A DNA stretch of 64,000 nt, from NCBI RefSeq assembly GCF_006483455.1, contig NZ_PPPU01000016.1, positions 62,001-126,000 of the forward strand. Reading direction: 5' to 3'. The notes beneath the pieces are model-generated. The model was given only the letters and a program-made list of their open reading frames with translations. It did not search any database and was not told where the DNA came from. A program made the position numbers and the translations under genes. Every line of letters starts with the position of its first letter. Within the stretch, counting starts at the first letter, position 1. This document shows, piece after piece, positions 1 through 64,000 of the stretch. The DNA comes from Methylomonas koyamae. Lineage in GTDB: Bacteria; Pseudomonadota; Gammaproteobacteria; Methylococcales; Methylomonadaceae.

Positions 1-639
1 ACCGAACCGGATATCCTGAAACAAAAGCTGACGGCGCATCTGCAGACAGCCGACGGCGAACAACCGCTACTGTTACTGGGCAATTACCAATTCAACGCCG
101 ACAGCCAGGACCGCGCGGCGCTGCGCTATTGCAGCGAACTGGCCGCACATTGCCACGGCAGTTTTCTGGCCGGCGCCGGGCACGAACTGGCGGCGGCCCT
201 ACTCGACCCGGATTCCACGCCGAGCCAACAATGGCCGGAGATCTGCCGGGCGGTCGGCGGCGAGCGCTTGATCCTGGCCTATCCCGGCGTACTGCAACGC
301 CTGCCTTACGGCGCCAAGCGCGACCCGCTGCAAAGCCTGGATTTTGAAGAATGCGCGCTGCCGCCCGATCCGGCGGAACTACTGTGGAGCAACCCGGCCT
401 TTCTCGCCGCCCGCTTCCTGATCAGAGCCGAACACGCCACCGACGAACACACCGGCTTTTTCGGCGACGTACCGGCGTTCAGTTACCCGCTGGAAGGCGA
501 AAGCGTGCTGCAAGCGGCGACCGAAACGGTATTAACCGAAAAACAGGCCCGCCAACTCTGGGACCGCGGCCTGATGCCGGTCGTCAGTTTCCGCCAGCGG
601 CGGGGCGTGAAATTATTGGATGCGGCGGCGTTGGTTTGA
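1..639 (+). CDS. TssC-like contractile sheath large subunit, 3' part
   Basis: This frame is open from the first base to a TGA at 637-639, so the gene begins upstream of the window. The visible 212 residues resemble the C-terminal part of the type VI secretion sheath large subunit (TssC/VipB/EvpB family). The motif RLPYG follows a hydrophobic LAYPGV stretch, an acidic FEE and then LLWSNPAF come next, and the protein ends with RGLMPVV before a basic stretch, much like the usual TssC tail. In that family the protein polymerises with TssB into the cytoplasmic sheath. No other sheath gene is visible downstream, so this may be the last gene of its operon or a relative in another contractile system. 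The family call comes from remembered motifs, not a search. Confidence 0.62.
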   Translation, partial: TEPDILKQKLTAHLQTADGEQPLLLLGNYQFNADSQDRAALRYCSELAAHCHGSFLAGAGHELAAALLDPDSTPSQQWPEICRAVGGERLILAYPGVLQRLPYGAKRDPLQSLDFEECALPPDPAELLWSNPAFLAARFLIRAEHATDEHTGFFGDVPAFSYPLEGESVLQAATETVLTEKQARQLWDRGLMPVVSFRQRRGVKLLDAAALV

Positions 640-661
640 CGCCGGCTGAACAGAGCTCGAG

Positions 662-740
662 GCGCGTCGCAATATCCAACGGATAGAACGAATCCCATAA
701 TCTTTAGGCCAGACCGGCGCTTTAAAGCCTGCCGGGCCGA
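662..740. repeat. Dispersed palindromic repeat, copy 1 (degenerate)
   Basis: This segment just after the TssC-like gene matches 4850-4930. Both contain a CAATATCC block, then GGATA, AACGAAT, CCATAATCT, TAGGCCAGA and later TTTAAAGCC. Here the second arm of the palindrome is poorly kept. It belongs to a non-coding repeat family also seen at 4886-4961 and 17118-17190. Confidence 0.6.
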
Positions 741-741
741 T

Positions 742-1356
742 TCAAAATTTTGGCAATTCGACGGTAGGCAACCTAACCTTGGGCACCTTGCCGGGACTCG
801 GCGGCGTTAATTCCAAAATGATTTTGCAGCCCAAAAGTTTTACCCGCGACTTGGGGCAAACCATGCCCGACGGACATTGAATAATCTGGTAACTGACACG
901 TTTAAGAAAATCGGCGCGAGTCAAAGTAGCGCTGCTCCAACCATAGTATCGGGCCAGATAAGCGTTATTCCAACTGGTTGCGGTTGCCCGTAGTTTGACC
1001 TGCCCGGCCGCCGCGCTACGTAAAATATCCAGCCAGCTTTCGAGTAAATGGTTTTGATAAGTTTGATTCATCTCGACCGGAGCCCACAAAATGCCGGCAC
1101 CGGATTCGTCACCAAAGCGTGGTGCCCATAGATGAGCCAACTCCCACTGATCGCTAAAACCGAGTTCATAACGTTGAAAATAATCGGTACGGCCCTGCAG
1201 GTTTTTCCGCTTAATAGGCGACTTAAGCCAACCAACAATTTCGAAAACATTACCCTCGCTTTCGGCAGCGCTGGCGTATTTTGCGACACTGATAATGCCA
1301 CCGGTGCCGGCCGTTTTACGCTCGGCGTGGAGCAGATTACCTGTAAATTCGATCAT
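742..1356 (-). CDS. Putative polymorphic-toxin-like protein
   Basis: This encodes 204 residues from an ATG at 1356; an in-frame TTG at 1371 is an alternative and a TGA lies just upstream. There is no signal peptide or membrane segment. The middle holds a WELAHLWAPRFGDE motif followed by WAPVEMNQ, which I recall from C-terminal domains called polymorphic toxin type 4; this is memory, not a search. Such domains normally end long effectors, so a free-standing copy could be a small effector, a displaced toxin tip or a harmless relative. The gene runs toward the TssC-like gene, and its codon use is less GC-rich. No immunity gene is recognisable next to it. The ribosome site is weak. Confidence 0.42.
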   Translation of the reverse strand: MIEFTGNLLHAERKTAGTGGIISVAKYASAAESEGNVFEIVGWLKSPIKRKNLQGRTDYFQRYELGFSDQWELAHLWAPRFGDESGAGILWAPVEMNQTYQNHLLESWLDILRSAAAGQVKLRATATSWNNAYLARYYGWSSATLTRADFLKRVSYQIIQCPSGMVCPKSRVKLLGCKIILELTPPSPGKVPKVRLPTVELPKF

Positions 1357-1737
1357 AACGACTAATCTCAAAATGCCATTTCAATTTGAATTAAAGTTTA
1401 GCGCAATATCACTTCAAATGACATACCGGAATACCCGATGAAAGCTCACACCCCGCCCGGAATTCACGACTGGGTAAATCAAGTTAAACACTAGTCATAT
1501 TCGCCCTTTTACCAATCGATTGAGCGAAATGTCTACTTGTTAAATTGGGCAGAAATCGATGGGAATTTTTATCAGTTTGAGTAATCGAAAACAATACAGC
1601 GCCCGTTAGCCATTACGATTATGGCCTTGCTAACGGAGCATACGCTGGTAGAATGAGATTTGTAAAATTAAGCACATCAATATCAAAAATTATCAAGCAA
1701 CACTACAATTTTAATAAAAAATAAAAGGTAGGAAAAC
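1357..1737. other. Intergenic region with an inverted repeat
   Basis: This is AT-rich and has no convincing ORF. It holds the divergent upstream regions of the toxin-like gene and the lipoprotein gene. An inverted repeat, CGTTAGC at 1604-1610 and GCTAACG at 1629-1635, sits about 100 bases before the lipoprotein start. Its role is unknown. Confidence 0.4.
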
Positions 1738-2385
1738 ATGAAAACAATAAACGCCATTTTATTATTGGGAGGATCAATATTATTAACCTCCTGCGCCGGC
1801 ATTAAAAAAGAAGAGCCTCAAATAAGTGATTCAAAAGCTAACAAATCAGTTCAACAAGTCATAGACGAGTTAGGTTTAGTCTATGTCGAAGAAGGTGCAA
1901 ACTCGATTATTACCTACGACGAAGTGAATGCCGCACAACAAGCTTGGTGTGATGCCTTGGTAAAAATAGGAAAATTAAAGGAAGAAGGAGGAGATTATAA
2001 GGCGTATGCCGAAAAAGTTCTGTCAGACGCCTATAACTACGATTACGGAAAAGTGTTTTTTAAGCCTACTTTGGCTTTCGGTGACCAAACATTTAGAAAT
2101 AACAAAAAAGGCGCATTGGCCTATTTCGTTGGTGGCGATCCTGATTATCCTAACGACAAAGGTTTCGCCCTTCAGCCTTGGGTCAAAGCTCGATACGATA
2201 ACGCAGGCAATAATAATGAAGGTATACAGATATACGGCTCTGTCGCCATAACCATGGGTAATGTATGGGTCACCGACAAGACCGGAAAAGAAGTAATGGT
2301 AGATAAAACCTGGGTTTTCAAAAAAGGTAAAGACGGTAAACTTAGAATTATTGTCCATAAATCGGCCTTACCTTATTCACCGTAA
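1738..2385 (+). CDS. Periplasmic lipoprotein ending in LPYSP
   Basis: This 215-residue protein starts at an ATG preceded by AGGTAGGA. The N-terminus is a lipoprotein signal with lipobox LTSC (Cys19), so the mature protein should be anchored in a membrane facing the periplasm. The body, with AAQQAW, a LFKPT-like segment, AYFVGGDPDYP, KGFALQPW and a final LPYSP, matches a family often labelled phosphoribosyl-AMP cyclohydrolase in databases. It lacks the cysteine and histidine pattern of HisI, so that label is probably wrong. The length and alternating pattern fit a SnoaL/DUF4440-type ligand-binding fold, which is inference. It is monocistronic and AT-rich relative to the later part of the window. 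Confidence 0.72.
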   Translation: MKTINAILLLGGSILLTSCAGIKKEEPQISDSKANKSVQQVIDELGLVYVEEGANSIITYDEVNAAQQAWCDALVKIGKLKEEGGDYKAYAEKVLSDAYNYDYGKVFFKPTLAFGDQTFRNNKKGALAYFVGGDPDYPNDKGFALQPWVKARYDNAGNNNEGIQIYGSVAITMGNVWVTDKTGKEVMVDKTWVFKKGKDGKLRIIVHKSALPYSP

Positions 2386-2465
2386 CAACTTAGCCTTATT
2401 ATCATCGTGTATTTCGGTCCGTGGCGTTTTCGCGCAAGTAAAACGCCGGATGGTTTCGATGTTTT

Positions 2466-2496
2466 GGCGGATGGTAGCCATCGCTACCAATCCGCC
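2466..2496. repeat. Strong hairpin between convergent genes
   Basis: GGCGGATGGTAGC at 2466-2478 pairs with GCTACC and ATCCGCC at 2483-2496, with one bulged A and a 4-base loop. It lies between the convergent genes ending at 2385 and 2634, so it could stop transcription from both sides, although no T-run follows. The surrounding bases (2460-2530) resemble 4980-5045 and 4785-4825, where GTCGCTACCGCTCCGAATC and CTTACGGCC recur, so it also belongs to a dispersed repeat. Confidence 0.55.
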
Positions 2497-2633
2497 TTAC
2501 CGTCTTCGGTGGGAATCCATACCGTTTTATGAAGGCTTAATCCATTTCCGCGCCGGAGCTTGGGAATAATAAAGACCGCCTCCGACAGACATTATGCCAA
2601 TCGCATCAAATTAACCATCCGGCACCCAGGTAA

Positions 2634-3050
2634 TTACTTTTCAGCTCGCTGACAAAATAATATTGCATCTCGCCAGTCCAAACCCTTGCCTACCGCTTGT
2701 TGGAAACAATCGACGGTGTTTTTTGCGTTATTGGCGCCTGCACAGAGATTGATGATATTTTGCCAATCCCAACTGATCCCTTTGCCCCAGTTTACTCTGC
2801 CGTCCAGCACACTGAGATAGCAGGCGCCGGGCTCGGCCGGCTTGGTAGTCCCGGCACAAAGTTGTTTGATGTTTTTTGGGTCCCAATTCATATTCTTCTC
2901 GTCATTCCAAGGTATTTTGCCTTGAACCGAGTTGAAGCATTCCGTCTCGTGATCGCTAGCTTGGGCGGATATTGGAGTAAAAGATAGCGTTATTAAACTA
3001 ACAGCGACCGCCAATTTTATTAATCGGCATTGGGTAATTGATGTTTTCAT
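2634..3050 (-). CDS. Secreted cysteine-rich protein with three internal repeats
   Basis: This 138-residue protein has a classic signal peptide ending near SAQAS (about residue 31). The mature part is three copies of a repeat of roughly 35 residues, each opening with C-F or C-Y, then a G-K/R-hydrophobic-x-W segment, and the first two closing with W-x-x-x-N-I and LCAG. The third copy is shortened (GKGLDWRDAI and FCQRA). The paired cysteines, one at each end of each repeat, suggest one disulfide per repeat in the periplasm or outside. I do not recognise a named family or function. It is a single gene, convergent with the lipoprotein gene across a hairpin. Confidence 0.72.
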   Translation of the reverse strand: MKTSITQCRLIKLAVAVSLITLSFTPISAQASDHETECFNSVQGKIPWNDEKNMNWDPKNIKQLCAGTTKPAEPGACYLSVLDGRVNWGKGISWDWQNIINLCAGANNAKNTVDCFQQAVGKGLDWRDAILFCQRAEK

Positions 3051-3305
3051 GTATCACTCCCGGCAATTCTTAATTATGATGGAAAGGTAATCAAATAATA
3101 ACGTCATATTTTCAATGAAAAGCCGCGAAATACTCCGGCTATTTCGTTCTGATTGACGCAATTGAATATTCCATGAAAACAAAATTTGTCGAGTATCTGA
3201 AAATTTATTAATACCTGTTTTTTAAACATCCAAAAATATCGGCGCAAACATGCAGCCAAGCTCAACCGCTTGACTGATAAACGCTAAATCAAAATCTATT
3301 TTGAT
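3051..3305. other. Intergenic region, no feature seen
   Basis: This is AT-rich sequence upstream of the cysteine-rich protein gene. I find no ORF with a credible ribosome site and no strong hairpin. It presumably contains that gene's promoter. Confidence 0.3.
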
Positions 3306-3578
3306 TCAGCGCATCGTTCCAAAAATAGCGGGCCAGTTCACTACCGGAAAACCGAGCCAGCGAAAACTCTTCAATATCGACCGATATTCGAGATTATGCG
3401 ACACGTCTGGCTCGTGGTAGCAAATCTCGTCCGGCGAGGTTTTAGCGCTTGCCGACTCATTGCCTTCACGTCGCGGTGAGAAATGAGCGCAAAGTCTATG
3501 CCTTCCCCCTTGCAGCAACCGTTCCAGCGCTGCCCAATTTTCGCCGCCGATGACGACGGTGTGATAAGACTTGTTCAT
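3306..3578 (-). CDS. Small hypothetical protein
   Basis: The start was set at the ATG at 3578 because GGGAGG lies 4 bases upstream; an in-frame ATG 12 bases earlier has no such site. It encodes 90 residues beginning MNKSYHTVVIGGENWAALER, with no membrane segment or signal peptide. The middle is basic and serine-rich and the end is aromatic. I do not recognise the family. The start region looks real, but the C-terminal half has little character and could be frameshifted relative to an ancestor. It lies downstream of the SDR gene on the same strand, about 50 bases away, so the two may be co-transcribed. Confidence 0.45.
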   Translation of the reverse strand: MNKSYHTVVIGGENWAALERLLQGGRHRLCAHFSPRREGNESASAKTSPDEICYHEPDVSHNLEYRSILKSFRWLGFPVVNWPAIFGTMR

Positions 3579-3627
3579 GATGCCTCCCACTTGATCGGCA
3601 GATTCATACTCAGTCCTGTGTTGATCA

Positions 3628-4308
3628 TCACGATTTTATGGCGGAAATGCCGCCGTCGACATGCTGGATTTGCCCGGTGATCCAGCGCGCCTTATCCGAC
3701 AGCAAAAACAAAGCCATTTGCGCAATGTCCTCCGCCTCGCCCAGACGTTTCAGGGGATGGCGGCCTGCCGCAGCCTGCCTCTTGGCGTCTTCTTTGAGTA
3801 AATTGGCTGCCAACGGCGTGTCGGTCAGTGAGGGCGCTATGGCGTTGACTCTAATTTTCGGCGCCCATTCGGCCGCCAACGCCCGAGTCAGCCCTTCAAC
3901 CGCGCCTTTGGCCGCCGACACCGAAGTATGAAAAGGAAAACCGGTTTGTACGGCCACGGAACTGAACAACACCACCGACGCCGCTTCCGCCGCTTGCAGA
4001 TTTGCCTGATACCGCTGCAGACACCGCACCGCCCCGATCAGATTGAGCTGCATATCGGCGACAAACTCCTCGGGTTGGATGCGGGCAAAAGGTTTCAGGT
4101 TGATGCTGCCTGGACAATAAACCAGGCCGTTCAGGGCACCGTCGATATCGGGAAGTGGATCGCTCGAAACATCGCAGCGGTGATGGGCGAAAACATCCGC
4201 AACGGTGTCGGCGCGCGATAAGGAATGAACCTCGAAATCCGCCTTCCCCAACCGCGCAATAGCGGCGCCGATTCCGCTGCTGGCTCCTACAATCAAAACT
4301 CTACGCAT
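3628..4308 (-). CDS. SDR-family protein with altered catalytic tyrosine position
   Basis: This is a 226-residue short-chain dehydrogenase/reductase. The nucleotide-binding motif GASSGIG is at residues 8-14 and the structural Asn is in MQLNLIGA. The Ser of SSVAV is near 116-117, and the C-terminal half has the usual IRVNAIAPS and HVDGG. The active-site YxxxK reads V-S-A-A-K: Lys134 is kept but the tyrosine position is Val130. I recall a subfamily with this FHTS-type segment, so it may be a natural variant with different or no oxidoreductase activity. The ATG at 4308 is preferred over the GTG at 4314 because GAGGGG sits 7 bases before it. The substrate is unknown. Confidence 0.8.
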   Translation of the reverse strand: MRRVLIVGASSGIGAAIARLGKADFEVHSLSRADTVADVFAHHRCDVSSDPLPDIDGALNGLVYCPGSINLKPFARIQPEEFVADMQLNLIGAVRCLQRYQANLQAAEAASVVLFSSVAVQTGFPFHTSVSAAKGAVEGLTRALAAEWAPKIRVNAIAPSLTDTPLAANLLKEDAKRQAAAGRHPLKRLGEAEDIAQMALFLLSDKARWITGQIQHVDGGISAIKS

Positions 4309-4574
4309 CGCCACCCCTCGATTGAAGCGTTAATTTCCGTGGAGGTGGGGTACTAGCGATTTGTTGTTGTATGCGCTGTGACAGACTAAGTTTTTCGATC
4401 GCTAGTCCCCATGCTCGGAAGGCTACCGCGGCGATTCGCTTAGTCAATTCAATCGGAAAAACCAGGTTGAGAGCTTAGCCCCGCAAAGGCGGAGGCGGGT
4501 TCGGCCCCGAACCCGTTGGCCATGCGCCCTGGATTTGCAAACCTCGACTACCGACGATGGATTGCGGCAGCCGA

Positions 4575-4760
4575 ATCAAACTCGCCGCGGCAAAATCTGC
4601 TCAATCTCCCTATCGGTCAACACGATCGGATTAGCCTGCATGCCGCCGCCGGTTGGCGACGATGTGGGAGAAGTCGGCTGCGGGGATGCCGTAGACGCCG
4701 CGGCGGTCAAATGGCAGGGTATCGCGGGCTTGTTGATCGTCCAGAACCGTAGGACGTTTT
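4575..4760 (-). pseudogene. Decayed copy of the 3' end of an iron-dependent alcohol dehydrogenase gene
   Basis: The sequence aligns closely with 7363-7560, the last part of the intact alcohol dehydrogenase gene. It still encodes a tail reading MQANPIVLTDREIEQIL, against MQTNPIVLTDAEIEEIL in the intact gene. Upstream the reading frame is broken and about 30 bases of the intact gene are missing between the GTATC and TCGCGGGCT blocks, after which the match fades. It is therefore a truncated duplicate, not a working gene. Repeats flank it on the right side. Confidence 0.8.
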
Positions 4761-4885
4761 CGCGATAGCAAAACCGGGGGGGCCTGTCGCTACTGCTCCG
4801 AATACGCCTTACGGCCTTGAAGCCGGCCGGTACGGGGCACAAGGCTCGTCACAATATCCGATGGATATAACGAATTCCATAATCT

Positions 4886-4961
4886 GTAGGCCAGAATAAG
4901 CCGAACGGCGTTTCTGGCGATTTAAAGCCCGCCGGAAACGCTAACGCTTATTCCGGCCTAC
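4886..4961. repeat. Dispersed palindromic repeat, copy 2 (best preserved)
   Basis: GTAGGCCAGAATAAGC at 4886-4901 is the inverted repeat, with one mismatch, of GCTTATTCCGGCCTAC at 4946-4961. A second nested pair lies inside (CGGCGTTTC with GAAACGC), so the unit can fold into a long two-tier hairpin. Copies occur at 662-740 and 17118-17190. A second repeat type (GTCGCTACCGCTCCGAATC) follows at 4984-5045 and also occurs at 2466-2530. Confidence 0.75.
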
Positions 4962-5129
4962 TGGGCTGGGGAGGTCGAGGTTTTGGCGGATTGTCGCTAC
5001 CGCTCCGAATCCGTCTTACGGCCTAAACGGCATTGGGATACGCATCGCATACCATTAAAATGACGTTATGGTGGCGAAAGCCAGAAGGTACGCGGTGCGT
5101 ACCTACTTGGCTTAGAAGTACTCTTGTGG

Positions 5130-5633
5130 CTAACGCAATTTACGCTTTGTCAACTGAGCCAAATCATACGTCTGATCTTCCGGAAGTCGAATTGGAATGA
5201 GCCTGTGATTGAATTTATCCTCCCATTCTTCCACTCTTGGCCGATTGATATTTGCTTTCTCGGAGACGATTGCAACCGCGCATTTCCTACTCGGATTGCC
5301 AGCTTGGCACAAAACTTTATAAACCCAGTGTTCAATTGTTGTTTCGAGTTGTTTCAAAGCGGTCGGATAATTGTTACCTTTAAGCTCAACTAAAAACGCA
5401 TACCGTTTTCCAGATTGCTCGTAAAAGTACAAACAATCGCAACGCGCTCCAATGGAAATCAAGCCAGAGGATCCATTGTTTTTGGTTTGATCGTCGACTC
5501 GAATTTTCATAGCGCTACCATTCCCTGAAGGCGACAATTTAACACCTTTACCTTTCTCCTGAAAAAACAAACTATCGTGTTCGCAATCCAATTTATCTAG
5601 TATGCCGAGGGATTCTCGAACTTTTACTATCAT
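5130..5633 (-). CDS. PD-(D/E)XK nuclease-like protein, partner of the upstream ATPase
   Basis: This 167-residue protein has the signature of a restriction-endonuclease fold: Asp66 in RCDCLYF, then Glu83-Leu-Lys85 in LVELKG, then Gln95 in a following helix. These fit the D-x(n)-ExK core. Its ATG overlaps the end of the ATPase gene by 4 bases (5630-5633), so the two are translationally coupled and very likely act together. The pair is AT-rich compared with its surroundings, as acquired defence genes often are. No helix-turn-helix or membrane segment is seen. DNA or RNA cleavage is inferred from the motif only. A holliday-resolvase or other non-defence nuclease role cannot be excluded. Confidence 0.65.
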   Translation of the reverse strand: MIVKVRESLGILDKLDCEHDSLFFQEKGKGVKLSPSGNGSAMKIRVDDQTKNNGSSGLISIGARCDCLYFYEQSGKRYAFLVELKGNNYPTALKQLETTIEHWVYKVLCQAGNPSRKCAVAIVSEKANINRPRVEEWEDKFNHRLIPIRLPEDQTYDLAQLTKRKLR

Positions 5634-7018
5634 TTTCTATGCTCCCATTCGATATCGCGCATAGTTTGATAAAGATCATTGATTCGATCGAAAGGTTCAG
5701 TAAATTCAGCTTCATCAATTAAACCAGATTCCAACAAAATATCTTTAACTAAGCCATCTCGACCAAAGTGGTAAGCATGCACCGGCTTATCAATCGCTAT
5801 CAAATCCGGATATTCAGTTTTAAGTTGACTGACTTCTTCATCTTCAGGAAAATTTTTTATCAAATTACTGAATTTAATTAAATTATTTACGCAGGAGAGG
5901 ATATAAGGACTGTGAGTAATAAGAATTAACTGGAGACCTTGATTAACGGCTTCAGCCAGACCACTGATTAAACTTCTTTGTGCTTCAGGATGTAAGTGTG
6001 ACTCTGGTTCATCAATAATCACCAAACTATTCGGCTGGACCCAATGCCAAAAACCAAGCAATAACGGCGATGTTTCGGTTACCATTGAAGAGGCGAGATG
6101 TAATCTAATCTTACCGGAAGCAAGATCGCTATTGATATGGAACTTAAAATCTAGCAGCGAACCACCTTCTGGTTGTTCAATCACAATTCGGTCATTGTTG
6201 TACAAGCGTTTTTGCAAATTAACACCAATTTTTGATAACGAACTGTTCGTTGACACATCCAAATCATATAATCGGCCAAGAAAATCTTCCGTGGGCTTGT
6301 CGAATCGAATTAACTTTCCAGCCTTACGCGTCTGAACACCTTTGCTAGCCAATAGAAGCTTATCGGAAACATTTTCTAAGCCAACGGATTCATCGGCCCT
6401 AGCACGGTAGATTTCTTTATAGGTCAGCATAAAATTTGAGCGTGCAGCAGGAAAATAATCAGCAAGTCCTCCTCCCACTCCCCAAAACAAGTGCCATAAC
6501 AATGCAAATGGTACTGATTCAGGCGATATATCATTCCGAGGTGTTAATAAAGTTGTACTGGCTTGCGCATTTAGCCATGAATTAACTTGTTCAATAGCTA
6601 AGTCAATTATATTCCGTAACTTATCATCAGATAGCTCAGGGATATTTGAGTAGAAAATTAATGTATCAGAAAAAATATTACTGTCGTCATTAAAAAAATC
6701 CGCCAATTGTTCCTTAAATAATTCTGCATGCAAATTAGCCAAATCAGACAATATCTTCCGCAAATCGACTGGTTTAAGCTGCTGTAAATCAGAAAAAGCA
6801 TCTTGAAAAGTTGACAGACTTTTCCCAAAAACCATTTGATAAAACCGATCGGCATTTTTGAAAAAACTGCCTGTTATAGTTTCATGTCTCTGCAAGCCAT
6901 AAAGCACTTTCGCCAAATAACTTTTACCGGTACCGTTGGGACCGACAAACATTGTCAATCCGCCCAACTCAATGGTAGCGTCTTTGATCGCACCTAAATT
7001 CTTTATAGTAACTGTCAT
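5630..7018 (-). CDS. AAA/SMC-like ATPase (AAA_21/OLD-type), probable defence protein
   Basis: This 462-residue protein has Walker A GPNGTGKS at 26-33, a long variable middle, Walker B LVIIDEPE at 332-339 followed by SHLHPEAQ, and the H-loop THS at 368-370. This is the ABC-like AAA_21 layout of OLD, RecF and many anti-phage ATPases. A C-terminal 90 residues follow without a Toprim domain, so it is not a full OLD nuclease. The next gene supplies a nuclease motif instead. In systems such as Septu or PARIS, a similar ATPase senses infection and licenses a partner effector; that comparison is inference. The gene is AT-rich. Nothing upstream on the same strand belongs to the unit. Confidence 0.75.
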   Translation of the reverse strand: MTVTIKNLGAIKDATIELGGLTMFVGPNGTGKSYLAKVLYGLQRHETITGSFFKNADRFYQMVFGKSLSTFQDAFSDLQQLKPVDLRKILSDLANLHAELFKEQLADFFNDDSNIFSDTLIFYSNIPELSDDKLRNIIDLAIEQVNSWLNAQASTTLLTPRNDISPESVPFALLWHLFWGVGGGLADYFPAARSNFMLTYKEIYRARADESVGLENVSDKLLLASKGVQTRKAGKLIRFDKPTEDFLGRLYDLDVSTNSSLSKIGVNLQKRLYNNDRIVIEQPEGGSLLDFKFHINSDLASGKIRLHLASSMVTETSPLLLGFWHWVQPNSLVIIDEPESHLHPEAQRSLISGLAEAVNQGLQLILITHSPYILSCVNNLIKFSNLIKNFPEDEEVSQLKTEYPDLIAIDKPVHAYHFGRDGLVKDILLESGLIDEAEFTEPFDRINDLYQTMRDIEWEHRK

Positions 7019-7100
7019 TTCTATCTCGAAAAATAAGTTTCATCCCTAACAGGCTGGTGAAATACTCTTTTTACAACCAATCAAACCGATATTTAGGGCC

Positions 7101-7237
7101 GTAGGCTGGGTAGAGCAACGCGAAACCCAGCAGACGTCTTGAAACAACCGGGTTTCTTTGCATTCAAACTACTGTTTTATTATAACGAAACTTATCCGCT
7201 TCGAAGCTAGGTTTCATTATCATTCAACCCAGCCTAC
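7101..7237. repeat. MITE-like element with 11-base terminal inverted repeats
   Basis: GTAGGCTGGGT at 7101-7111 and ACCCAGCCTAC at 7227-7237 are perfect inverted repeats enclosing about 115 bases. Inside, the sequence AGAGCAACGCGAAACCCAG resembles a repeat I recall as common in intergenic DNA of many proteobacteria. There is no coding capacity. It lies between the defence pair and the alcohol dehydrogenase operon. Confidence 0.6.
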
Positions 7238-7347
7238 TTCTGCAAACCCAGCATCGGCCTAATATCAAATCGCGGACATTAATAAAATCAGAGCGACTGA
7301 CGTTTAAGGGTCCGCAACCAGCCGACCAATTCCACTCCGAATTTTAA

Positions 7348-8544
7348 TCAAACCCTTCTCGCCAAGATCTCCTCAATCTCCGCATCCGTCAACACAATCG
7401 GATTGGTCTGCATGCTGCTGCCGCGGGCATTGGCGACGATTTGGGGGAAGTCGGCTGCGGCGATGCCGTAGGCGCCGAGGCGGTCCAGTTGCAGAGTATC
7501 GCTCCATTCGGCCAACAGTGCGATCAAGGCGTCGCGGGCTGGTTGGTCGTCCAGGCCGGGTTCGCCGCTCAGCAGGCGGCCGACTTGGGCGTATTTGTTC
7601 AGGGCCGGACTGGCCGGCTCGCGGGTTTGCAGCGCGCGGATGTTGACTGCGGTGGCGGCGGCAACCAGCGTGCCGCAGACCACGCCGTGCGGGATGGGGA
7701 AGAAGGCGCCGAGCGGCGAAGCCAGACCGTGTACCGAACCCAAACCGACTTGCGCCAGCGTGATGCCGGACAATAACGCCGCGTAAGCCATCGCCGCCCT
7801 GCCCTCGCCGGCTTCCGGCTCCACACCGCGCCAGGCCGGGAAGAAGCCGTCTTTGACCGCCTGCATGCCGCTCCAGGCCAGCGCGTCGGTAAGCGGATTG
7901 GCCTTGGCCGAAACATAGGACTCCAGCAATTGGGTCAACGCATCCATGCCGTCGGCGGCGATCAGTTCCGGCGCGCAGGTAGCCAATAAGTCCGGATCGA
8001 GGATGGCGTATTCCGGCACCAGGCATTCGTCGCGAAACGATTTTTTGAAGCCTTCCGGACCTTGCACGCTGAGCACCGCATTCTTGGTCGCCTCGCTGCC
8101 GGTGCCGGCAGTGGTCGGCACGGCGATGAACGGCGTGCTGGGGCCGCGATAGGTTTGGTTGCGGCCGACGCCTTCCAGATAATCCATCACCGAGTCGCCG
8201 CTGGGCAGCAGGCCGGCAATGGCTTTGGCCGCATCCAACACACTGCCGCCGCCGATGGCGACGACGACTTCGATATTCTCACTGCGAAAGCGGCCGACCG
8301 TGTCGTCGATCAATTGCGGCGACGGTTCGCCGGACACCGTGCTGTGCCGCCATTCGACGCCTTGCCCGGCCAGCGCCTCGGTAAAACTTTGCCAACGCGG
8401 CGTGCCGAAAAACGACTGTTTGCCGGTCACCAACAAAGCCTTGCGGCCGTAACCGGCAATTAAAGCCGGGGCTTCGTTTAGGCGGCCGCGGCCGAACAAA
8501 ATCCGCGGCAGGCGGGCGATGTAAAACGGCTTGAAACTCTGCAT
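7348..8544 (-). CDS. Iron-containing alcohol dehydrogenase family protein
   Basis: This 398-residue protein has the family layout: NAD(P)-binding GGGSVLDAAK at 98-107, PTTAGTGSE at 143-151, and the metal-binding region GMDALTQ followed later by SVHGLAS and IPHGV. Two histidines and Asp201 of the usual D-H-H-H metal set are present. The first histidine position is Gln205, a variant I recall in part of the family, so metal use may differ. It probably oxidises an alcohol or reduces an aldehyde in the cytoplasm; the substrate is not evident. The ABM monooxygenase gene ends 2 bases before its ATG, so the two are one operon. The 3' end exists as a broken duplicate at 4575-4760. Confidence 0.88.
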   Translation of the reverse strand: MQSFKPFYIARLPRILFGRGRLNEAPALIAGYGRKALLVTGKQSFFGTPRWQSFTEALAGQGVEWRHSTVSGEPSPQLIDDTVGRFRSENIEVVVAIGGGSVLDAAKAIAGLLPSGDSVMDYLEGVGRNQTYRGPSTPFIAVPTTAGTGSEATKNAVLSVQGPEGFKKSFRDECLVPEYAILDPDLLATCAPELIAADGMDALTQLLESYVSAKANPLTDALAWSGMQAVKDGFFPAWRGVEPEAGEGRAAMAYAALLSGITLAQVGLGSVHGLASPLGAFFPIPHGVVCGTLVAAATAVNIRALQTREPASPALNKYAQVGRLLSGEPGLDDQPARDALIALLAEWSDTLQLDRLGAYGIAAADFPQIVANARGSSMQTNPIVLTDAEIEEILARRV

Positions 8545-8546
8545 GC

Positions 8547-8843
8547 TTAAGCCTCCGGAAACAAGGCTTTGTAGGGCACGCCCTGACGCGGCTGGGCCAT
8601 CCAGTCGGCGACCGTGTCGCGCCAGGTCAGATAGTGCGCAGTCTGTTTGTGCGCCGCCGCGCCTTCGGCCGTGGCATAGACTTCGTACAAGATAAACTGG
8701 CTGGGGTTGTCCGGCACTTGCAGTACATCGAAGCGGCGGTTGCCGGCTTCCTGCACTGACGCTAAATGGTTCAAACGAGTGGCGGCGATGAAGTCGTCGA
8801 TATGTTCGGGTCTGACGTGAACGTGGACTAAAGTGACATGCAT
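8547..8843 (-). CDS. ABM-family (antibiotic biosynthesis monooxygenase-like) protein
   Basis: This 98-residue protein covers one ABM ferredoxin-like domain, starting MHVTLVHVHVRPEHIDDF, with a central FILYEVYAT strand and an AHYLTW helix before FP near the C-terminus. Relatives include LsrG-like isomerases and quinol monooxygenases, which work as dimers without cofactor. It is the first gene of a two-gene operon with the alcohol dehydrogenase. That pairing suggests handling of a small carbonyl or phenolic compound, but the substrate cannot be read from sequence. Confidence 0.85.
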   Translation of the reverse strand: MHVTLVHVHVRPEHIDDFIAATRLNHLASVQEAGNRRFDVLQVPDNPSQFILYEVYATAEGAAAHKQTAHYLTWRDTVADWMAQPRQGVPYKALFPEA

Positions 8844-9023
8844 AACAGGATCTAAGTTATCGGTTAATCGGATTTGTCGCGCTGGGCCGAGCCGGCTTCT
8901 ACAAGCCTGTCCGTACCTGGCCTGCTTGGGATTTGCTCGGTTTCGGCGAACACGCCGGTACCGGAACCTTCGGCCCAGGCCGCTGCGGCAACCGCAACGG
9001 CCCCGGCTCTTGAATTTTCCGGC

Positions 9024-9419
9024 CTAGCGCATAGCCAGTAGTGCGCGCAGCACGTCTATCCGGCTGATCATGCCCGCCAATGCCCCGTTTTGCATCACCG
9101 GGAAACTGCGGGTGGACGATTCTTGAAACTTGGCAGCAACATCGACCAAACTGTCGTCGCCGTTGACGAGTTGCGGGTCCTTGGTCATGTATTCGCCGAC
9201 CGTTCCTTCCAAGGTCTGGTTGTAGGCCGAGCCGACGAACACTTTCATGCCGTCTTTTTCGGAAAACACGCCGACCAATTTGCCGCGCTCGTCCACCACC
9301 GGCAAACTGGTGATTTTATGGTCCAACAATTTCTTGACGGCCTGAGTAATCTCGGTTTCAGGAGTGACGGTAATCATTTTGGTCGACATGTAATCGACCA
9401 CCGCAATTTTGGCTAACAT
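9024..9419 (-). CDS. Two-CBS-domain protein
   Basis: The start is the ATG at 9419, chosen because AGGAGG lies 6 bases before it; the frame is open for 32 codons further upstream without a better start. The product has 131 residues and two CBS domains. The first opens with DYMSTKMITV and contains ITSLPVVDERGKLVGVFS. The second opens with EYMTKDPQLV and contains TRSFPVMQNGALAGMIS. CBS pairs bind adenosyl nucleotides and usually regulate another protein. It stands alone in the cytoplasm without an attached enzyme or transporter, and no partner is evident nearby. Confidence 0.88.
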   Translation of the reverse strand: MLAKIAVVDYMSTKMITVTPETEITQAVKKLLDHKITSLPVVDERGKLVGVFSEKDGMKVFVGSAYNQTLEGTVGEYMTKDPQLVNGDDSLVDVAAKFQESSTRSFPVMQNGALAGMISRIDVLRALLAMR

Positions 9420-9644
9420 GGTAAACCTCCTGCGCTTATTATTGTTGTCGGCAGAATGCCGGCGCCGGCTGAGCAAGCCCGAATCGGCTTCTGTACCGAG
9501 AGCGATTATTATCAATATTCGGCCGGGTATCCAGCATTATTACTCGGCCCAAATCGGCCGGCCCTTTTCGCATCGACTCGCCAGCATCGGCGGCATCGAT
9601 AATCCGGCTGCACGCCGGCCATAACCAGCAGCGGACAGACCCTT

Positions 9645-10868
9645 ATGCCCGAATATCGGCCGCCCGGCCCTTGCCACACGTCTTTCGCTCCGCCGCTGCC
9701 GGCAAGGCGTGGCGTAACCGGCCGATTACGACGCGGTGCGGTGCTGGCATGCCTAATTGCCCTGCACGATGCCGCAGCCAAAGATTGGTTTGTCGGGCCG
9801 AACCGGCCGCTGCAACGGCCCAGTCAAGCGGCCGCAGTGGCCCAGGACGGCGACACCGTCAATATCGATGCCGGCGTTTACCGGGCCGACGTGGCGGTGT
9901 GGCCGCAGCATCGGCTGAGCTTGCGCGGTGTCGGCAGCCTGGCCCGGTTATACGCCGACGGGCAAAGCGCCGAAGCCAAGGCCATCTGGGTGTTGAAAGG
10001 CGATGGGATCGAAGTGGCGCAAATCGAATTTGCCGGTGCCGCCTCGCCGGCATTAAACGGCGCCGGCATCCGCTACGAAGGCCGTTCCTTGACCGTCCGC
10101 AACTGCCTGTTCCACGACAACCAGATGGGCTTGTTAACCGGCGCGAACCCCGAGCGGGAAGTGACGATAGTGGGCTCAGAATTTCGCGACAACACCGTCG
10201 ACTACCGGCTGTACGGCAAATTGGGCCACAACGTTTATATCGGCAATATCAAACGCTTTACGTTGCTTAACAGTTACATTCACGACGCCGCGACCGGCCA
10301 CAACGTCAAATCCCGCGCCCGGCAGAATTTCCTGTTTTACAACCGTATCGGCGACGAAAAACGGGCGTCGAGCTATTTGGTGGATTTGCCGGACGGCGGC
10401 GAGAGTTATTTGATCGGCAACCAGCTGTATCAGGCCGCCGACAGCGAGAATCCGGCGATGGTAGCATTCGCCGCCGAACATAACCAGACCGAGCCGCACC
10501 CGCTGTATCTGGTGAACAACACGCTGGTCAACGCCAAACCCGGCAGCTACTTTCTACACAATCACAACGTCGCCGCAGCGGTATTGGTCAATAATCTGTT
10601 GATCGGCCAGACCTCGACCATCCTCGGCCCGCACCGGCAAGCACATAACCTGTGGGCCGACGGCGAGCGTTTCGGCAACGGCAACCGCTTCGACTATCGC
10701 TTGCGAACCGGCGCCGGCGCGATCGACCAAGGTAGCGCTGCCGGGGTTTCCGCAACCGGCGTGGATTTGACGGCCCGATTCGAATATCGCCATCCGCTGG
10801 GATTGGTGCCGCGGCCGATTCAAGGCTCGATCGATGCCGGCGCCTACGAGTTCGCCGGCAACCGCTAA
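9645..10868 (+). CDS. Secreted right-handed parallel beta-helix protein
   Basis: This 407-residue protein has a basic N-terminus and a hydrophobic stretch (AVLACLIAL) cut near AAA, so it is probably exported. From about residue 60 it shows beta-helix turns typical of pectate-lyase-like folds: repeated hydrophobic-x-N segments such as TVRNCLFHDN, YIGNIKRF and NNTLVN, and a closing IDAGAYEF. Proteins of this kind bind or cleave polysaccharides, but no catalytic lysine/aspartate set can be assigned here. The first ATG gives a somewhat long n-region, so the true start could be internal and non-ATG. The next gene follows 71 bases downstream on the same strand. Confidence 0.75.
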   Translation: MPEYRPPGPCHTSFAPPLPARRGVTGRLRRGAVLACLIALHDAAAKDWFVGPNRPLQRPSQAAAVAQDGDTVNIDAGVYRADVAVWPQHRLSLRGVGSLARLYADGQSAEAKAIWVLKGDGIEVAQIEFAGAASPALNGAGIRYEGRSLTVRNCLFHDNQMGLLTGANPEREVTIVGSEFRDNTVDYRLYGKLGHNVYIGNIKRFTLLNSYIHDAATGHNVKSRARQNFLFYNRIGDEKRASSYLVDLPDGGESYLIGNQLYQAADSENPAMVAFAAEHNQTEPHPLYLVNNTLVNAKPGSYFLHNHNVAAAVLVNNLLIGQTSTILGPHRQAHNLWADGERFGNGNRFDYRLRTGAGAIDQGSAAGVSATGVDLTARFEYRHPLGLVPRPIQGSIDAGAYEFAGNR

Positions 10869-10939
10869 AGCCTTTTAAATTACGCGGTTTTTCGGCACAA
10901 TCGTCCGGTCCATGCACACTACGCCGTGAGGTAACCGTC

Positions 10940-11206
10940 ATGCCGCAACAACGCCGCCTCTCCAGACTAACCCAAGCCCTACTCAGCCTATCGCTGCTGC
11001 TCGGCGTCGCCTCGGGGGCGCCGGCTGTAGCGGATCCGGCCAAAACCGGCTACGAGGTCGATGGCCGGACTTCGGCGTCGGTCCTGGCCGCGAAACGCGC
11101 TCATACTCCGAGCACACGCGACGAGACCGGTTTGGCGGTGTATTCCGGCATTTTCGTCATCGGCTTGATCATCTTTTTCGCTCAGCTATTGAACGCCAAA
11201 AAATAA
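10940..11206 (+). CDS. Small exported protein with C-terminal membrane anchor
   Basis: This 88-residue protein has a signal-like N-terminus (basic QQRR, then LLSLSLLLGVASGAPAVA), a short polar linker rich in Ala, Thr and Ser, and one transmembrane helix near residues 66-84 ending in NAKK. A GAGGT ribosome site precedes the ATG. It probably sits in the inner membrane with the linker in the periplasm. I do not recognise the family. It lies downstream of the beta-helix gene on the same strand and converges with the hydrolase gene. Confidence 0.62.
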   Translation: MPQQRRLSRLTQALLSLSLLLGVASGAPAVADPAKTGYEVDGRTSASVLAAKRAHTPSTRDETGLAVYSGIFVIGLIIFFAQLLNAKK

Positions 11207-11221
11207 GCCGCGGCCGGCGAG

Positions 11222-12214
11222 TCACAGCCGGTTGGCGGCTTGCACTTCGGCGCGGTGCAAGGTGTGGTCGATCCAAGCGTTGATGTCGCGCCAGATCACC
11301 GGCGCCTGCAGGTCGCGCAGCAACATGTGGTAACCGTTTTGGTAATAAGCGACGGTTTTGTTGTCCGGCCGGCCGGACAATAAGCCCTCGACGAACAAAT
11401 TGGTCGGCTCCGCCGGGACGATCTGATCCTTTTGGCCGTACAACAGCAGCGTTTCGTCGTCGAGTTTTTCCGCAGCGCCCAGGGCGTTATCCATCAGATT
11501 AGTCAGACCGTAAATCGCATCGACCCGGGTTTCCTTGATCACCAACGGATCGCGCCCCAAGGCCCGCAACATCTCGATATTGTCCGACGGCATGATCTTC
11601 AGGCCCTTGCCGGTCAAGGTCATCCACGGCACGGTGTGGTACAGCGTCCACAGCAGCGAGGTCTGGTACCAGGGCATGGTATCCCGGCCCCAGACGGCCG
11701 GGGCCGCCAGGATCAGGCCGGCCACCGCCGGTTTGCCCGGCCGGGTCATCGCGTTGACCACCACCGCACCGCCCATGCTCTCCCCCAACAGGTAAACCGG
11801 CACGCCCGGATGCCGGGCCTGCACCAGCCGGGTGAATTGACCGAGGTCGTCGGCATAGGTATCGTCGCCGGCCCAGCGTCCCGGCGTCCGGCTTTCGCCG
11901 AAGCCGCGCTGGTCGTAGGCATAACTGGCAATCCGCTGCGTTTGCAGATATTCGGCGGAGGTCGCGAAGAAGCGCCGGTAATCGTTGAAACCGTGCAAGG
12001 CGATGACGATTGCCTTGGGCTGCTCGGCCGGCCAGACGCTTAACGCCAACGCCTCGCCGTCGGCGGTGACGAAACGGTTATCCTCCAAGCGGGCGCTACC
12101 GACCAGCGGAACCGGGGCCACCAGCGTCGGCGCACAACCGCTGGCGACTAACACCAGAAAAAACGCCGACAACCAGCGGCGCATCAAACCGGACAAGGGT
12201 AAAACCACAGACAT
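11222..12214 (-). CDS. Alpha/beta hydrolase lipoprotein (lysophospholipase-like)
   Basis: This 330-residue protein has a lipoprotein signal with lipobox VASGC (Cys27), so it is tethered at the periplasmic side. The body is a serine hydrolase of the monoacylglycerol lipase/lysophospholipase type. The oxyanion region is ALHGFNDY, the nucleophile is Ser146 in GESMGG, the acid is probably Asp in YGQKDQIVP, and the base is His in NGYHMLLRD. It is likely to hydrolyse a lipid ester or similar substrate at the envelope. A GGAAG ribosome site supports the ATG at 12214. The gene stands alone downstream of the sigma-54 regulator gene. Confidence 0.85.
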   Translation of the reverse strand: MSVVLPLSGLMRRWLSAFFLVLVASGCAPTLVAPVPLVGSARLEDNRFVTADGEALALSVWPAEQPKAIVIALHGFNDYRRFFATSAEYLQTQRIASYAYDQRGFGESRTPGRWAGDDTYADDLGQFTRLVQARHPGVPVYLLGESMGGAVVVNAMTRPGKPAVAGLILAAPAVWGRDTMPWYQTSLLWTLYHTVPWMTLTGKGLKIMPSDNIEMLRALGRDPLVIKETRVDAIYGLTNLMDNALGAAEKLDDETLLLYGQKDQIVPAEPTNLFVEGLLSGRPDNKTVAYYQNGYHMLLRDLQAPVIWRDINAWIDHTLHRAEVQAANRL

Positions 12215-12333
12215 AAATCAACTTCCAGCCTAGGCCAAACAACAGGGCTACAGATTAATCTTTTTAGCCGCCACGGCAAGGACAATGCCGATAAAAATAA
12301 GTGCCGCGGCGGCCAAAGCCAAAGGCTGCAAGA

Positions 12334-13758
12334 TTAGCGCAGTTGGTATTTTTCGATCCGGTAGCGAACTTTTTCCCGCGTGGTTTTCAGGATACGCGCC
12401 GCCTCCATCACGTTGCCCTTGCATATCTCCAGCATCCTGCGCACGATCTCGCTTTCCATGTCTTCCAGTCCCATGCTGCCGTCAGTGGGGAATTGCAAAT
12501 CCAGACGCGTATCGTCGTCGGCCGCACCAGGCTTGGCCGGCATAGCGTTAGGCTGAAAATCGGCAGCGGCCGCGCCGCCGGAAAGGCCTTCGTTGGGTAG
12601 CCACTGTTCCGGCAAGTTCTGGGACGCCGACAAAATCACACTCCGTTCCAGAACGTTGCGCAATTCTCTGACGTTGCCGGGCCAGCTGTAACTCTTCAGC
12701 AACTGCCAGGCTCTGGCCGAGACCTGGCCGACTTTTTTACCGGCCTGCAAATTGAATTCGGCGATTAGCGCCGGCACCAAGTCGTCCAGGTCGTCGATGC
12801 GTTCGCGCAAGCTGGGCAGACGCAATTCGAACACGCTTAAACGGTAGTACAGATCGGAGCGGAAACTGCCGTTTTTGACTTCGTCCTGCAAATTGCGGTT
12901 GGTGGCGGCAATGATGCGGATATCGACGCTGATTTCCTTCTCGGCTCCCAAGCGGCGCAGTTTACGGTCCTCCAACACCTTGAGCAATTTGGCCTGCAAA
13001 TCCAGCGGCATTTCGCCGATTTCGTCCAAAAACAACGTGCCGCGATGCGCTTGTTCGATCAAGCCGCGATGCCGGGCTTTGGCGCCGGTGAATGCGCCAG
13101 CTTCGTGGCCGAACAATTCCGACTCCAGCAAATCCTTGGGCAACGCCGCGCAATTTAACTCGATCAGCGGTTCCTTGGCCCGCTCGCTGTTGTAGTGCAG
13201 AATTCTGGCGGCCAGCCCTTTGCCGGTGCCGGTTTCGCCGGTCAGAATCAAGGCGCTGTAAGGCGCTTGACTAAGTTGGCGCAGCATGTCGCCGGTCTGC
13301 CGGGCGACCGTGCTGCTGCCGATAAAGGTGTCCGGCGCATACCGCTTGCCGGCGTTGACCGATTCGGTGGATATGCGCCGCTGCGCCTTGGCGCTCCGCA
13401 ATGCGCTGCGTACCACCATATCCAGCTGCTCCTGGACGCAAGGCTTAATCAAAAAGTCGAATGCCCCCAGCCGCAATGCCCGCACCGAGTCCGGCACGTC
13501 ACCGTAACCGGTCAGAAACACCCATTCGCAATCGGAAATGTTGCCGCGAGTCTCTTCCAACAAGTCCAAGCCGCTACCATCCGGCAAGCTCAGGTCGGAC
13601 AAGATCAAGGCCGGCCGCAGATCCGGGTTGAAAAGGATTTCGCGCGCCTGCCTGCAATCGGCCACCCACAGCGCTTCGAACCCCAGACGCGCATAATAGC
13701 GCTGCAATTCCGTACCCAGTAAGACTTCGTCTTCGATGATTAAAATAGTGTCATTCAT
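12334..13758 (-). CDS. Sigma-54-dependent response regulator (NtrC family)
   Basis: This 474-residue protein starts at the ATG at 13758, overlapping the end of the kinase gene by 8 bases. It has a receiver domain (residues 1-120) with phospho-acceptor Asp55, Thr83 and Lys105. The AAA+ domain has Walker A GETGTGKG at 174-181 and the sigma-54 contact loop GAFTGA at 221-226. A C-terminal Fis-type helix-turn-helix ends REKVRYRIEKYQLR. All three parts look intact, so it should activate sigma-54 promoters when phosphorylated by the neighbouring kinase. Likely nearby targets are the sites at 16099-16115, 16168-16184 and 18616-18631; this link is inference from proximity and promoter type. Confidence 0.93.
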   Translation of the reverse strand: MNDTILIIEDEVLLGTELQRYYARLGFEALWVADCRQAREILFNPDLRPALILSDLSLPDGSGLDLLEETRGNISDCEWVFLTGYGDVPDSVRALRLGAFDFLIKPCVQEQLDMVVRSALRSAKAQRRISTESVNAGKRYAPDTFIGSSTVARQTGDMLRQLSQAPYSALILTGETGTGKGLAARILHYNSERAKEPLIELNCAALPKDLLESELFGHEAGAFTGAKARHRGLIEQAHRGTLFLDEIGEMPLDLQAKLLKVLEDRKLRRLGAEKEISVDIRIIAATNRNLQDEVKNGSFRSDLYYRLSVFELRLPSLRERIDDLDDLVPALIAEFNLQAGKKVGQVSARAWQLLKSYSWPGNVRELRNVLERSVILSASQNLPEQWLPNEGLSGGAAAADFQPNAMPAKPGAADDDTRLDLQFPTDGSMGLEDMESEIVRRMLEICKGNVMEAARILKTTREKVRYRIEKYQLR

Positions 13759-15211
13759 GGTGTGGAGTGATGCAGTTGAGGATAATTTCGACGCAGGCGC
13801 CGCGTGGCTGCCGGTTATACAGTTTGATTTCACCTTCGAGGTTACGGACGAAGCGCCTGACCATAGACAGCCCCAGGCCGGTGCCGTCCGCCCGCTGGCT
13901 GACGAAATCGCGGATGCCGTTTTCCAGAAACTCTTGGGGAAAACCGTGGCCGTCGTCGCACACCGACAACGTCATGCGGCGGCCGTCGGTCACGGCCGAA
14001 ATGCCAATTTTACCGCTATTACCGTCCATTGCCTGCTGCGCGTTGAGTATCAGATTTAGTAAGGCTTGGCGGAACTCGGTATCCGGCAAACGACAGACCA
14101 GGCCCGGACAACCCCGATATTCCAGACTTATGGATTTCGGCAACTGGTACCGAGCCAACATCAATAACTCGCTGACGGCTTGGTCGACCAAAATGGCCCT
14201 GAGCGGCTCCGGCTCGTGGCTGGCGCCTTGCAAACAGTGGTTAAGAGTGCCGATGATGCGCTCGATTTCATTGATCACCAGCCCGATGCGCTGGGCGGCA
14301 TCGGGATGCACCTCGCCGCTTTGCAATTGGCTTTGCAGATTGATGCAAGCCATCTTGATTCCGGCCAACGGGTTACGCAATTCGTGTACCAGGCGGGCGC
14401 CGATCTCGCCCAACGCGGCGAATCGCTCGGTTTGGGCCAGATTGCGTTGCTGAGCGATCAAAGTGCCCGCTGCTTGCTCGACCAAGGTCTCCAAATTCTG
14501 CCGGTTTTGGATATGTTCCGCCTCCAATTCCGAGAGCCGCACCACCATGCTGTTGTAGTTGGCAAAGATAGGCTCAAACGCCGGATCGATCCGGTCCAGC
14601 GGGATCTGTTGGTAGCGGCGTTCGCCGAGCAATTCCATCATGTAACCCATTTGTTGCAAGGGCTGAAAAATCCGCCGCCGCATCAGATAAAACAACAAGA
14701 CTGCGCTCAAAGGCAAAGTTAGCGTGATTGCGATACCCAATTCCACCTCGAATCTGGCTGCCGCCGCGATCGATTCCGTCAGCACGCCGTGGGCGGCGGC
14801 TTCGTCACGAAAAATGCCGCGTAGTATTTTCAGCGTCTGTAACAAGCGTTGCTGTGGCTCCGGTGTTGAAGAGTTCAGCGCTTGCCACGCAGCGCGCAGG
14901 CCGTCCGGCGTGTTGGCCTCCAAGTGATTACTGCGCTGCAACAACTCCTGCAAATAGTGCTGCAAGCGACGTTGGATGGCCGGGCCGACCGGGCCGTTTT
15001 GCCTATCGATTCCGGCCAGACTTTCCTCGGTATCGAACAATGCGTTCTGCAACCGCTCCAAATGGGCGACATGCTTGGGCAGCGGCAAAATTCGCTGGTA
15101 AGACTGCCACGCCATCGCCAATTGAATCATCAGCGAAATCATCAATAAGCCGCTCAGTAACGCAACGGTGATCCAAATCGGTAGATTGGCTTCGCGCCGG
15201 TCTGCCTGCAT
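13751..15211 (-). CDS. NtrB/AtoS-type sensor histidine kinase
   Basis: This 486-residue kinase starts at the ATG at 15211, which has GGAGG 8 bases upstream; an ATG at 15250 lacks a ribosome site. It has a membrane helix near 11-33, a periplasmic sensor of about 120 residues rich in glutamine and leucine (helical), a second membrane helix near 157-177, and then a HAMP-like linker. Next come a coiled coil and the dimerisation helix with His276 in LVHELRNP. The ATPase domain has the N-box NLILNAQQAM, DDGHGF and GTGLGLS. It is paired with and overlaps the sigma-54 regulator gene. The stimulus is not evident; the sensor resembles four-helix-bundle types. Confidence 0.92.
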   Translation of the reverse strand: MQADRREANLPIWITVALLSGLLMISLMIQLAMAWQSYQRILPLPKHVAHLERLQNALFDTEESLAGIDRQNGPVGPAIQRRLQHYLQELLQRSNHLEANTPDGLRAAWQALNSSTPEPQQRLLQTLKILRGIFRDEAAAHGVLTESIAAAARFEVELGIAITLTLPLSAVLLFYLMRRRIFQPLQQMGYMMELLGERRYQQIPLDRIDPAFEPIFANYNSMVVRLSELEAEHIQNRQNLETLVEQAAGTLIAQQRNLAQTERFAALGEIGARLVHELRNPLAGIKMACINLQSQLQSGEVHPDAAQRIGLVINEIERIIGTLNHCLQGASHEPEPLRAILVDQAVSELLMLARYQLPKSISLEYRGCPGLVCRLPDTEFRQALLNLILNAQQAMDGNSGKIGISAVTDGRRMTLSVCDDGHGFPQEFLENGIRDFVSQRADGTGLGLSMVRRFVRNLEGEIKLYNRQPRGACVEIILNCITPHHE

Positions 15212-15481
15212 GCACTGCCCTCCGCAAAGTAGCGTTTGCGCTGCCGCCATTACTCGGTTCGAAGTTGAACCGGCGGCAGCGGCGAGATTTAGGTTTAGTT
15301 ACGCAAGATGAATGCCGCTCCCGAGAAGTGACACATTTGCTGCCTGTCGACCCGGTATAACACTGTTGCCAGCACATCGATCAAAACGACAACGGGCCGA
15401 TTGGGGAAAATTACCGCTAGTGTTGGCTGATATTCACCACCAGCGACGGATCAACGAAGCGTTGGGGAAGATACGACAAGA

Positions 15482-16057
15482 CTAATCGGCAGCATCGTCG
15501 AGCCCGCGCTCGGGAATCGCCAAATCCAGGCTCTTCGCCAGATAGTGGTACAACAACAGCATCGCTGCGGCCGAGGCAATCGTTACCGCTACGTAGTGCT
15601 CCATGTACGCCACCATGATCAGGTTGATGCCGAGAAAGATACCCAGCAGCCGAAACAACCAACCGGTGGTGATACCGGCCAGAAACGTCCCCAAAGCCAG
15701 TAACAGTAACAAGATCAAACCGGTCGCCTGATTGTCCAGACTGCCGATTTCGCGCAACTTGAACGTCAGAAAAAACGCGGCCAGCACGCCCAACCAATGC
15801 TGGGTTTGCCAAAGCAGAATATCCCGCAACGACTTGCCGCTATGGCGAATGGCTTGCCATTCCAGGAAAATACAGGCGGCGAAATACACCGGAACCATCC
15901 CCATCCAATACCAGTGTGCCGGGGTCTCGAACGCATCGGCGATACCAACCCCCAGTATCGATAGAAAAATCAATACCGCAAAAATATAAAAATCCAGGCG
16001 TATTGTTTTTAAGCTTTTAATCACCGCCGTTTGAGATAGGTTGAATGGTAGGTTCAT
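15482..16057 (-). CDS. Multi-pass inner membrane protein of unknown function
   Basis: The start is set at the ATG at 16057, with AGGAG 7 bases upstream. The 191 residues hold about five transmembrane helices (such as FYIFAVLIFLSILGVGIADA and LILLLLLALGTFLAGITTGW), short loops and an acidic C-terminus. I do not recognise the family. It begins about 40 bases after a sigma-54-like promoter (16099-16115, minus strand) and is divergent from the exported-protein operon at 16238. A role in the response run by the adjacent two-component system is likely, but its nature is unknown. Confidence 0.75.
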   Translation of the reverse strand: MNLPFNLSQTAVIKSLKTIRLDFYIFAVLIFLSILGVGIADAFETPAHWYWMGMVPVYFAACIFLEWQAIRHSGKSLRDILLWQTQHWLGVLAAFFLTFKLREIGSLDNQATGLILLLLLALGTFLAGITTGWLFRLLGIFLGINLIMVAYMEHYVAVTIASAAAMLLLYHYLAKSLDLAIPERGLDDAAD

Positions 16058-16098
16058 GATGTGCTCCTGATGTTGACTAATTGGTTGTGCGGTCAACC

Positions 16099-16115
16099 AG
16101 CGATATCCGTGCCAG
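16099..16115 (-). promoter_or_regulatory. Sigma-54 (-24/-12) promoter candidate, minus strand
   Basis: Read on the minus strand, the site is CTGGCACGGATATCGCT. It has GG and GC spaced by 10 bases as required, and one mismatch to the consensus (TCGC for TTGC). It lies about 42 bases before the membrane protein ATG at 16057. Confidence 0.7.
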
Positions 16116-16167
16116 CAACCGGCATGTATCTGCTATCCGTGCTCTCCAATCCGCTTCGAGTTCGGAC

Positions 16168-16184
16168 TTGGCACGGAGATTTCA
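16168..16184 (+). promoter_or_regulatory. Weaker sigma-54-like promoter, plus strand
   Basis: TTGGCACGGAGATTTCA has a full -24 element (TGGCAC) and the right spacing, but TC in place of the -12 GC. It lies 54 bases before the ATG at 16238 and faces away from the site at 16099-16115. Both share the TGGCACGG core. Confidence 0.5.
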
Positions 16185-16237
16185 TATAAAACTGCAAACC
16201 GTCCCCACTACGACCGGTTAGAAACAGGAGAATGAAG

Positions 16238-16705
16238 ATGAAGAACAAACACTATGTTGCCGCGATGTTGGCGACCCTTTTGCAGGCGGCGAATTGCTTA
16301 GCAGCCGATACCAACGCTATCCCATTCGATCAGTTACCCGAACCGGTACAGAAAACGGTGTTGGAGATACTCGACCGGACCCAGATCAGTAAAATCAGCC
16401 GCATCACCGATAACAATCTGCTCAGGTTCGAGATCGAAGCCGATAAAACCGAGAACAATCAGGAATTGATGACTTGGGATATCGTTGTTGCCGCCAGCGG
16501 CAAATTGATGAAATTAAGCAAGGAAGTGCCCTATTTCGCGCTGAGTTATCCGCAAATGCAGACCATAGAAGCGCAGTATCCGGGAATCAAAGTCACCGAG
16601 ACCGAATCGGTGGATGTGCATTTCTACAATGTCATCGGCGACGTCAACGGCCGCCCGGTCAAATTCAAACTCTACGAAGACGGTTTTATCGAAGAACAAC
16701 CCTAA
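16238..16705 (+). CDS. Exported PepSY-like small protein
   Basis: This 155-residue protein starts at the ATG at 16238, 7 bases after AGGAG; an ATG 6 bases earlier is too close to that site. It has a signal peptide ending near CLAAD. The mature part alternates strands and a helix as in PepSY-like domains: a segment around LPEPVQKTVLEIL, then ISKISRIT, then a second half with FYNVIGDVNGRPVKFKLYE. Such domains are thought to bind or inhibit partners in the periplasm. A membrane protein gene follows 16 bases later, so they form an operon, probably driven by the sigma-54-like site at 16168. Confidence 0.7.
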   Translation: MKNKHYVAAMLATLLQAANCLAADTNAIPFDQLPEPVQKTVLEILDRTQISKISRITDNNLLRFEIEADKTENNQELMTWDIVVAASGKLMKLSKEVPYFALSYPQMQTIEAQYPGIKVTETESVDVHFYNVIGDVNGRPVKFKLYEDGFIEEQP

Positions 16706-16721
16706 TCCCGAGGAACAGACC

Positions 16722-17087
16722 ATGCCGGAACCGAAAAACCGCCATTTACCGATTAAAACCTTGCTACTCGGCAGCGTGTTTGCCGGCCTTATCTATTTTT
16801 TTCATCCGGAAGTCGGCCGGGTCAGCTTATTGGTGGATGGCCAACCGGTCGCCGACCCGTTATTCCGGCTAGCTGCGGTGCCGATCCTGCTCGTGGTCAC
16901 GGGCTTGATCGGCGTCTTGGCGCTAATGGCGTTGTTCGGTATGGGTATGATGATTTTTTTCGCCGTATTGGGATTTTCCGCAATAGGCATTTTCCTGCTC
17001 GCCCCCTATTCCTGGCCGATCTTGCTACTGTTCTGTTTAATGCTGTTCGCCATGTCGTGGCGCGACACAGATGGGGAAGGAGGCTAA
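16722..17087 (+). CDS. Small inner membrane protein
   Basis: The start is the ATG at 16722 with GAGGAA upstream. The 121 residues contain a transmembrane helix near 12-27, a short periplasmic loop (VSLLVDGQPVADPLF), then three closely spaced hydrophobic segments to the end and an acidic tail (DTDGEGG). I do not recognise the family. It sits 16 bases after the PepSY-like gene and is likely co-transcribed with it. The pair may form an envelope sensing or stress module under the nearby two-component system. Confidence 0.68.
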   Translation: MPEPKNRHLPIKTLLLGSVFAGLIYFFHPEVGRVSLLVDGQPVADPLFRLAAVPILLVVTGLIGVLALMALFGMGMMIFFAVLGFSAIGIFLLAPYSWPILLLFCLMLFAMSWRDTDGEGG

Positions 17088-17117
17088 TCTGCGTTGGCTA
17101 TGAAAAAGGCCGAATGG

Positions 17118-17190
17118 GTAGGCCAAGATAAGCGGTTGCATTTCCGGCTATTTAAAACTTGTCAGAATTCCTTCCGCTTATTCCAGCTGA
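17118..17190. repeat. Dispersed palindromic repeat, copy 3
   Basis: GTAGGCCAAGATAAGCGG at the left and CCGCTTATTCCAGC at the right form imperfect inverted arms with TTTAAA in the centre, as in the copy at 4886-4961. It lies between convergent genes (ends at 17087 and 17209) and could also act as a terminator. Confidence 0.62.
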
Positions 17191-17208
17191 CGGGGCTTCA
17201 CCGCAAAA

Positions 17209-17940
17209 TCAAGATGTTTGTTCGTATATTTTCGATTCACGTTTGCTCGGAGCGTAAAAGAACCCTTTCGACTCAAACTTAACCCCATATTGGTAATAAA
17301 AATCCCACGCCACTTCCGCCGCCTCAATTGCGATATCCACAGCTTTAGCCGAAGAATGGGAACTACGCCAGGAATCTAGCTTGGATTGAGGGATGTACTT
17401 GCCAATCAACAGGTCCTGCTCTCCGCTCCAGCCAGGCTTATTGTCAATAATTACAGACGTTGGCCCTGTTGCACTGGAGTTGATCGCGGGGCCGTAATAA
17501 CCGCGAAGTTTTACTCCAGCCTTTCCGCTGGAAGATAAGCCTCGACCCAATTCTTTGAGTCCGTGGGCGCCATAGCAAGCGAGTAGGTGAATGGCTTCGA
17601 TTTTGGCGGGTAAGTATCGGCCAATCTTTTTTCCGAGATCGGACCAAGTGTAGACATCCCAGTTTGGTTTGGTTCCTCGTTGGATGGCAATGCCGCTAAA
17701 GTCAGAAATACCGTGTCCGACGATATAAAGCGTTTCTCCAGAAGCCATACTTTGCAACTGACTAAGGTTTGACATATCGAGAATGGTGAATGAGTGGGCG
17801 AGAGCGCCGGTCGCGGCGGGCGCAATGGCTTTTCGGACTTGGTAGGCGTTGTACAACTCAAGTTGCATCGCAAACTCGATATTGCCCCACATAATAAAAT
17901 CCAGACATTCGCTCATGTCGTTGATCGTCAGCAGTATCAT
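17209..17940 (-). CDS. Putative caspase-like (C80/CHAT-type) cysteine peptidase domain protein
   Basis: The start is set at the ATG at 17940, where GGAG lies 8 bases upstream; the open frame extends 31 codons further without one. The 243 residues have a hydrophobic strand followed by His76 in LYIVGHGISDFSG, then Cys122 in IHLLACYGAHG. This strand-GHG and strand-LLxC layout is that of clan CD peptidases such as the C80 domain of large toxins and CHAT domains. No signal peptide or other domain is seen. Later parts (LRGYYGPAIN, GWSGEQDLLIG) do not match a family I know. Peptidase activity is inferred from the dyad only. The 58-residue gene upstream is on the same strand. Confidence 0.5.
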   Translation of the reverse strand: MILLTINDMSECLDFIMWGNIEFAMQLELYNAYQVRKAIAPAATGALAHSFTILDMSNLSQLQSMASGETLYIVGHGISDFSGIAIQRGTKPNWDVYTWSDLGKKIGRYLPAKIEAIHLLACYGAHGLKELGRGLSSSGKAGVKLRGYYGPAINSSATGPTSVIIDNKPGWSGEQDLLIGKYIPQSKLDSWRSSHSSAKAVDIAIEAAEVAWDFYYQYGVKFESKGFFYAPSKRESKIYEQTS

Positions 17941-18063
17941 AACAACATCTCCGGAATTAGAAATTCGACTAGCCGATAGTATCATTCTTCGGCAACTTTG
18001 CCATTTTATTCTTCCGTCCATGTGTAAGGACACACTCGATCAATCTCTATTGATCGAGACCGC

Positions 18064-18240
18064 CTATTCTTCTTCATCCTTCACCGTCGGCGGCTCGATT
18101 AACTCGCCGTCAAAATTGTTTTCCATGATCGTCGGCTTATACCCTTGAAAAGGATCGGCGGCGGCTTCCAACGAAAACGGCAATGCCGAAATTAATATCA
18201 AGGCCGTGTATTTCGCAATATTGTGGATTGGATTTTTCAT
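18064..18240 (-). CDS. 58-residue exported peptide
   Basis: This short gene has a very good ribosome site (AGGAG, 6 bases before the ATG at 18240). The product begins MKNPIHNIAKYTALILISAL, continues to a cleavage-like site after EAAAD, and ends in an acidic PPTVKDEEE tail. It therefore looks like a small periplasmic or secreted peptide of about 30 mature residues. I do not recognise a family. It lies 123 bases before the start of the caspase-like gene on the same strand, so they may be co-transcribed. Confidence 0.6.
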   Translation of the reverse strand: MKNPIHNIAKYTALILISALPFSLEAAADPFQGYKPTIMENNFDGELIEPPTVKDEEE

Positions 18241-18551
18241 TGCTTACTCCTTTAACTGGCTTACGGAATCGAGCTTTTCATTTCAGTTTCGAATTCGGCT
18301 CTGATCGCATTTCAGCGATTTCCATGCCAACACTTACTAAAAGCCGGAAACGGTAAGCCATGTCTCCTTTCTCCTGACACCAATTTAAATACCTGAACGA
18401 CGCGCCAGGGCTGGTATAGCTCGGATTGGCAAACATCAACGTTCGGAGGATTCTCAAAGAACCCGAACATTTCGCTACTGTACGATCTCCACCTCCCTGC
18501 TCCTTGTTTGCTAAGCAACTGGGCAATATTCCCCGGATTGACGATTGCAAT

Positions 18552-18567
18552 TGGGTAATTTTACCCA
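18552..18567. promoter_or_regulatory. Palindrome, possible enhancer-binding site
   Basis: TGGGTAATTTTACCCA has 7-base arms around TT. It lies about 50 bases upstream of the sigma-54 promoter at 18616, where bacterial enhancer-binding proteins often bind, so it may be the operator of the regulator encoded at 12334-13758. A half-site (TTACCCA) recurs just before the adaptor gene. Confidence 0.5.
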
Positions 18568-18615
18568 TCTGGCAAATACACCAATCCAAAGCACTGATTT
18601 AAAACAATAAAAATA

Positions 18616-18631
18616 TGGCACCAAGCTTGCA
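18616..18631 (+). promoter_or_regulatory. Consensus sigma-54 promoter of the RND operon
   Basis: TGGCAC, five bases, then TTGCA: both elements match the consensus fully and the GG to GC spacing is 10 bases. The first gene downstream on this strand is the RND adaptor at 18852. Confidence 0.78.
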
Positions 18632-18851
18632 TAGCTTTAACAAAATGCGCTGCCAGTCAGATAGGAACTGATATTACCAGCGTCAGATAAAAAGTTTACT
18701 CAGGCAGGTATTCAATGATTTACCACCGCTGCAGAAAAATTCGATGGTTAAAAATTGATTATTTCGAATTTCCGTATCGGTATAGCCGTTAAAAGTACGG
18801 CCAATTCAATTTTTTTAAGGTTTTACCGAAATTACCCATGAGACAACTCCT

Positions 18852-19937
18852 ATGACAAATAAAACTCATGTCTTACTGAGCCTACTTGCAATTCTATTAA
18901 CCGCCTGCCAGCCGGAGGATACCGAGTCTCACGCAGAAAAACCGAAATTGGAGGCAACTACTCCAATCCGGGAAAGCACGTCTGTTACCAAGGAATACGT
19001 ATGCCAGATTCACGCCTACCGCCATATCGAAGTTCGCGCGCTGGAAAGAGGCTATGTCCAAAGTATCTTCGTCGACGAAGGCCAATTGGTCCGCCAAGGC
19101 CAATCGATGTTCAAGATTATGCCCAATATTTACCAAGCCGAATTGTTAAAGGCTCAGGCAGAAGCCAATAACATGAATATCGAATATCTGAATACTAAAG
19201 GGTTAGCCGACCAAAAAATCGTTTCGCCCAACGAATTGGCTCTCGCTAAAGCCAAATTGGACAAGGCCAACGCCGAAGTGAAACTGGCAGAGACCCATTT
19301 AGGATTTACCGACATCAACGCTCCATTCGAAGGCATCATGGATCATTTGAATGTCCGAAACGGCAGCTTGGTCGAGGATGGCGCTTTACTCACCACCTTA
19401 TCCGACATTAGCAAACTGTGGGTCTATTTCAACGTCCCGGAAGCCGAGTATCTGGATTTCAAAACCCATAAAAATGACGAGACTATCGTCAAAGTCAAAT
19501 TAAGAATGGCTAACGGCCAAATTTATAACCAGGACGGCGTGATCGAAACCATAGAAGCCGATTTCGACAATACCGCCGGCAATATCGAATTCCGTGCCAC
19601 CTTTACCAACCCTGACAAACTACTCCGCCACGGCGAAACCGGCACCATATTAATGAAAAAACCCTATAAAAACGCCCTATTAATACCGCAAAAAGCCACT
19701 TTCGAAATTCTGGATAAAACCTACGTTTACGTCGTCAACGGCGACGGTAAACTCGAGCAAAGATTAATTAATATCGAAGCCGAATTACCGCATATATTCA
19801 TTATCAAAAACGGCTTGAAAGACGGCGAAAAAATATTGTTGGAAGGATTAAGAAAAGTCCATGTCGGCGATCAAGTCGAACTCAACTTATTGCCGCCGGA
19901 AAAAGCGTTCGCCGAATTGCAGTTATACACCGAATAA
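18852..19937 (+). CDS. RND efflux periplasmic adaptor lipoprotein
   Basis: This 361-residue membrane fusion protein has lipobox LTAC (Cys19). The barrel-sandwich half near residues 55-85 (RALERGYVQSIFVDEGQLV, QGQSMFKI) leads into a coiled-coil hairpin around 95-155 rich in Ala, Lys and Glu. The second lipoyl half is INAPFEGIMDHL, followed by the beta-barrel and membrane-proximal parts with HGETGTI. It should link the inner membrane pump to the outer membrane channel, both encoded downstream in the same operon (gap of 21 bases). A sigma-54 promoter lies upstream, unusual for this kind of pump. The exported substrate is unknown. Confidence 0.93.
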   Translation: MTNKTHVLLSLLAILLTACQPEDTESHAEKPKLEATTPIRESTSVTKEYVCQIHAYRHIEVRALERGYVQSIFVDEGQLVRQGQSMFKIMPNIYQAELLKAQAEANNMNIEYLNTKGLADQKIVSPNELALAKAKLDKANAEVKLAETHLGFTDINAPFEGIMDHLNVRNGSLVEDGALLTTLSDISKLWVYFNVPEAEYLDFKTHKNDETIVKVKLRMANGQIYNQDGVIETIEADFDNTAGNIEFRATFTNPDKLLRHGETGTILMKKPYKNALLIPQKATFEILDKTYVYVVNGDGKLEQRLINIEAELPHIFIIKNGLKDGEKILLEGLRKVHVGDQVELNLLPPEKAFAELQLYTE

Positions 19938-19958
19938 TGCCTTAGCCAGGGAATTACT

Positions 19959-22900
19959 ATGTTTAGCATATTCATTAAAAGACCGGTCATGGCGATCGTG
20001 TTGTCGCTCAGCTTTCTGTTCATGGGCTTTTTGGCAATCCGTACCCTGCCCGTTTCGCAATTTCCGGATATCGCTCCGCCGCGGGTAACGATTTCCTTGT
20101 CCTTCCCCGGTTCCAGCGCAGACGTACTGGTCAAATCCTCGCTGATTACCATCGAGCGCGCCATCAATGGCGTACCCGGCATGAAGTACATCGTCTCGGA
20201 CGCCACCAGCGCCGGCGAGGCCACGATACAGGTCTTGTTCGAGTTAGGCGTCGATCCGAATATCGCCATGGTCAACGTTAAGACCCGCGTGGATCAAGTG
20301 ATGAGCCGCTTGCCGAATCTGGTGCGCCTGGAAGGCGTGGTGGTCAACTTCGTCCAGCCCAGCATGTTGATGTATGTCAACCTCTACAGTAAGGATAAGA
20401 ACGCCGACCAGAAATTCTTGTTCAACTACGCCTACGTCAACGTCATCCCGGAAATCCAACGCATCTACGGCATCGCCCAGGCGCAAATCCTCGGCGCCCG
20501 CCAATACGCGATGCGGATTTGGTTAAATCCGGACCGGATGAGGGCCTATAGCGTTTCGACCGAAGAAGTCATGGACGCGATCGCCAAGCAAAGCATCATC
20601 GGCCGGCCGGGCCGCATCGGCCAAAGTACCGGCATGGCCGCACAATCCAAGGAATACGTGTTGATTTACCAGGGCTGGTACAACACGCCGGAACAGTATG
20701 CCGACATCATCATCCGCGCCAACTCGGACGGCGAAATCTTGCGTTTAAAAGACATCGCCAAGGTTGATCTGGATAGCGAGTTTTACAACATTTATTCAGA
20801 CAAGGACTCTTTCCCGTCCGCATCCATCGTCCTGAAACAAAACTACGGTACCAACGCCACCAAGGTCATCGAAGACGTCAAGGCCAAATTGGAGGAATTG
20901 AAAAAATCCTTCCCGGAAGGCATGGACTACGAGATCAACTACGACGTGTCGCGCTTCGTCGAAGCCTCGATTCATAAAGTGTTGCACACCTTAGGCGAAG
21001 CCTTCGTATTGGTGACCTTGGTGGTGTTCCTGTTCCTCGGCGACTGGCGCTCGACCTTGATTCCGATTCTGGCGGTGCCGGTGTCGTTGATCGGTTCGTT
21101 CGCGGTGATGTCAGCCTTCGGTTTGTCGATCAACTTGATCACGCTCTTTGCGTTGGTGCTGGCGATCGGCGTGGTGGTCGACGATGCCATCGTCGTGGTC
21201 GAAGCGGTGCATGCCAAAATGGAAGCCGAACACCTCAGCCCTTATACCGCCTCGCGGCAGGTCTTGGGCGAAATCGGCGGCGCCATCGTCGCGATCACCT
21301 TGGTGATGGTGTCGGTATTCGTACCGCTTGCCTTCATGAACGGCCCGGTCGGGGTGTTTTACCGGCAGTTCTCGATTGCGATGGCCTCCTCCATCGTCAT
21401 TTCTGCTGTCGTCGCCCTGTCGTTGGCGCCGGTATTGTGCGCGATGATCTTGAAAAACAGCCACGACCAGCCGAAGCGTAAAACCCCGATCACGTTGTTC
21501 ATTGACGGATTCAACTATCTGTTCGAAAAAGTCACCGGCCGTTACGTCAAACTATTGGATGTGGTGGTCACCCGTCGCATCGTTACCGTTGCAGTCTTGG
21601 CGGCATTCAGTTTTGGGATATTTACCGTCGACAAGACCTTGCCGGCCGGCTTCATTCCCGGCGAAGACCAGGGCATGATTTACGCCATCATCCAAACGCC
21701 GCCCGGTTCAACCATCGAAGTCACCAATAAAGTGGCGCGACAATTGGAGGAAGTTGCCGAAAAAATCGACGGCGTGCAGTCGGTATCGTCCTTGGCCGGC
21801 TACGAAGTATTGACCGAGGGCCGCGGTTCCAACGCCGGTACCTGCATCATCAACCTGAAGGATTGGACCCAACGCAAGGTGTCGGTACAGGACGTGATTC
21901 GGCAATTGGAAGAAAAAACCCACGACTTCGGCGCGGTGATCGAATTCTTCCAGCCGCCGGCCGTACCGGGCTACGGCGCCGCATCGGGCTTGGCCTTTCG
22001 CTTGCTGGACAAGACCACCGGCACCGATTACTTCCAGTTCGATAAGCTTAATCAGGAGTTCATGGCCGCCCTACGCAAACGCCCGGAATTGACCGGTCTG
22101 TTTACCTTTTATGCAGCCAACTACCCGCAATACGAGTTGAAAATCGACAACAAACTGGCGATGCAAAAAGGCGTCAATATCGACAAGGCCATGGAAAACC
22201 TGGACATCATGATCGGTAGCACGTACGAACAGGGCTTTATCCGCTTCAACAACTTTTTCAAAGTCTACGTGCAAGCCTTGCCGGAGTTCCGCCGCTTCCC
22301 GACCGACGTCTTGAACTATTACGTGAAAAACGACGCCGGCGAAATGGTGCCCTACTCGGCCTTCATGACCGTCATTCCGCAACAAGGCCCGAACGAATTG
22401 ACCCGCTACAACCTGTATAACTCGGCGGCGATCCGCGCCGAACCCGCGCCCGGTTACACCAGCGGCGACGCGATCAATGCGATCAAGGAAGTCGCCAAAA
22501 CCACCTTGCCGCAAGGCTTCGATGTGGCCTGGGAAGGCTTGTCCTTCGACGAAGCGGCGCGCGGCAACGAGGCGCTGGTGATCTTCGTCGTGGTGTTGGT
22601 GTTCGTCTATCTGGTGTTGGCAGCCCAGTACGAAAGTTTTGTGTTGCCTTTGGTGGTGATTTGTTCCTTGCCGGCAGGTATTTTCGGCTCCTTCCTATTA
22701 TTAAAAACCATGGGCTTGGCCAACGACGTCTACTCCCAAGTCGGTTTGGTGATGCTGGTCGGCTTGCTCGGTAAAAACGCGGTGTTGATCGTCGAATACG
22801 CGGTGCAGCGCCAGGAGCAAGGCTTATCGGTGCGGGAAGCGGCCATCGAAGCCGCCAAAGCGCGGTTCCGGCCGATTCTGATGACCTCGTTTGCCTTCAT

Positions 22901-23135
22901 CGCCGGTCTGGTGCCGCTAGCCTTCGCCACCGGCGCCGGCGCGGTCGGCAACCGCACCATCGGCACGTCCGCTTTAGGCGGGATGCTATTCGGCACCCTG
23001 TTCGGCGTGGTGCTGATTCCAGGGCTTTATTACATCTTCGCGAAATTGATCGAAGGCAAACGCATGATCAAACACGAAGACGTCAATCCCTTCACCGAAA
23101 CCTATCACTACGGTACCCAAGATGCTGACGAATAA
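19959..23135 (+). CDS. RND multidrug-type inner membrane pump (HAE1 family)
   Basis: This 1058-residue protein has the typical length and layout: a first membrane helix at the N-terminus (FIKRPVMAIVLSLSFLF), two large periplasmic domains and twelve membrane helices in all. The proton-relay Asp pair is in GVVVDDAIVVVEAV near 407-408, and the partner Lys is in LGKNAVLIVE near 938. It uses proton motive force to export compounds from the inner membrane or periplasm through the outer-membrane channel. It lies between its adaptor and channel genes and overlaps the latter by 14 bases. I see no truncation. The closest functional types are AcrB/MexB, but the substrate cannot be deduced. Confidence 0.95.
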   Translation: MFSIFIKRPVMAIVLSLSFLFMGFLAIRTLPVSQFPDIAPPRVTISLSFPGSSADVLVKSSLITIERAINGVPGMKYIVSDATSAGEATIQVLFELGVDPNIAMVNVKTRVDQVMSRLPNLVRLEGVVVNFVQPSMLMYVNLYSKDKNADQKFLFNYAYVNVIPEIQRIYGIAQAQILGARQYAMRIWLNPDRMRAYSVSTEEVMDAIAKQSIIGRPGRIGQSTGMAAQSKEYVLIYQGWYNTPEQYADIIIRANSDGEILRLKDIAKVDLDSEFYNIYSDKDSFPSASIVLKQNYGTNATKVIEDVKAKLEELKKSFPEGMDYEINYDVSRFVEASIHKVLHTLGEAFVLVTLVVFLFLGDWRSTLIPILAVPVSLIGSFAVMSAFGLSINLITLFALVLAIGVVVDDAIVVVEAVHAKMEAEHLSPYTASRQVLGEIGGAIVAITLVMVSVFVPLAFMNGPVGVFYRQFSIAMASSIVISAVVALSLAPVLCAMILKNSHDQPKRKTPITLFIDGFNYLFEKVTGRYVKLLDVVVTRRIVTVAVLAAFSFGIFTVDKTLPAGFIPGEDQGMIYAIIQTPPGSTIEVTNKVARQLEEVAEKIDGVQSVSSLAGYEVLTEGRGSNAGTCIINLKDWTQRKVSVQDVIRQLEEKTHDFGAVIEFFQPPAVPGYGAASGLAFRLLDKTTGTDYFQFDKLNQEFMAALRKRPELTGLFTFYAANYPQYELKIDNKLAMQKGVNIDKAMENLDIMIGSTYEQGFIRFNNFFKVYVQALPEFRRFPTDVLNYYVKNDAGEMVPYSAFMTVIPQQGPNELTRYNLYNSAAIRAEPAPGYTSGDAINAIKEVAKTTLPQGFDVAWEGLSFDEAARGNEALVIFVVVLVFVYLVLAAQYESFVLPLVVICSLPAGIFGSFLLLKTMGLANDVYSQVGLVMLVGLLGKNAVLIVEYAVQRQEQGLSVREAAIEAAKARFRPILMTSFAFIAGLVPLAFATGAGAVGNRTIGTSALGGMLFGTLFGVVLIPGLYYIFAKLIEGKRMIKHEDVNPFTETYHYGTQDADE

Positions 23136-24561
23136 AATCAATGTTTTGCTAGTAACGGCCTTGGCAACGGCTATGTTGCAAGCCTGCGGTATTCCGGACA
23201 TGACCAAAAAAACCGCAGATACCCAATTGCCCGAGCAATTCAAAACCGGTGTCAACGAACAAACCAGTTCCGCCAACGTGAAATGGCAGACATTTTTCGA
23301 CGATCCAAATCTGCGCAGTTTGATTGACACCGCAGTCGCGAATAACAAGGAAATCAACACCGCGCTGCAGCGGATCAGCATGGCCGAAAACGAAATCCAG
23401 GCGCGCAAAGGCGAATACCTGCCTTTCGTCAAACTCGGCGCCTCGGCCGGCGGCGAGAAAACCGCGCAATACACCCGCAACGGTGCGGTCGAGGAAAACC
23501 TGCCGATAGCCGAAGGCCAGGCCTTCCCGGCCTTCCTCGGCGATTACCAGTTCGGTTTGTTCTCCACCTGGGAAATCGACATCTGGAAAAAGCTCAGAAA
23601 CGCCACCCAGGTGGCGGTGTACGAATACATGGCATCCAGTGAAGGTCGGAATTTTCTGTTGACCAATCTGGTCGCCGAAGTCGCGCATTCGTACTACGAA
23701 TTGCTGGCCTTGGACAACCAATTGGAAAACTTACGGCAAAACATCGCGATTCAGCAAAACGGCTTGCAGGTGGTCACGCAGTTGCAAACCTATGCCAGAA
23801 CCACCGCACTGGCGGTCAAGCGTTACGAGGCCGAGGTAGCAAAAAACCAAGCCCGGCAATATGAAATCGAACAGCAAATCACCGTGGTCGAGAATCGCAT
23901 TAACACGCTGCTTGGTAGAACGCCGCAACCGATAGAACGCGCCTCAAATGGCTTAATGGACATCAAGCCCAAGGTATTGAACGCCGGAGTGCCGTCGGAG
24001 TTATTGCAAAACCGGCCCGACATCCGTAAGGCTGAACTGGAATTGAAAGCCGCCGATTTGAACATCGACGTGGCCAGGGCCAATTTCTACCCATCGTTCG
24101 GCATCAAGGCCGGTGTCGGCTTCCAAGCGTTTGCGTTGAAATACCTGATCAATACCCCGGAATCGTTGGCGGCGATGGTAGCCGGCGAACTGGTCGCGCC
24201 ACTGGTCAACAAAAACGCAATCACCGCCGAATACAAAAACGCCAACGCCAAGCAGGTACAGGCGGCCTACGAATACGAGCAAAGCATCATCAACGCCTAT
24301 GCCGAAGTCGCCAACCAGCTATCCAATATCGACAAATTGGACAAAAACTACCAGTTAAAGCGCCAGCAGGTGGATTCCCTGGTTAAATCGATCGAAGTCG
24401 CCAACCAACTGTTCATATCGGCCCGGGCCGATTATCTGGAGGTATTGTTGACTCAGCGCGATGCATTGGAAGCCAAGAAGGAGTTGATCGAAACCAAGCA
24501 AAAGCAAATCAGCGCGATGGTTGATCTTTATAAGGCGTTGGGCGGCGGCTGGCAAAGTTAG
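23122..24561 (+). CDS. Outer membrane efflux channel lipoprotein (OprM/NodT type)
   Basis: This 479-residue protein has lipobox LQAC (Cys22) and the two-fold repeated outer membrane factor architecture. Family signatures include DPNLRSLIDTAVANNKEI at the first half and a matching second half with LLQNRPDIRKAELELKAAD, plus long helices for the periplasmic tunnel. It completes a tripartite pump with the two genes before it. The ATG at 23122 overlaps the pump gene by 14 bases, so translation is coupled. It is probably the last gene of the operon. Confidence 0.94.
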   Translation: MLTNKINVLLVTALATAMLQACGIPDMTKKTADTQLPEQFKTGVNEQTSSANVKWQTFFDDPNLRSLIDTAVANNKEINTALQRISMAENEIQARKGEYLPFVKLGASAGGEKTAQYTRNGAVEENLPIAEGQAFPAFLGDYQFGLFSTWEIDIWKKLRNATQVAVYEYMASSEGRNFLLTNLVAEVAHSYYELLALDNQLENLRQNIAIQQNGLQVVTQLQTYARTTALAVKRYEAEVAKNQARQYEIEQQITVVENRINTLLGRTPQPIERASNGLMDIKPKVLNAGVPSELLQNRPDIRKAELELKAADLNIDVARANFYPSFGIKAGVGFQAFALKYLINTPESLAAMVAGELVAPLVNKNAITAEYKNANAKQVQAAYEYEQSIINAYAEVANQLSNIDKLDKNYQLKRQQVDSLVKSIEVANQLFISARADYLEVLLTQRDALEAKKELIETKQKQISAMVDLYKALGGGWQS

Positions 24562-25031
24562 CGCCGCTTAACTATCACCTGGTCGGGTTACTACAAGCGC
24601 ATATTACAGTGGCCCTAAAATTTCTTGTTCCCGATAGGGGTAGGCTAAGCCTTCAAGCTTCCCCTCCTTCCGTTTTGCCGTACCAGTACAAACGTACTGG
24701 TACAAATGTGATCTTGCTTTACGATAATTTTTTTGAAAAATTGAGATTAGGTTGAAAACAAAGAATTAGGGTTATCGACTCATTACTGCCTATGGTTGTC
24801 GCACTGCAATGGTAGTGCTGGTGACGCCAATTAGCGCAAGCATGATCGGAGGAATGAAAGTCGAAACAGTGTTGCGATTGTGCATCGCTAATCACACCAA
24901 TTTTGGGCAATTCAGTTAGGGAGCTCTGATTGATTCGTTATTTCAAAATTTGTAACTATTTAAATCAATAACTTGCAATTATTAGTCGTTTGAAAAAATC
25001 GACTTAATCATAGGTTACCTAGGCATTTTCA
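24562..25031. other. Intergenic region between RND operon and metzincin gene
   Basis: I find no credible ORF. The left part has a G-rich and C-rich pair (24636-24665) that could form a weak hairpin, and a perfect palindrome lies at 24680-24703. From about 24720 the composition turns AT-rich and stays so through 27605, marking the left edge of the island. Confidence 0.4.
24680..24703. repeat. Perfect 10-base inverted repeat
   Basis: GTACCAGTAC at 24680-24689 and GTACTGGTAC at 24694-24703 are separated by AAAC. It can form a tight hairpin 119 bases after the end of the channel gene. No T-run follows directly, so it may be a terminator-like structure, an operator or an insertion scar. Confidence 0.6.
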
Positions 25032-26396
25032 ATGTGTAAATTCAATTCGCTTTTTATTTTATTTATAGGTATTAACTCCTTGCTGAACGCTACTGATGCA
25101 CTTGCATATAGTATTTGCGTCAAAAATTATTACAAAATACCAATAAGTCTTGATGAGGCAGGAAATATATTTTTAAGGATAAATAAAATACTTGAGCAGC
25201 AAAATCATGAGAACTGTCACAATACTTATTTTGATAAAAATATTGAACCTGTATCATTTTATGATTATGAATTGCCTTCAGTAATTGCCAGCAAAGAGGA
25301 CTTCGAAAAGTTTACGGGAAAATCGTGCATACATATTGTTAATAAAATTTTATGGTGTGGTGATGGGATGGTATTCCCAACTGGTGGAGCACTTGGTTGC
25401 GCACCTATTTCTGGTAACGGAATCGTTGTAGTGCGAACTTATACAGGATTGAGTTCTACTATTACTTCAAAAGTTGAGCCAGTAACTTGGCTGCATGAGT
25501 TTGGACATACAAAAGGCCTGCTGCATAATACAATTGATTTTCTAGATGTTATGACGCCAGGTATTTCACCGAGCACTACAAACTTGAATGAACATGAATG
25601 TATGATTCTATCTGGTAATCAGTCAACAGGCGCAGCCATTCCTGATTTGTCGTTAGAAAAGAATTCGCTACCGGCAGGGCCAGGTTGTGAAACGGCAATT
25701 GGTATTGTGTCAGTTGAAGAATTTGTAAAGACCCCAATACTTGGGTCATACCCCGTAACGACAGCTTCGCTTTATTCCGGGGATTTAGATAAGGTTGAAA
25801 AATTAATTATTGATCCAGAATACTCTGAATTTCGACCGAATATAACTGCTCTTCTTGGAGTAATTGGGAACAAAGGTACCGTCAGATTATTAGCTGGGAT
25901 AATTGACTCGCCTTTTGTAAAGAAACCATCAGATGCAGATATTGATACTCTTTTAGCTGCAGAAATAGCGATCGGCACTATTGTATATCGTAACAACTTA
26001 CCGGAGACGGATGTGCAGGTGCTATTAAGAGCTGCTAATCCTGCTTTTTGGTACTCCAAGTTGATTTCTTTCAATGGGACTGGCAATCAAATTTCTCAAG
26101 ATAACGTTCTGGATAATCAGGGATTATTGCCTGCAGAAAGAGGTCAGTCAGACAGAATGTCGCTTGATGACCAAGATATAGATAATATTGTGAACATGCT
26201 TACTTCACAGGCGTTAAAGGGGTATGCAATATCTGGATCTAGAAGTGTCAAAAAAGAATTAAATGCGTTTAAATCGGCAAGCAATAACGCTGCAATTCCG
26301 GATGAAATACGTAATAACTATAATAATAAAATTGATGAAATTATTGAATTGCATAAAAAAAGCAATCTTGATGGAGCATTAAGTACATACTATTAA
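25032..26396 (+). CDS. Secreted metzincin-type zinc metalloprotease
   Basis: This 454-residue protein has a signal peptide (to about residue 25, TDALA). The catalytic zinc motif HEFGHTKGLLH is at 155-165 (His155, Glu156, His159, His165), and a Met-turn DVM places Met174 shortly after, as in metzincins. Several cysteines in the first 200 residues suggest disulfides. The C-terminal half, from about 250, looks like helical HEAT-type repeats (PNITALLGVIGNKGTVRLL) and may bind substrate. The gene is clearly AT-rich, unlike its neighbours, which points to transfer. The lipoprotein gene 60 bases downstream shares this composition. Confidence 0.75.
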   Translation: MCKFNSLFILFIGINSLLNATDALAYSICVKNYYKIPISLDEAGNIFLRINKILEQQNHENCHNTYFDKNIEPVSFYDYELPSVIASKEDFEKFTGKSCIHIVNKILWCGDGMVFPTGGALGCAPISGNGIVVVRTYTGLSSTITSKVEPVTWLHEFGHTKGLLHNTIDFLDVMTPGISPSTTNLNEHECMILSGNQSTGAAIPDLSLEKNSLPAGPGCETAIGIVSVEEFVKTPILGSYPVTTASLYSGDLDKVEKLIIDPEYSEFRPNITALLGVIGNKGTVRLLAGIIDSPFVKKPSDADIDTLLAAEIAIGTIVYRNNLPETDVQVLLRAANPAFWYSKLISFNGTGNQISQDNVLDNQGLLPAERGQSDRMSLDDQDIDNIVNMLTSQALKGYAISGSRSVKKELNAFKSASNNAAIPDEIRNNYNNKIDEIIELHKKSNLDGALSTYY

Positions 26397-26456
26397 AACC
26401 ATTGAACAGTAATAGCAAAAATCCATGTTTTTTCTTACCAGACTTTGGGGAGCAAT

Positions 26457-27605
26457 ATGTCAACAGCGAAATTTATTTTCTCTACAACAATTCTAACTAC
26501 TATATGCTCTTTTACTTCAGGGTGCACAATTCTACTGCCGGCACATACTAGATCAAACGAAAGGTTGGGCGAAAGATTTGCGTTAACTCTACTTGACAAA
26601 GCAAAATACTGTAATCCAGTAGCAGCACAGCCTTCGGAAGTTAATGAGATTGCAGATTTTTGGAAGAATTATGAAACTGCTTATGGACCTGGCACGAAAA
26701 TAACTGCCTGCTCCGCATTAACGCTTGTCCAAAAAGATATTGGTAAATGTATACCTATACCAAAGGCTGGAGCTGCTGCCGCTGCGATACCAGCACTAGC
26801 TCCTCTTGCTACTGCGGCCATTGGTTTGGCAACAGATTTTTTAAAACAAAAAATGGAGGAAGAAAAAGGACTTTATACGGCTCAATATACAGCGAAGTTA
26901 GTTGATGACAAATTCTGGACTGTTAATCCTCCAAGATTCCCACCAAAGGAATATTGCAAACTTGATGATGGCACCGCTGGTGAGAGACAAATTACTGAAT
27001 ATCCACTATCTCCAAACTACATAGGCTTTAAAGCTGAACGCACAATTAGCAATACGGCGACTCCGGCAGCGAAATTTTATTATGGATTTAATTTATCTGG
27101 AGATGGAAGATTTATGCAAATCAGACCACTATACCTAAATATCGCTTACGCAAAAGCAAAAGTTCTTAGTAATGAATGGTTCACTTGGCTGCCACCAGTT
27201 CCTTTAATTATGAAATTATTTAAAGTGCCGGATGAAAGTGTTGATGTTGAACTCGCCGTGTCTATGGAAGCATATTGGATAGAGAAAGGGAAAAGTTTTG
27301 ATGGCCCCAAAACAATAGCGGCATTTAAAACAAGCGCGGATGGATATAGTATGAATAATGCCAAAGGAAAAGATAGTACTGCAATATTAGGCCCCAATGA
27401 GCTTAACATCGACCCGGGCTGGTTATTTGCGCCACCTATATCAGGTGAACTTACTAACTACAGTTACAATGCTAAAGCAGGAAATTTTAAACTTACACTT
27501 TCAGTTACCGAGCGAGATACTTCTGAAGCCACTAAGTTTATAGGGAAGAGCGAAGAATGGTTATCAAAAGGTAGTGAGCAATTAACGAGTTCTATAGAAA
27601 AGTAA
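26457..27605 (+). CDS. AT-rich lipoprotein of unknown function
   Basis: The ATG at 26457 was chosen because GGGGAG lies just upstream; a TTG 12 bases earlier is the only other choice. The 382-residue product has lipobox TSGC (Cys23). It then has a cysteine-containing region (CNPVAAQPSEVNE, CSALTLVQK), an Ala-rich hydrophobic segment near residue 105-125 that might insert in a membrane, and a long beta-rich C-terminal half. I recognise no family. It follows the metzincin gene by 60 bases in the same AT-rich block, so the two may form an operon. It could be the membrane partner or target of the protease; that is speculation. Confidence 0.65.
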   Translation: MSTAKFIFSTTILTTICSFTSGCTILLPAHTRSNERLGERFALTLLDKAKYCNPVAAQPSEVNEIADFWKNYETAYGPGTKITACSALTLVQKDIGKCIPIPKAGAAAAAIPALAPLATAAIGLATDFLKQKMEEEKGLYTAQYTAKLVDDKFWTVNPPRFPPKEYCKLDDGTAGERQITEYPLSPNYIGFKAERTISNTATPAAKFYYGFNLSGDGRFMQIRPLYLNIAYAKAKVLSNEWFTWLPPVPLIMKLFKVPDESVDVELAVSMEAYWIEKGKSFDGPKTIAAFKTSADGYSMNNAKGKDSTAILGPNELNIDPGWLFAPPISGELTNYSYNAKAGNFKLTLSVTERDTSEATKFIGKSEEWLSKGSEQLTSSIEK

Positions 27606-27901
27606 TATTAGATGATCAAAGGCGACCGCTAGTTACTGGTTATCAGGCTGGTGAAAAACTCGTAAATCCAAGTAGTCGAAGTCAGATAACTGCCGTCAAC
27701 TGGTAAAATGAGGGGTAAGAGTTTTTGTGTAAACGATCATGATCTGCACTTATTCAACGGTCATTGTCAAATGACTATCTTGCCCCCTTAAACCGGTTGG
27801 CAAAGTTGGGCTGACCATTCCATTAGGTCTCGCAATCAAGCATTTTTGTTAACCATTGCTAAATCGAAATCCGTAAGGCTGCTCGCCGGTAGGTAATCGA
27901 T
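27606..27901. other. Intergenic region with a possible insertion-sequence scar
   Basis: This separates the AT-rich island from the biosynthetic operon; the two flanking genes converge here. The bases CAGGCTGGTGAAAAACTC at 27644-27661 nearly match CAGGCTGGTGAAATACTC at 7050-7067, also at the edge of an AT-rich cassette. I recall similar termini in some insertion sequences. No transposase is present. Confidence 0.4.
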
Positions 27902-28708
27902 TCAACTACCTCTCAACCGGTGCGGCAACCATTCGCAAAAGCACGTATCCAGTTCCGGCCCGTCGCCACGGCCAAAAGCCAACGCCAAAATATGCTCCGG
28001 CCCCGGATAGCTTTGCGCGAATTGCCAAGCGGGGGCCTCTTCCGCGCTACTAGGACGGAAATAGATGGTTTTATCCTCGCCAAAAGCAAACCCAAACCGG
28101 TCCAGCTCTTGCGACAGGCCGGTGCCTTGGGCTTTGATGTAGGCTTCCTTCAGCGTCCAGAATTTCAGAAACGCCCAATTCCGTTCCGCTGCCGGCAAAC
28201 GCCAGAGATATTCCCGTTCGGCTACGGTCAGTACCTGGCCGGCTATCGCCGCCAGATCGCCCAAATCGCGCCTAGCCTCGACGTCGATTCCGCAATCCGC
28301 ACCGCAATTGACCACTAGCGCCGCCAGTCCGCGCGCGTGGGACAGGTTGAAGCGGACGTCGGCCATGCCCGGTTTGCGGACCAATTCCGGGCGGCCATAA
28401 CGATTGGCGGTAAACCGCAATTTGTCCGGCTCGGTATCCAGATAAGCGGCCAACACGAATCTGACCATGGCGTGAGCCACCAGATACAACTGGCGGTCGC
28501 GCTCGAAATAAAACTTCCGCCACTTTTCCAGCTCGTCCTCGGCCAGCAGATTGCGGCAAATTTCCAGCGTCTCCGGATCGGCGAAACGCTCGGTCCAGGC
28601 CAGCCAGACTTGCGCCCTCCCCGGCGTTGGCGCCGGAACCAACGGAAACCGTTGCCTTAAATCCGCGAAATTCGGCAGAGCGCCAGACCCTGCGTTATCC
28701 ATGCTCAT
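27902..28708 (-). CDS. Sfp-type 4'-phosphopantetheinyl transferase
   Basis: This 268-residue enzyme transfers phosphopantetheine from CoA to the serine of carrier domains. The two signature motifs are present: GIDVE (Asp142, Glu144, magnesium binding) and WTLKEAYIK at 184-192. An upstream NLSHARGLAAL segment is also typical. It is the last gene of the large biosynthetic unit, 10 bases after the barrel gene, and is the obvious activator of the ten carrier domains I count upstream. It appears complete. Confidence 0.95.
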   Translation of the reverse strand: MSMDNAGSGALPNFADLRQRFPLVPAPTPGRAQVWLAWTERFADPETLEICRNLLAEDELEKWRKFYFERDRQLYLVAHAMVRFVLAAYLDTEPDKLRFTANRYGRPELVRKPGMADVRFNLSHARGLAALVVNCGADCGIDVEARRDLGDLAAIAGQVLTVAEREYLWRLPAAERNWAFLKFWTLKEAYIKAQGTGLSQELDRFGFAFGEDKTIYFRPSSAEEAPAWQFAQSYPGPEHILALAFGRGDGPELDTCFCEWLPHRLRGS

Positions 28709-28718
28709 CTGCCGGCGC

Positions 28719-30008
28719 TCAGTCGAAGTAATATTTCACACCCAGGAAATAGATATTGTTCAGATAACCGCCGAACTCGGTATCGCTACCGCCCAGATTG
28801 AATACCAGATTGGCGGCCAGATTGACCTGTCCGAACAGGTTGTACTCGACAATCGGTACCAGTTGTGCGCCGCCGTCCTGCAGGTTTTGCGAATACAGCA
28901 CATTAAGGCTGAGGTCTTCGACGATTTCGTGCACCCGGTAATTGGCGTAGAGGTAATGCTGATTCAGCGAGCGGATTTGCACCGACGAGGCCTGGGCCAG
29001 GGTGCCGGCGGCCAAGCCTTGCAAATTGGGGTCGGCCCCCAGCAGCAACCCGGCCGCGTTCTGGGCCATACGCCGGTAAGCGGCGCTGTCGGCATTGTTG
29101 TAACCTTCGTTGCTGTGACGGTATTCCAAATTCAATACGTCGCCGTTGTCGAAGGTATAGGAACCGCCGGCCAGGAAGTCGACGAACCAGCCACGGCCGT
29201 TGCCGTTCGGCGCCAATTCGTAGCCCAGCGGCGAATCGGATGCCTGCGGATACAAGCCGTAGCTTTTACCTTTCATGCCGACGTCGAAATACAGCAGCGT
29301 CGAATCGTTCAGCGTCCACTGGCCGAACATGCCGCCCTGGGGCAGGCCGTCGTTTTCGCGGTAGCCGGCAATCGCGCTCAGCGAATAATCGTCGCCGCGG
29401 TGGTCGTATTTCAGCGCCACGGTTTTCTTGAAATCCGGCGTTTCCAGCGTCGACCGGCCCCGAGCCAGACTGCCGATCAGCGCCAGCGTGTTGGAATAAT
29501 CGTGAAAATACTGCAATTGCACGAAATCCTGGGCGCCGGGTTCGATGAAGGGATTGGTCTGGTTGCTGTTCGGGAAGAACGGGTTGGAGGGCGACGCGAA
29601 CAACGACGGCCCCCAATACAGCAATTCGCGGCTATAGGACAGGCTGAGATCGTCGGTCGCGTATTGAGCCAGCCAATCCTGGAAATAATGCTCGCCGGCC
29701 ACGACGTTGCCGCCGTCGGCCTGATTGCTTAAAAAGTAACCGAAGCGCGGGCTGAGCTTGGCGCTGAAGCCGCCGTAACGGGCGGTGAATTTCGACCGCA
29801 GCCGGGTACCCTGCTGAAAATTGTCCAGTTGCGCCAGCTGGTTGTCCGGATTCAGATTGCTGTTCTTGGCAATATCGTAAATCGCACCGAAGCTTTGCAG
29901 CATGAAGCTGTGTTCGAACTCGAATTTGTCGGCTGCGGCGGCGATGCCCGGCAGCGATACGGCCAGCAACGCCGGCCGCAAGCCGCGCAGAACATTCCCC
30001 GAAGCCAT
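28719..30008 (-). CDS. Outer membrane beta-barrel protein of the export system
   Basis: This 429-residue protein has a signal peptide ending near AAAAD and a body of amphipathic strands with many aromatic and Asn/Gly turns (such as FGYFLSNQADGG, LSYSRELLYWGPS). It ends in GVKYYFD, close to the aromatic C-terminal signal of outer membrane proteins. The layout recalls DUF1302-like barrels, which often sit next to LolA-like proteins, but I cannot confirm the family. It follows the LolA-like gene by 6 bases. In this operon it probably receives the product or supports its exit through the outer membrane. Confidence 0.7.
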   Translation of the reverse strand: MASGNVLRGLRPALLAVSLPGIAAAADKFEFEHSFMLQSFGAIYDIAKNSNLNPDNQLAQLDNFQQGTRLRSKFTARYGGFSAKLSPRFGYFLSNQADGGNVVAGEHYFQDWLAQYATDDLSLSYSRELLYWGPSLFASPSNPFFPNSNQTNPFIEPGAQDFVQLQYFHDYSNTLALIGSLARGRSTLETPDFKKTVALKYDHRGDDYSLSAIAGYRENDGLPQGGMFGQWTLNDSTLLYFDVGMKGKSYGLYPQASDSPLGYELAPNGNGRGWFVDFLAGGSYTFDNGDVLNLEYRHSNEGYNNADSAAYRRMAQNAAGLLLGADPNLQGLAAGTLAQASSVQIRSLNQHYLYANYRVHEIVEDLSLNVLYSQNLQDGGAQLVPIVEYNLFGQVNLAANLVFNLGGSDTEFGGYLNNIYFLGVKYYFD

Positions 30009-30014
30009 CGGCCG

Positions 30015-30764
30015 TTAGCGGCTGAGCAAGGCCCGCAAATCGAAACGGCTCGGCGGCACCGCCGCGGCTTCGACTTTGTCGTAAACCAACACGGTTTTCT
30101 GGCCGGTTTGCACCTCGTCCTGAATTTCGATTTTGCTGACGAAAGGCTGGTTCTTGCCGGCAACCTCGACCCGGTTGGCATATTCCATCAATGCGGTTTT
30201 GAAATGCTTGTCGGAAACCGTCATGTATTCGGCTTTCAATGCCAGTTGGCTGTCCTTGGCGACGTAATATCTGATCTTGTCGTAGGCCACGTTGGCATCC
30301 TTGGCTTTCAAGTCCAGTACGTAACACGGCTGCCCTGCCACTTCCGCTTCGCCGGCCGGGGTCGCGTCGTAATCGCGACTGTAATTGGTGGTGGCGACGT
30401 CGCCGTTGCTGGCCTCGCCGAGCAGGCGTTGCCGCGGCGAAATCGGCACCGGCTTGCTGACGTCGGGCGACAGGAACCACATATTCCGGTTCTGCATCAG
30501 CATCATCTTGCCGGCGGATGTGGCCGGTTTCAGGAAGGTAACCAACGAGTTGTCCTGGTCGGCCTCGATCTTCAGCGTGTAGCTTTTATCCTCGACATTG
30601 TCCTGGTAGGCGATGACGGTACTGGTCATGGTAATACCGCCGATCTCGCCGCCGCGGGCACGGTCGCTGGCTTTTAAAAGCTCCAGCGGCGTCGGGTCTG
30701 CGGCCGCAGCCGAAGCCGCCAGCATTAATATTGCAAATAAAGGGGTGCGGACGAATTCAAACAT
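30015..30764 (-). CDS. LolA-like periplasmic lipid/lipoprotein carrier (COG2834 type)
   Basis: The ATG at 30764 overlaps the permease gene by 8 bases. The 249-residue product has a signal peptide (ILMLAASAAAAD). It then has a LolA/VioE-type half-barrel pattern found in outer membrane lipoprotein-sorting protein relatives: RARGG, repeated strands with MTSTVIAYQ, FLKPATSAGKMML, NMWFLSPDVSKPVPISPRQR and CYVLDLKAK. Such proteins carry hydrophobic cargo across the periplasm in an open barrel. Placed between an ABC permease and an outer membrane barrel, it is a good candidate carrier for the lipopeptide made by this cluster; that is inference. Confidence 0.8.
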   Translation of the reverse strand: MFEFVRTPLFAILMLAASAAAADPTPLELLKASDRARGGEIGGITMTSTVIAYQDNVEDKSYTLKIEADQDNSLVTFLKPATSAGKMMLMQNRNMWFLSPDVSKPVPISPRQRLLGEASNGDVATTNYSRDYDATPAGEAEVAGQPCYVLDLKAKDANVAYDKIRYYVAKDSQLALKAEYMTVSDKHFKTALMEYANRVEVAGKNQPFVSKIEIQDEVQTGQKTVLVYDKVEAAAVPPSRFDLRALLSR

Positions 30765-31998
30765 GGCCCAGGGCTCCGACAATGGTTTTTTGCGTGGCGT
30801 GGCGGGCCGGGAAATACGAAGCGACCGCGGCCAACACCGACAGAGTGAATAAAGAACCGAACATGTTATTAAACAACAATTCGATCACCAGCGCGGCTTG
30901 TTCCGAAGAATCAGGCGGCGAATAAGTAATCTGCGCCAGATTGATGCCGGCACCGATGGCATAGGATAGCGCCATCCCGGCCAGCGAGCCGACGAAGACG
31001 ATGATGACGCCTTCGATCACGAACAGGCTCTTGATCGTCATCGAGCGCATGCCGATCGCGCGCAAGGTGCCGATTTCGCGGGTGCGTTCGGCAATCGCCA
31101 TCGTCATGGTATTAACCACGCTGGTCATCGCCACCATCACCACTACCACCATGATGAACAAATACATCATGTCGAACAGGCCTTTGACTTGAGTGTAATA
31201 CACCGACAATTCGCTCCATTCCTTGATGTCGGCGTCGAAGCCGGCAGCCTTGAGTTTTTCCAGCAACACCGGCTTTACGGCCGGAATCGAATCGACCGAA
31301 TCCAGCAATACCACGACCCGGTCGGCGCCGTCGCTGCCGTACAACTTACGGGCCAAGGCCAACGGCAATAGCGCGAACTTGTCGTCGGTGCCCATCGAGC
31401 CGGTGTTGGCGATTTCGCCGACCCGGAAATCGACCGCGTTGACCATGCCGGACAGCGTCGACGCCATCAACACGCCGTCGCTGCCCTGCTGCAAGCCCAT
31501 GATCTTCGCCATCTTCTGGCCGATCACGGCGGCATCGTCCTGGCCCGACGTCAATTTGCCGGGCAGGTGGGCGTATTCGGCGCCGCGCAGCGCCGTCTGG
31601 TCTTCCGCCGATATCGCTTCGCCGATGAAAATATGCGAGGTGGTGCCGTTACTGACCAAGCCGCTGACGGCCAGCCGCGGGCTGACCAATTTCACGCCCG
31701 GCACCTCGCGGACGGTGCGGGTCACCAAGTCCAGCGCGGCGGCATCGAGTTGGAATTTTTCCGGGTCCAGCGTGCCCTGGTCGAAGAAGCCGCGGCGCAC
31801 CACGGTCAAGTGGCCCAGGCGTTCGCCGACGATGGCCTGGTCTTTCAGAATCCGGTAGACGTAGGTGAAATAACCTTCGAACAAGCTCAGCGCCAGAAAG
31901 CCGATCGCCACCGACAGCACGGTGACCAGACTTCTGCGCCGGTTTTTCATGACGTTGCGCGCCGCCAGTTTGCAGCGCATTGCGAGTGACATGGACAT
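30757..31998 (-). CDS. ABC transporter permease, FtsX/MacB/LolE type
   Basis: This 413-residue protein has one membrane helix near 22-42 after a basic N-terminus (ARNVMKNRRRSL), a periplasmic domain of about 230 residues, and three membrane helices in the last third. The family motif TREIGTLRAIGM lies after the second helix. This four-helix layout is shared by MacB, LolC/E and FtsX, which extract or push substrates in the periplasm rather than pumping through a channel. Its ATG overlaps the ATPase stop by one base. Together with the LolA-like gene next to it, this points to Lol-like extraction of a lipidic product. Confidence 0.9.
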   Translation of the reverse strand: MSMSLAMRCKLAARNVMKNRRRSLVTVLSVAIGFLALSLFEGYFTYVYRILKDQAIVGERLGHLTVVRRGFFDQGTLDPEKFQLDAAALDLVTRTVREVPGVKLVSPRLAVSGLVSNGTTSHIFIGEAISAEDQTALRGAEYAHLPGKLTSGQDDAAVIGQKMAKIMGLQQGSDGVLMASTLSGMVNAVDFRVGEIANTGSMGTDDKFALLPLALARKLYGSDGADRVVVLLDSVDSIPAVKPVLLEKLKAAGFDADIKEWSELSVYYTQVKGLFDMMYLFIMVVVVMVAMTSVVNTMTMAIAERTREIGTLRAIGMRSMTIKSLFVIEGVIIVFVGSLAGMALSYAIGAGINLAQITYSPPDSSEQAALVIELLFNNMFGSLFTLSVLAAVASYFPARHATQKTIVGALGHV

Positions 31999-32708
31999 CA
32001 GGAGGCCTCTTTTAAATAAGTATTGTGGCGGTCGTCGACGATCCGGCCGTCTCGGACCTGGATCGAGCGGGCCGCGTAGGACAGCAAATGGGTATCGTGG
32101 GTGGCAAACACAAAGGTGACCTTGCGTTTCTGATTCAGCTTTTGCATCAACAAAATGATCGCGTCGCTGTTGGCCGAATCCAGATTCGCCGTCGGTTCGT
32201 CGGCCAGCACGATATCCGGATCGCCGATCAAGGCCCGGGCGATGGCCACCCGCTGGCGTTGGCCGCCGCTCATTTCGTCCGGCCGTTTGTGCAAATGCCG
32301 CTCCAGACCCAGTTCCGCCAGCAGATCGCGCGCCCGGCGCCGCGCCGTATCGTCGGCTTCGCCGCGGATTTGCAGCGGCAGCATCGTGTTTTCCTGGGCC
32401 GACAACACCGGCACCAGATTGAAGCTTTGGAAGATAAAGCCCAGATGACGGCTGCGGAAATCGGCCAGCCGATTGTCGTTCAGCCCCAGGACTTCTTCGT
32501 TTTTGATTGCGATCCGGCCCTGATCCGGCCGGTCCAACAGGCCCATCAGGTTCAATAGCGTCGATTTGCCGCTGCCGGAAGCGCCCCAGATGCAGGTGAA
32601 CTCGCCTTGCTGGATCGACAGGTTCAAGTCCTGCAGCACGTTGACGGCGCCATCGCCGTGGCCGTAGGACTTGGTGATATGTTCCAATTTGATGATCGGT
32701 TGCGTCAT
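31998..32708 (-). CDS. ABC transporter ATP-binding protein (LolD/MacB type)
   Basis: The ATG at 32708 gives 236 residues beginning MTQPIIKLEHITKSYG, the usual start of this family; an upstream ATG at 32726 in the same frame is possible but has no better ribosome site. Walker A GASGSGKS is at 42-49, the signature MSGGQRQR and Walker B DIVLADEP follow, and the H-loop is THDTH. It powers the permease encoded immediately downstream. Together they form one half-transporter pair that probably exports the cluster product or hands it to the periplasmic carrier. Confidence 0.93.
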   Translation of the reverse strand: MTQPIIKLEHITKSYGHGDGAVNVLQDLNLSIQQGEFTCIWGASGSGKSTLLNLMGLLDRPDQGRIAIKNEEVLGLNDNRLADFRSRHLGFIFQSFNLVPVLSAQENTMLPLQIRGEADDTARRRARDLLAELGLERHLHKRPDEMSGGQRQRVAIARALIGDPDIVLADEPTANLDSANSDAIILLMQKLNQKRKVTFVFATHDTHLLSYAARSIQVRDGRIVDDRHNTYLKEAS

Positions 32709-32727
32709 AACTAGTAGTCTCGTCATT

Positions 32728-33534
32728 TTAAAAGACCGGTTCGTAACCGGCTGCGGCAGGAGTCCGCGCCATCGGCAGCAGGATATCGTTCTTGATATGC
32801 TCGTTGACGATGTCCTGAAGCGCGCCCAGCACGGCGGCGCGGTTCTCCAGTAAAAAGAAGTGGCCGCCGCCGAACAGGCGCTGCTCGAAGCCGGCCGCGG
32901 TTTTGTCGCGCCAGGGCGCCATGTCCTCGCCCGGCACCAGATGGTCGGCCATGCCGGTGAAGGCCGCGATCGGGAATTGGGCCGCCGGTTGCGGCGCGTG
33001 GCGGTAAGTTTCGTGGATGCGAAAATCGGCGCGCAGCATCGGCAACAACAACTGCATGGTTTCATCGTGTTGCAACACCTCGTCCGGCGTGCCGCCGTAG
33101 CGTTGCAATTCGACGATGAATTCACTGTCGCTCAGCGTATGCAACACCCGGTTGCGGCTGCTAAGCTCTGGCGACCGGTAGCCGGAAACGATCAGTTGTT
33201 TCGGCGGCCGCACCCCGCGGCGCTCCAGCTCCAGCGCCACCCGGTAGGCGATCAACGCCCCCATGCTGTGGCCGAACAGCAGATAGGGCCGGTCGATCCG
33301 CGCGATCAGCGCCGGCAGCAAGCCGGCGACCAACGCGTCCAGATCGCCGATCGCCGGTTCGGCGATGCGGCGTTCGCGCCCCGGCAACTGCGCCGCCAGC
33401 ACGTCCGCGTTATCCAGCGCGCCGGCCCAACTGCGAAACACGTTGGCGCCGGCCCCGGAATACGGAAAGCAGACCAGCAGATACGGCGCGCGGCCGCCCA
33501 GATTAAAGTCGGTAAACCAATTGTCGGTAGTCAT
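32728..33534 (-). CDS. Type II (editing) thioesterase
   Basis: This 268-residue alpha/beta hydrolase is of the type found in NRPS and PKS clusters. It has FPYSGAGANVFRSW near the start, nucleophile Ser90 in GHSMGA, Asp in GMADHLVP and His in GGGHFFLLEN. Such enzymes remove stalled or wrong acyl groups from carrier domains. No chain-terminating thioesterase domain exists in the assembly line here, so this protein is for repair, while release is assigned to the reductase domain of the last NRPS. It lies 24 bases after the DUF711 gene. Confidence 0.94.
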   Translation of the reverse strand: MTTDNWFTDFNLGGRAPYLLVCFPYSGAGANVFRSWAGALDNADVLAAQLPGRERRIAEPAIGDLDALVAGLLPALIARIDRPYLLFGHSMGALIAYRVALELERRGVRPPKQLIVSGYRSPELSSRNRVLHTLSDSEFIVELQRYGGTPDEVLQHDETMQLLLPMLRADFRIHETYRHAPQPAAQFPIAAFTGMADHLVPGEDMAPWRDKTAAGFEQRLFGGGHFFLLENRAAVLGALQDIVNEHIKNDILLPMARTPAAAGYEPVF

Positions 33535-33558
33535 CGCTATGTCTTGGTAGTAATCAAA

Positions 33559-34848
33559 TCAAGCCGGTAACGCGGTCGGCGCCCAGCGTCGGGGATCGAA
33601 AAAGGCCTCGCTATCGTTGGCCGGCGCAAACGCGTTGCGGTTCAGCGCAATCGGCCGGGTGTTGACGATAAACGGATGGTTGAAATTGGTTTCGCCGTTG
33701 GCGCCGACGCTGCTAGGCAACAGGCGGGTAATCAACGGCTTGTTCCATTTGATGGCTTCGGTGCAAATCGCTTCGATCAAGGCCGCGATCTGGCCGACGC
33801 CGACGTCCAACGCCAGCGGCACCATATCCAGACCGCAGCCGCACACCGTAGAGTACAGCAGCAAATCCTTGACATCGACGCTACCGTTGCCCACCGCCCG
33901 CGCCAGATGGCTGTCTTCCAACACCGACAGCATGGTGCCGTTGTAGCCGACCTGCGGAAAATCGGCCAAGCCCTGCTTCAGCAAATTGTTCACCGCATAC
34001 AGCGAAAACAGGAATTGGAAACTGCCGACCGGACTGCCGGCCAGCGCCTCGATCGCGCTGACGGCGCTGGTGTCCTCGCCGGGGTAAGGTGCCAGCGAGA
34101 AATCGATACCGCGAAAACCGACGCCGGTTTCGGCGGCCAGCGCCTCGGCGCAATCGGCCGCCTCCCACGCCGCCCGCCGCACCTGATTGCGGAATACCGC
34201 CAGTTTCTCGTCGAACGGCAAGGGCTGCGAAAACGCGGCGTTGGCCAGTTCCGACAACTCCAGCGCAATGCTGAATCCGGCCTCGCCCTGGTGCCAGGAC
34301 GCCGGAAAAAACGGCGTACTGGCCTGGACGTTTGACATCACCGCAAACCGGAAATTGGCCTGATGCTGTTGGTCCAGCATGGCCAGTTCCCGCACCACCG
34401 CAGCGGCCCGGCGCAACGCGCCGCGGTGCATGCCGGCCGCCGAACTGACCAAAGTATTCATGAATACGTGGCGGGTGGCGCCGATCACGGCCGGCACCAG
34501 CGCCAGCAATTCCGGGTCGTCGGCCGCATCGACGAAAAACGGGCCGGGCATGCAGAACCAGATATCGCCCAATGCATTCTCCATCCGCACCGCAAATTCG
34601 GCCACGGCATTGGCCCGAATTCGGCGGCCTTGCAGCAAGCGGTCCAGCGGTTGCCCGGCCAGCCGGAAACAACGCGCCCGCAGGCCGCTTTCCGCCAAAC
34701 GGTTGCCGGCCTTCCCGAAAAAGCGCCGCGCCGCTTCCGCGCCGCGCTCGGGCTGATCCGGGTCCAGGTTCAGCCCCAATGTCACGGTGCGCACCACCGG
34801 CGACGGCGGCCGCGTTCCGAATTCTTCCTGAGCAGTCATCGGTTTCAT
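33559..34848 (-). CDS. DUF711 (UPF0210-like) family protein within the NRPS-PKS operon
   Basis: The ATG at 34848 overlaps the MbtH stop (ATGA). The 429 residues carry segments typical of the DUF711 family: LGLNLDP near the start, FRGIDFSLAPYP in the middle, YNGTMLSVLED, and CGCGLDMVPLALDV in the last third. The family has no established reaction to my knowledge, and the sequence lacks signal peptide or membrane segments. Its position between MbtH and the type II thioesterase, in an unbroken operon, says it serves this pathway. It may be a tailoring or precursor enzyme. It is intact in length. Confidence 0.75.
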   Translation of the reverse strand: MKPMTAQEEFGTRPPSPVVRTVTLGLNLDPDQPERGAEAARRFFGKAGNRLAESGLRARCFRLAGQPLDRLLQGRRIRANAVAEFAVRMENALGDIWFCMPGPFFVDAADDPELLALVPAVIGATRHVFMNTLVSSAAGMHRGALRRAAAVVRELAMLDQQHQANFRFAVMSNVQASTPFFPASWHQGEAGFSIALELSELANAAFSQPLPFDEKLAVFRNQVRRAAWEAADCAEALAAETGVGFRGIDFSLAPYPGEDTSAVSAIEALAGSPVGSFQFLFSLYAVNNLLKQGLADFPQVGYNGTMLSVLEDSHLARAVGNGSVDVKDLLLYSTVCGCGLDMVPLALDVGVGQIAALIEAICTEAIKWNKPLITRLLPSSVGANGETNFNHPFIVNTRPIALNRNAFAPANDSEAFFDPRRWAPTALPA

Positions 34849-35036
34849 AGCGTTCTCAAGCTCAACGGCCGGATGTCGGGCCAATTTCGATTGACATAGT
34901 CCAAACAGTTTTCCCGGCTGTCGGCAGGTTTGACCTGCTGCCAACCGGCGGGCACCGGCTTGAAAGCCGGCCATAAGGCGTGTTGCTGTTCGTGGTTGCA
35001 GACCACGACGAAACCCGTTTCCAATTCTTCAGCCAT
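34845..35036 (-). CDS. MbtH-like protein
   Basis: This 63-residue protein starts at the ATG at 35036, with GGAG 10 bases upstream; an earlier ATG sits too close to that site. It shows the MbtH pattern: NHEQQHALWP, VPAGW, a conserved Cys and Tyr (CLDYVNRNW) and DIRPLSL. MbtH proteins bind adenylation domains and are often needed for their folding or activity. It directly follows the last NRPS gene, so it probably serves the adenylation domains of this cluster. Confidence 0.95.
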   Translation of the reverse strand: MAEELETGFVVVCNHEQQHALWPAFKPVPAGWQQVKPADSRENCLDYVNRNWPDIRPLSLRTL

Positions 35037-35091
35037 AGCGACCATTCTCCAATTCTTAATTTAAGTTCAATGCCTGCGGGCGACCGCTTCG

Positions 35092-38000
35092 CTAAAACCA
35101 GCCGCGGCGTTTAAAGGCAACCTCGCGGCCTTCGCTAACGAACAAGCGCTCGATGTAACGTTGCCAGGCCAAGCGATCGATCTGCGGCGCCGGCAGATCC
35201 AGCTCGGCCAGCCGGCGCAGGGTTTTCGCCTGGCCGATCTGCAACCGGCCCTTGTCCGGCGCGGCGTTGTCGGTATCCCAATAAAACAGGTAGGGCGCGA
35301 ACGGCAACGGGGTTTCGGTCGAAGCCTGCTTGACCCGGTCTACCCAATGGTCGGCGCGGATGCGTTTCAGGCCGACGCTGCCGGCCACGTGCTGGGACAG
35401 CAATTTGCTCCAGTCGTAGCTTTCTTCGCCCATCAAATGGAATATTTCGCCGCCGCCGGGCTGTCCGGCCAAGGCAATAATCGCCCGCGCCGCGTAATCC
35501 ACCGGTATCGCCTTTTCGACCAGCGGGTAATCCGGATAGACCCCGAGCTGGATGCAGGTGCGCAGATACAAGCCGATAAAGTCGTCGTCGCGGCCGGCAC
35601 CGCTGCGGCTGTCCACCGCCACCCGGCCCAGACGGAAAATCTGGATCGGCAGGCCCATGCGACCGGCTTGCCTGACTGCCGCTTCCGCCACCCATTTGCT
35701 GGCGTTGTAGCCTTCCAGATCGGTAAAGCCTTCGCCGGCCAGATCGGTGTCTTCGTCGACTTTCCGCCCCGAGATTTCGGTGTTGAACACGCCACCGGTC
35801 GAGACGTAGGCGAATCGTTTCAAGCGGTTGTAGGCAGCCAATTCCAGCAGGGCCTTGGTCGAACCGACGTTGGCCGCGGCCAATTGGCCGTAGCGCAACA
35901 CGTGGTTCAGATGCGAGCCGTTATGCAGAATCAAGTCGATTTCCGAGGCCAGGTAATCGCGCACCTCGCCGCTCAAGCCGAGGTTGGGCTTGGCCAAATC
36001 GCCGACCACCACTTTGATCCGCGGCGCATAGCCGTCCCACCACAGGCCGTATTCCTCCAGATTGGCCCGAATCCGACGCAAGCCGTCTTCGGCCGAGCCG
36101 GCGCGTACCAGACAGTGCACCGTGGTACCCGGCCAGCGTTCCAGCATTTGTTCCTGCAAATAAGCGCCGACGAAACCGGTAACACCGGTCAGCAACACGT
36201 TTTGCATCCTGCCGCTGGCCGGCGGCAATGGCGTCGGCAGCGCAATGGCGGATTCGGTTTCCAAATCCACCGGCCGCGGCGGCAACAGAATCGCAGTGTC
36301 TTCCGCTTCGGCTTGGGTGTCCGCCCCGGCCGCATCCAGATAGGCCGCCATGCTGCGCACGGTCGGCGCCACGAAAAAGTCTTTCAGCGGCATCGAGCGC
36401 CCGCTCTGCTCCCGCACCTGCGCCATCAAGCGGGTCGCGCTCAGCGAATGGCCGCCCAGTTCGAAAAAGTCGTCGCTGACGCCGACCGTGTCGACGCCGA
36501 GAATCTCCTGCCACAATTCGACCAGCCAGCGCTCGCGCTCGGTTGCGGCCGGTTCGCAAACCCGGCTCGCCGGGTCGGCCGCGCCCGGTAACGGCAGCGC
36601 CCGGCGGTCGATCTTGCCGTTGGTCGTCATCGGCCAGACATCCAGCACGATTACCGCCATCGGCACCATGAAATGCGGCAAGCTTTCCCGCAGCCTTGCC
36701 ATCAGCTCCGCGGCCAAACCGTCGGCGCCGGCTTCGCACAGCACGTAGCCGACCAATTGCCGGTTGCCGGCATCGATATCGCGCACCAACACCAGCGCGT
36801 CGCGCACCCGCTCGTGCTCCATCAGCCGGGCTTCGATTTCGCCCAGCTCGATACGGAAGCCGCGGATTTTGATCTGGTTGTCGATCCGGCCCAGGAATTC
36901 GATGGTGCCGTCCGCCAGCCAGCGCACCAGGTCGCCGGTGCGGTACAAGCGCTCGCCGCTTTCGGGCCGGAACGGATGGGCAATGAATTTTTCGCCGTTC
37001 AATTCGGGCCGGTTCAGATAACCGCGGCAGACGCCGTCGCCGCCGATACACAATTCGCCCGGCACGCCGAGCGGCACCGGCCGCAGTTTGGCGTCGAGAA
37101 TGAACAATTCGGTGTTGGCCAAGGCGTGGCCCAACGTCAATTTGGCATCGCCCGGCCGGTAATCGGCCGCCATGCAGATCACGGTGGTTTCGGTGGGACC
37201 GTAAGCGTTGAAAAAGTGCCGATTCGGGCTCCAGGCTTCGGCCAGCGCCTGTTGGTAGCCTTCGCCGCCGACCAGCAAATGGTCGAGGCAGGCCAGTTTC
37301 GCCGGGTCGAGATAGGCCAATAACGACGGCGGCAACAGCGCGTGACTGGTCGTCGCGGTAGCGACGAAATCGGCCAGCCGGTCCGGACTTTTGATCACGT
37401 CGTCGGCGGCCATGCACAAGCAACCGCCGTTGGCCAAGGCCACCGCCCATTCCCAGACCGAGGCGTCGAAACTGAACGAGGCGAACTGCAACATGCGGCT
37501 GCCGCCGCGAAAATCGAAGCGATTCGCCAACGCCACGCTGACCAGCGCTAGGTTGCGGTGTTCGATCAAGGTTCCTTTCGGCCGGCCGGTCGAGCCGGAG
37601 GTATAGATCACGTATGCCAACTGCTCCGGCAGCATGCCGGCGACCTGCGGTTCTTCGACCGATTCGCGGCCGATCGCTTCCCTCAAATATTCGCCGTCCA
37701 GCGCCAGCAAACGGATGCCGGCCGGTAGCGGGATGCGTTCGGCGATATGGCTGTGGGCGATCAACCAGCGGCAATCGGCATCCTCCAGCATGAATTGCTG
37801 CCGGTCCGCCGGATAGTTCGGGTCCAGCGGCACATAGGCGGCGCCGGATTTCAACACCGCCAGAATCGCCACGATCCAGTCGGGGCTGCGCTCCAGACAC
37901 AAACCCACCCGCAATTCGCTGCCGGCGCCCAGCCGGATCAGGAAATGAGCCAGCCGATTGGCCCGCCGATTCAACTCGGCATAACTGATAACGCTATCCT

Positions 38001-41000
38001 GGAATAGGACCGCCGGAGCTTCCGGCCGGTCGCTCACCTGCTCCATGAACATCTCCGGAAACAGGCGACTGTCCAAATCCAGGTTTGGCCCTTTACCCAA
38101 AGCCAACATCTCGGCCGCCCCACTGCCGTCCAGCAAATCGTAATCGGCCAGCGCCCGGTCCGGATCGGCCACCAGTTGCGGCAGCAGCACCGCGAACGAT
38201 TGCGCCAGCCGCTCTACGGTTTCCGGGCGGAACAGCGCGCGGCTGAATTCCCATTGCCCGCTCAGGCCGTCCTGCTCGTTGAACACCACATACAAATCCC
38301 AGCGCGCCACCCACTCGCCGCTATCGACCAGCGACATATCCTCGTAAGCATTACGCAACGCGAAACAGACCTGGAAGAACGGGTTGTAGGCCGCGCTGCG
38401 CGCCGGTTTCAATTCGTCGACCAGCATTTCGAACGGCAGATCCTGATGTTCGTAGGCCGCCTGCGCCGTTTGTTTCGCCGCCGCCAGCAAATCGTTAAAG
38501 CTGTGGCCGGCGTCGATCCGGGCCCGGATCGGCAAGGTATTGACGAAAAAGCCGATCACCGGCTCGGTCTCTTCGAGATGGCGGTTGGCGATCGGGGTAC
38601 CCAGCACGAAATCGTCCTGGCCGGACCAGCGGTACAACAACAATTCGAAGGCCGCCATCAGCGCCATGAACAGCGTCGCTCCCTGCTGTTCCGCCAGCGC
38701 TTTCAAGCCCTGGGCCAGTTCCGGCGCGTAGCGGTCGCGGACCATACCGCCCTGCCAGGACAGTTGCGCCGGCCGCGGAAAGTCGTACGGCAGGCCGATG
38801 GTATGCACCGCGCCGTCCAGCTCGCCGCGCCAGTAGGCCAGCTGGGTTTCGCGCAGCTCGCCAGTCAAAAGCTGGCGTTGCCACAGCGCGTAATCGGCGT
38901 ACTGCAGCGCCAGTTCCGGTAGATCCGGCTCCGTGCCGTGTCGGTAGGCGGCGTAGGCCTGGCGAAATTCGCGCACGAAAACATCGGTGGACCAGCCGTC
39001 GGTGACGATGTGGTGCAAGGTCGCCAACAACACTGCATTTTCCGGACTCGAAAGCAGCCGGTAGCGTAGCGGCGGCGCGGCGGCCAAATCGAAGGTCGCC
39101 TGCGCTTCCGCTGTGGCCAGCTCGGCCATGCGCAGCTCGCGTTCCGGCTCCGCCAACGCCGACAGATCGTCGATGACCAGCGGCGGCACGAAATCGGGCA
39201 AAATCTGCTGGCGCGGTTCGCCGCCGACGGCCGGGAAGCAGGTGCGCAGCGATTCGTGGCGGCGGGTCAGCCAGGCCAGAGCCAGGCGCACGGCTTCGAC
39301 ATCGGCCGCCGCATCGAGAAACACCGCGTTGGGAACGTTATAGGCCGGATTGTCCGGCGCATATTCCTGCACGAACCAAAGCCGGCTCTGGGCGTAGGAC
39401 AGCGGCAAGGGCTCGGGCCGTTCCTGCCGGACCAATGCCGGATAAGCCGGCGCGCCGCCCGCTTGCCGGTTGCGGATCAATGCGGCCTGACCGGCGATGG
39501 TCGGCTGTTGAAACAGTTCGGACAGGCCCAGCTTGACCTCGAACAGCTTGGGAATCCTGGAGAACACCTGAGTGATCGTTAACGAATGGCCGCCCAAGGC
39601 AAAGAAATTGTCGTTGACGCCGATGTCGTCGCGGCCCAGCACTTTCTGCCAGACGCCGAGCAAGGCCTCTTCCACCGCGTCGGCCGGCGCTTGCGCCACC
39701 GCAGCCTGCAACGCATCGGTTTCTTCCGGTGCCGGCAGCGCGGAACGGTCGGCCTTACCGTTGGCGTTCAACGGAATCGCCGCCAACAGGACGAAGACGC
39801 TGGGCACCATGTAATCCGGCAGCCGTTGCGCCAGATAAGTCCGCAACTCGGCGCGGAACTCGGCCGGCTCGGCGATAGCCGCCGCCGGCACCAGGTAGCT
39901 AACCAGTTGTTGGCGGTCGCCGCCGCAGACCACGGTCACGGCGTCCTGCACCGCGGCGTGGCCGCGCAGTACCGTATCGATTTCCTCCAGCTCGATCCGG
40001 TAGCCGCGAACCTTGACTTGAAAATCCACCCGGCCTTTGACGACGATGCTGCCGTCCTCGCGGAAGTAGCCCAAGTCGCCGGTGCGGTACAGGCGTTCGC
40101 CGGCAACTTCCGGCTGCGGATGCGGAATGAACTGGCTGGCGGTCAAGCCCGGATTGTTCAGATAGCCGACGCCGAGCGAGACGCCGCCTATCATCACCTC
40201 GCCGGCGATGCCGGCCGGCAGCGGATTGTTGAAGCGGTCCAATACCAGCATGCGCACGTTGGGCAGGTTTTTGCCGACCGTGACCGGCCACTCCGGATGC
40301 TCTAACTCTTCCCGGCTGAAGCGATGGGTGGTGCAAAGGTCGGTGCATTCGGTCGGGCCGTAGGTGTTGACCAATTCGCAGCGGCTGTGTGCCGACAACA
40401 GCCAAGGCGCCAGCCTGGCCTTGTTTACCGGCTCGCCGCCCAGCAGCAAGTAGCGCAGCGACGCCAAGTCGCGGTAATCGACGTCTTCGCCTTCGGCCAG
40501 CGCGTAGCCCATGCTCGGCGTGCAGTTGATCCAAGTAATGCCCTGCTGCGCCACGCTGCGCCGCACATAGTCCGGATCGAAATGATCGCCGACGGCCAGA
40601 TGCAATTCGCCGCCGGTGAGCAAGGCGCCCCAGACGTTTTTCTGCGCCAGATCGAAGGTAATTTTATTGATCAACAGGCATTTGTCGGCGCTGCCGAAAC
40701 TGAATTCGCGGTTCCACCACAAGATGAAGTTGATGAAACTGTCGTGGTAGACCCCGGCGGCTTTGGGCTTGCCGGTGGAACCGGAGGTATGGATCACGTA
40801 GAACAGTCGCCGGGTATCGACAATCACGGCCGGCGCAGTGTCCGGCTGGCTGCTCCAATTCGCCCAAGTCCGGTCCAGATCGATAATCTGCAGCCCGTCC
40901 GCCGCCAGCGCGTCGCCGCGTCCGCCGTGGCTGAGCAATTGGCTAAAGCTGAGATCCTGCAACATACCGGCCAGCCGGGCGGCGGGCGCCTTCGGATCGA

Positions 41001-42615
41001 GCGGCGCGTAAGCATTGCCGGTTTTGACCACGGCCAGTATCGCAATAATCAGTTCCGCCGAAGGCTCCAGCAATAGCGCGATTTGGCCGCCGGCCGCGGC
41101 ACCCTGCGCCAACAGAAAATGGGCCAGGCTATTGGCGCGCCGGTCCAGTTCGGCATAACTCAGGCGGACGTCGCCGACCGCCAGCGCGGTCCGCTCCGGA
41201 TGCAATGCCGCCCGCTCGGCGAACAACGTGGCCAAGTCCCGCTCGCGCGGAAAATCGGTCGCGGTCGCGTTCCAGGCCGCCTGGCGCAGGCGTTCGGCTT
41301 CCGCCATCGCGCTGAGCGTGGCCAGCGGCCGCTCGGCATCCAGCAGCATCTGGTCCAGCACGGTTTGCCAGTGGTCGAGGAAACGCTCGACCACAGCCGG
41401 CGCATAGCGGCGCGGATCGAACATGGCGCGGATATTCATCTCGCCTACCGGTTCGACCACCAGCGTCAATGGATAATTGGTCTTTTGCGCCACCGCGACG
41501 TCGGGCAATTGCACCTGGCTGGACTGCGGAAACGATTCCACCGCCAGCATCGAATCGAACAGCGGCAGCCCCGGCCCGATCGGGCTCCAGGCCTGAATCT
41601 CGACCAGCGGGCTATGTTCGTAGCTGCGCAAGGCCAGCAAGCCGTCCTGCAACTCCCGCAGCCAGGCCGCCACCGGCTGCTCGGCGCGGATGCGCACCCG
41701 CAACGGCAGCGTATTGATGAACAGGCCGACCATGTGCTGCGAGTTTTCCAGTTCCGGCGGCCGGCCGGACACGGTGCAGCCGAACACGACGTCGTCCTCG
41801 CCGCTGTATAAAGCCAGCAAGTAAGCGTACGCGCCCTGAATCACGCTATTCGGCGTCAAGCGCGCGGCGCGGGCGAATTCGCGCAAACGCTCCGCCCGCG
41901 CCTGGCCCAGTGCCCGACGGACCACGGCGTAGTCGCAGTCCGGCTCGGCGCCGGGATTGCCCTCGACCAGACCAAGCGGCGTCGGCGCAGCAAAGCCGGC
42001 CAGATAGCCGCGCCAGAAAGTCTCGGCCGCGGTCCGGTCCTGTTGCCCCAGCCAACGCAAGTAATTTTTATACGGCGTACTGGCCGGCAGTTCAGGCTCG
42101 CGCCCGTCCGCCAATGCCATATAAGCTTGCAGGGCCTGATCCAGCACGATAAACGCCGACCAGCCGTCGAGCAGGATGTGGTGGTAGGTCCACAGCAACA
42201 CGCTCTGCTCCGCCCCGGTTCGAATCACCCGCAAGCGCAGCAACGGCGCCTTGGCCAAATCGAACCCCGCTTTGGCATCCGCAGCGCGCAGCGCTTGCAG
42301 GCCTTGCTCGCGTTCCGCCTCGGCCAGATCCGCCCAATCCAGGGCTTCGACCCGGATTTCGGCTTGGCGCTGCACCACCTGCACCGGCTTTTCCAGGCCT
42401 TCCCAAAAAAAGCCGCTACGCAGGATGTCGTGGTGGGCGATCACCCGGTTCCAGGCTTGCTGCCACAGGCCGGGGTCGACGCCGAACGGCACGGTTTGGC
42501 TGAACTGTTCGACGTACACCCCCGAGTCGGGGCTGCTCAGGGAATGGAACAGCATCCCTTCCTGAATCGGCGTCAGCTTGTAAATATCGGCGATGTTGGC
42601 GCGATCGATGGTCAT
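35092..42615 (-). CDS. NRPS, C-A-T-C-A-T-R (terminal dimodule with reductase release)
   Basis: This has 2507 residues. C1 (about 10-440) has HHILLDG near 145 and opens with DIYKLTPIQEGMLFHSL, a COM-acceptor-like start. A1 (460-940) reads D-L-K-N-L-G-T-D-L-K at the binding-pocket positions by my alignment, which I cannot assign. T1 has GGHSL near 1010. C2 (1065-1480) has HHIVTDG near 1200. A2 (1518-2000) reads D-A-W-L-L-G-A-V-I-K, close to leucine codes. T2 has GGHSLS near 2052. The end (2138-2507) is a thioester reductase with GVTGFVG and Y-N-A-S-K, so the chain should leave as an aldehyde or alcohol. There is no thioesterase or epimerase. It follows the PKS gene by 15 bases. Confidence 0.95.
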   Translation of the reverse strand: MTIDRANIADIYKLTPIQEGMLFHSLSSPDSGVYVEQFSQTVPFGVDPGLWQQAWNRVIAHHDILRSGFFWEGLEKPVQVVQRQAEIRVEALDWADLAEAEREQGLQALRAADAKAGFDLAKAPLLRLRVIRTGAEQSVLLWTYHHILLDGWSAFIVLDQALQAYMALADGREPELPASTPYKNYLRWLGQQDRTAAETFWRGYLAGFAAPTPLGLVEGNPGAEPDCDYAVVRRALGQARAERLREFARAARLTPNSVIQGAYAYLLALYSGEDDVVFGCTVSGRPPELENSQHMVGLFINTLPLRVRIRAEQPVAAWLRELQDGLLALRSYEHSPLVEIQAWSPIGPGLPLFDSMLAVESFPQSSQVQLPDVAVAQKTNYPLTLVVEPVGEMNIRAMFDPRRYAPAVVERFLDHWQTVLDQMLLDAERPLATLSAMAEAERLRQAAWNATATDFPRERDLATLFAERAALHPERTALAVGDVRLSYAELDRRANSLAHFLLAQGAAAGGQIALLLEPSAELIIAILAVVKTGNAYAPLDPKAPAARLAGMLQDLSFSQLLSHGGRGDALAADGLQIIDLDRTWANWSSQPDTAPAVIVDTRRLFYVIHTSGSTGKPKAAGVYHDSFINFILWWNREFSFGSADKCLLINKITFDLAQKNVWGALLTGGELHLAVGDHFDPDYVRRSVAQQGITWINCTPSMGYALAEGEDVDYRDLASLRYLLLGGEPVNKARLAPWLLSAHSRCELVNTYGPTECTDLCTTHRFSREELEHPEWPVTVGKNLPNVRMLVLDRFNNPLPAGIAGEVMIGGVSLGVGYLNNPGLTASQFIPHPQPEVAGERLYRTGDLGYFREDGSIVVKGRVDFQVKVRGYRIELEEIDTVLRGHAAVQDAVTVVCGGDRQQLVSYLVPAAAIAEPAEFRAELRTYLAQRLPDYMVPSVFVLLAAIPLNANGKADRSALPAPEETDALQAAVAQAPADAVEEALLGVWQKVLGRDDIGVNDNFFALGGHSLTITQVFSRIPKLFEVKLGLSELFQQPTIAGQAALIRNRQAGGAPAYPALVRQERPEPLPLSYAQSRLWFVQEYAPDNPAYNVPNAVFLDAAADVEAVRLALAWLTRRHESLRTCFPAVGGEPRQQILPDFVPPLVIDDLSALAEPERELRMAELATAEAQATFDLAAAPPLRYRLLSSPENAVLLATLHHIVTDGWSTDVFVREFRQAYAAYRHGTEPDLPELALQYADYALWQRQLLTGELRETQLAYWRGELDGAVHTIGLPYDFPRPAQLSWQGGMVRDRYAPELAQGLKALAEQQGATLFMALMAAFELLLYRWSGQDDFVLGTPIANRHLEETEPVIGFFVNTLPIRARIDAGHSFNDLLAAAKQTAQAAYEHQDLPFEMLVDELKPARSAAYNPFFQVCFALRNAYEDMSLVDSGEWVARWDLYVVFNEQDGLSGQWEFSRALFRPETVERLAQSFAVLLPQLVADPDRALADYDLLDGSGAAEMLALGKGPNLDLDSRLFPEMFMEQVSDRPEAPAVLFQDSVISYAELNRRANRLAHFLIRLGAGSELRVGLCLERSPDWIVAILAVLKSGAAYVPLDPNYPADRQQFMLEDADCRWLIAHSHIAERIPLPAGIRLLALDGEYLREAIGRESVEEPQVAGMLPEQLAYVIYTSGSTGRPKGTLIEHRNLALVSVALANRFDFRGGSRMLQFASFSFDASVWEWAVALANGGCLCMAADDVIKSPDRLADFVATATTSHALLPPSLLAYLDPAKLACLDHLLVGGEGYQQALAEAWSPNRHFFNAYGPTETTVICMAADYRPGDAKLTLGHALANTELFILDAKLRPVPLGVPGELCIGGDGVCRGYLNRPELNGEKFIAHPFRPESGERLYRTGDLVRWLADGTIEFLGRIDNQIKIRGFRIELGEIEARLMEHERVRDALVLVRDIDAGNRQLVGYVLCEAGADGLAAELMARLRESLPHFMVPMAVIVLDVWPMTTNGKIDRRALPLPGAADPASRVCEPAATERERWLVELWQEILGVDTVGVSDDFFELGGHSLSATRLMAQVREQSGRSMPLKDFFVAPTVRSMAAYLDAAGADTQAEAEDTAILLPPRPVDLETESAIALPTPLPPASGRMQNVLLTGVTGFVGAYLQEQMLERWPGTTVHCLVRAGSAEDGLRRIRANLEEYGLWWDGYAPRIKVVVGDLAKPNLGLSGEVRDYLASEIDLILHNGSHLNHVLRYGQLAAANVGSTKALLELAAYNRLKRFAYVSTGGVFNTEISGRKVDEDTDLAGEGFTDLEGYNASKWVAEAAVRQAGRMGLPIQIFRLGRVAVDSRSGAGRDDDFIGLYLRTCIQLGVYPDYPLVEKAIPVDYAARAIIALAGQPGGGEIFHLMGEESYDWSKLLSQHVAGSVGLKRIRADHWVDRVKQASTETPLPFAPYLFYWDTDNAAPDKGRLQIGQAKTLRRLAELDLPAPQIDRLAWQRYIERLFVSEGREVAFKRRGWF

Positions 42616-42630
42616 GGCTCTATCAACTCG

Positions 42631-45600
42631 TTATTCGATGGTTTGGAACAAGGTAGCGAAGTCTTCTTCGGACAAACCGGCGTCGCCGAAGTCGGCGGCG
42701 GTAAATCCCCGGCCCTGGGCCTGTTCGGCTGCTGCCAAGTAGGCCATCACGGTGTTTTCCAACGCCGTGCTTAGTCGCGGCAATTGCTCTACCTGTTCGG
42801 CATCCACAGCCAACCGCAACAGCAATCCGTCGACTGCCAGACAGGCGCTGACGGCAAAGGCCTCGCCGGCGGCCAGCACGGCCTCCGGTTCGAACCGGCC
42901 GCAATCGCATTGGCCCAACCAGGTGAAACGCACCACCGGCAACGGCAACCCGGAAGCGGCCAATTCGAAACCGAAACCGGCGCTGGGCGCCTGCTTGCGG
43001 GCAGCTTTGGCCAGGGTGGTCGCCGTCAATGCATCGCTGTCCGTTTCCAGACAGAGCGGATAGCTGTAGCGCAATACAGCACCGGATTCGGCAACGATAT
43101 GGGTTTGCGCGTAGCGGACCGCGACCGGCTCCAGCGCAAAACATTCGCCGATGCTGGCCGCGAATGCCGCCAGCAGCAGATCCTCGGCATCCAAATTCAA
43201 CGCGGCGCGCAGCCGTTCCAGGCCCTGGAGTTGGTCGGCCTCGATCCGGATTTCGGCCGCGGCGGCGCAAGCGCCGGTCGCTGCCAGCGCTACGGATTGG
43301 TCCGGCACCGCGGCATAGCCGGCGCTCTCGGCCTGAGCATCGCGCTCGCCGGCGGCGGCAGCCAAATCGGCGGCGGCGGCCGGACGCCAGGGCGCGAGCG
43401 GCGCCGCAGCGGCGCTACCCGACAAGCGGGCCAGCACGGCGGCACCGATTTGGCTCAGCCCGGCCGCATCCAGACCCAATGCCGGCCGGGCTTGTAACGC
43501 CAACGCACGACCATCGGCCACCACCCGAAATGCGCCGTCGTCGCCGGTTTCGTCCGCCGCGTCCGCCGCCAGAATTGCAACGGTTTCCGCCTGCGCCCAG
43601 CTCGGAGCATCGCCGTTAGTCTCGATCCGGGCCAGCAGCAGCGGGTAGTCCGCCGCCACCGCCGCCAGCGCCGCGGCCAGATCGTCGGTAGTGGCCGCGG
43701 CAGGCAGTTCCAGGTGCAGGCTGTCCCAGCCCCGGCCGGCCGCCAGCAATTCGCGCTGACCGAAAGTCAGCCAGGCCGGTTCGGCCGCCGCCGGCGCCGA
43801 AGCGCCGATCGCGGCCGCCAACGCGGCGACAGTCTGGTGTTCGAACAACTGGTTGGGTTTCACGGTCAGGCCGAAGCGCTTGGCTTGCGACACGACTTGT
43901 ATCCCCATCACCGAGTCCACCCCCATGTCGAAGAAATTGTCGTGGATGCCGACCGGTTCGATACCCAACACACCTTCCATAATGCCGACCAGGATTTCTT
44001 CGGTGGGATTGGTCGGCGGCGCGGCATCGGCGTCCTCGCGCTGCAGTTTCGGCTTGGCAGCCGTTGTTCCGGCTTCCTCCGCGGCGCGTTGCGCCTGCAT
44101 TCGTTCCAGCAAGGCATCCAGCGGCTGCGGGCTGATCACCCATTGCGGCGAGGCGGCAGAGGCCAACGCCCGTTGGAAGATCTCCAGGCCTTCGGCGGTG
44201 GACAAGCTATCGTCCTCGCCGTGACTGTCGGCGGCGGTGGCCGGCGGCAAGGCAAAGGCGCCGGCCGGCACTTTCTTCAACGTAAACTCGTCGATTTGAG
44301 CCAGACGCTGCCCGGCCATGTCGTACAAGGCAATGTCGAAACTGAGCGATTCGCGGTCGCCGCTCAGGCCGCGGAAACAAACGTGGCTGAGAAATTCGGC
44401 CGGCAGCGGCGCGGCGATCGTCAGCCGGCCGTAACCGAACGGCAGGTATTCGCCGTCGATATCCAAATCCAGCCGCCGCAACAGATGGCCGGTGATCGGA
44501 CCGCTGGCCATGTCCAACAGGCTGGGATGCAGCATGAACTGCGGCAGATCGTCGGCAAAAGCGGCCGGCAACTGCAAGCGGCCCAACAGATGGTCGCCGC
44601 CGCAGCGAATCTGGCTTAGCACTTGCCAGCGCGGCCCCAGGCTGAGGAAGCCGGAATCGTCCTGCACCGCCTGCGGCCGGCCGTCGCTGAAATCCAGCAC
44701 CTCGCCGCTGCAGCTTGCCGCCAATGCCTGCGGGTCGATCCGGGCCACCGCCAGCTCGGCGGCGTAAATATCGCCGGCCAGCAGCGGCGCCTTGACCCCG
44801 GCTTCGCGGGTGTAGACCTCGAAGCCATAGCCGCCGCCCGGCAACGCGTTAAAGTCGCAATGCACTTCGGCCATGTCCAGAGCCGGCACCATCAACGGCC
44901 GGAAGAAATATAAATTATCGATCGCGACCTGTTCGGCGCCGCGGTAATCCTGGAACGCCGCCCGCACCATTTCCACCAGGCCGGTACCGGGCATCGTCGC
45001 CACGCCTTCGATCCGGTGCTCGAGCAGCGCCCAATGGTCCGGTTCGCGCAGCCAGGCCGCGTAGCTGGCGTGTTGCGCCGATTTTTCCCGGCACGAGTGC
45101 AGATAAGGATGAGCCAGGGTCTTGCCGGCCGGCAGCGGCGGCAGTTCGCGCCGGGCGTACAAGCCGGCATCGACCGCCATGCCGGTCTCGCGCCAGCCGC
45201 CGAAGTTCAACGACACCACCTTGCTGGCGCCGAAACCGGCGCGGGCATAGGCGTCCAGCACGTTGTTGGCGGCGGAATAATCGACTTGGCCGATACCGCC
45301 GATCACGGCAAACAAGGACGAAAACAGCACGATGAAGCCCGGCTCGGTATCGGCGGCGCGGAACGCCTGCTGCAAGGCCAGAATGCCGCGCACTTTGGGC
45401 CGCAATACGGCTTCGGCCGCATCGCGGGTTTTCAGTTGGATCAGGCCGCCGCCGGCCACCCCGGCCGAATGCACCACCCCGGCGATCCGGCCGTATTTGT
45501 CCAGCAACGCCGCAACCAGTTCGGTCATACGCTCGGCGTCGACCACGTCGCCTTGGCAGATTTCCACTTCGGCGCCGCGGGCTTCGATCGCCGCCAGTTT

Positions 45601-48600
45601 GCGGATGCGATCGGTGGTCCGGTCCTGCGCCTCGTGTTCGGCCAGCCAACGCGGCCATTCGGCTTTCGGCGGCAAGGCCGAGCGGCCGAGCAGGACGATG
45701 TGCTTGGCACCGCGGGCGGCCATGTAGTCGGCCACGGCCAGACCCAGCCCGCCCAGGCCGCCGGTCACCAGATAGGCGCCGTCGGCGGTGAAAACCAGCG
45801 GCGCCGGGTCGATCCGGGTCGGTTCGTAGTGCGCCGCCCAACGGTAACCGTGGCGGCAGGCGGCGAAATGGTCGGCCGGCGCCAGCAGCGGTTTGGTTTC
45901 GCCGCGCAGCCGCGCCAGTTCCCCCACAGCGCGGTCGGCGCTGACGGCGATGGCAGCGGCGCCGACCAGATCGTCCGGGCTGAAATCCAGATTGCGGCTC
46001 AGGAATTTGCGGTATTCGTGGCCCAGGCACAGATGCACGCCAAGCAACGCCGCCTTCAGCGGGTTGACCGGCTCGGCCGGCAACACGTCGTGGATTTCGC
46101 TGGACAGCGTCAGCAACGGCAGGCGGCGGTCGCCGGCCTCGGCCGAAAACTGCTGTGCCAGAAACACCAGACTGTGAAAGCTGCGCTCCAGCCAATAGTC
46201 CTCGCTGTCGAGTCCGGCCGCGGAGCGCGGCGTGGCGCACAGCGCATGCACGATTGCGGTAGGTTGAGCCTCGGCGAACACCGTCGCCAGCCGTTCGAAG
46301 TCGGCCGCTTCGCCGATATTCAAGCTGTACCCGCTTTCGCCGTCGTCGGCAAAGCCGGCGCCCGGTGCGACAATCACCGCGCTGCCGCCGGCCGCCTCGA
46401 TCCGCTCGGCCAGGGCCCGGCTCAGCCCGTTACGCTCGGCGACGATCAACACCCGCTCGCCGGACCAATCGCCGATGTCCGGCAGTCGGCCGGGCTGGCG
46501 TTTCCAGGACGGCGCGTAAAACCATTGCGCCGGATCGGCCAGACGTTGCGCCGGGTTTTCCGTGCCGGCGGCGCCGGCTTGCGGCGGTTCCAACCAGTGG
46601 CGCTCGCGGGCGAACGGATAGGTCGGCAGCGAAATCCGCCGTCCCTGGTTATCGCTATCGACCCGTTCCCAATCCAGCTCCAGCCCGGCCGCCCACAAAT
46701 CGCCCAGCGCCTGGCGCAATACCAGCGCGTCGGGCTTGGTTTCCTTGGGGTGGCGCACGGTTTGCACCACGGCCGCCGCCGCTTTGGCGGCATTGATCGC
46801 GTGTCTGGCGAAGGTGCTCAACACGTTGCCGGGGCCGATTTCAATGAAATAACTGCCGCCGCCGGCCAACAAAGTCGCCATACCCTGGCGAAAACGGACG
46901 CAGCCTAGCAAATGCCGGGCCCAGTAGTCCGGATCGCAGGCGTCGGCGGCGGCCATCCAGTCGCCGGTCAGGTTGGAGACGTAGGGCCGGCTCGGCGCTT
47001 TGGGCGCCGCCAGCCGCACCGCAGCGGTAAAATCGGCGATCATCGGCTGCATCATCGCCGAGTGAAAGGCGTGCGACGTGAGCAACGGCCGGCAGGCGGC
47101 GCCGGCCGCTTCCAACCGCTCGCGTACCGCCGCAATGGCGGCGTGCGGCCCGGACAACACGCAGGCATTGGGACTGTTGACCGCGGCCAGACTGACCTCG
47201 CCGCCGACATAAGCCGCTGCCGCCGTTTCGTCCAGCGACACCGACAGCATGGCCCCGGACGGCATGGCCTGCATCAGCGCGCCGCGCAAAGCCACCAGCC
47301 GCAAGGCAGCATCCAGCTCGAACACCTCGGCCAGGCAGGCTGCGACGTATTCGCCCAGACTGTGGCCGATCATCGCGTCCGGCTCGATGCCGAGCGCCTG
47401 CATCTGTTTCGCCAGCGCATACTCGAAGGCGAACAGCATCGGCTGCGCCAAGCGGGTCTGCCCCAGTTGTTCAGTCAGCGCCGCATCGGTCGGATCGGCG
47501 GCCAGCACGAAATCGCGCAAATCCAGCCCCAAATGGCTGCGCAGCTGGTCGCAGCAGTCGTCGAACACCTGGCGGAACACCGGCAGATTTTGGTAAAGCC
47601 CGCGCCCCATGGTCAGATACTGGCTGCCTTGGCCGGTGAACAGGAATACTTTCTTGGCGTCGGCCGGCAGCGCCTTGGTTTTGGCGGGATTGTCGCGAAT
47701 CGCGGCCAACCCCTGCTGCAAGGCTTCCAAACTATCGGCAGCGACGGCGGCGCGTACCGGAAAGGCTTTGCGGCCCTCTTGCAAGGTAAAAGCCACGTCG
47801 TCCAAATCGACGCCGGGTTGGCGGCGCAAGAAATCGTCCAGATTTGCCGCGGCCCGGCTCAAGGCCTTGGAAGATTTGGCAGACAACACGAAGCTGCGCA
47901 ATTTTGCGCCGGAACGGGTGACTGGCTGCGGCGGCGCTTCTTCCATGATGGCATGAGCGTTGGTGCCGCCGATGCCGAACGAGCTGACCGCGGCGTAACG
48001 GGTACCGGCGCAATCCCAGTCGCGCAGGGTGTCGTTGACGAAGAACGGGCTGTTGGCAAAATCGATGCGCGGATTCGGCGTGCCGAAATGCAGGCTGGGC
48101 GGCAGCGTGCGGTGCCACAAGGCCAGGGCGGTCTTGATTACCGAGGCGACGCCGGCCACCGGCGCCAGATGGCCGACATTGGTTTTCAGCGAGCCCAGCG
48201 CGCAATAGCCGGTGCGTTCGGTATGCTTGCGCCAGGCCCGCGCCAACGCGGTGATCTCGATCGGATCGCCCAGCGGCGTCGAGGTGCCGTGGGCTTCGAC
48301 ATAGCTGATCTGGTCCGGATCGACCCCGGCATCGGCCAAGGCCCGCTCGATCACATGCATCTGGCCGTCGATACCCGGCGCGGTGTAACCGGCCTTGAAG
48401 GCTCCGTCGTTAGTCACCGCGGTACCGCGGATCACCGCGTAAACCCGGTCGTGGTCGGCCAACGCGTCTTCGAGGCGTTTCAACACGACGATGCCGACGC
48501 CGCCTTCGCTGAACACAGTGCCCTCGGCCTTGGCGTCGAAGGTGCGCAACAAGCCGTCCGGCGACGCCATGCTGCCTTCCTGGTATTGGTAGCCCAGGCC

Positions 48601-49272
48601 GCCGGGCACGGTCGCCAGGGCGCCGCCGGCCAGCGCCGAGTCGCATTCGCCGGCACGCAAAGCCCGGCAGGCCAGGTGGATCGCGACCAGGGAGGTCGAG
48701 CACGCGGTTTGCACCGTGATCGACGGCCCGGTCAGGTTCAGTTTGTATGCGGTGCGGTTGGTGATGTAATCCGGTTCGTTGCCGATGCCGGCGATCAAGT
48801 CCTTGGACGACGCGAACATGATGTCGCGGTTCGGGAAAATGTTATTGAAGAAATAGCGCGACAAGGCGGTGCCGGCATAGACGCCGACCGTGCCGGGGCA
48901 GTCGTCCGGGATGTAACCGGCGTCTTCCAGCGCCGCCCAGGCGCACTCCAGGAACAAGCGCTGCTGCGGATCGAGCAGCTCGGCTTCGGCCGGGGTATAG
49001 CCGAAAAAACCGGCGTCGAATTTATCGACGTCGTCCAGGTAATAACCGGCGGCCACCCAGGAGCCGCCGGCCACTTGCTTGCGCACGTAGGGAATCGAGG
49101 CGGCGTCGTGCGCGGCAATCCCCTGCTGCACTTCTTCCTGAGTGTAATGCCGCAACGCGTCGCGGCCGGCAACCAGATTGTCCCAGAATTCGCTGACCGA
49201 ATTCGCTCCCGGAAAACGGCCGGCAAGGCCGATGATGGCAATGGCGCCCGAGTTGGCTTGATTTGCTTGCAT
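42631..49272 (-). CDS. Type I PKS, KS-AT-KR-DH-ACP plus dead epimerization-like domain
   Basis: This has 2213 residues. KS (10-430) has TACSTS with Cys near 190, then EAHGTST and KTNVGHL. AT (540-845) has GHSLG near 635 and HAFH near 735, the malonyl pattern. KR follows with GGLGGLG near 1170, LFSSL and D-Y-S-A-A-N. DH comes after it (about 1414-1665), with H-R-I-E-G-V-A-T-M-P and HPSLLD. ACP has GVDSVMG near 1787. The last 380 residues resemble an epimerization domain (PSAGFGF, FTWLGQCD, FTAADF) but lack its HHxxxDG. The module should add one C2 unit and reduce it to the enoyl stage. KR-before-DH order is unusual. Confidence 0.93.
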   Translation of the reverse strand: MQANQANSGAIAIIGLAGRFPGANSVSEFWDNLVAGRDALRHYTQEEVQQGIAAHDAASIPYVRKQVAGGSWVAAGYYLDDVDKFDAGFFGYTPAEAELLDPQQRLFLECAWAALEDAGYIPDDCPGTVGVYAGTALSRYFFNNIFPNRDIMFASSKDLIAGIGNEPDYITNRTAYKLNLTGPSITVQTACSTSLVAIHLACRALRAGECDSALAGGALATVPGGLGYQYQEGSMASPDGLLRTFDAKAEGTVFSEGGVGIVVLKRLEDALADHDRVYAVIRGTAVTNDGAFKAGYTAPGIDGQMHVIERALADAGVDPDQISYVEAHGTSTPLGDPIEITALARAWRKHTERTGYCALGSLKTNVGHLAPVAGVASVIKTALALWHRTLPPSLHFGTPNPRIDFANSPFFVNDTLRDWDCAGTRYAAVSSFGIGGTNAHAIMEEAPPQPVTRSGAKLRSFVLSAKSSKALSRAAANLDDFLRRQPGVDLDDVAFTLQEGRKAFPVRAAVAADSLEALQQGLAAIRDNPAKTKALPADAKKVFLFTGQGSQYLTMGRGLYQNLPVFRQVFDDCCDQLRSHLGLDLRDFVLAADPTDAALTEQLGQTRLAQPMLFAFEYALAKQMQALGIEPDAMIGHSLGEYVAACLAEVFELDAALRLVALRGALMQAMPSGAMLSVSLDETAAAAYVGGEVSLAAVNSPNACVLSGPHAAIAAVRERLEAAGAACRPLLTSHAFHSAMMQPMIADFTAAVRLAAPKAPSRPYVSNLTGDWMAAADACDPDYWARHLLGCVRFRQGMATLLAGGGSYFIEIGPGNVLSTFARHAINAAKAAAAVVQTVRHPKETKPDALVLRQALGDLWAAGLELDWERVDSDNQGRRISLPTYPFARERHWLEPPQAGAAGTENPAQRLADPAQWFYAPSWKRQPGRLPDIGDWSGERVLIVAERNGLSRALAERIEAAGGSAVIVAPGAGFADDGESGYSLNIGEAADFERLATVFAEAQPTAIVHALCATPRSAAGLDSEDYWLERSFHSLVFLAQQFSAEAGDRRLPLLTLSSEIHDVLPAEPVNPLKAALLGVHLCLGHEYRKFLSRNLDFSPDDLVGAAAIAVSADRAVGELARLRGETKPLLAPADHFAACRHGYRWAAHYEPTRIDPAPLVFTADGAYLVTGGLGGLGLAVADYMAARGAKHIVLLGRSALPPKAEWPRWLAEHEAQDRTTDRIRKLAAIEARGAEVEICQGDVVDAERMTELVAALLDKYGRIAGVVHSAGVAGGGLIQLKTRDAAEAVLRPKVRGILALQQAFRAADTEPGFIVLFSSLFAVIGGIGQVDYSAANNVLDAYARAGFGASKVVSLNFGGWRETGMAVDAGLYARRELPPLPAGKTLAHPYLHSCREKSAQHASYAAWLREPDHWALLEHRIEGVATMPGTGLVEMVRAAFQDYRGAEQVAIDNLYFFRPLMVPALDMAEVHCDFNALPGGGYGFEVYTREAGVKAPLLAGDIYAAELAVARIDPQALAASCSGEVLDFSDGRPQAVQDDSGFLSLGPRWQVLSQIRCGGDHLLGRLQLPAAFADDLPQFMLHPSLLDMASGPITGHLLRRLDLDIDGEYLPFGYGRLTIAAPLPAEFLSHVCFRGLSGDRESLSFDIALYDMAGQRLAQIDEFTLKKVPAGAFALPPATAADSHGEDDSLSTAEGLEIFQRALASAASPQWVISPQPLDALLERMQAQRAAEEAGTTAAKPKLQREDADAAPPTNPTEEILVGIMEGVLGIEPVGIHDNFFDMGVDSVMGIQVVSQAKRFGLTVKPNQLFEHQTVAALAAAIGASAPAAAEPAWLTFGQRELLAAGRGWDSLHLELPAAATTDDLAAALAAVAADYPLLLARIETNGDAPSWAQAETVAILAADAADETGDDGAFRVVADGRALALQARPALGLDAAGLSQIGAAVLARLSGSAAAAPLAPWRPAAAADLAAAAGERDAQAESAGYAAVPDQSVALAATGACAAAAEIRIEADQLQGLERLRAALNLDAEDLLLAAFAASIGECFALEPVAVRYAQTHIVAESGAVLRYSYPLCLETDSDALTATTLAKAARKQAPSAGFGFELAASGLPLPVVRFTWLGQCDCGRFEPEAVLAAGEAFAVSACLAVDGLLLRLAVDAEQVEQLPRLSTALENTVMAYLAAAEQAQGRGFTAADFGDAGLSEEDFATLFQTIE

Positions 49273-49322
49273 GTGCTTTGCTTCCGTTGTCTATGTTTCG
49301 ATGAAATTGGCGGCAGGCGGGC

Positions 49323-52300
49323 TTATTCCGCGCCGCTGCGGCGGCGCGGCGCCCGGCCGGAGCGTTCCCGTTTCGCGCCGTCTGCGGCGGCGGACGGTGC
49401 CGCGGCGCGCGGTTTCGGTTGCAGGTAGTCGACCAGCGCGGCGATGGTCGGGTAGACGAAAAACATGTCCAGCAACGGCACGTCCTTGCTCAACAAGGGC
49501 CGCAGCCGGGTATGGATCTTGATCATGTCCACCGAGGTACCGCCCAGGTCGAAGAAGTTGTCGCCGGGGCCGACGCTGTCCACGCCGAGCACTTCGCGCC
49601 AGACGGCGCAGATTTGCCGGGCCAGATCGGAATCGGCCACCGCCACCGCGGCGACGGCCTCGACTTCCTTGCGCGGTTGCGGCAGGGCTTTGCGGTCGAG
49701 TTTGCCGTTGGCGGACAGTGGCAATTCGTCGAGGCGGATAAACAGCGACGGCACCATGTAGTCGGGCAGTTTCTGGCTCAGGTAGTCGCGCAAGCGGCTT
49801 TCGAAACCGGCGTCGGAATGCTGGAACCGGGCTTGCGTCAGTTGCAGTTCGCGCAGTTCCGCGTCGCCGAGTTCGACGCCGCCGACCAGCGCGTGCAGAT
49901 AGGCCGAACGCTGTTCCAGCTCGAACAGCGGCCGGGCCCGTTCGAAATCGAAACCGCCCAGCTGGCAGGTGGCCAGACCGAAGCGATGCGCGTCCTGCTC
50001 CAGAATTTGGGTGATCAGGCCGCTCTCGATCCGGCACAGGTGCATGGAATCCTGGCCGTACAGCGGTTCGATGGCCTCCAGATTGGCGACCAGGAACAGG
50101 TGGAAGGCGGCGCTGTCGACCATCGCCGCGTTCCAACTGCCGTAATACGCGGCGTCGATCCGGCCGTTACCGGGCAAATGCACCAGACGGTGCTGGTCCG
50201 GATCGTAGTAATACATGCCGCCGGCCAGGCCGGCGATCCGGCCCGGTACCGCATAGAGATAGAGTTGCACCGGATACAGCGAACCCGCCGAACCGTAGCG
50301 GTATTTCGGGGTGGCCGCAGTCGGATCGCGGCGCAACCGGCTCAACAGCCGGCCCAGACTGCCGAGATCGACGGCGGTGTCGGGAAACAGCCGCTGCGAG
50401 CGGCGGCGATAGCCGGCGTCGCTCGCCTCTGGCTCCGTTGCCAGCGCCACCGCCTCTGCCGCGGCGTCGAAGCGGCGCAGGCCGGGTTGCGACAGGCGGA
50501 AGCGGATTTTGTCGTTGTCTTCCGTTTTGGCCGCGGCCGGCGCCTCCGGATCGCGCACGTAGTAGGCAATCAACTGCCGGGCCCGGCCGCTGTCGCCGGT
50601 GACGGCGCATACCGCCGCCTTGACGCCGGCAAAGCGCGCCATATTGATTTCCACTTCGCCCAATTCGACCCGAAAGCCGTTGATCTTGACCTGGAAATCC
50701 TTACGGCCGAGAAACTCGATGTTGCCGCAGGGCAGCAAACGGCCGAGGTCGCCGGTCCGGTACAGTTTTTCGCCGCTGCGGGGATGAGTGACGAATTGGG
50801 CCGCGCTGCGCTCGGCGTCGCGCCAATAGCCCAACGCCACGCCGATGCCGCCGATGTACAGCTCGCCCGGCACCCAGACCGGACAGGCTTGCATCTGCTC
50901 GTCCAGCACGTGAAAGCTTTGGTTGAGCATGGCCTTGCCGTAGGGAATGCTGCGCCAGTCCGGGCTGAGCTCGCCGATCGGATAGATGATGGACCAGATC
51001 GAGGCTTCGGTAGCGCCGCCCAGGCTGAACTGTCGCGCGTTGGGGCAACTGCGCCGAATCGCCTCCGGCAGCGGCAGCGGAATCCAGTCGCCGCTCATCA
51101 TCACCAGCCGCAGGCTGGAATTCGGCCGCCGCGCCACCTCGTCCAGGTAGGTGGTGTAAATGTCCATCAGTGCCGGAACGGTGTTCCAGAGCGAGACGCC
51201 GTGGCGCTGCACCATCTCGTCCCAATGGCCGGGGTCGCGCTGGCGGTCGGCATCCGGCAACACCAGCGTGCCGCCGGCGCCGAGCACGCCGAAAATGTCG
51301 TAAACGGACAGGTCGAAATTCAGCGCCGACAAGCCCAATACCCGGTCGTCCGGACCGACTTCAAAGCGCTGGTTGATATCGACGCAGGTATTCAACGCAC
51401 CGCGGTGGTCGATCATGACCCCTTTCGGGGTGCCGGTGGAACCGGAGGTGTAGATCACGTAAGCCAGATCGGTCGGCTGCCGCATCACCGGCAGCGCTTT
51501 AACCGGTTGAGCCGACGCCGCCAATTCGGCGACCGTCAGCACTTCGATACCCGCCGGCAGCCGCAGCCCGGCAGCGGCATCTGCCGCCACCACCCGCTGC
51601 AAGCCGGATAATTCGATAATCTGGGCGATCCGGTCCGGGCCGTAACCGGGTTCGATCGGCAGATAGGCGCCGCCGGCCTCGAGAATGCCCAAGGCGGCCA
51701 CCACCTGCCAGCGGCCTTTCGGCAACAGGATGCCGACCAGCTCGCCGCTACCGGCACCGCTCTGCCACAAGCGCTGCGCCAAGCGATTGGCCAGCCGGTA
51801 CAACTCGCCGTAACTGAATTCGGCCTCGGCGTCGATCACGGCAATCCGCTCCGGATTGGCGCGGGCCTGGCGTACGAAAGGTTCGTGCAGCAATCCGGCC
51901 GGCACCGGCGCCGCGGTGGCGTTGGCTGCTGCGATCAGTTGCCGCTGCTCCCGCGGCAGCAGGTCGAGTTCCGGCCGTTGCCAGAGCATGTCGTCCTGAG
52001 CCAGGCCGCCGACCAGTTGCCGGTAGGCGTCGAACATCGCTTCCAGGAAGCCGTCCGGAAACAGGCCGCTCACCGAGTCCCAATCGTATTCCAGTTTGCC
52101 GGCGTCTTCGGTGACCTGATGGTCCAGCCAGACCTGCGGCGTCTGCGTGATCGTGTAATGCACGTCGCCCAGCCAGGACATCGCCGCCGGCGTATCGTCC
52201 GCCGGGTTCGGTTTGATCGCGCTGGTAAACACCACCGGAAACAACGAGGCATTGGAGTCACGGCGCTGCTCGGTCAATTCCCGCAGCACTTGCACGCCGC

Positions 52301-53417
52301 TGACGTAGCGATGGTCCATGTCGCGCCATAACTGCGCCTGCACCGACTTGACCCGTTCCGAAAATGACGCCGGCCGGGAATAATCCAGCTCCAGCAGCAC
52401 CACCGACGTAAAGTCGCCGACCAGCGCGTTGACTTGCGGATGAAACGGCAGCCGGTTGAACAGCGTCAGATTCAAGGTAAAACGTTTGCGGCTGCTCCAG
52501 CGGGCGACGACGGCGCCGTAGGCGGCCAGCAGCACCGCCGACGGCGTCACGCCCAGGCGTTGGGCACGGCTTTTGATTTGGCCCCAGCGCTCGGCGTCCA
52601 GGCTGGCGGACAGGCGGCGGAATTGCGGGCGGGCTATGCTTTCCGGGGCCACGGCCAGCGGAAAATCCGGGCCGGGCGGCAGGTCCTTGATTTTTTCCCG
52701 CCAATAGTTGCAGGACTCGCGGTAGGCTTCGGTTTGCTTCATCAATTCCAGACCGCGGACGTAGTCGGCGTAGGACAGTTCCAGCGGCGGCAATTCATCG
52801 CCCTGGTACAACCGGCGCCATTCCTCGCTGAGGATGTCGAAGCTCAAGGCGTCGAAAATCAGCACGTCTATGCTCAGATGCAGCCGCACCACGCCGTCAG
52901 GCAATAAGCTGGCGCGAATGTCGAACAAGGGCCACACCGCGGTATCCAGTACCTGGTGCGACATTTCCTCGCGGACTTGCTCCAGACTGGCGTTGCTCTC
53001 GTCTCCGGCGACACTGGCGTCCAGCACTTCGAAGCGGTATGCGGGGACCGTTTTTAAAATCTGTTGGCGGCCGTCGGGATTGACGACGGCGCGCAGCATG
53101 TCGTGGCGCTGGATCAAACGGTTGAAAGCCGTTTCCAGCCGCACCAGATCCAGGCCGCGGCAGTCGACTTCCATGTAGCCGTGGGCGGCGATATTGCCCA
53201 GATCAAATGCCGCCTGCCGGCCGACCCAATACGCCTGCTGAATGTCGGTCAGCGGAAACGGCTCAAAGCGGGTCTCGCCCATCGGCTGCAGTTTCGGCAC
53301 GTAGAAGTCGGTTTGGGCTTGGGACCTATCGTCCTGCGACCGTTGTTGCAGTCTCGCCATCAGACTCTGGCGCTGTTCGTTGCTCAGTTCGGCGATCAGT
53401 GATTGTGTGTTTGCCAT
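49323..53417 (-). CDS. NRPS thiazole module, Cy-A(Ox)-T, cysteine-specific
   Basis: This has 1364 residues. A heterocyclization domain (50-480) opens with PLTDIQQAYWVGR, has the D-V-L-I-F-D form of the DxxxxD motif near 182, and ends with TQTPQVWLDHQ. The A domain (from about 509) reads D-L-Y-N-M-S-L-I-W-K, one change from the well-known cysteine code D-L-Y-N-L-S-L-I-W-K. Between the A8 region and A10 it carries an inserted nitroreductase-like oxidase (about 965-1190, with KYRYGSAGSLYPVQLYLYA), as in epothilone- and myxothiazol-type modules. T has GGTSVDM near 1291. It should cyclise cysteine to thiazoline and oxidise it to thiazole. It lies 27 bases after the starter gene. Confidence 0.95.
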   Translation of the reverse strand: MANTQSLIAELSNEQRQSLMARLQQRSQDDRSQAQTDFYVPKLQPMGETRFEPFPLTDIQQAYWVGRQAAFDLGNIAAHGYMEVDCRGLDLVRLETAFNRLIQRHDMLRAVVNPDGRQQILKTVPAYRFEVLDASVAGDESNASLEQVREEMSHQVLDTAVWPLFDIRASLLPDGVVRLHLSIDVLIFDALSFDILSEEWRRLYQGDELPPLELSYADYVRGLELMKQTEAYRESCNYWREKIKDLPPGPDFPLAVAPESIARPQFRRLSASLDAERWGQIKSRAQRLGVTPSAVLLAAYGAVVARWSSRKRFTLNLTLFNRLPFHPQVNALVGDFTSVVLLELDYSRPASFSERVKSVQAQLWRDMDHRYVSGVQVLRELTEQRRDSNASLFPVVFTSAIKPNPADDTPAAMSWLGDVHYTITQTPQVWLDHQVTEDAGKLEYDWDSVSGLFPDGFLEAMFDAYRQLVGGLAQDDMLWQRPELDLLPREQRQLIAAANATAAPVPAGLLHEPFVRQARANPERIAVIDAEAEFSYGELYRLANRLAQRLWQSGAGSGELVGILLPKGRWQVVAALGILEAGGAYLPIEPGYGPDRIAQIIELSGLQRVVAADAAAGLRLPAGIEVLTVAELAASAQPVKALPVMRQPTDLAYVIYTSGSTGTPKGVMIDHRGALNTCVDINQRFEVGPDDRVLGLSALNFDLSVYDIFGVLGAGGTLVLPDADRQRDPGHWDEMVQRHGVSLWNTVPALMDIYTTYLDEVARRPNSSLRLVMMSGDWIPLPLPEAIRRSCPNARQFSLGGATEASIWSIIYPIGELSPDWRSIPYGKAMLNQSFHVLDEQMQACPVWVPGELYIGGIGVALGYWRDAERSAAQFVTHPRSGEKLYRTGDLGRLLPCGNIEFLGRKDFQVKINGFRVELGEVEINMARFAGVKAAVCAVTGDSGRARQLIAYYVRDPEAPAAAKTEDNDKIRFRLSQPGLRRFDAAAEAVALATEPEASDAGYRRRSQRLFPDTAVDLGSLGRLLSRLRRDPTAATPKYRYGSAGSLYPVQLYLYAVPGRIAGLAGGMYYYDPDQHRLVHLPGNGRIDAAYYGSWNAAMVDSAAFHLFLVANLEAIEPLYGQDSMHLCRIESGLITQILEQDAHRFGLATCQLGGFDFERARPLFELEQRSAYLHALVGGVELGDAELRELQLTQARFQHSDAGFESRLRDYLSQKLPDYMVPSLFIRLDELPLSANGKLDRKALPQPRKEVEAVAAVAVADSDLARQICAVWREVLGVDSVGPGDNFFDLGGTSVDMIKIHTRLRPLLSKDVPLLDMFFVYPTIAALVDYLQPKPRAAAPSAAADGAKRERSGRAPRRRSGAE

Positions 53418-53444
53418 CTCGTTGTCTCCAGTTAACCCGTTGGC

Positions 53445-56400
53445 TCAGGACGCGGCCAATTCGGCGCCATCGCGCACCAGTTCCGCCAGCAGCGCCTGCA
53501 AATCCGGCGAATCCTGCAATGCGTGCTCCAATACGGCTTCCGCCAGTTCGGCCACGGTCGGGTGTTTCATGATGTCGGTCAGCCGTAAGCGGCAGCCGTG
53601 GCGGCGATTGATTTCGTACAGGATTTGCGTCGCCAGCAGCGAATGGCCGCCCAGGGCAAAGAAATCGTCGCCGATATGGATGCTGTCCAATTGCAGGTGC
53701 TCGGCCCAGATCGCGGCGATTTCGCTTTCCAGCGCGTTGCGCGGCAACTGTCCGCCCGGCGCGGCCTCGGCCGCTTCCTGACCATGGGCCAGTTGCGCCA
53801 GTTGGCGCCGGTCGATCTTGCCGTTCGGGCTCAACGGAAATTCCGCCAATCGGATGCAGACGCCGGGTACCATGAACGCCGGCAACTTGGCCGTGGCGGT
53901 TTGTTTCAGCGCGTCGCCCAGCTCGGTCTCGGCGCTGTAGAAAGCCAGCAGGCGCTGGCGGCCGGGTTCGCCGTCGGCGATGACCACCGCCCGCTGCACG
54001 CCCGGCACTTGCGCCAGCACGGTTTCTATTTCGCCCAGCTCGATGCGGTGACCGCGAATCTTGACTTGAAAATCGGAGCGGCCCAGGTATTCGACCATGC
54101 CGTCCGGATTGAGCCGGCCCAGGTCGCCGGTGCGGTACATGCGCGCTCCCGGCGTTGCCGAAAACGGATCGGGCAGGAACGCGGCCGCGGTACCGACTTG
54201 GTTGCCGAAATAGCCCCGGCACAAGCCGTTGCCGGCCAGATAAATTTCGCCCTTGCCACCGGCCGGCACCGGATTCAGATCGGCGTCCAGCAGATAAAGC
54301 TGGCTGCCGGCGATCGGCCGGCCTATCGTCACCGGCCCCTGGAACCCTTCCGGGAAACGGACGAAGGTGCTGTAAGTGGTATCTTCCGAAGGGCCGTACA
54401 GGTTGTAGACCGCCACGTCCGGATAGTGCTGCTGGATGCCCTGCACCAGGGCCAAGGGCAAGGCTTCTCCGGCCAGATTGATGGTGCGCACCGATGCCGG
54501 TACCGCCCGCTGCCGCAGAATTTCTTCCATCGCCGACGGCACGGTGTTGATCAAGGCGATATCGTCCTGGCGCGCCAGTTCCGGCAGGTGCAGGATGTTA
54601 TCCACCATCACCACCTTGCCGCCGTGCGCCAGCGGGTAAAAGATTTCGTAAACCGACAGGTCGAAGCAGACCGAAGTCGAGGCCAGCATGCCGGCGCCGG
54701 CCGGCAACGCGAATTCCTGCGCCGCCCAGTCGATCATCGACGCGGCATTGCGATGTTCGATCGCCACGCCTTTGGGCAGGCCGGTGGAGCCGGAGGTAAA
54801 AATGATATAGGCCAGATGTTCCGGGCTGACCGTGCTGGCCGGCGCCGTGTCCGGGCACGAGGCCAGGCGCGGGTCGGCCGGGCTCAGCAGCGGCGCGGCA
54901 TTGGCGGCAGCCGAGATGGCGGCATCGGCCGTATCGGCGATCAACAGTTTGGCTTCGGCGCAACCCAAGATCACGGCCCGACGTTCGGCCGGATAGTTGG
55001 GATCGACCGGCACGTAACAGGCGCCGGCCTTCAATACCGCCAACAAGGCCACCACCAATTGCGGCCCGCGCGCCAGGCATACCGCCACCCGGTCTTCCAC
55101 ACCGACGCCGTGCTGTTGCAGCAGATGCGCCAGCCGGTTGGCCTGGGCGTCCAGTTCGCGGTAGCTCAACTCGGTGTCGTGCCAACGCAGCGCAATCCGT
55201 TCCGGCGTGAGCTCGGCCTGGTCCGCAAATAAATGGTGCAGGCAGCGGTTGTCGTAGGCGATGGGCGGATTCATGCCCAAGCCCTCGCGTTCTGCATCCA
55301 GCAGCAAATCGATGCCGCCGAGCCGGGTGTCCGGCGCCGCCGCCAGTTGCGCCAACAGCTTGGCGTAACGCGCCAGCAAACGTTCCGCGGTGTCGGCCGC
55401 GAACAGCGCGGTGTTGGAGGTCAGCACCAGCACGGTTTGGCTGGCGTCGGCCACCACGTCCAAGGTCAATTCGTATTTGGTGTGGGCGCTGGGCGGTACC
55501 AGCGGCGTGAAACGCAAGCCGCCGCCGGCCAGCGCACCGACCGCCTCGTAATTGAACACCGCGCTCACCAGCGCCGGCCGGCTCGGATCGCGTTCCGGAT
55601 TGACGGCGCGCACCAGTTCGGCGAACGGAAAACCGCGGTGCTCGAAAGCTTGCAGAAAGTCGTGCTTGGCTTGTTGCAGATAGTCGGCGAACGTGGCCTG
55701 GCTATCGCTGTTGCCGACGATAGGCAGGACGTTGACGCCGAAGCCGATGAAGCTTTCGCTAGGCCGGTCGCCGTGCATCGACACCGGCACGCCGATCACC
55801 GAGCGCTGCTGGCCGCTCAGACGGTTCAACAGCAAGCGGTAGACCGCCAGCATGACCATGAACGGCGTCGCATTGCAGCGCTGGGTCAGCGCTTTCAATT
55901 GGGCCGCGACCTCCGCATCCAGCACCAAACAGGTACGCTGGGCGGCGAAGCGCTGTTCCGGCGGCCGCGGATAATCGGTCGGCAAATCCAGTGCCGGGAC
56001 GCCCTGGCCGAACTGCTGCAACCAGAACTCGCGATCCTGCGGCCGTTGCGCGGCAACCCGGCGATTGGCTTCCGCCAGCGTCACCGGCCGCGGCAGCGCC
56101 AGCGCGCTACCGTCGCGCAGGTGGCGGTAGAACTCGACGATTTCCTGGATCAGCAAGCCGTAGGAAATGCCGTCGATAATCATGTGATGGGCCAGAAACA
56201 GCAACCAATAGCGGTCGTCGCCCAGCCGGGCCAGAAAGGCTTTAATGAGCGGCGGCCGGGTCAGATCGAAAGGTTCGGCGCTGCGCGCCAACACCCATTC
56301 CCGAGCCTTGGCTTCGGCCAGCGCCGCCGGCAAGTCGGAAAAATCGGCTTCGACCAGCGTCGTATCCGGCTCCTGGCCGATAACGACCTGGCTGCGGTCT

Positions 56401-59400
56401 TCGCTCAATGCGGCGCGCAACGAGTCGTGCCGGGCCACCACGCCGCGAAAGGCCTGCTCCAGTTTGTCCCGCTCCGGAGTTCCGGCCAGCTCGAACAGCA
56501 CCACTTCGTTGTAAGCCGCCTGCACTTCCTCGCTCAATTCCAGATGCACCAGGATGTCCTGCTGCGCGCCATTCAGCGGCAATGCGGCCGGCGCCTGCGG
56601 CAGCCGCGCCGTGATAACCGCCTGATAACCGGCATGGACTTCGGCGGCGGCTTCGATGAAGCCGGCGCGTTGCAGCAAATCGGTCCAGGCGGCGGCCGGC
56701 AGCAACGGATAGTCGGCGCGTAACGTGCTGTCCTGAAACGCCCACCAGCCGTCGGTCAGGCCGAAGATCAAGTCCAGCCAGGGCTGGCGACCGACGCATT
56801 CCAACAACAACAAGCGGCCGTTCGGTGCCAGCAGGCTGTGCAGATGGCTCAGGGTTTTGCCCAGATCGGCGGTCGCATGCAGCACGTTGGAGGCCACGAT
56901 CAAATCGAAACTTTGCCGGACAAAACCCTGCTCGGCCGGGTCGCGTTCGATATCCAAGGTGGCGAATTCGAGCTGCGGGTAGGCGGCGAATTCGCGCTCG
57001 GCGCGGTGTAAAAAGGCGCTGGACAGGTCGGTAAACAGATAGCGCAGGTCGCGGCGGCTCAGGCCGGGCAACAGTTGCGCGGTGGCCGAACCGGTGCCGG
57101 CGCCGACTTCCAATACTGAGGCTTTGCCTGAGACGTCGGCAACGGCAGCCACCGCCGCCCGCGCCAGAGCCACATTGGCCGCGGCAGCGCCGGGGGCGTG
57201 GCGGTAAAGCCGTTGCAGCAAGGCGTAGTTTTCACCGCCGAACAGCACTTCCGCCGCATCGCTGCGGCCGCACAGCACGGCCGGCAACGCGGCGGCACAC
57301 TGCAGCAATAAGTCGACTGCGGCGGCGTCGGCCGAACTGCGCGCCTCGCGTTCCAGATCCGCGGTCGCCACCGGCAGCGATTGCAGCAACTCCCAGTCTT
57401 CGCCGACGGCGCGCAGCCAGCCGGCTTCGTTCAACATCGCAAACAGACGGCCGAACAGGCGGCGGCGCTTAGGCGCCACGCCAATAGCGCTAGCGGCGCG
57501 TTCGACCTGGCAAACACCGCCGACTTGGCCCGGCAAGGCATGCAATTCCCGCAAGGCCTGAGCCGCCAACGCGGTCGCCAGTGCATTTAATGCCTGGGCG
57601 CCAGCTTCGCTGCCGGCCGTGTCGCGGCTGGCCGGCATTGGCGATCCGGCCGGCGGCGGGAAGAAGCCGCCTTGGCGCAGGGCCTGCGCCGATTCGCGCC
57701 CGGCGCGGACGATAAAGTCGACGTCGGCCTCGCTATGGGCGCTGCTGAGGAAGCAGGTGTGGCCTTCCCAGATATACACGCCGCGCAGCGTCATGTGGTA
57801 GAAAAACAGATTGGCTTCGATGGGCTGGAATTCGACGCTGTAATTGTCGAAAAACACGAAGCGGAACAAGGAGCCGGCGTGGTTGACCCGAATCGCGAAA
57901 CCCTCGGCGGCGAAATAGTCGTTCAATTCCTGTACCAGCCGCGCAGTCTTGGCGGTGATGCCGGCTTGCAAGGCCGGGCCGGCATCGCGCAACTGGCGCA
58001 GTACCGCAACGGCGGCGGCCATGGTCAGCGGATGGCCGCTGAAGGTGCCGGCAAAGAAAGTCGCGGTGGCCGCCGGATAAGAGTCGTCGTCGAATTGCCA
58101 GGGGCCGCCGTCGATTGCGTTCATGAAGCGGGCGTTGCCGGCGACGATGCCGATCGGCATGCCGCCGCCGGCCACCTTGCCGTAAGTGACCAAGTCGGCG
58201 CGGACGCCGAAATATTCCTGGGCGCCGCCCGGCGCCAAACGAAAACCGGTGATGATTTCGTCGAATATCAACGCGCAACCGGCGGCGCTGGCGATTTCCC
58301 GCAAGCGCTGCAGAAACTCGCGCGGTTGCAGGCCGGGCCGCCGGCTTTGCACCGGCTCGACCACGATGGCCGCCAGTTCGCCGGCATGCCGCTGGATCGT
58401 TGCCAGCGCGGCCTCGTCGCCGTAGGCCAGCACGATGGCGTCCTGCGCTACCGAGAGCGGCACGCCGGGCGCGATCGGCAAACCGCTGCCACCCTCGCCG
58501 CCGGCCTTGACCAGCATGGTATCGGAATGGCCGTGGTAAGAGCCGGCAAAGCGGACGATGCGGGTGCGACCGGTGACGGCGCGAGCCAGCCGCACCGCGG
58601 TCATCACCGCTTCGGTGCCGGAATTGGCGAAAGCCACCCGTTCGCAACCGGTCAGATCGCGCACCAACTGCGCCGCCTCGCCGACCAGAGGGCTTTTCGG
58701 CCCGACCTGGATGCCGTCCGCCAGCTGGGCGGCCAGGGCTTGCTTGACCAACTCCGGGTTGTAGCCGAGCAGGCTGGAACCGAAGGCCATGGTCAGATCG
58801 ACGAATTCGTTGCCGTCCAGGTCGTAAATCCGGGAACCTGCGGCGGTTTTGACTACCAGCGGGAAGATCATCGCTTTGGTCGCTTGGCGGAAACCAAGCG
58901 AACTGCGGTAATCGGCGAACACCTCGCGGTAGGTTTCGGCGTAACGTTTCGAGCCGGCGTGCTTGGCCTGGTAGGCGGCGGCCAGTTCGCGCAGATGTTG
59001 CTGTTGCGCCGGGTTCAAGCCTGCCGCCGCGGCATTGCCGGCGGCCGGCAACGGCGTTGCCGGCCGCAAAGCCGGAGTTGCTGCCGGCACCGGACTGGGG
59101 CTGGATGCCGGCACGACAGGCGCCGGTTGCGACTGCGAAGAGACGCCGCCGCGCAACAAGCCGAGTTGGTCTTGCACCAGGCGGTTGAACGCATCCAGTT
59201 GCCGCTCCAGCAAACCGTGCCAGTCGCCTGGCGCGGCGGCGCCGGGTGCGGCAAACGGCAACGGCGCCTGTTCCGATTCGGCCGGCGCCGGTAATGCCGC
59301 GGCGGCGGCCGGCTCGGCGTCGAGTTTCGGGCTGGCGGCGGCAATCGCCGGCGCCAGCGTGTCGATGCTGGACAACTCGGCAAACAGGCGCGCCATCCCG

Positions 59401-62400
59401 ATGTCGACCGCATAACGTTCGCTGACCAGGCGCAACAGTTCGGTCAACACCAGCGAGTCGGCACCCAATTCCAGGAAACTGCGCCGGTTGTCCAGTTCAC
59501 CGGCCGGGCGTTTCAGCAACAGGCCGAGCTGGCGTTGCAACCAGCTAGCGACAGCCGTAGCGGCAGCGACGTCCGCTGTCTCGGCACCGGCCGGCGAAGT
59601 AACGCCCTGCTCTGCCAGCCAGGCGGCCAGCGCCTGCAGGCTACGCAAGTCTTCGAATAAACTGTGAATCGCAACTTGCACGCCGAAACGGCCCTGCACC
59701 TGACGCAGAAACTCCACCAGTACCAGCGAGTCGGCGCCCAGTTCCAGGAACGAGCGGTTGGGGTCGATGTCATCGGTTGCGCATTTCAGCAATGGGGCTA
59801 GTAAACGGGCAAGTTCGCCGGTCGTGGTGGTGGCGGTCGCGGTCGTCATGGGTGTCCTGGTGGTAGGTTGGAGCCAAAAACGGCTGGGTTGAAACGGATA
59901 GCCGGGCAAATCGAGCTGGTCGAAGGTTTCGCCGGCCCAAGCGGAGCCGAAATCGACGCGGTAACCGGCGCGCCACAGCTCGGCCAGGGCCGAATTCAGC
60001 GCCAGCCAGTCCGGGCGCTGCGCATCCAGGCTCGAGACGACGGCCGGGGCCGGGTCGAAGCGACGCAGCATCGGGGCCAATGCCGGTTGGGCGCCGATCT
60101 CCAGAAAGGTGCCGACACCTAACGCCTCGGCGGCGGCGATGCATTCTCTAAAGCGTACCGGTTGGCGCAGATGTTCGACCCAATAGTCGGCGTCGAAGCG
60201 CGCTACCGGCGCCGCGTGCAGGTTGCCGATCACCGGCAGCCGCGGCGCTTGCCACGCCACCTGATTGGCGACGGCGCGGAATTCTTCGAGTATCGGTTCC
60301 ATGTCGGCGCTGTGAAAAGCGCGCTTGACCTTCAACGGCAGCACGGCGATACCCGCAGCCTTGGCGCGTTCGGTCAGCGCTTCCAGCGCCGGCAGCGGAC
60401 CGGAGACCGTGACCTGGGCCGGGCCGTTGTCGGCCGCCAGCGCCAACGCCGGGTCGGCGGCGATCAGTTCCAGAGCGGCGGCCTTGCCGGTCAGCATCGC
60501 CAGCATGCCGCCGCGGTCGGAACAGCGCTGCATCAGTTGCGCGCGCAACACCACCAGCCGCAAGGCATCGGCCAGCGACATCGCCCCGGCAAAGCAGGCG
60601 GCGACGTATTCGCCCAGACTGTGGCCGACCGCGACGGCCGGCGCCAGGCCGCAGCTTTCGAAATAGCGCGCCAGCGCATAGCCGACCACGAACAACGCCG
60701 GTTGCGCGGTCGCGGTTTCGGCCAGATGGTCGTGATCCAGCGCATCCGGGCCGAACAACAACGGCGCCACCGGCGCCATTCCGGCGCCGCTCAATAACAG
60801 ATCGCATTGGTCGACCGTGGCCCGGAACACCGGCGCATGCGCGTACAATCCGCGGGCCATGCCGGCATATTGGCTGCCCTGACCGGTGAACAGGAAGGCC
60901 AGCGGTTTCGGCGTACCGGCGACAACCGCCGGCCCAGCCTGACCGCTTTGCGCCAGCCGGGCCAGGCCGGCCAGCAATTCGCCGCTGTCGGCGGCATGCA
61001 ACACGCTACGGTAAGGCAAGCCGCTACGGCCGCGGTTGGCCTGATAACACAGGCTGGCCCAGCGCTCGGCGCCGGCTTGCAGAAAATCCAGGTATGCCGC
61101 AGCCAACGCCGCCAAATCGGCCGGCCGCTCTGCCGACAACAACAAGGCGTAATGCGAACGCTGCGGCCGCTTAACGGCGGCAACGGCCGGTTCCGCCCGG
61201 CGCAGCACGACGTGGGCGTTGCTGCCACCGAAGCCCATCGACGTCACGCCGATGTGGCGTAGCGGCTGTTCTGTCGCGAAAAGGCGCAGCTCGGTATTGA
61301 CCGCCAGCGCCTTGGCATCGAAGCGGATGTGCGGATTCAGCGCACTGAATCCGGCCAGCGGCGGTACGGCATTGTGTTGCAGGCACAACACGGCCTTGAT
61401 CAGGCCGGCAATGCCCGCCGCAGCTTCGAGATGGCCGATGTTGGCTTTGACCGAACCGATCAGGCAGGGCCGCTCGCGGCCGGCGCCGACCACCTCGGCC
61501 AGGGCGCCGGCTTCGATCGGATCGCCCAACGCGGTGCCGGTACCGTGCGCTTCCAGATAATCGACCGTATTCGGCTCCAGTTTGGCGGCGGCATAGGCCC
61601 GGCGTAACAAGGCGCGTTGGGCGACGCCGTTCGGCGCGGTCAGGCCGAAGCTGTGGCCGTCCTGGTTGATCGCGCTGCCAGCGATGTACGCCAGCACCCG
61701 ATTGCCGCGCGCGGCCGCCAGCGTTTCCCGGCGCAACACCACCAGCCCGACGCCTTCGCCGCGCACGTAACCGTCGGCTGCGGCGTCGAAACTGTGGCAG
61801 GCCGCCGTCGCCGACAGCATGCCGGCCTTGCCCAGCGCGCGAGTCAAGGCCGGATTCAGCATCAAATTGACGCCGCCGACCAGAGCGGTGTCGCATTCGC
61901 CGGCCAGCAGGCTTTGGCAGGCCAGGTGCACCGCCACCAACGACGAGGAACAGGCCGTATCCACCGCCAGGCTGGGACCGCGCAAGTCCAGAAAATAAGA
62001 AAGCCGGTTGGCGGCGATACTGGCGGCGGTACCGGTGCCGGCGTGGCCGTCCAGGCTGCTGTCGCTGCGCCAGGCCAATTGGCCGTACTCCGAACCGCTG
62101 ATGCCGATGAACACGCCGGTAGCGGAGCCGGCCAATTCCTCGCGGGAAATGCCGGCCTGTTCCAGCGCGGTCCAGGCCGCGGTCAGCAGCAAGCGCTGCT
62201 GCGGATCGAGTATCTCCGCCTCTTTCGGCGAAATATGGAACGGCGCCGGATCGAACAGGTCGATGCCGTCCAGCCAGCCGGCGGCGCCGAGCGCGTCGAC
62301 ATCGTCCACCAAGCCGGCCAGCAAGGCCTTGCGCTCGGCGGGTAGCGGCCGCACCGCGCTGGTGCCGGAGCGCAGTAAATCCCAGAACGCCGCGGTGTCG

Positions 62401-64000
62401 TCCGCCCCCGGAAAGCGGCAGGCCATGCCGACGATCGCGATGTCGGCATTCGCTTCGGCGCCGGATTCGCTGGCGACCGTCTCGGCTTCGCCGCGGCACA
62501 AATACTCAACGACCCGGTCGATGCTGGGATAGTCGAACAATAAATTGGCCGGCAAGCCGCCGCAGCCGAAGGCTTTTTCCAGTTCGTCGGTCAGGCGCAC
62601 GGATAAATTGGAATCCAGACCGAATTCGCCGAACGCGGCATCGCAACCGATTTCGGCCGGCTCCAGACCGGACACTTCAGCTACCCGCTGCCGCAACCAG
62701 GCGCGCACCGCCTCGGCGTCGGGCCGGGTTGCGGCGGCGCCGGATTCGGTTGGCGCCAATTGCCGTTCCAGATTGCGATTGATCCATTGCGCCAACGGCT
62801 GCAAGCTGCGTTGCAGGAAACCGCGCTTGGTTGCCGCGCGCTGGATTTTGCCGCTGGTGGTTTTCGGGATCGCACTTTCCCGCAACAGCGCGATGGCGGC
62901 GGTTTGCAGCTCGTGGCCGTCGGCCACCGCCTTGCGGATGGCCGCGAACAATTCCTGCGCATGCTGCTCGGGCTTGAAGCGGCGCGAGGTCTCGGCGACC
63001 ACCACCAGGCGTTCCTCGCCGTCGGCGGTGACGGTAAAGGCCGCGGCGCCGCCCATCTTCAATAACGGGTGGGCCTTATCCACCGTCCATTCGATATCCT
63101 GCGGATAATGGTTTTGGCCGCGGACGATGATGACATCCTTCAAGCGGCCGGTGATGTAGAGTTGATCGGCGTATAAAAAGCCCAGGTCGCCGGTGCGCAT
63201 CCAGCGCCGGCCGGAATCGTCGCCGGCCACACAGGCGTGAAAGGTGGCCTGGGTCTGCTCCGGATTTTGCCAATAGCCCGGCGATACCGCACCGTTACGC
63301 ACCCAGACTTCGCCGACCCGGTCGGCCGGGCATGGCGCCAGGGTATCGGGGTCGACAATCAGCAATTCGGTATCGGCAATCGGATAGCCGCTACCGGCCA
63401 GCGACAATGCCGACGGCTCGTCGGCGCTGGCGAATACCAGCCGGTTGCGTTGCAATTCGGCGGCGCGGACCCAGACTTCTTCCGCCGCCGGCCGCTCGTG
63501 CCGGTGCTGGCCGCTACCGGCGTAGTGCAGGCCGGTAACGATACAAGCCGCTTCCGCCAATCCCCAACTGGGGCTGAACACGCGGAAATCGAAGCCCGCC
63601 GCGGCGAAGCGTTCGGCGAAGGCGCGCATGGTCTGCATCCTGACCGGTTCGGCGCCGTTCAGCGCGTGTTGCCAGCGGCTCAGGTCCAGCCCGGCCAATT
63701 GCTCGTCGCCGACGCCGTGCAGGCACAGGTCGAAGGCGAAGTTCGGGCCCATGGTATGGGTGATGCCGAAGCGGCTGATCGCTTCCAGCCAGCGCGCCGG
63801 CCGTTGCACGAAGGCGGCATTGGGCAGGATGTAACAGGCCATGCCGCAATAGACCGGCGTCAGCAGGCCGTAAATCAGGCCCAGATCGTGAAACGGCGGC
63901 AGCCAGGTCAACAATCGGGACTCGGCGCTGTGGACCCCACTGCGGTCGAAGTACTGCATGTTACACATCAGGTTGGCGTGGGTCAGGATCACGCCCTTCG
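53445..64000 (-). CDS. Hybrid starter NRPS-PKS, FAAL-ACP-KS-AT-ACP-ACP-AMT-cMT-C-A-T, 5' truncated
   Basis: The frame is open to the right edge, so the first part of the acyl-AMP ligase lies outside. Counting from 63992, the order is: FAAL to about 380 (LPPFHDLGL); ACP near 457 (GLDSNLS); KS 517-950 (DTACSSS); AT 1034-1340 (GHSLGEY, R-A-F-H, malonyl-like); two ACPs near 1419 and 1510, both LGADSLVL; class III aminotransferase 1690-2110 (PLP Lys in TYGKVAG); methyltransferase near 2294 (VLEVGAGTG, C-methyl type); C with HHMIIDG near 2600; A with D-L-Y-N-N-A-L-T-Y-K, close to an alanine code; and T near 3444. No ketoreductase is present, which fits transamination of the beta-keto group. It resembles MycA and McyE. 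Confidence 0.94.
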   Translation of the reverse strand, partial: KGVILTHANLMCNMQYFDRSGVHSAESRLLTWLPPFHDLGLIYGLLTPVYCGMACYILPNAAFVQRPARWLEAISRFGITHTMGPNFAFDLCLHGVGDEQLAGLDLSRWQHALNGAEPVRMQTMRAFAERFAAAGFDFRVFSPSWGLAEAACIVTGLHYAGSGQHRHERPAAEEVWVRAAELQRNRLVFASADEPSALSLAGSGYPIADTELLIVDPDTLAPCPADRVGEVWVRNGAVSPGYWQNPEQTQATFHACVAGDDSGRRWMRTGDLGFLYADQLYITGRLKDVIIVRGQNHYPQDIEWTVDKAHPLLKMGGAAAFTVTADGEERLVVVAETSRRFKPEQHAQELFAAIRKAVADGHELQTAAIALLRESAIPKTTSGKIQRAATKRGFLQRSLQPLAQWINRNLERQLAPTESGAAATRPDAEAVRAWLRQRVAEVSGLEPAEIGCDAAFGEFGLDSNLSVRLTDELEKAFGCGGLPANLLFDYPSIDRVVEYLCRGEAETVASESGAEANADIAIVGMACRFPGADDTAAFWDLLRSGTSAVRPLPAERKALLAGLVDDVDALGAAGWLDGIDLFDPAPFHISPKEAEILDPQQRLLLTAAWTALEQAGISREELAGSATGVFIGISGSEYGQLAWRSDSSLDGHAGTGTAASIAANRLSYFLDLRGPSLAVDTACSSSLVAVHLACQSLLAGECDTALVGGVNLMLNPALTRALGKAGMLSATAACHSFDAAADGYVRGEGVGLVVLRRETLAAARGNRVLAYIAGSAINQDGHSFGLTAPNGVAQRALLRRAYAAAKLEPNTVDYLEAHGTGTALGDPIEAGALAEVVGAGRERPCLIGSVKANIGHLEAAAGIAGLIKAVLCLQHNAVPPLAGFSALNPHIRFDAKALAVNTELRLFATEQPLRHIGVTSMGFGGSNAHVVLRRAEPAVAAVKRPQRSHYALLLSAERPADLAALAAAYLDFLQAGAERWASLCYQANRGRSGLPYRSVLHAADSGELLAGLARLAQSGQAGPAVVAGTPKPLAFLFTGQGSQYAGMARGLYAHAPVFRATVDQCDLLLSGAGMAPVAPLLFGPDALDHDHLAETATAQPALFVVGYALARYFESCGLAPAVAVGHSLGEYVAACFAGAMSLADALRLVVLRAQLMQRCSDRGGMLAMLTGKAAALELIAADPALALAADNGPAQVTVSGPLPALEALTERAKAAGIAVLPLKVKRAFHSADMEPILEEFRAVANQVAWQAPRLPVIGNLHAAPVARFDADYWVEHLRQPVRFRECIAAAEALGVGTFLEIGAQPALAPMLRRFDPAPAVVSSLDAQRPDWLALNSALAELWRAGYRVDFGSAWAGETFDQLDLPGYPFQPSRFWLQPTTRTPMTTATATTTTGELARLLAPLLKCATDDIDPNRSFLELGADSLVLVEFLRQVQGRFGVQVAIHSLFEDLRSLQALAAWLAEQGVTSPAGAETADVAAATAVASWLQRQLGLLLKRPAGELDNRRSFLELGADSLVLTELLRLVSERYAVDIGMARLFAELSSIDTLAPAIAAASPKLDAEPAAAAALPAPAESEQAPLPFAAPGAAAPGDWHGLLERQLDAFNRLVQDQLGLLRGGVSSQSQPAPVVPASSPSPVPAATPALRPATPLPAAGNAAAAGLNPAQQQHLRELAAAYQAKHAGSKRYAETYREVFADYRSSLGFRQATKAMIFPLVVKTAAGSRIYDLDGNEFVDLTMAFGSSLLGYNPELVKQALAAQLADGIQVGPKSPLVGEAAQLVRDLTGCERVAFANSGTEAVMTAVRLARAVTGRTRIVRFAGSYHGHSDTMLVKAGGEGGSGLPIAPGVPLSVAQDAIVLAYGDEAALATIQRHAGELAAIVVEPVQSRRPGLQPREFLQRLREIASAAGCALIFDEIITGFRLAPGGAQEYFGVRADLVTYGKVAGGGMPIGIVAGNARFMNAIDGGPWQFDDDSYPAATATFFAGTFSGHPLTMAAAVAVLRQLRDAGPALQAGITAKTARLVQELNDYFAAEGFAIRVNHAGSLFRFVFFDNYSVEFQPIEANLFFYHMTLRGVYIWEGHTCFLSSAHSEADVDFIVRAGRESAQALRQGGFFPPPAGSPMPASRDTAGSEAGAQALNALATALAAQALRELHALPGQVGGVCQVERAASAIGVAPKRRRLFGRLFAMLNEAGWLRAVGEDWELLQSLPVATADLEREARSSADAAAVDLLLQCAAALPAVLCGRSDAAEVLFGGENYALLQRLYRHAPGAAAANVALARAAVAAVADVSGKASVLEVGAGTGSATAQLLPGLSRRDLRYLFTDLSSAFLHRAEREFAAYPQLEFATLDIERDPAEQGFVRQSFDLIVASNVLHATADLGKTLSHLHSLLAPNGRLLLLECVGRQPWLDLIFGLTDGWWAFQDSTLRADYPLLPAAAWTDLLQRAGFIEAAAEVHAGYQAVITARLPQAPAALPLNGAQQDILVHLELSEEVQAAYNEVVLFELAGTPERDKLEQAFRGVVARHDSLRAALSEDRSQVVIGQEPDTTLVEADFSDLPAALAEAKAREWVLARSAEPFDLTRPPLIKAFLARLGDDRYWLLFLAHHMIIDGISYGLLIQEIVEFYRHLRDGSALALPRPVTLAEANRRVAAQRPQDREFWLQQFGQGVPALDLPTDYPRPPEQRFAAQRTCLVLDAEVAAQLKALTQRCNATPFMVMLAVYRLLLNRLSGQQRSVIGVPVSMHGDRPSESFIGFGVNVLPIVGNSDSQATFADYLQQAKHDFLQAFEHRGFPFAELVRAVNPERDPSRPALVSAVFNYEAVGALAGGGLRFTPLVPPSAHTKYELTLDVVADASQTVLVLTSNTALFAADTAERLLARYAKLLAQLAAAPDTRLGGIDLLLDAEREGLGMNPPIAYDNRCLHHLFADQAELTPERIALRWHDTELSYRELDAQANRLAHLLQQHGVGVEDRVAVCLARGPQLVVALLAVLKAGACYVPVDPNYPAERRAVILGCAEAKLLIADTADAAISAAANAAPLLSPADPRLASCPDTAPASTVSPEHLAYIIFTSGSTGLPKGVAIEHRNAASMIDWAAQEFALPAGAGMLASTSVCFDLSVYEIFYPLAHGGKVVMVDNILHLPELARQDDIALINTVPSAMEEILRQRAVPASVRTINLAGEALPLALVQGIQQHYPDVAVYNLYGPSEDTTYSTFVRFPEGFQGPVTIGRPIAGSQLYLLDADLNPVPAGGKGEIYLAGNGLCRGYFGNQVGTAAAFLPDPFSATPGARMYRTGDLGRLNPDGMVEYLGRSDFQVKIRGHRIELGEIETVLAQVPGVQRAVVIADGEPGRQRLLAFYSAETELGDALKQTATAKLPAFMVPGVCIRLAEFPLSPNGKIDRRQLAQLAHGQEAAEAAPGGQLPRNALESEIAAIWAEHLQLDSIHIGDDFFALGGHSLLATQILYEINRRHGCRLRLTDIMKHPTVAELAEAVLEHALQDSPDLQALLAELVRDGAELAAS

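Follow-up and report, generated by a model that had tools for sequence, protein, structure and literature searches.

A predicted thiazole lipopeptide operon with a terminal reductase and a Lol-like transport cassette in Methylomonas

In the starters of iturin/mycosubtilin (MycA) and microcystin (McyE), an aminotransferase is embedded in a PKS that leads into C-A-PCP domains, and the cysteine modules of epothilone, myxothiazol and bacillamide share a thiazole-forming Cy-A-Ox-PCP organization. To our knowledge, few natural products of methanotrophs have been described. The lxa cluster for laxaphycins and scytocyclamides opens with a FAAL-ACP, KS and AT-ACP-AMT start that provides a beta-amino fatty acid, according to passages of PMC7524897. 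The locus analysed here joins elements of these systems in one operon, and the titles and passages returned by a literature search (including those of PMC11964084) contain no description of this cluster or of such a product. We read the operon, with a probability of about 0.72, as one dedicated to making and exporting a thiazole lipopeptide, the product with its chain length, release state and activity being predicted.

Layout, conservation and surroundings of the operon

The operon comprises twelve minus-strand genes that extend from position 27902 of the window (the whole 64,000-base stretch analysed, contig bases 62001-126000 of a 4.54-Mb genome) to contig position 126607, which is 607 bases past the window end at 64000. 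The megasynthases follow the order FAAL-ACP-KS-AT-ACP-ACP-AMT-MT-C-A-PCP / Cy-A-Ox-PCP / KS-AT-KR-DH-ACP / C-A-PCP-C-A-PCP-R, and the remaining genes encode an MbtH protein, a DUF711 protein, a type II thioesterase, four transport proteins and a PPTase. All the named domains were found in the operon proteins with Pfam. The first-pass annotation had described a complete-looking operon with spacing of at most about 55 bases. Its genes are real and the spacing held, with several genes overlapping and the largest gap being exactly 55 bases once the MbtH gene is placed at 34845-35036 and the starts of the DUF711 and ABC genes at 34848 and 32726, but the operon is not complete within the window, the first gene beginning 607 bases beyond it. 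The proposed domain order was mostly right, except that the PKS has its KR before its DH and carries an extra C-terminal decayed epimerization (E) domain, and that the starter end was missing.

The catalytic motifs searched for by pattern are in place in the window's proteins. This check covered five proteins in each of four genomes, with the starter and PKS proteins of one genome (G012) partial at contig ends; some matches to the DH and carrier patterns were due to chance, and the last PCP was read straight from the sequence. None of the five proteins, within the same sample, contained an internal stop.

The operon is also conserved in the Methylomonas genomes G207 and G002 and, split over two contigs, in G012. 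In G207 and G002, tblastn recovered all 12 genes almost from end to end, the G002 PPTase from residue 24 onward. The genome of a second Methylomonas species, G002, shares 86.7% nucleotide identity with the operon over one 36,187-base alignment; the PPTase lies outside it, in a piece with 76.3% identity. The dN/dS values against G002 range from 0.05 to 0.21 across the 12 genes and from 0.03 to 0.28 across 30 domains or linkers, and the operon is under purifying selection as measured against this species. A pseudogene reading of the cluster was rejected on these values. It is likewise highly improbable that the cluster has decayed and fallen out of use through the loss of catalytic residues in one domain: the decayed E domain at 42631-43770 would fit such a history, but the near full-length genes in G207 and G002, the uninterrupted reading frames of the five proteins checked and the per-gene dN/dS all speak against it. 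Domains, motifs, conservation and selection together bear out the original observation of a predicted thiazole-lipopeptide operon with a reductase, and the cluster is a real, conserved and probably active orphan cluster.

Among the 311 genomes of the order (Methylococcales), the PKS is present at 88-100% identity in four, while 14 others have only matches at 41-51%; a contig of Methylomonas sp. SURF-1 matches it at 99% in the best segment. A wider contig search with six PKS peptide patterns, narrow enough that distant copies could be missed, yielded 11 loci, of which one was a Methylomonas copy; among the ten others, the same order was found in none of the eight annotated (two, L017 and L019, were left out of the annotation). 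The flank on the PPTase side differs among the four genomes, even between two of one species, with a single shared piece of 105 bases in G002 and G012, whereas on the opposite side sequence is shared with G207 as far as position 68682 and, piecewise, with G002, which points to rearrangement or movement at the PPTase end of the operon. A short interspersed repeat (window 27641-27709; matches of 57-69 bp) with copies on another contig (C4) adjoins this end, where the flanks vary.

Two AT-rich genes (25032-27605; GC3 0.28) without Pfam or PADLOC matches lie in the same part of the window. The first has a signal-peptide-like start and an HExxHxxGxxH motif, typical of metzincin proteases, and the second has a lipoprotein-like start. 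Farther away, at 5130-7018, a possible anti-phage pair is formed by an AAA ATPase, which has PD-T4-4-like matches (2.4e-32; 147 PADLOC families were matched), and a partner gene with weak matches (0.001-0.004).

The assembly line and the release of its product

The starter protein (53445 to 64000 plus 607 bases beyond, with its start at contig position 126607) is 3720 aa in full length, and Pfam resolves it into FAAL-ACP-KS-AT-ACP-ACP-AMT-cMT-C-A-PCP. It thus opens as FAAL-initiated beta-amino lipopeptide lines do, with FAAL, KS-AT-ACP and an aminotransferase. Its AT has RAFH instead of the HAFH pattern, and we take it as malonyl-type. The best solved relative of the methyltransferase is CurJ (208.8 bits), and this match, together with the retained NVLHAT motif, makes alpha-C-methylation likely. 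The methyl step had been anticipated as optional; the step itself stands, but CurJ-type C-MT motifs preserved in all four genomes do not suit the word "optional". The pocket code of the starter A domain, aligned to GrsA (1amu) as were the other codes of the operon, is DLYNNALTYK, which we take to be an Ala code, and each of the four A-domain codes is the same across the four genomes.

The thiazole module (49323-53417; Cy-A-Ox-PCP) has the hallmarks of a thiazole-forming NRPS: a Cy domain with the DxxxxD motif, an FMN oxidase that matches the NCBIfam SagB-type dehydrogenase and sits within the A domain, and a Cys-type code, DLYNMSLIW- (the tenth position lies outside the aligned stretch), presumably specifying Cys. 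Downstream of it, the PKS module (43771-49272; KS-AT-KR-DH-ACP by Pfam and motifs) has a malonyl-type AT, and no ER domain was found in it with Pfam.

The C-terminal 379 residues of the PKS protein (42631-43770) match no Pfam family and give no convincing match to a solved structure. A profile of three Methylomonas copies nevertheless aligned by hhalign with six E domains, picked from fetched loci, over the second half of the region, with a score of 37.6 and an E-value of 3.4e-4 at a probability of only 37.6%; the best of 100 column shuffles reached 21.3 and none of 12 other domain sets exceeded 21.1, which relates the region to E domains at the level of sequence profiles. The HHxxxDG motif, present in all six comparison domains, is absent from the window copy and from those of G207 and G002. 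The region has the highest dN/dS of the 30 domains or linkers (0.283, yet below 1, against G002). A structure model (mean pLDDT 37.4) lends no support to the E-domain reading. The C domain that follows the joint has the C domains of McyB, PvdL, bacitracin synthase 3, surfactin and TycB as its best solved relatives, and those of McyB, surfactin SrfA-C and TycB follow epimerization domains. The simplest reading is that the PKS-NRPS joint derives from a recombined NRPS joint in which a dead E domain was kept for docking; the most likely present role of this domain is that of a platform on which the next NRPS docks.

The terminal NRPS (35092-42615) has the Pfam architecture C-A-PCP-C-A-PCP-reductase. 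The code of its second A domain, DAWLLGAVIK, is one that we presume to be Leu-like. That of the first (39736-41238), DLKNLGTDLK, belongs to a residue that had been left unassigned, and the code can now be called homoserine-like: a passage of PMC7524897 reports that antiSMASH 4.1 recognises the laxaphycin code DLKNFGSDVK as homoserine, and the two codes are identical at only 7 of 10 positions, the other three being conservative. The final domain is an R domain (NAD_binding_4) and no C-terminal TE was detected with Pfam, which sets the line apart from the TE-made macrocycles of the iturin and laxaphycin type. With 268.1 bits against the NCBIfam Thioester-redct cut-off of 213.35, the domain scores as a terminal thioester reductase, and it keeps TGxTGFVG and YxxxK; the G002 copy was missed by one pattern, its sequence being GYNATK with Tyr and Lys retained.

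Comparison with solved structures placed the R domain nearest to MxaA (4u7w; 205.6 bits), followed by a PKS reductase (8v1x; 171.9), mycobacterial Nrp (91.7), carboxylic acid reductases (88.8 bits or less) and AusA (44.9 bits). The MxaA study reportedly concerns the making of primary alcohols, whereas the R domain of AusA forms aldehydes and carboxylic acid reductases stop at them. R domains release either aldehydes or alcohols, and some halt at the aldehyde, according to a passage of PMC12783407. Because MxaA is the best relative, with a study on primary alcohols behind it, and R domains are known to give either product, release as an alcohol would rank somewhat ahead of release as an aldehyde; sequence proximity of the R domain alone cannot settle the choice.

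A two-electron release, by which the product would be a free C-terminal leucinal acting as a protease or proteasome inhibitor, is accordingly a tentative alternative. It agrees with the retained TGxTGFVG and YxxxK motifs and with the R domains that stop at the aldehyde, and sits poorly with the distance to aldehyde-forming AusA and the carboxylic acid reductases compared with MxaA. The first-pass annotation had offered this activity as a reasonable guess, which finds no support here; the order it proposed (fatty acid, C2 unit, beta-amination, Ala, thiazole, enoyl unit, X, Leu-like residue and reductive release) fits both the domains and the pocket codes. An aldehyde might also be trapped by the free beta-amine at the opposite end of the chain, giving a macrocyclic imine or the amine formed on its reduction; imine capture is known from nostocyclopeptides and koranimine. 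The N-terminal amine is expected to be left free by the aminotransferase, and the line ends in R without a C-terminal TE, but no cyclisation enzyme is apparent, the nearest solved R domain is that of an alcohol former, and the chain would be stiffened by the thiazole and the enoyl unit; we regard such a product as quite unlikely.

Accessory genes and the Lol-like cassette

The MbtH-like protein (34845-35036; 63 aa; Pfam MbtH 1.2e-20) is encoded by a gene that overlaps by 4 bases with that of the DUF711/UPF0210 protein (33559-34848; 429 aa), which was assigned with Pfam, matches PDB 2ha9 (1.4e-15) and belongs to a PFL/RNR-like fold class. At E <= 1e-30, no DUF711 relative was found in the 397 other genomes of the window's phylum, and 5 of 72,556 plasmid records gave weak matches with 22-26% identity. 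The 20-kb surroundings of seven relatives, six from the 244 genomes of the phylum of a Nostoc MAG (L014) and one from a Chloroflexi MAG genome (L015), with two weaker matches left out, contained no match to the NRPS or PKS domains of this cluster. The type II thioesterase (32728-33534; Pfam Thioesterase 6.5e-49) has a GHSMG motif, and the operon closes with an Sfp/HetI-type 4'-phosphopantetheinyl transferase (27902-28708; Pfam ACPS 6.3e-17; 121.2 bits with the HetI model, cut-off 370).

Between these two genes lie four transport genes. The LolD-like ABC ATPase (31998-32726; 242 aa) and the LolC/LolE-like FtsX permease (30757-31998; Pfam FtsX and MacB_PCD) both fall below the NCBIfam cut-offs of the LolCDE lipoprotein sorting system (232.6 bits against 307.75 for LolD, and 96.2 against 362.45 for lolCE). 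The LolA-like periplasmic carrier (30015-30782) has no NCBIfam match and scores well above the cut-off of 30 bits for Pfam LolA_like (PF17131; 5.7e-38, 130.9 bits); the ORF, listed with a TTG start, probably begins at an ATG six codons further in, after which comes a signal-peptide-like stretch. The fourth gene (28719-30008), without a Pfam or NCBIfam family, encodes a predicted outer-membrane protein, recognised by eye from a signal-peptide-like start and the last residues YYFD. Of the 311 genomes of the order, 19 have homologues of this protein, four of these being this cluster, as do 5 of 369 class-level genomes, the window's own and G039 among them.

The cassette was compared with 21 other loci, one in G039 (L034) and 20 further stretches (L058-L077). 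The order LolD-LolC/E-LolA-like-outer-membrane on one strand was found in 18 of them; the G130 locus has its outer-membrane gene on the opposite strand, and contig ends truncate the loci of G176 and G638. A PKS-type ORF of more than 900 aa lies near the cassette at 12 of the 21 loci (three of these are known only from a KR before the stretch end) and a FabF-like KS of 397-542 aa at five more, so that 17 loci have one or the other and four have neither. Neither type occurred in five control stretches, which were shorter (9-20 kb) and came from only two genomes, four from the window's own contig. The 11 PKS-linked loci of the order probably represent one inherited family, and the 12 of 21 are therefore not independent cases of PKS linkage. 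At the G039 locus (L034, 1453-17999), genes for a PKS, a DH fused to a PPTase domain, a reductase, a sulfotransferase and radical SAM proteins surround the cassette, apparently forming a lipid cluster of its own in this genome, which belongs to the same order.

The similarity of the transport genes to LolCDE and LolA would also suit a role in lipoprotein sorting, or in the transport of another lipid, with their place in the operon due to chance. This is rather unlikely: the genes are inside the operon, with gaps of 10 bases or less among themselves and to the flanking genes, they are retained with it in all four genomes, and homologous cassettes adjoin other PKS genes. The cassette is probably a lipid-type exporter, to judge from these sequence comparisons.

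Proposed pathway and comparison with known systems

In the proposed pathway, the FAAL would load a fatty acid, the KS-AT would add a C2 unit, the C-MT would methylate its alpha carbon and the aminotransferase would convert the beta-ketone to an amine. Ala would be joined next, Cys would be added, cyclised and oxidised by the Ox domain to a thiazole, and the PKS module would contribute CH=CH-CO. The decayed E domain may then dock the next NRPS, which would add the homoserine-like and the Leu-like residue, and the R domain would use NADPH to release the chain reductively, either as an alcohol or as an aldehyde. MbtH, PPTase and type II thioesterase presumably support the assembly line, the DUF711 protein may tailor the product, and export of the lipopeptide would fall to the LolD-, LolC/E- and LolA-like proteins together with the predicted outer-membrane protein.

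If this is right, the operon offers a testable structure class for methanotroph natural products, a possible homoserine-activating A domain outside cyanobacterial laxaphycins, an example of a dead epimerization domain retained between PKS and NRPS, and a genetic entry point to a Lol-like lipid exporter found repeatedly next to PKS genes in methanotrophs.

The transport cassette resembles LolCDE-LolA sorting in its ATPase, FtsX-type permease and periplasmic carrier, which are related by profile, and differs in the unmet NCBIfam cut-offs, the single permease gene, the predicted outer-membrane protein and the PKS/NRPS linkage. The starter shares with those of iturin, mycosubtilin and microcystin an embedded aminotransferase followed by C-A-PCP; unlike them, the line has a C-MT after the aminotransferase, two tandem ACPs and reductase release. 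The Cy-A-Ox-PCP module is that of epothilone, myxothiazol and bacillamide, here within a beta-amino lipopeptide line, and the R domain has its best solved relative in the myxalamid reductase MxaA, the chain being different. The lxa cluster shares the FAAL-ACP/KS/AT-ACP-AMT start, and the code of its homoserine A domain resembles the homoserine-like one here, whereas lxa ends in a TE and makes macrocycles of 11-12 residues, as passages of PMC7524897 describe, and the present line combines a thiazole and an enoyl unit with release by reduction. The cluster is a variant of these known hybrid PKS-NRPS lipopeptide lines, with a likely Lol-like exporter.
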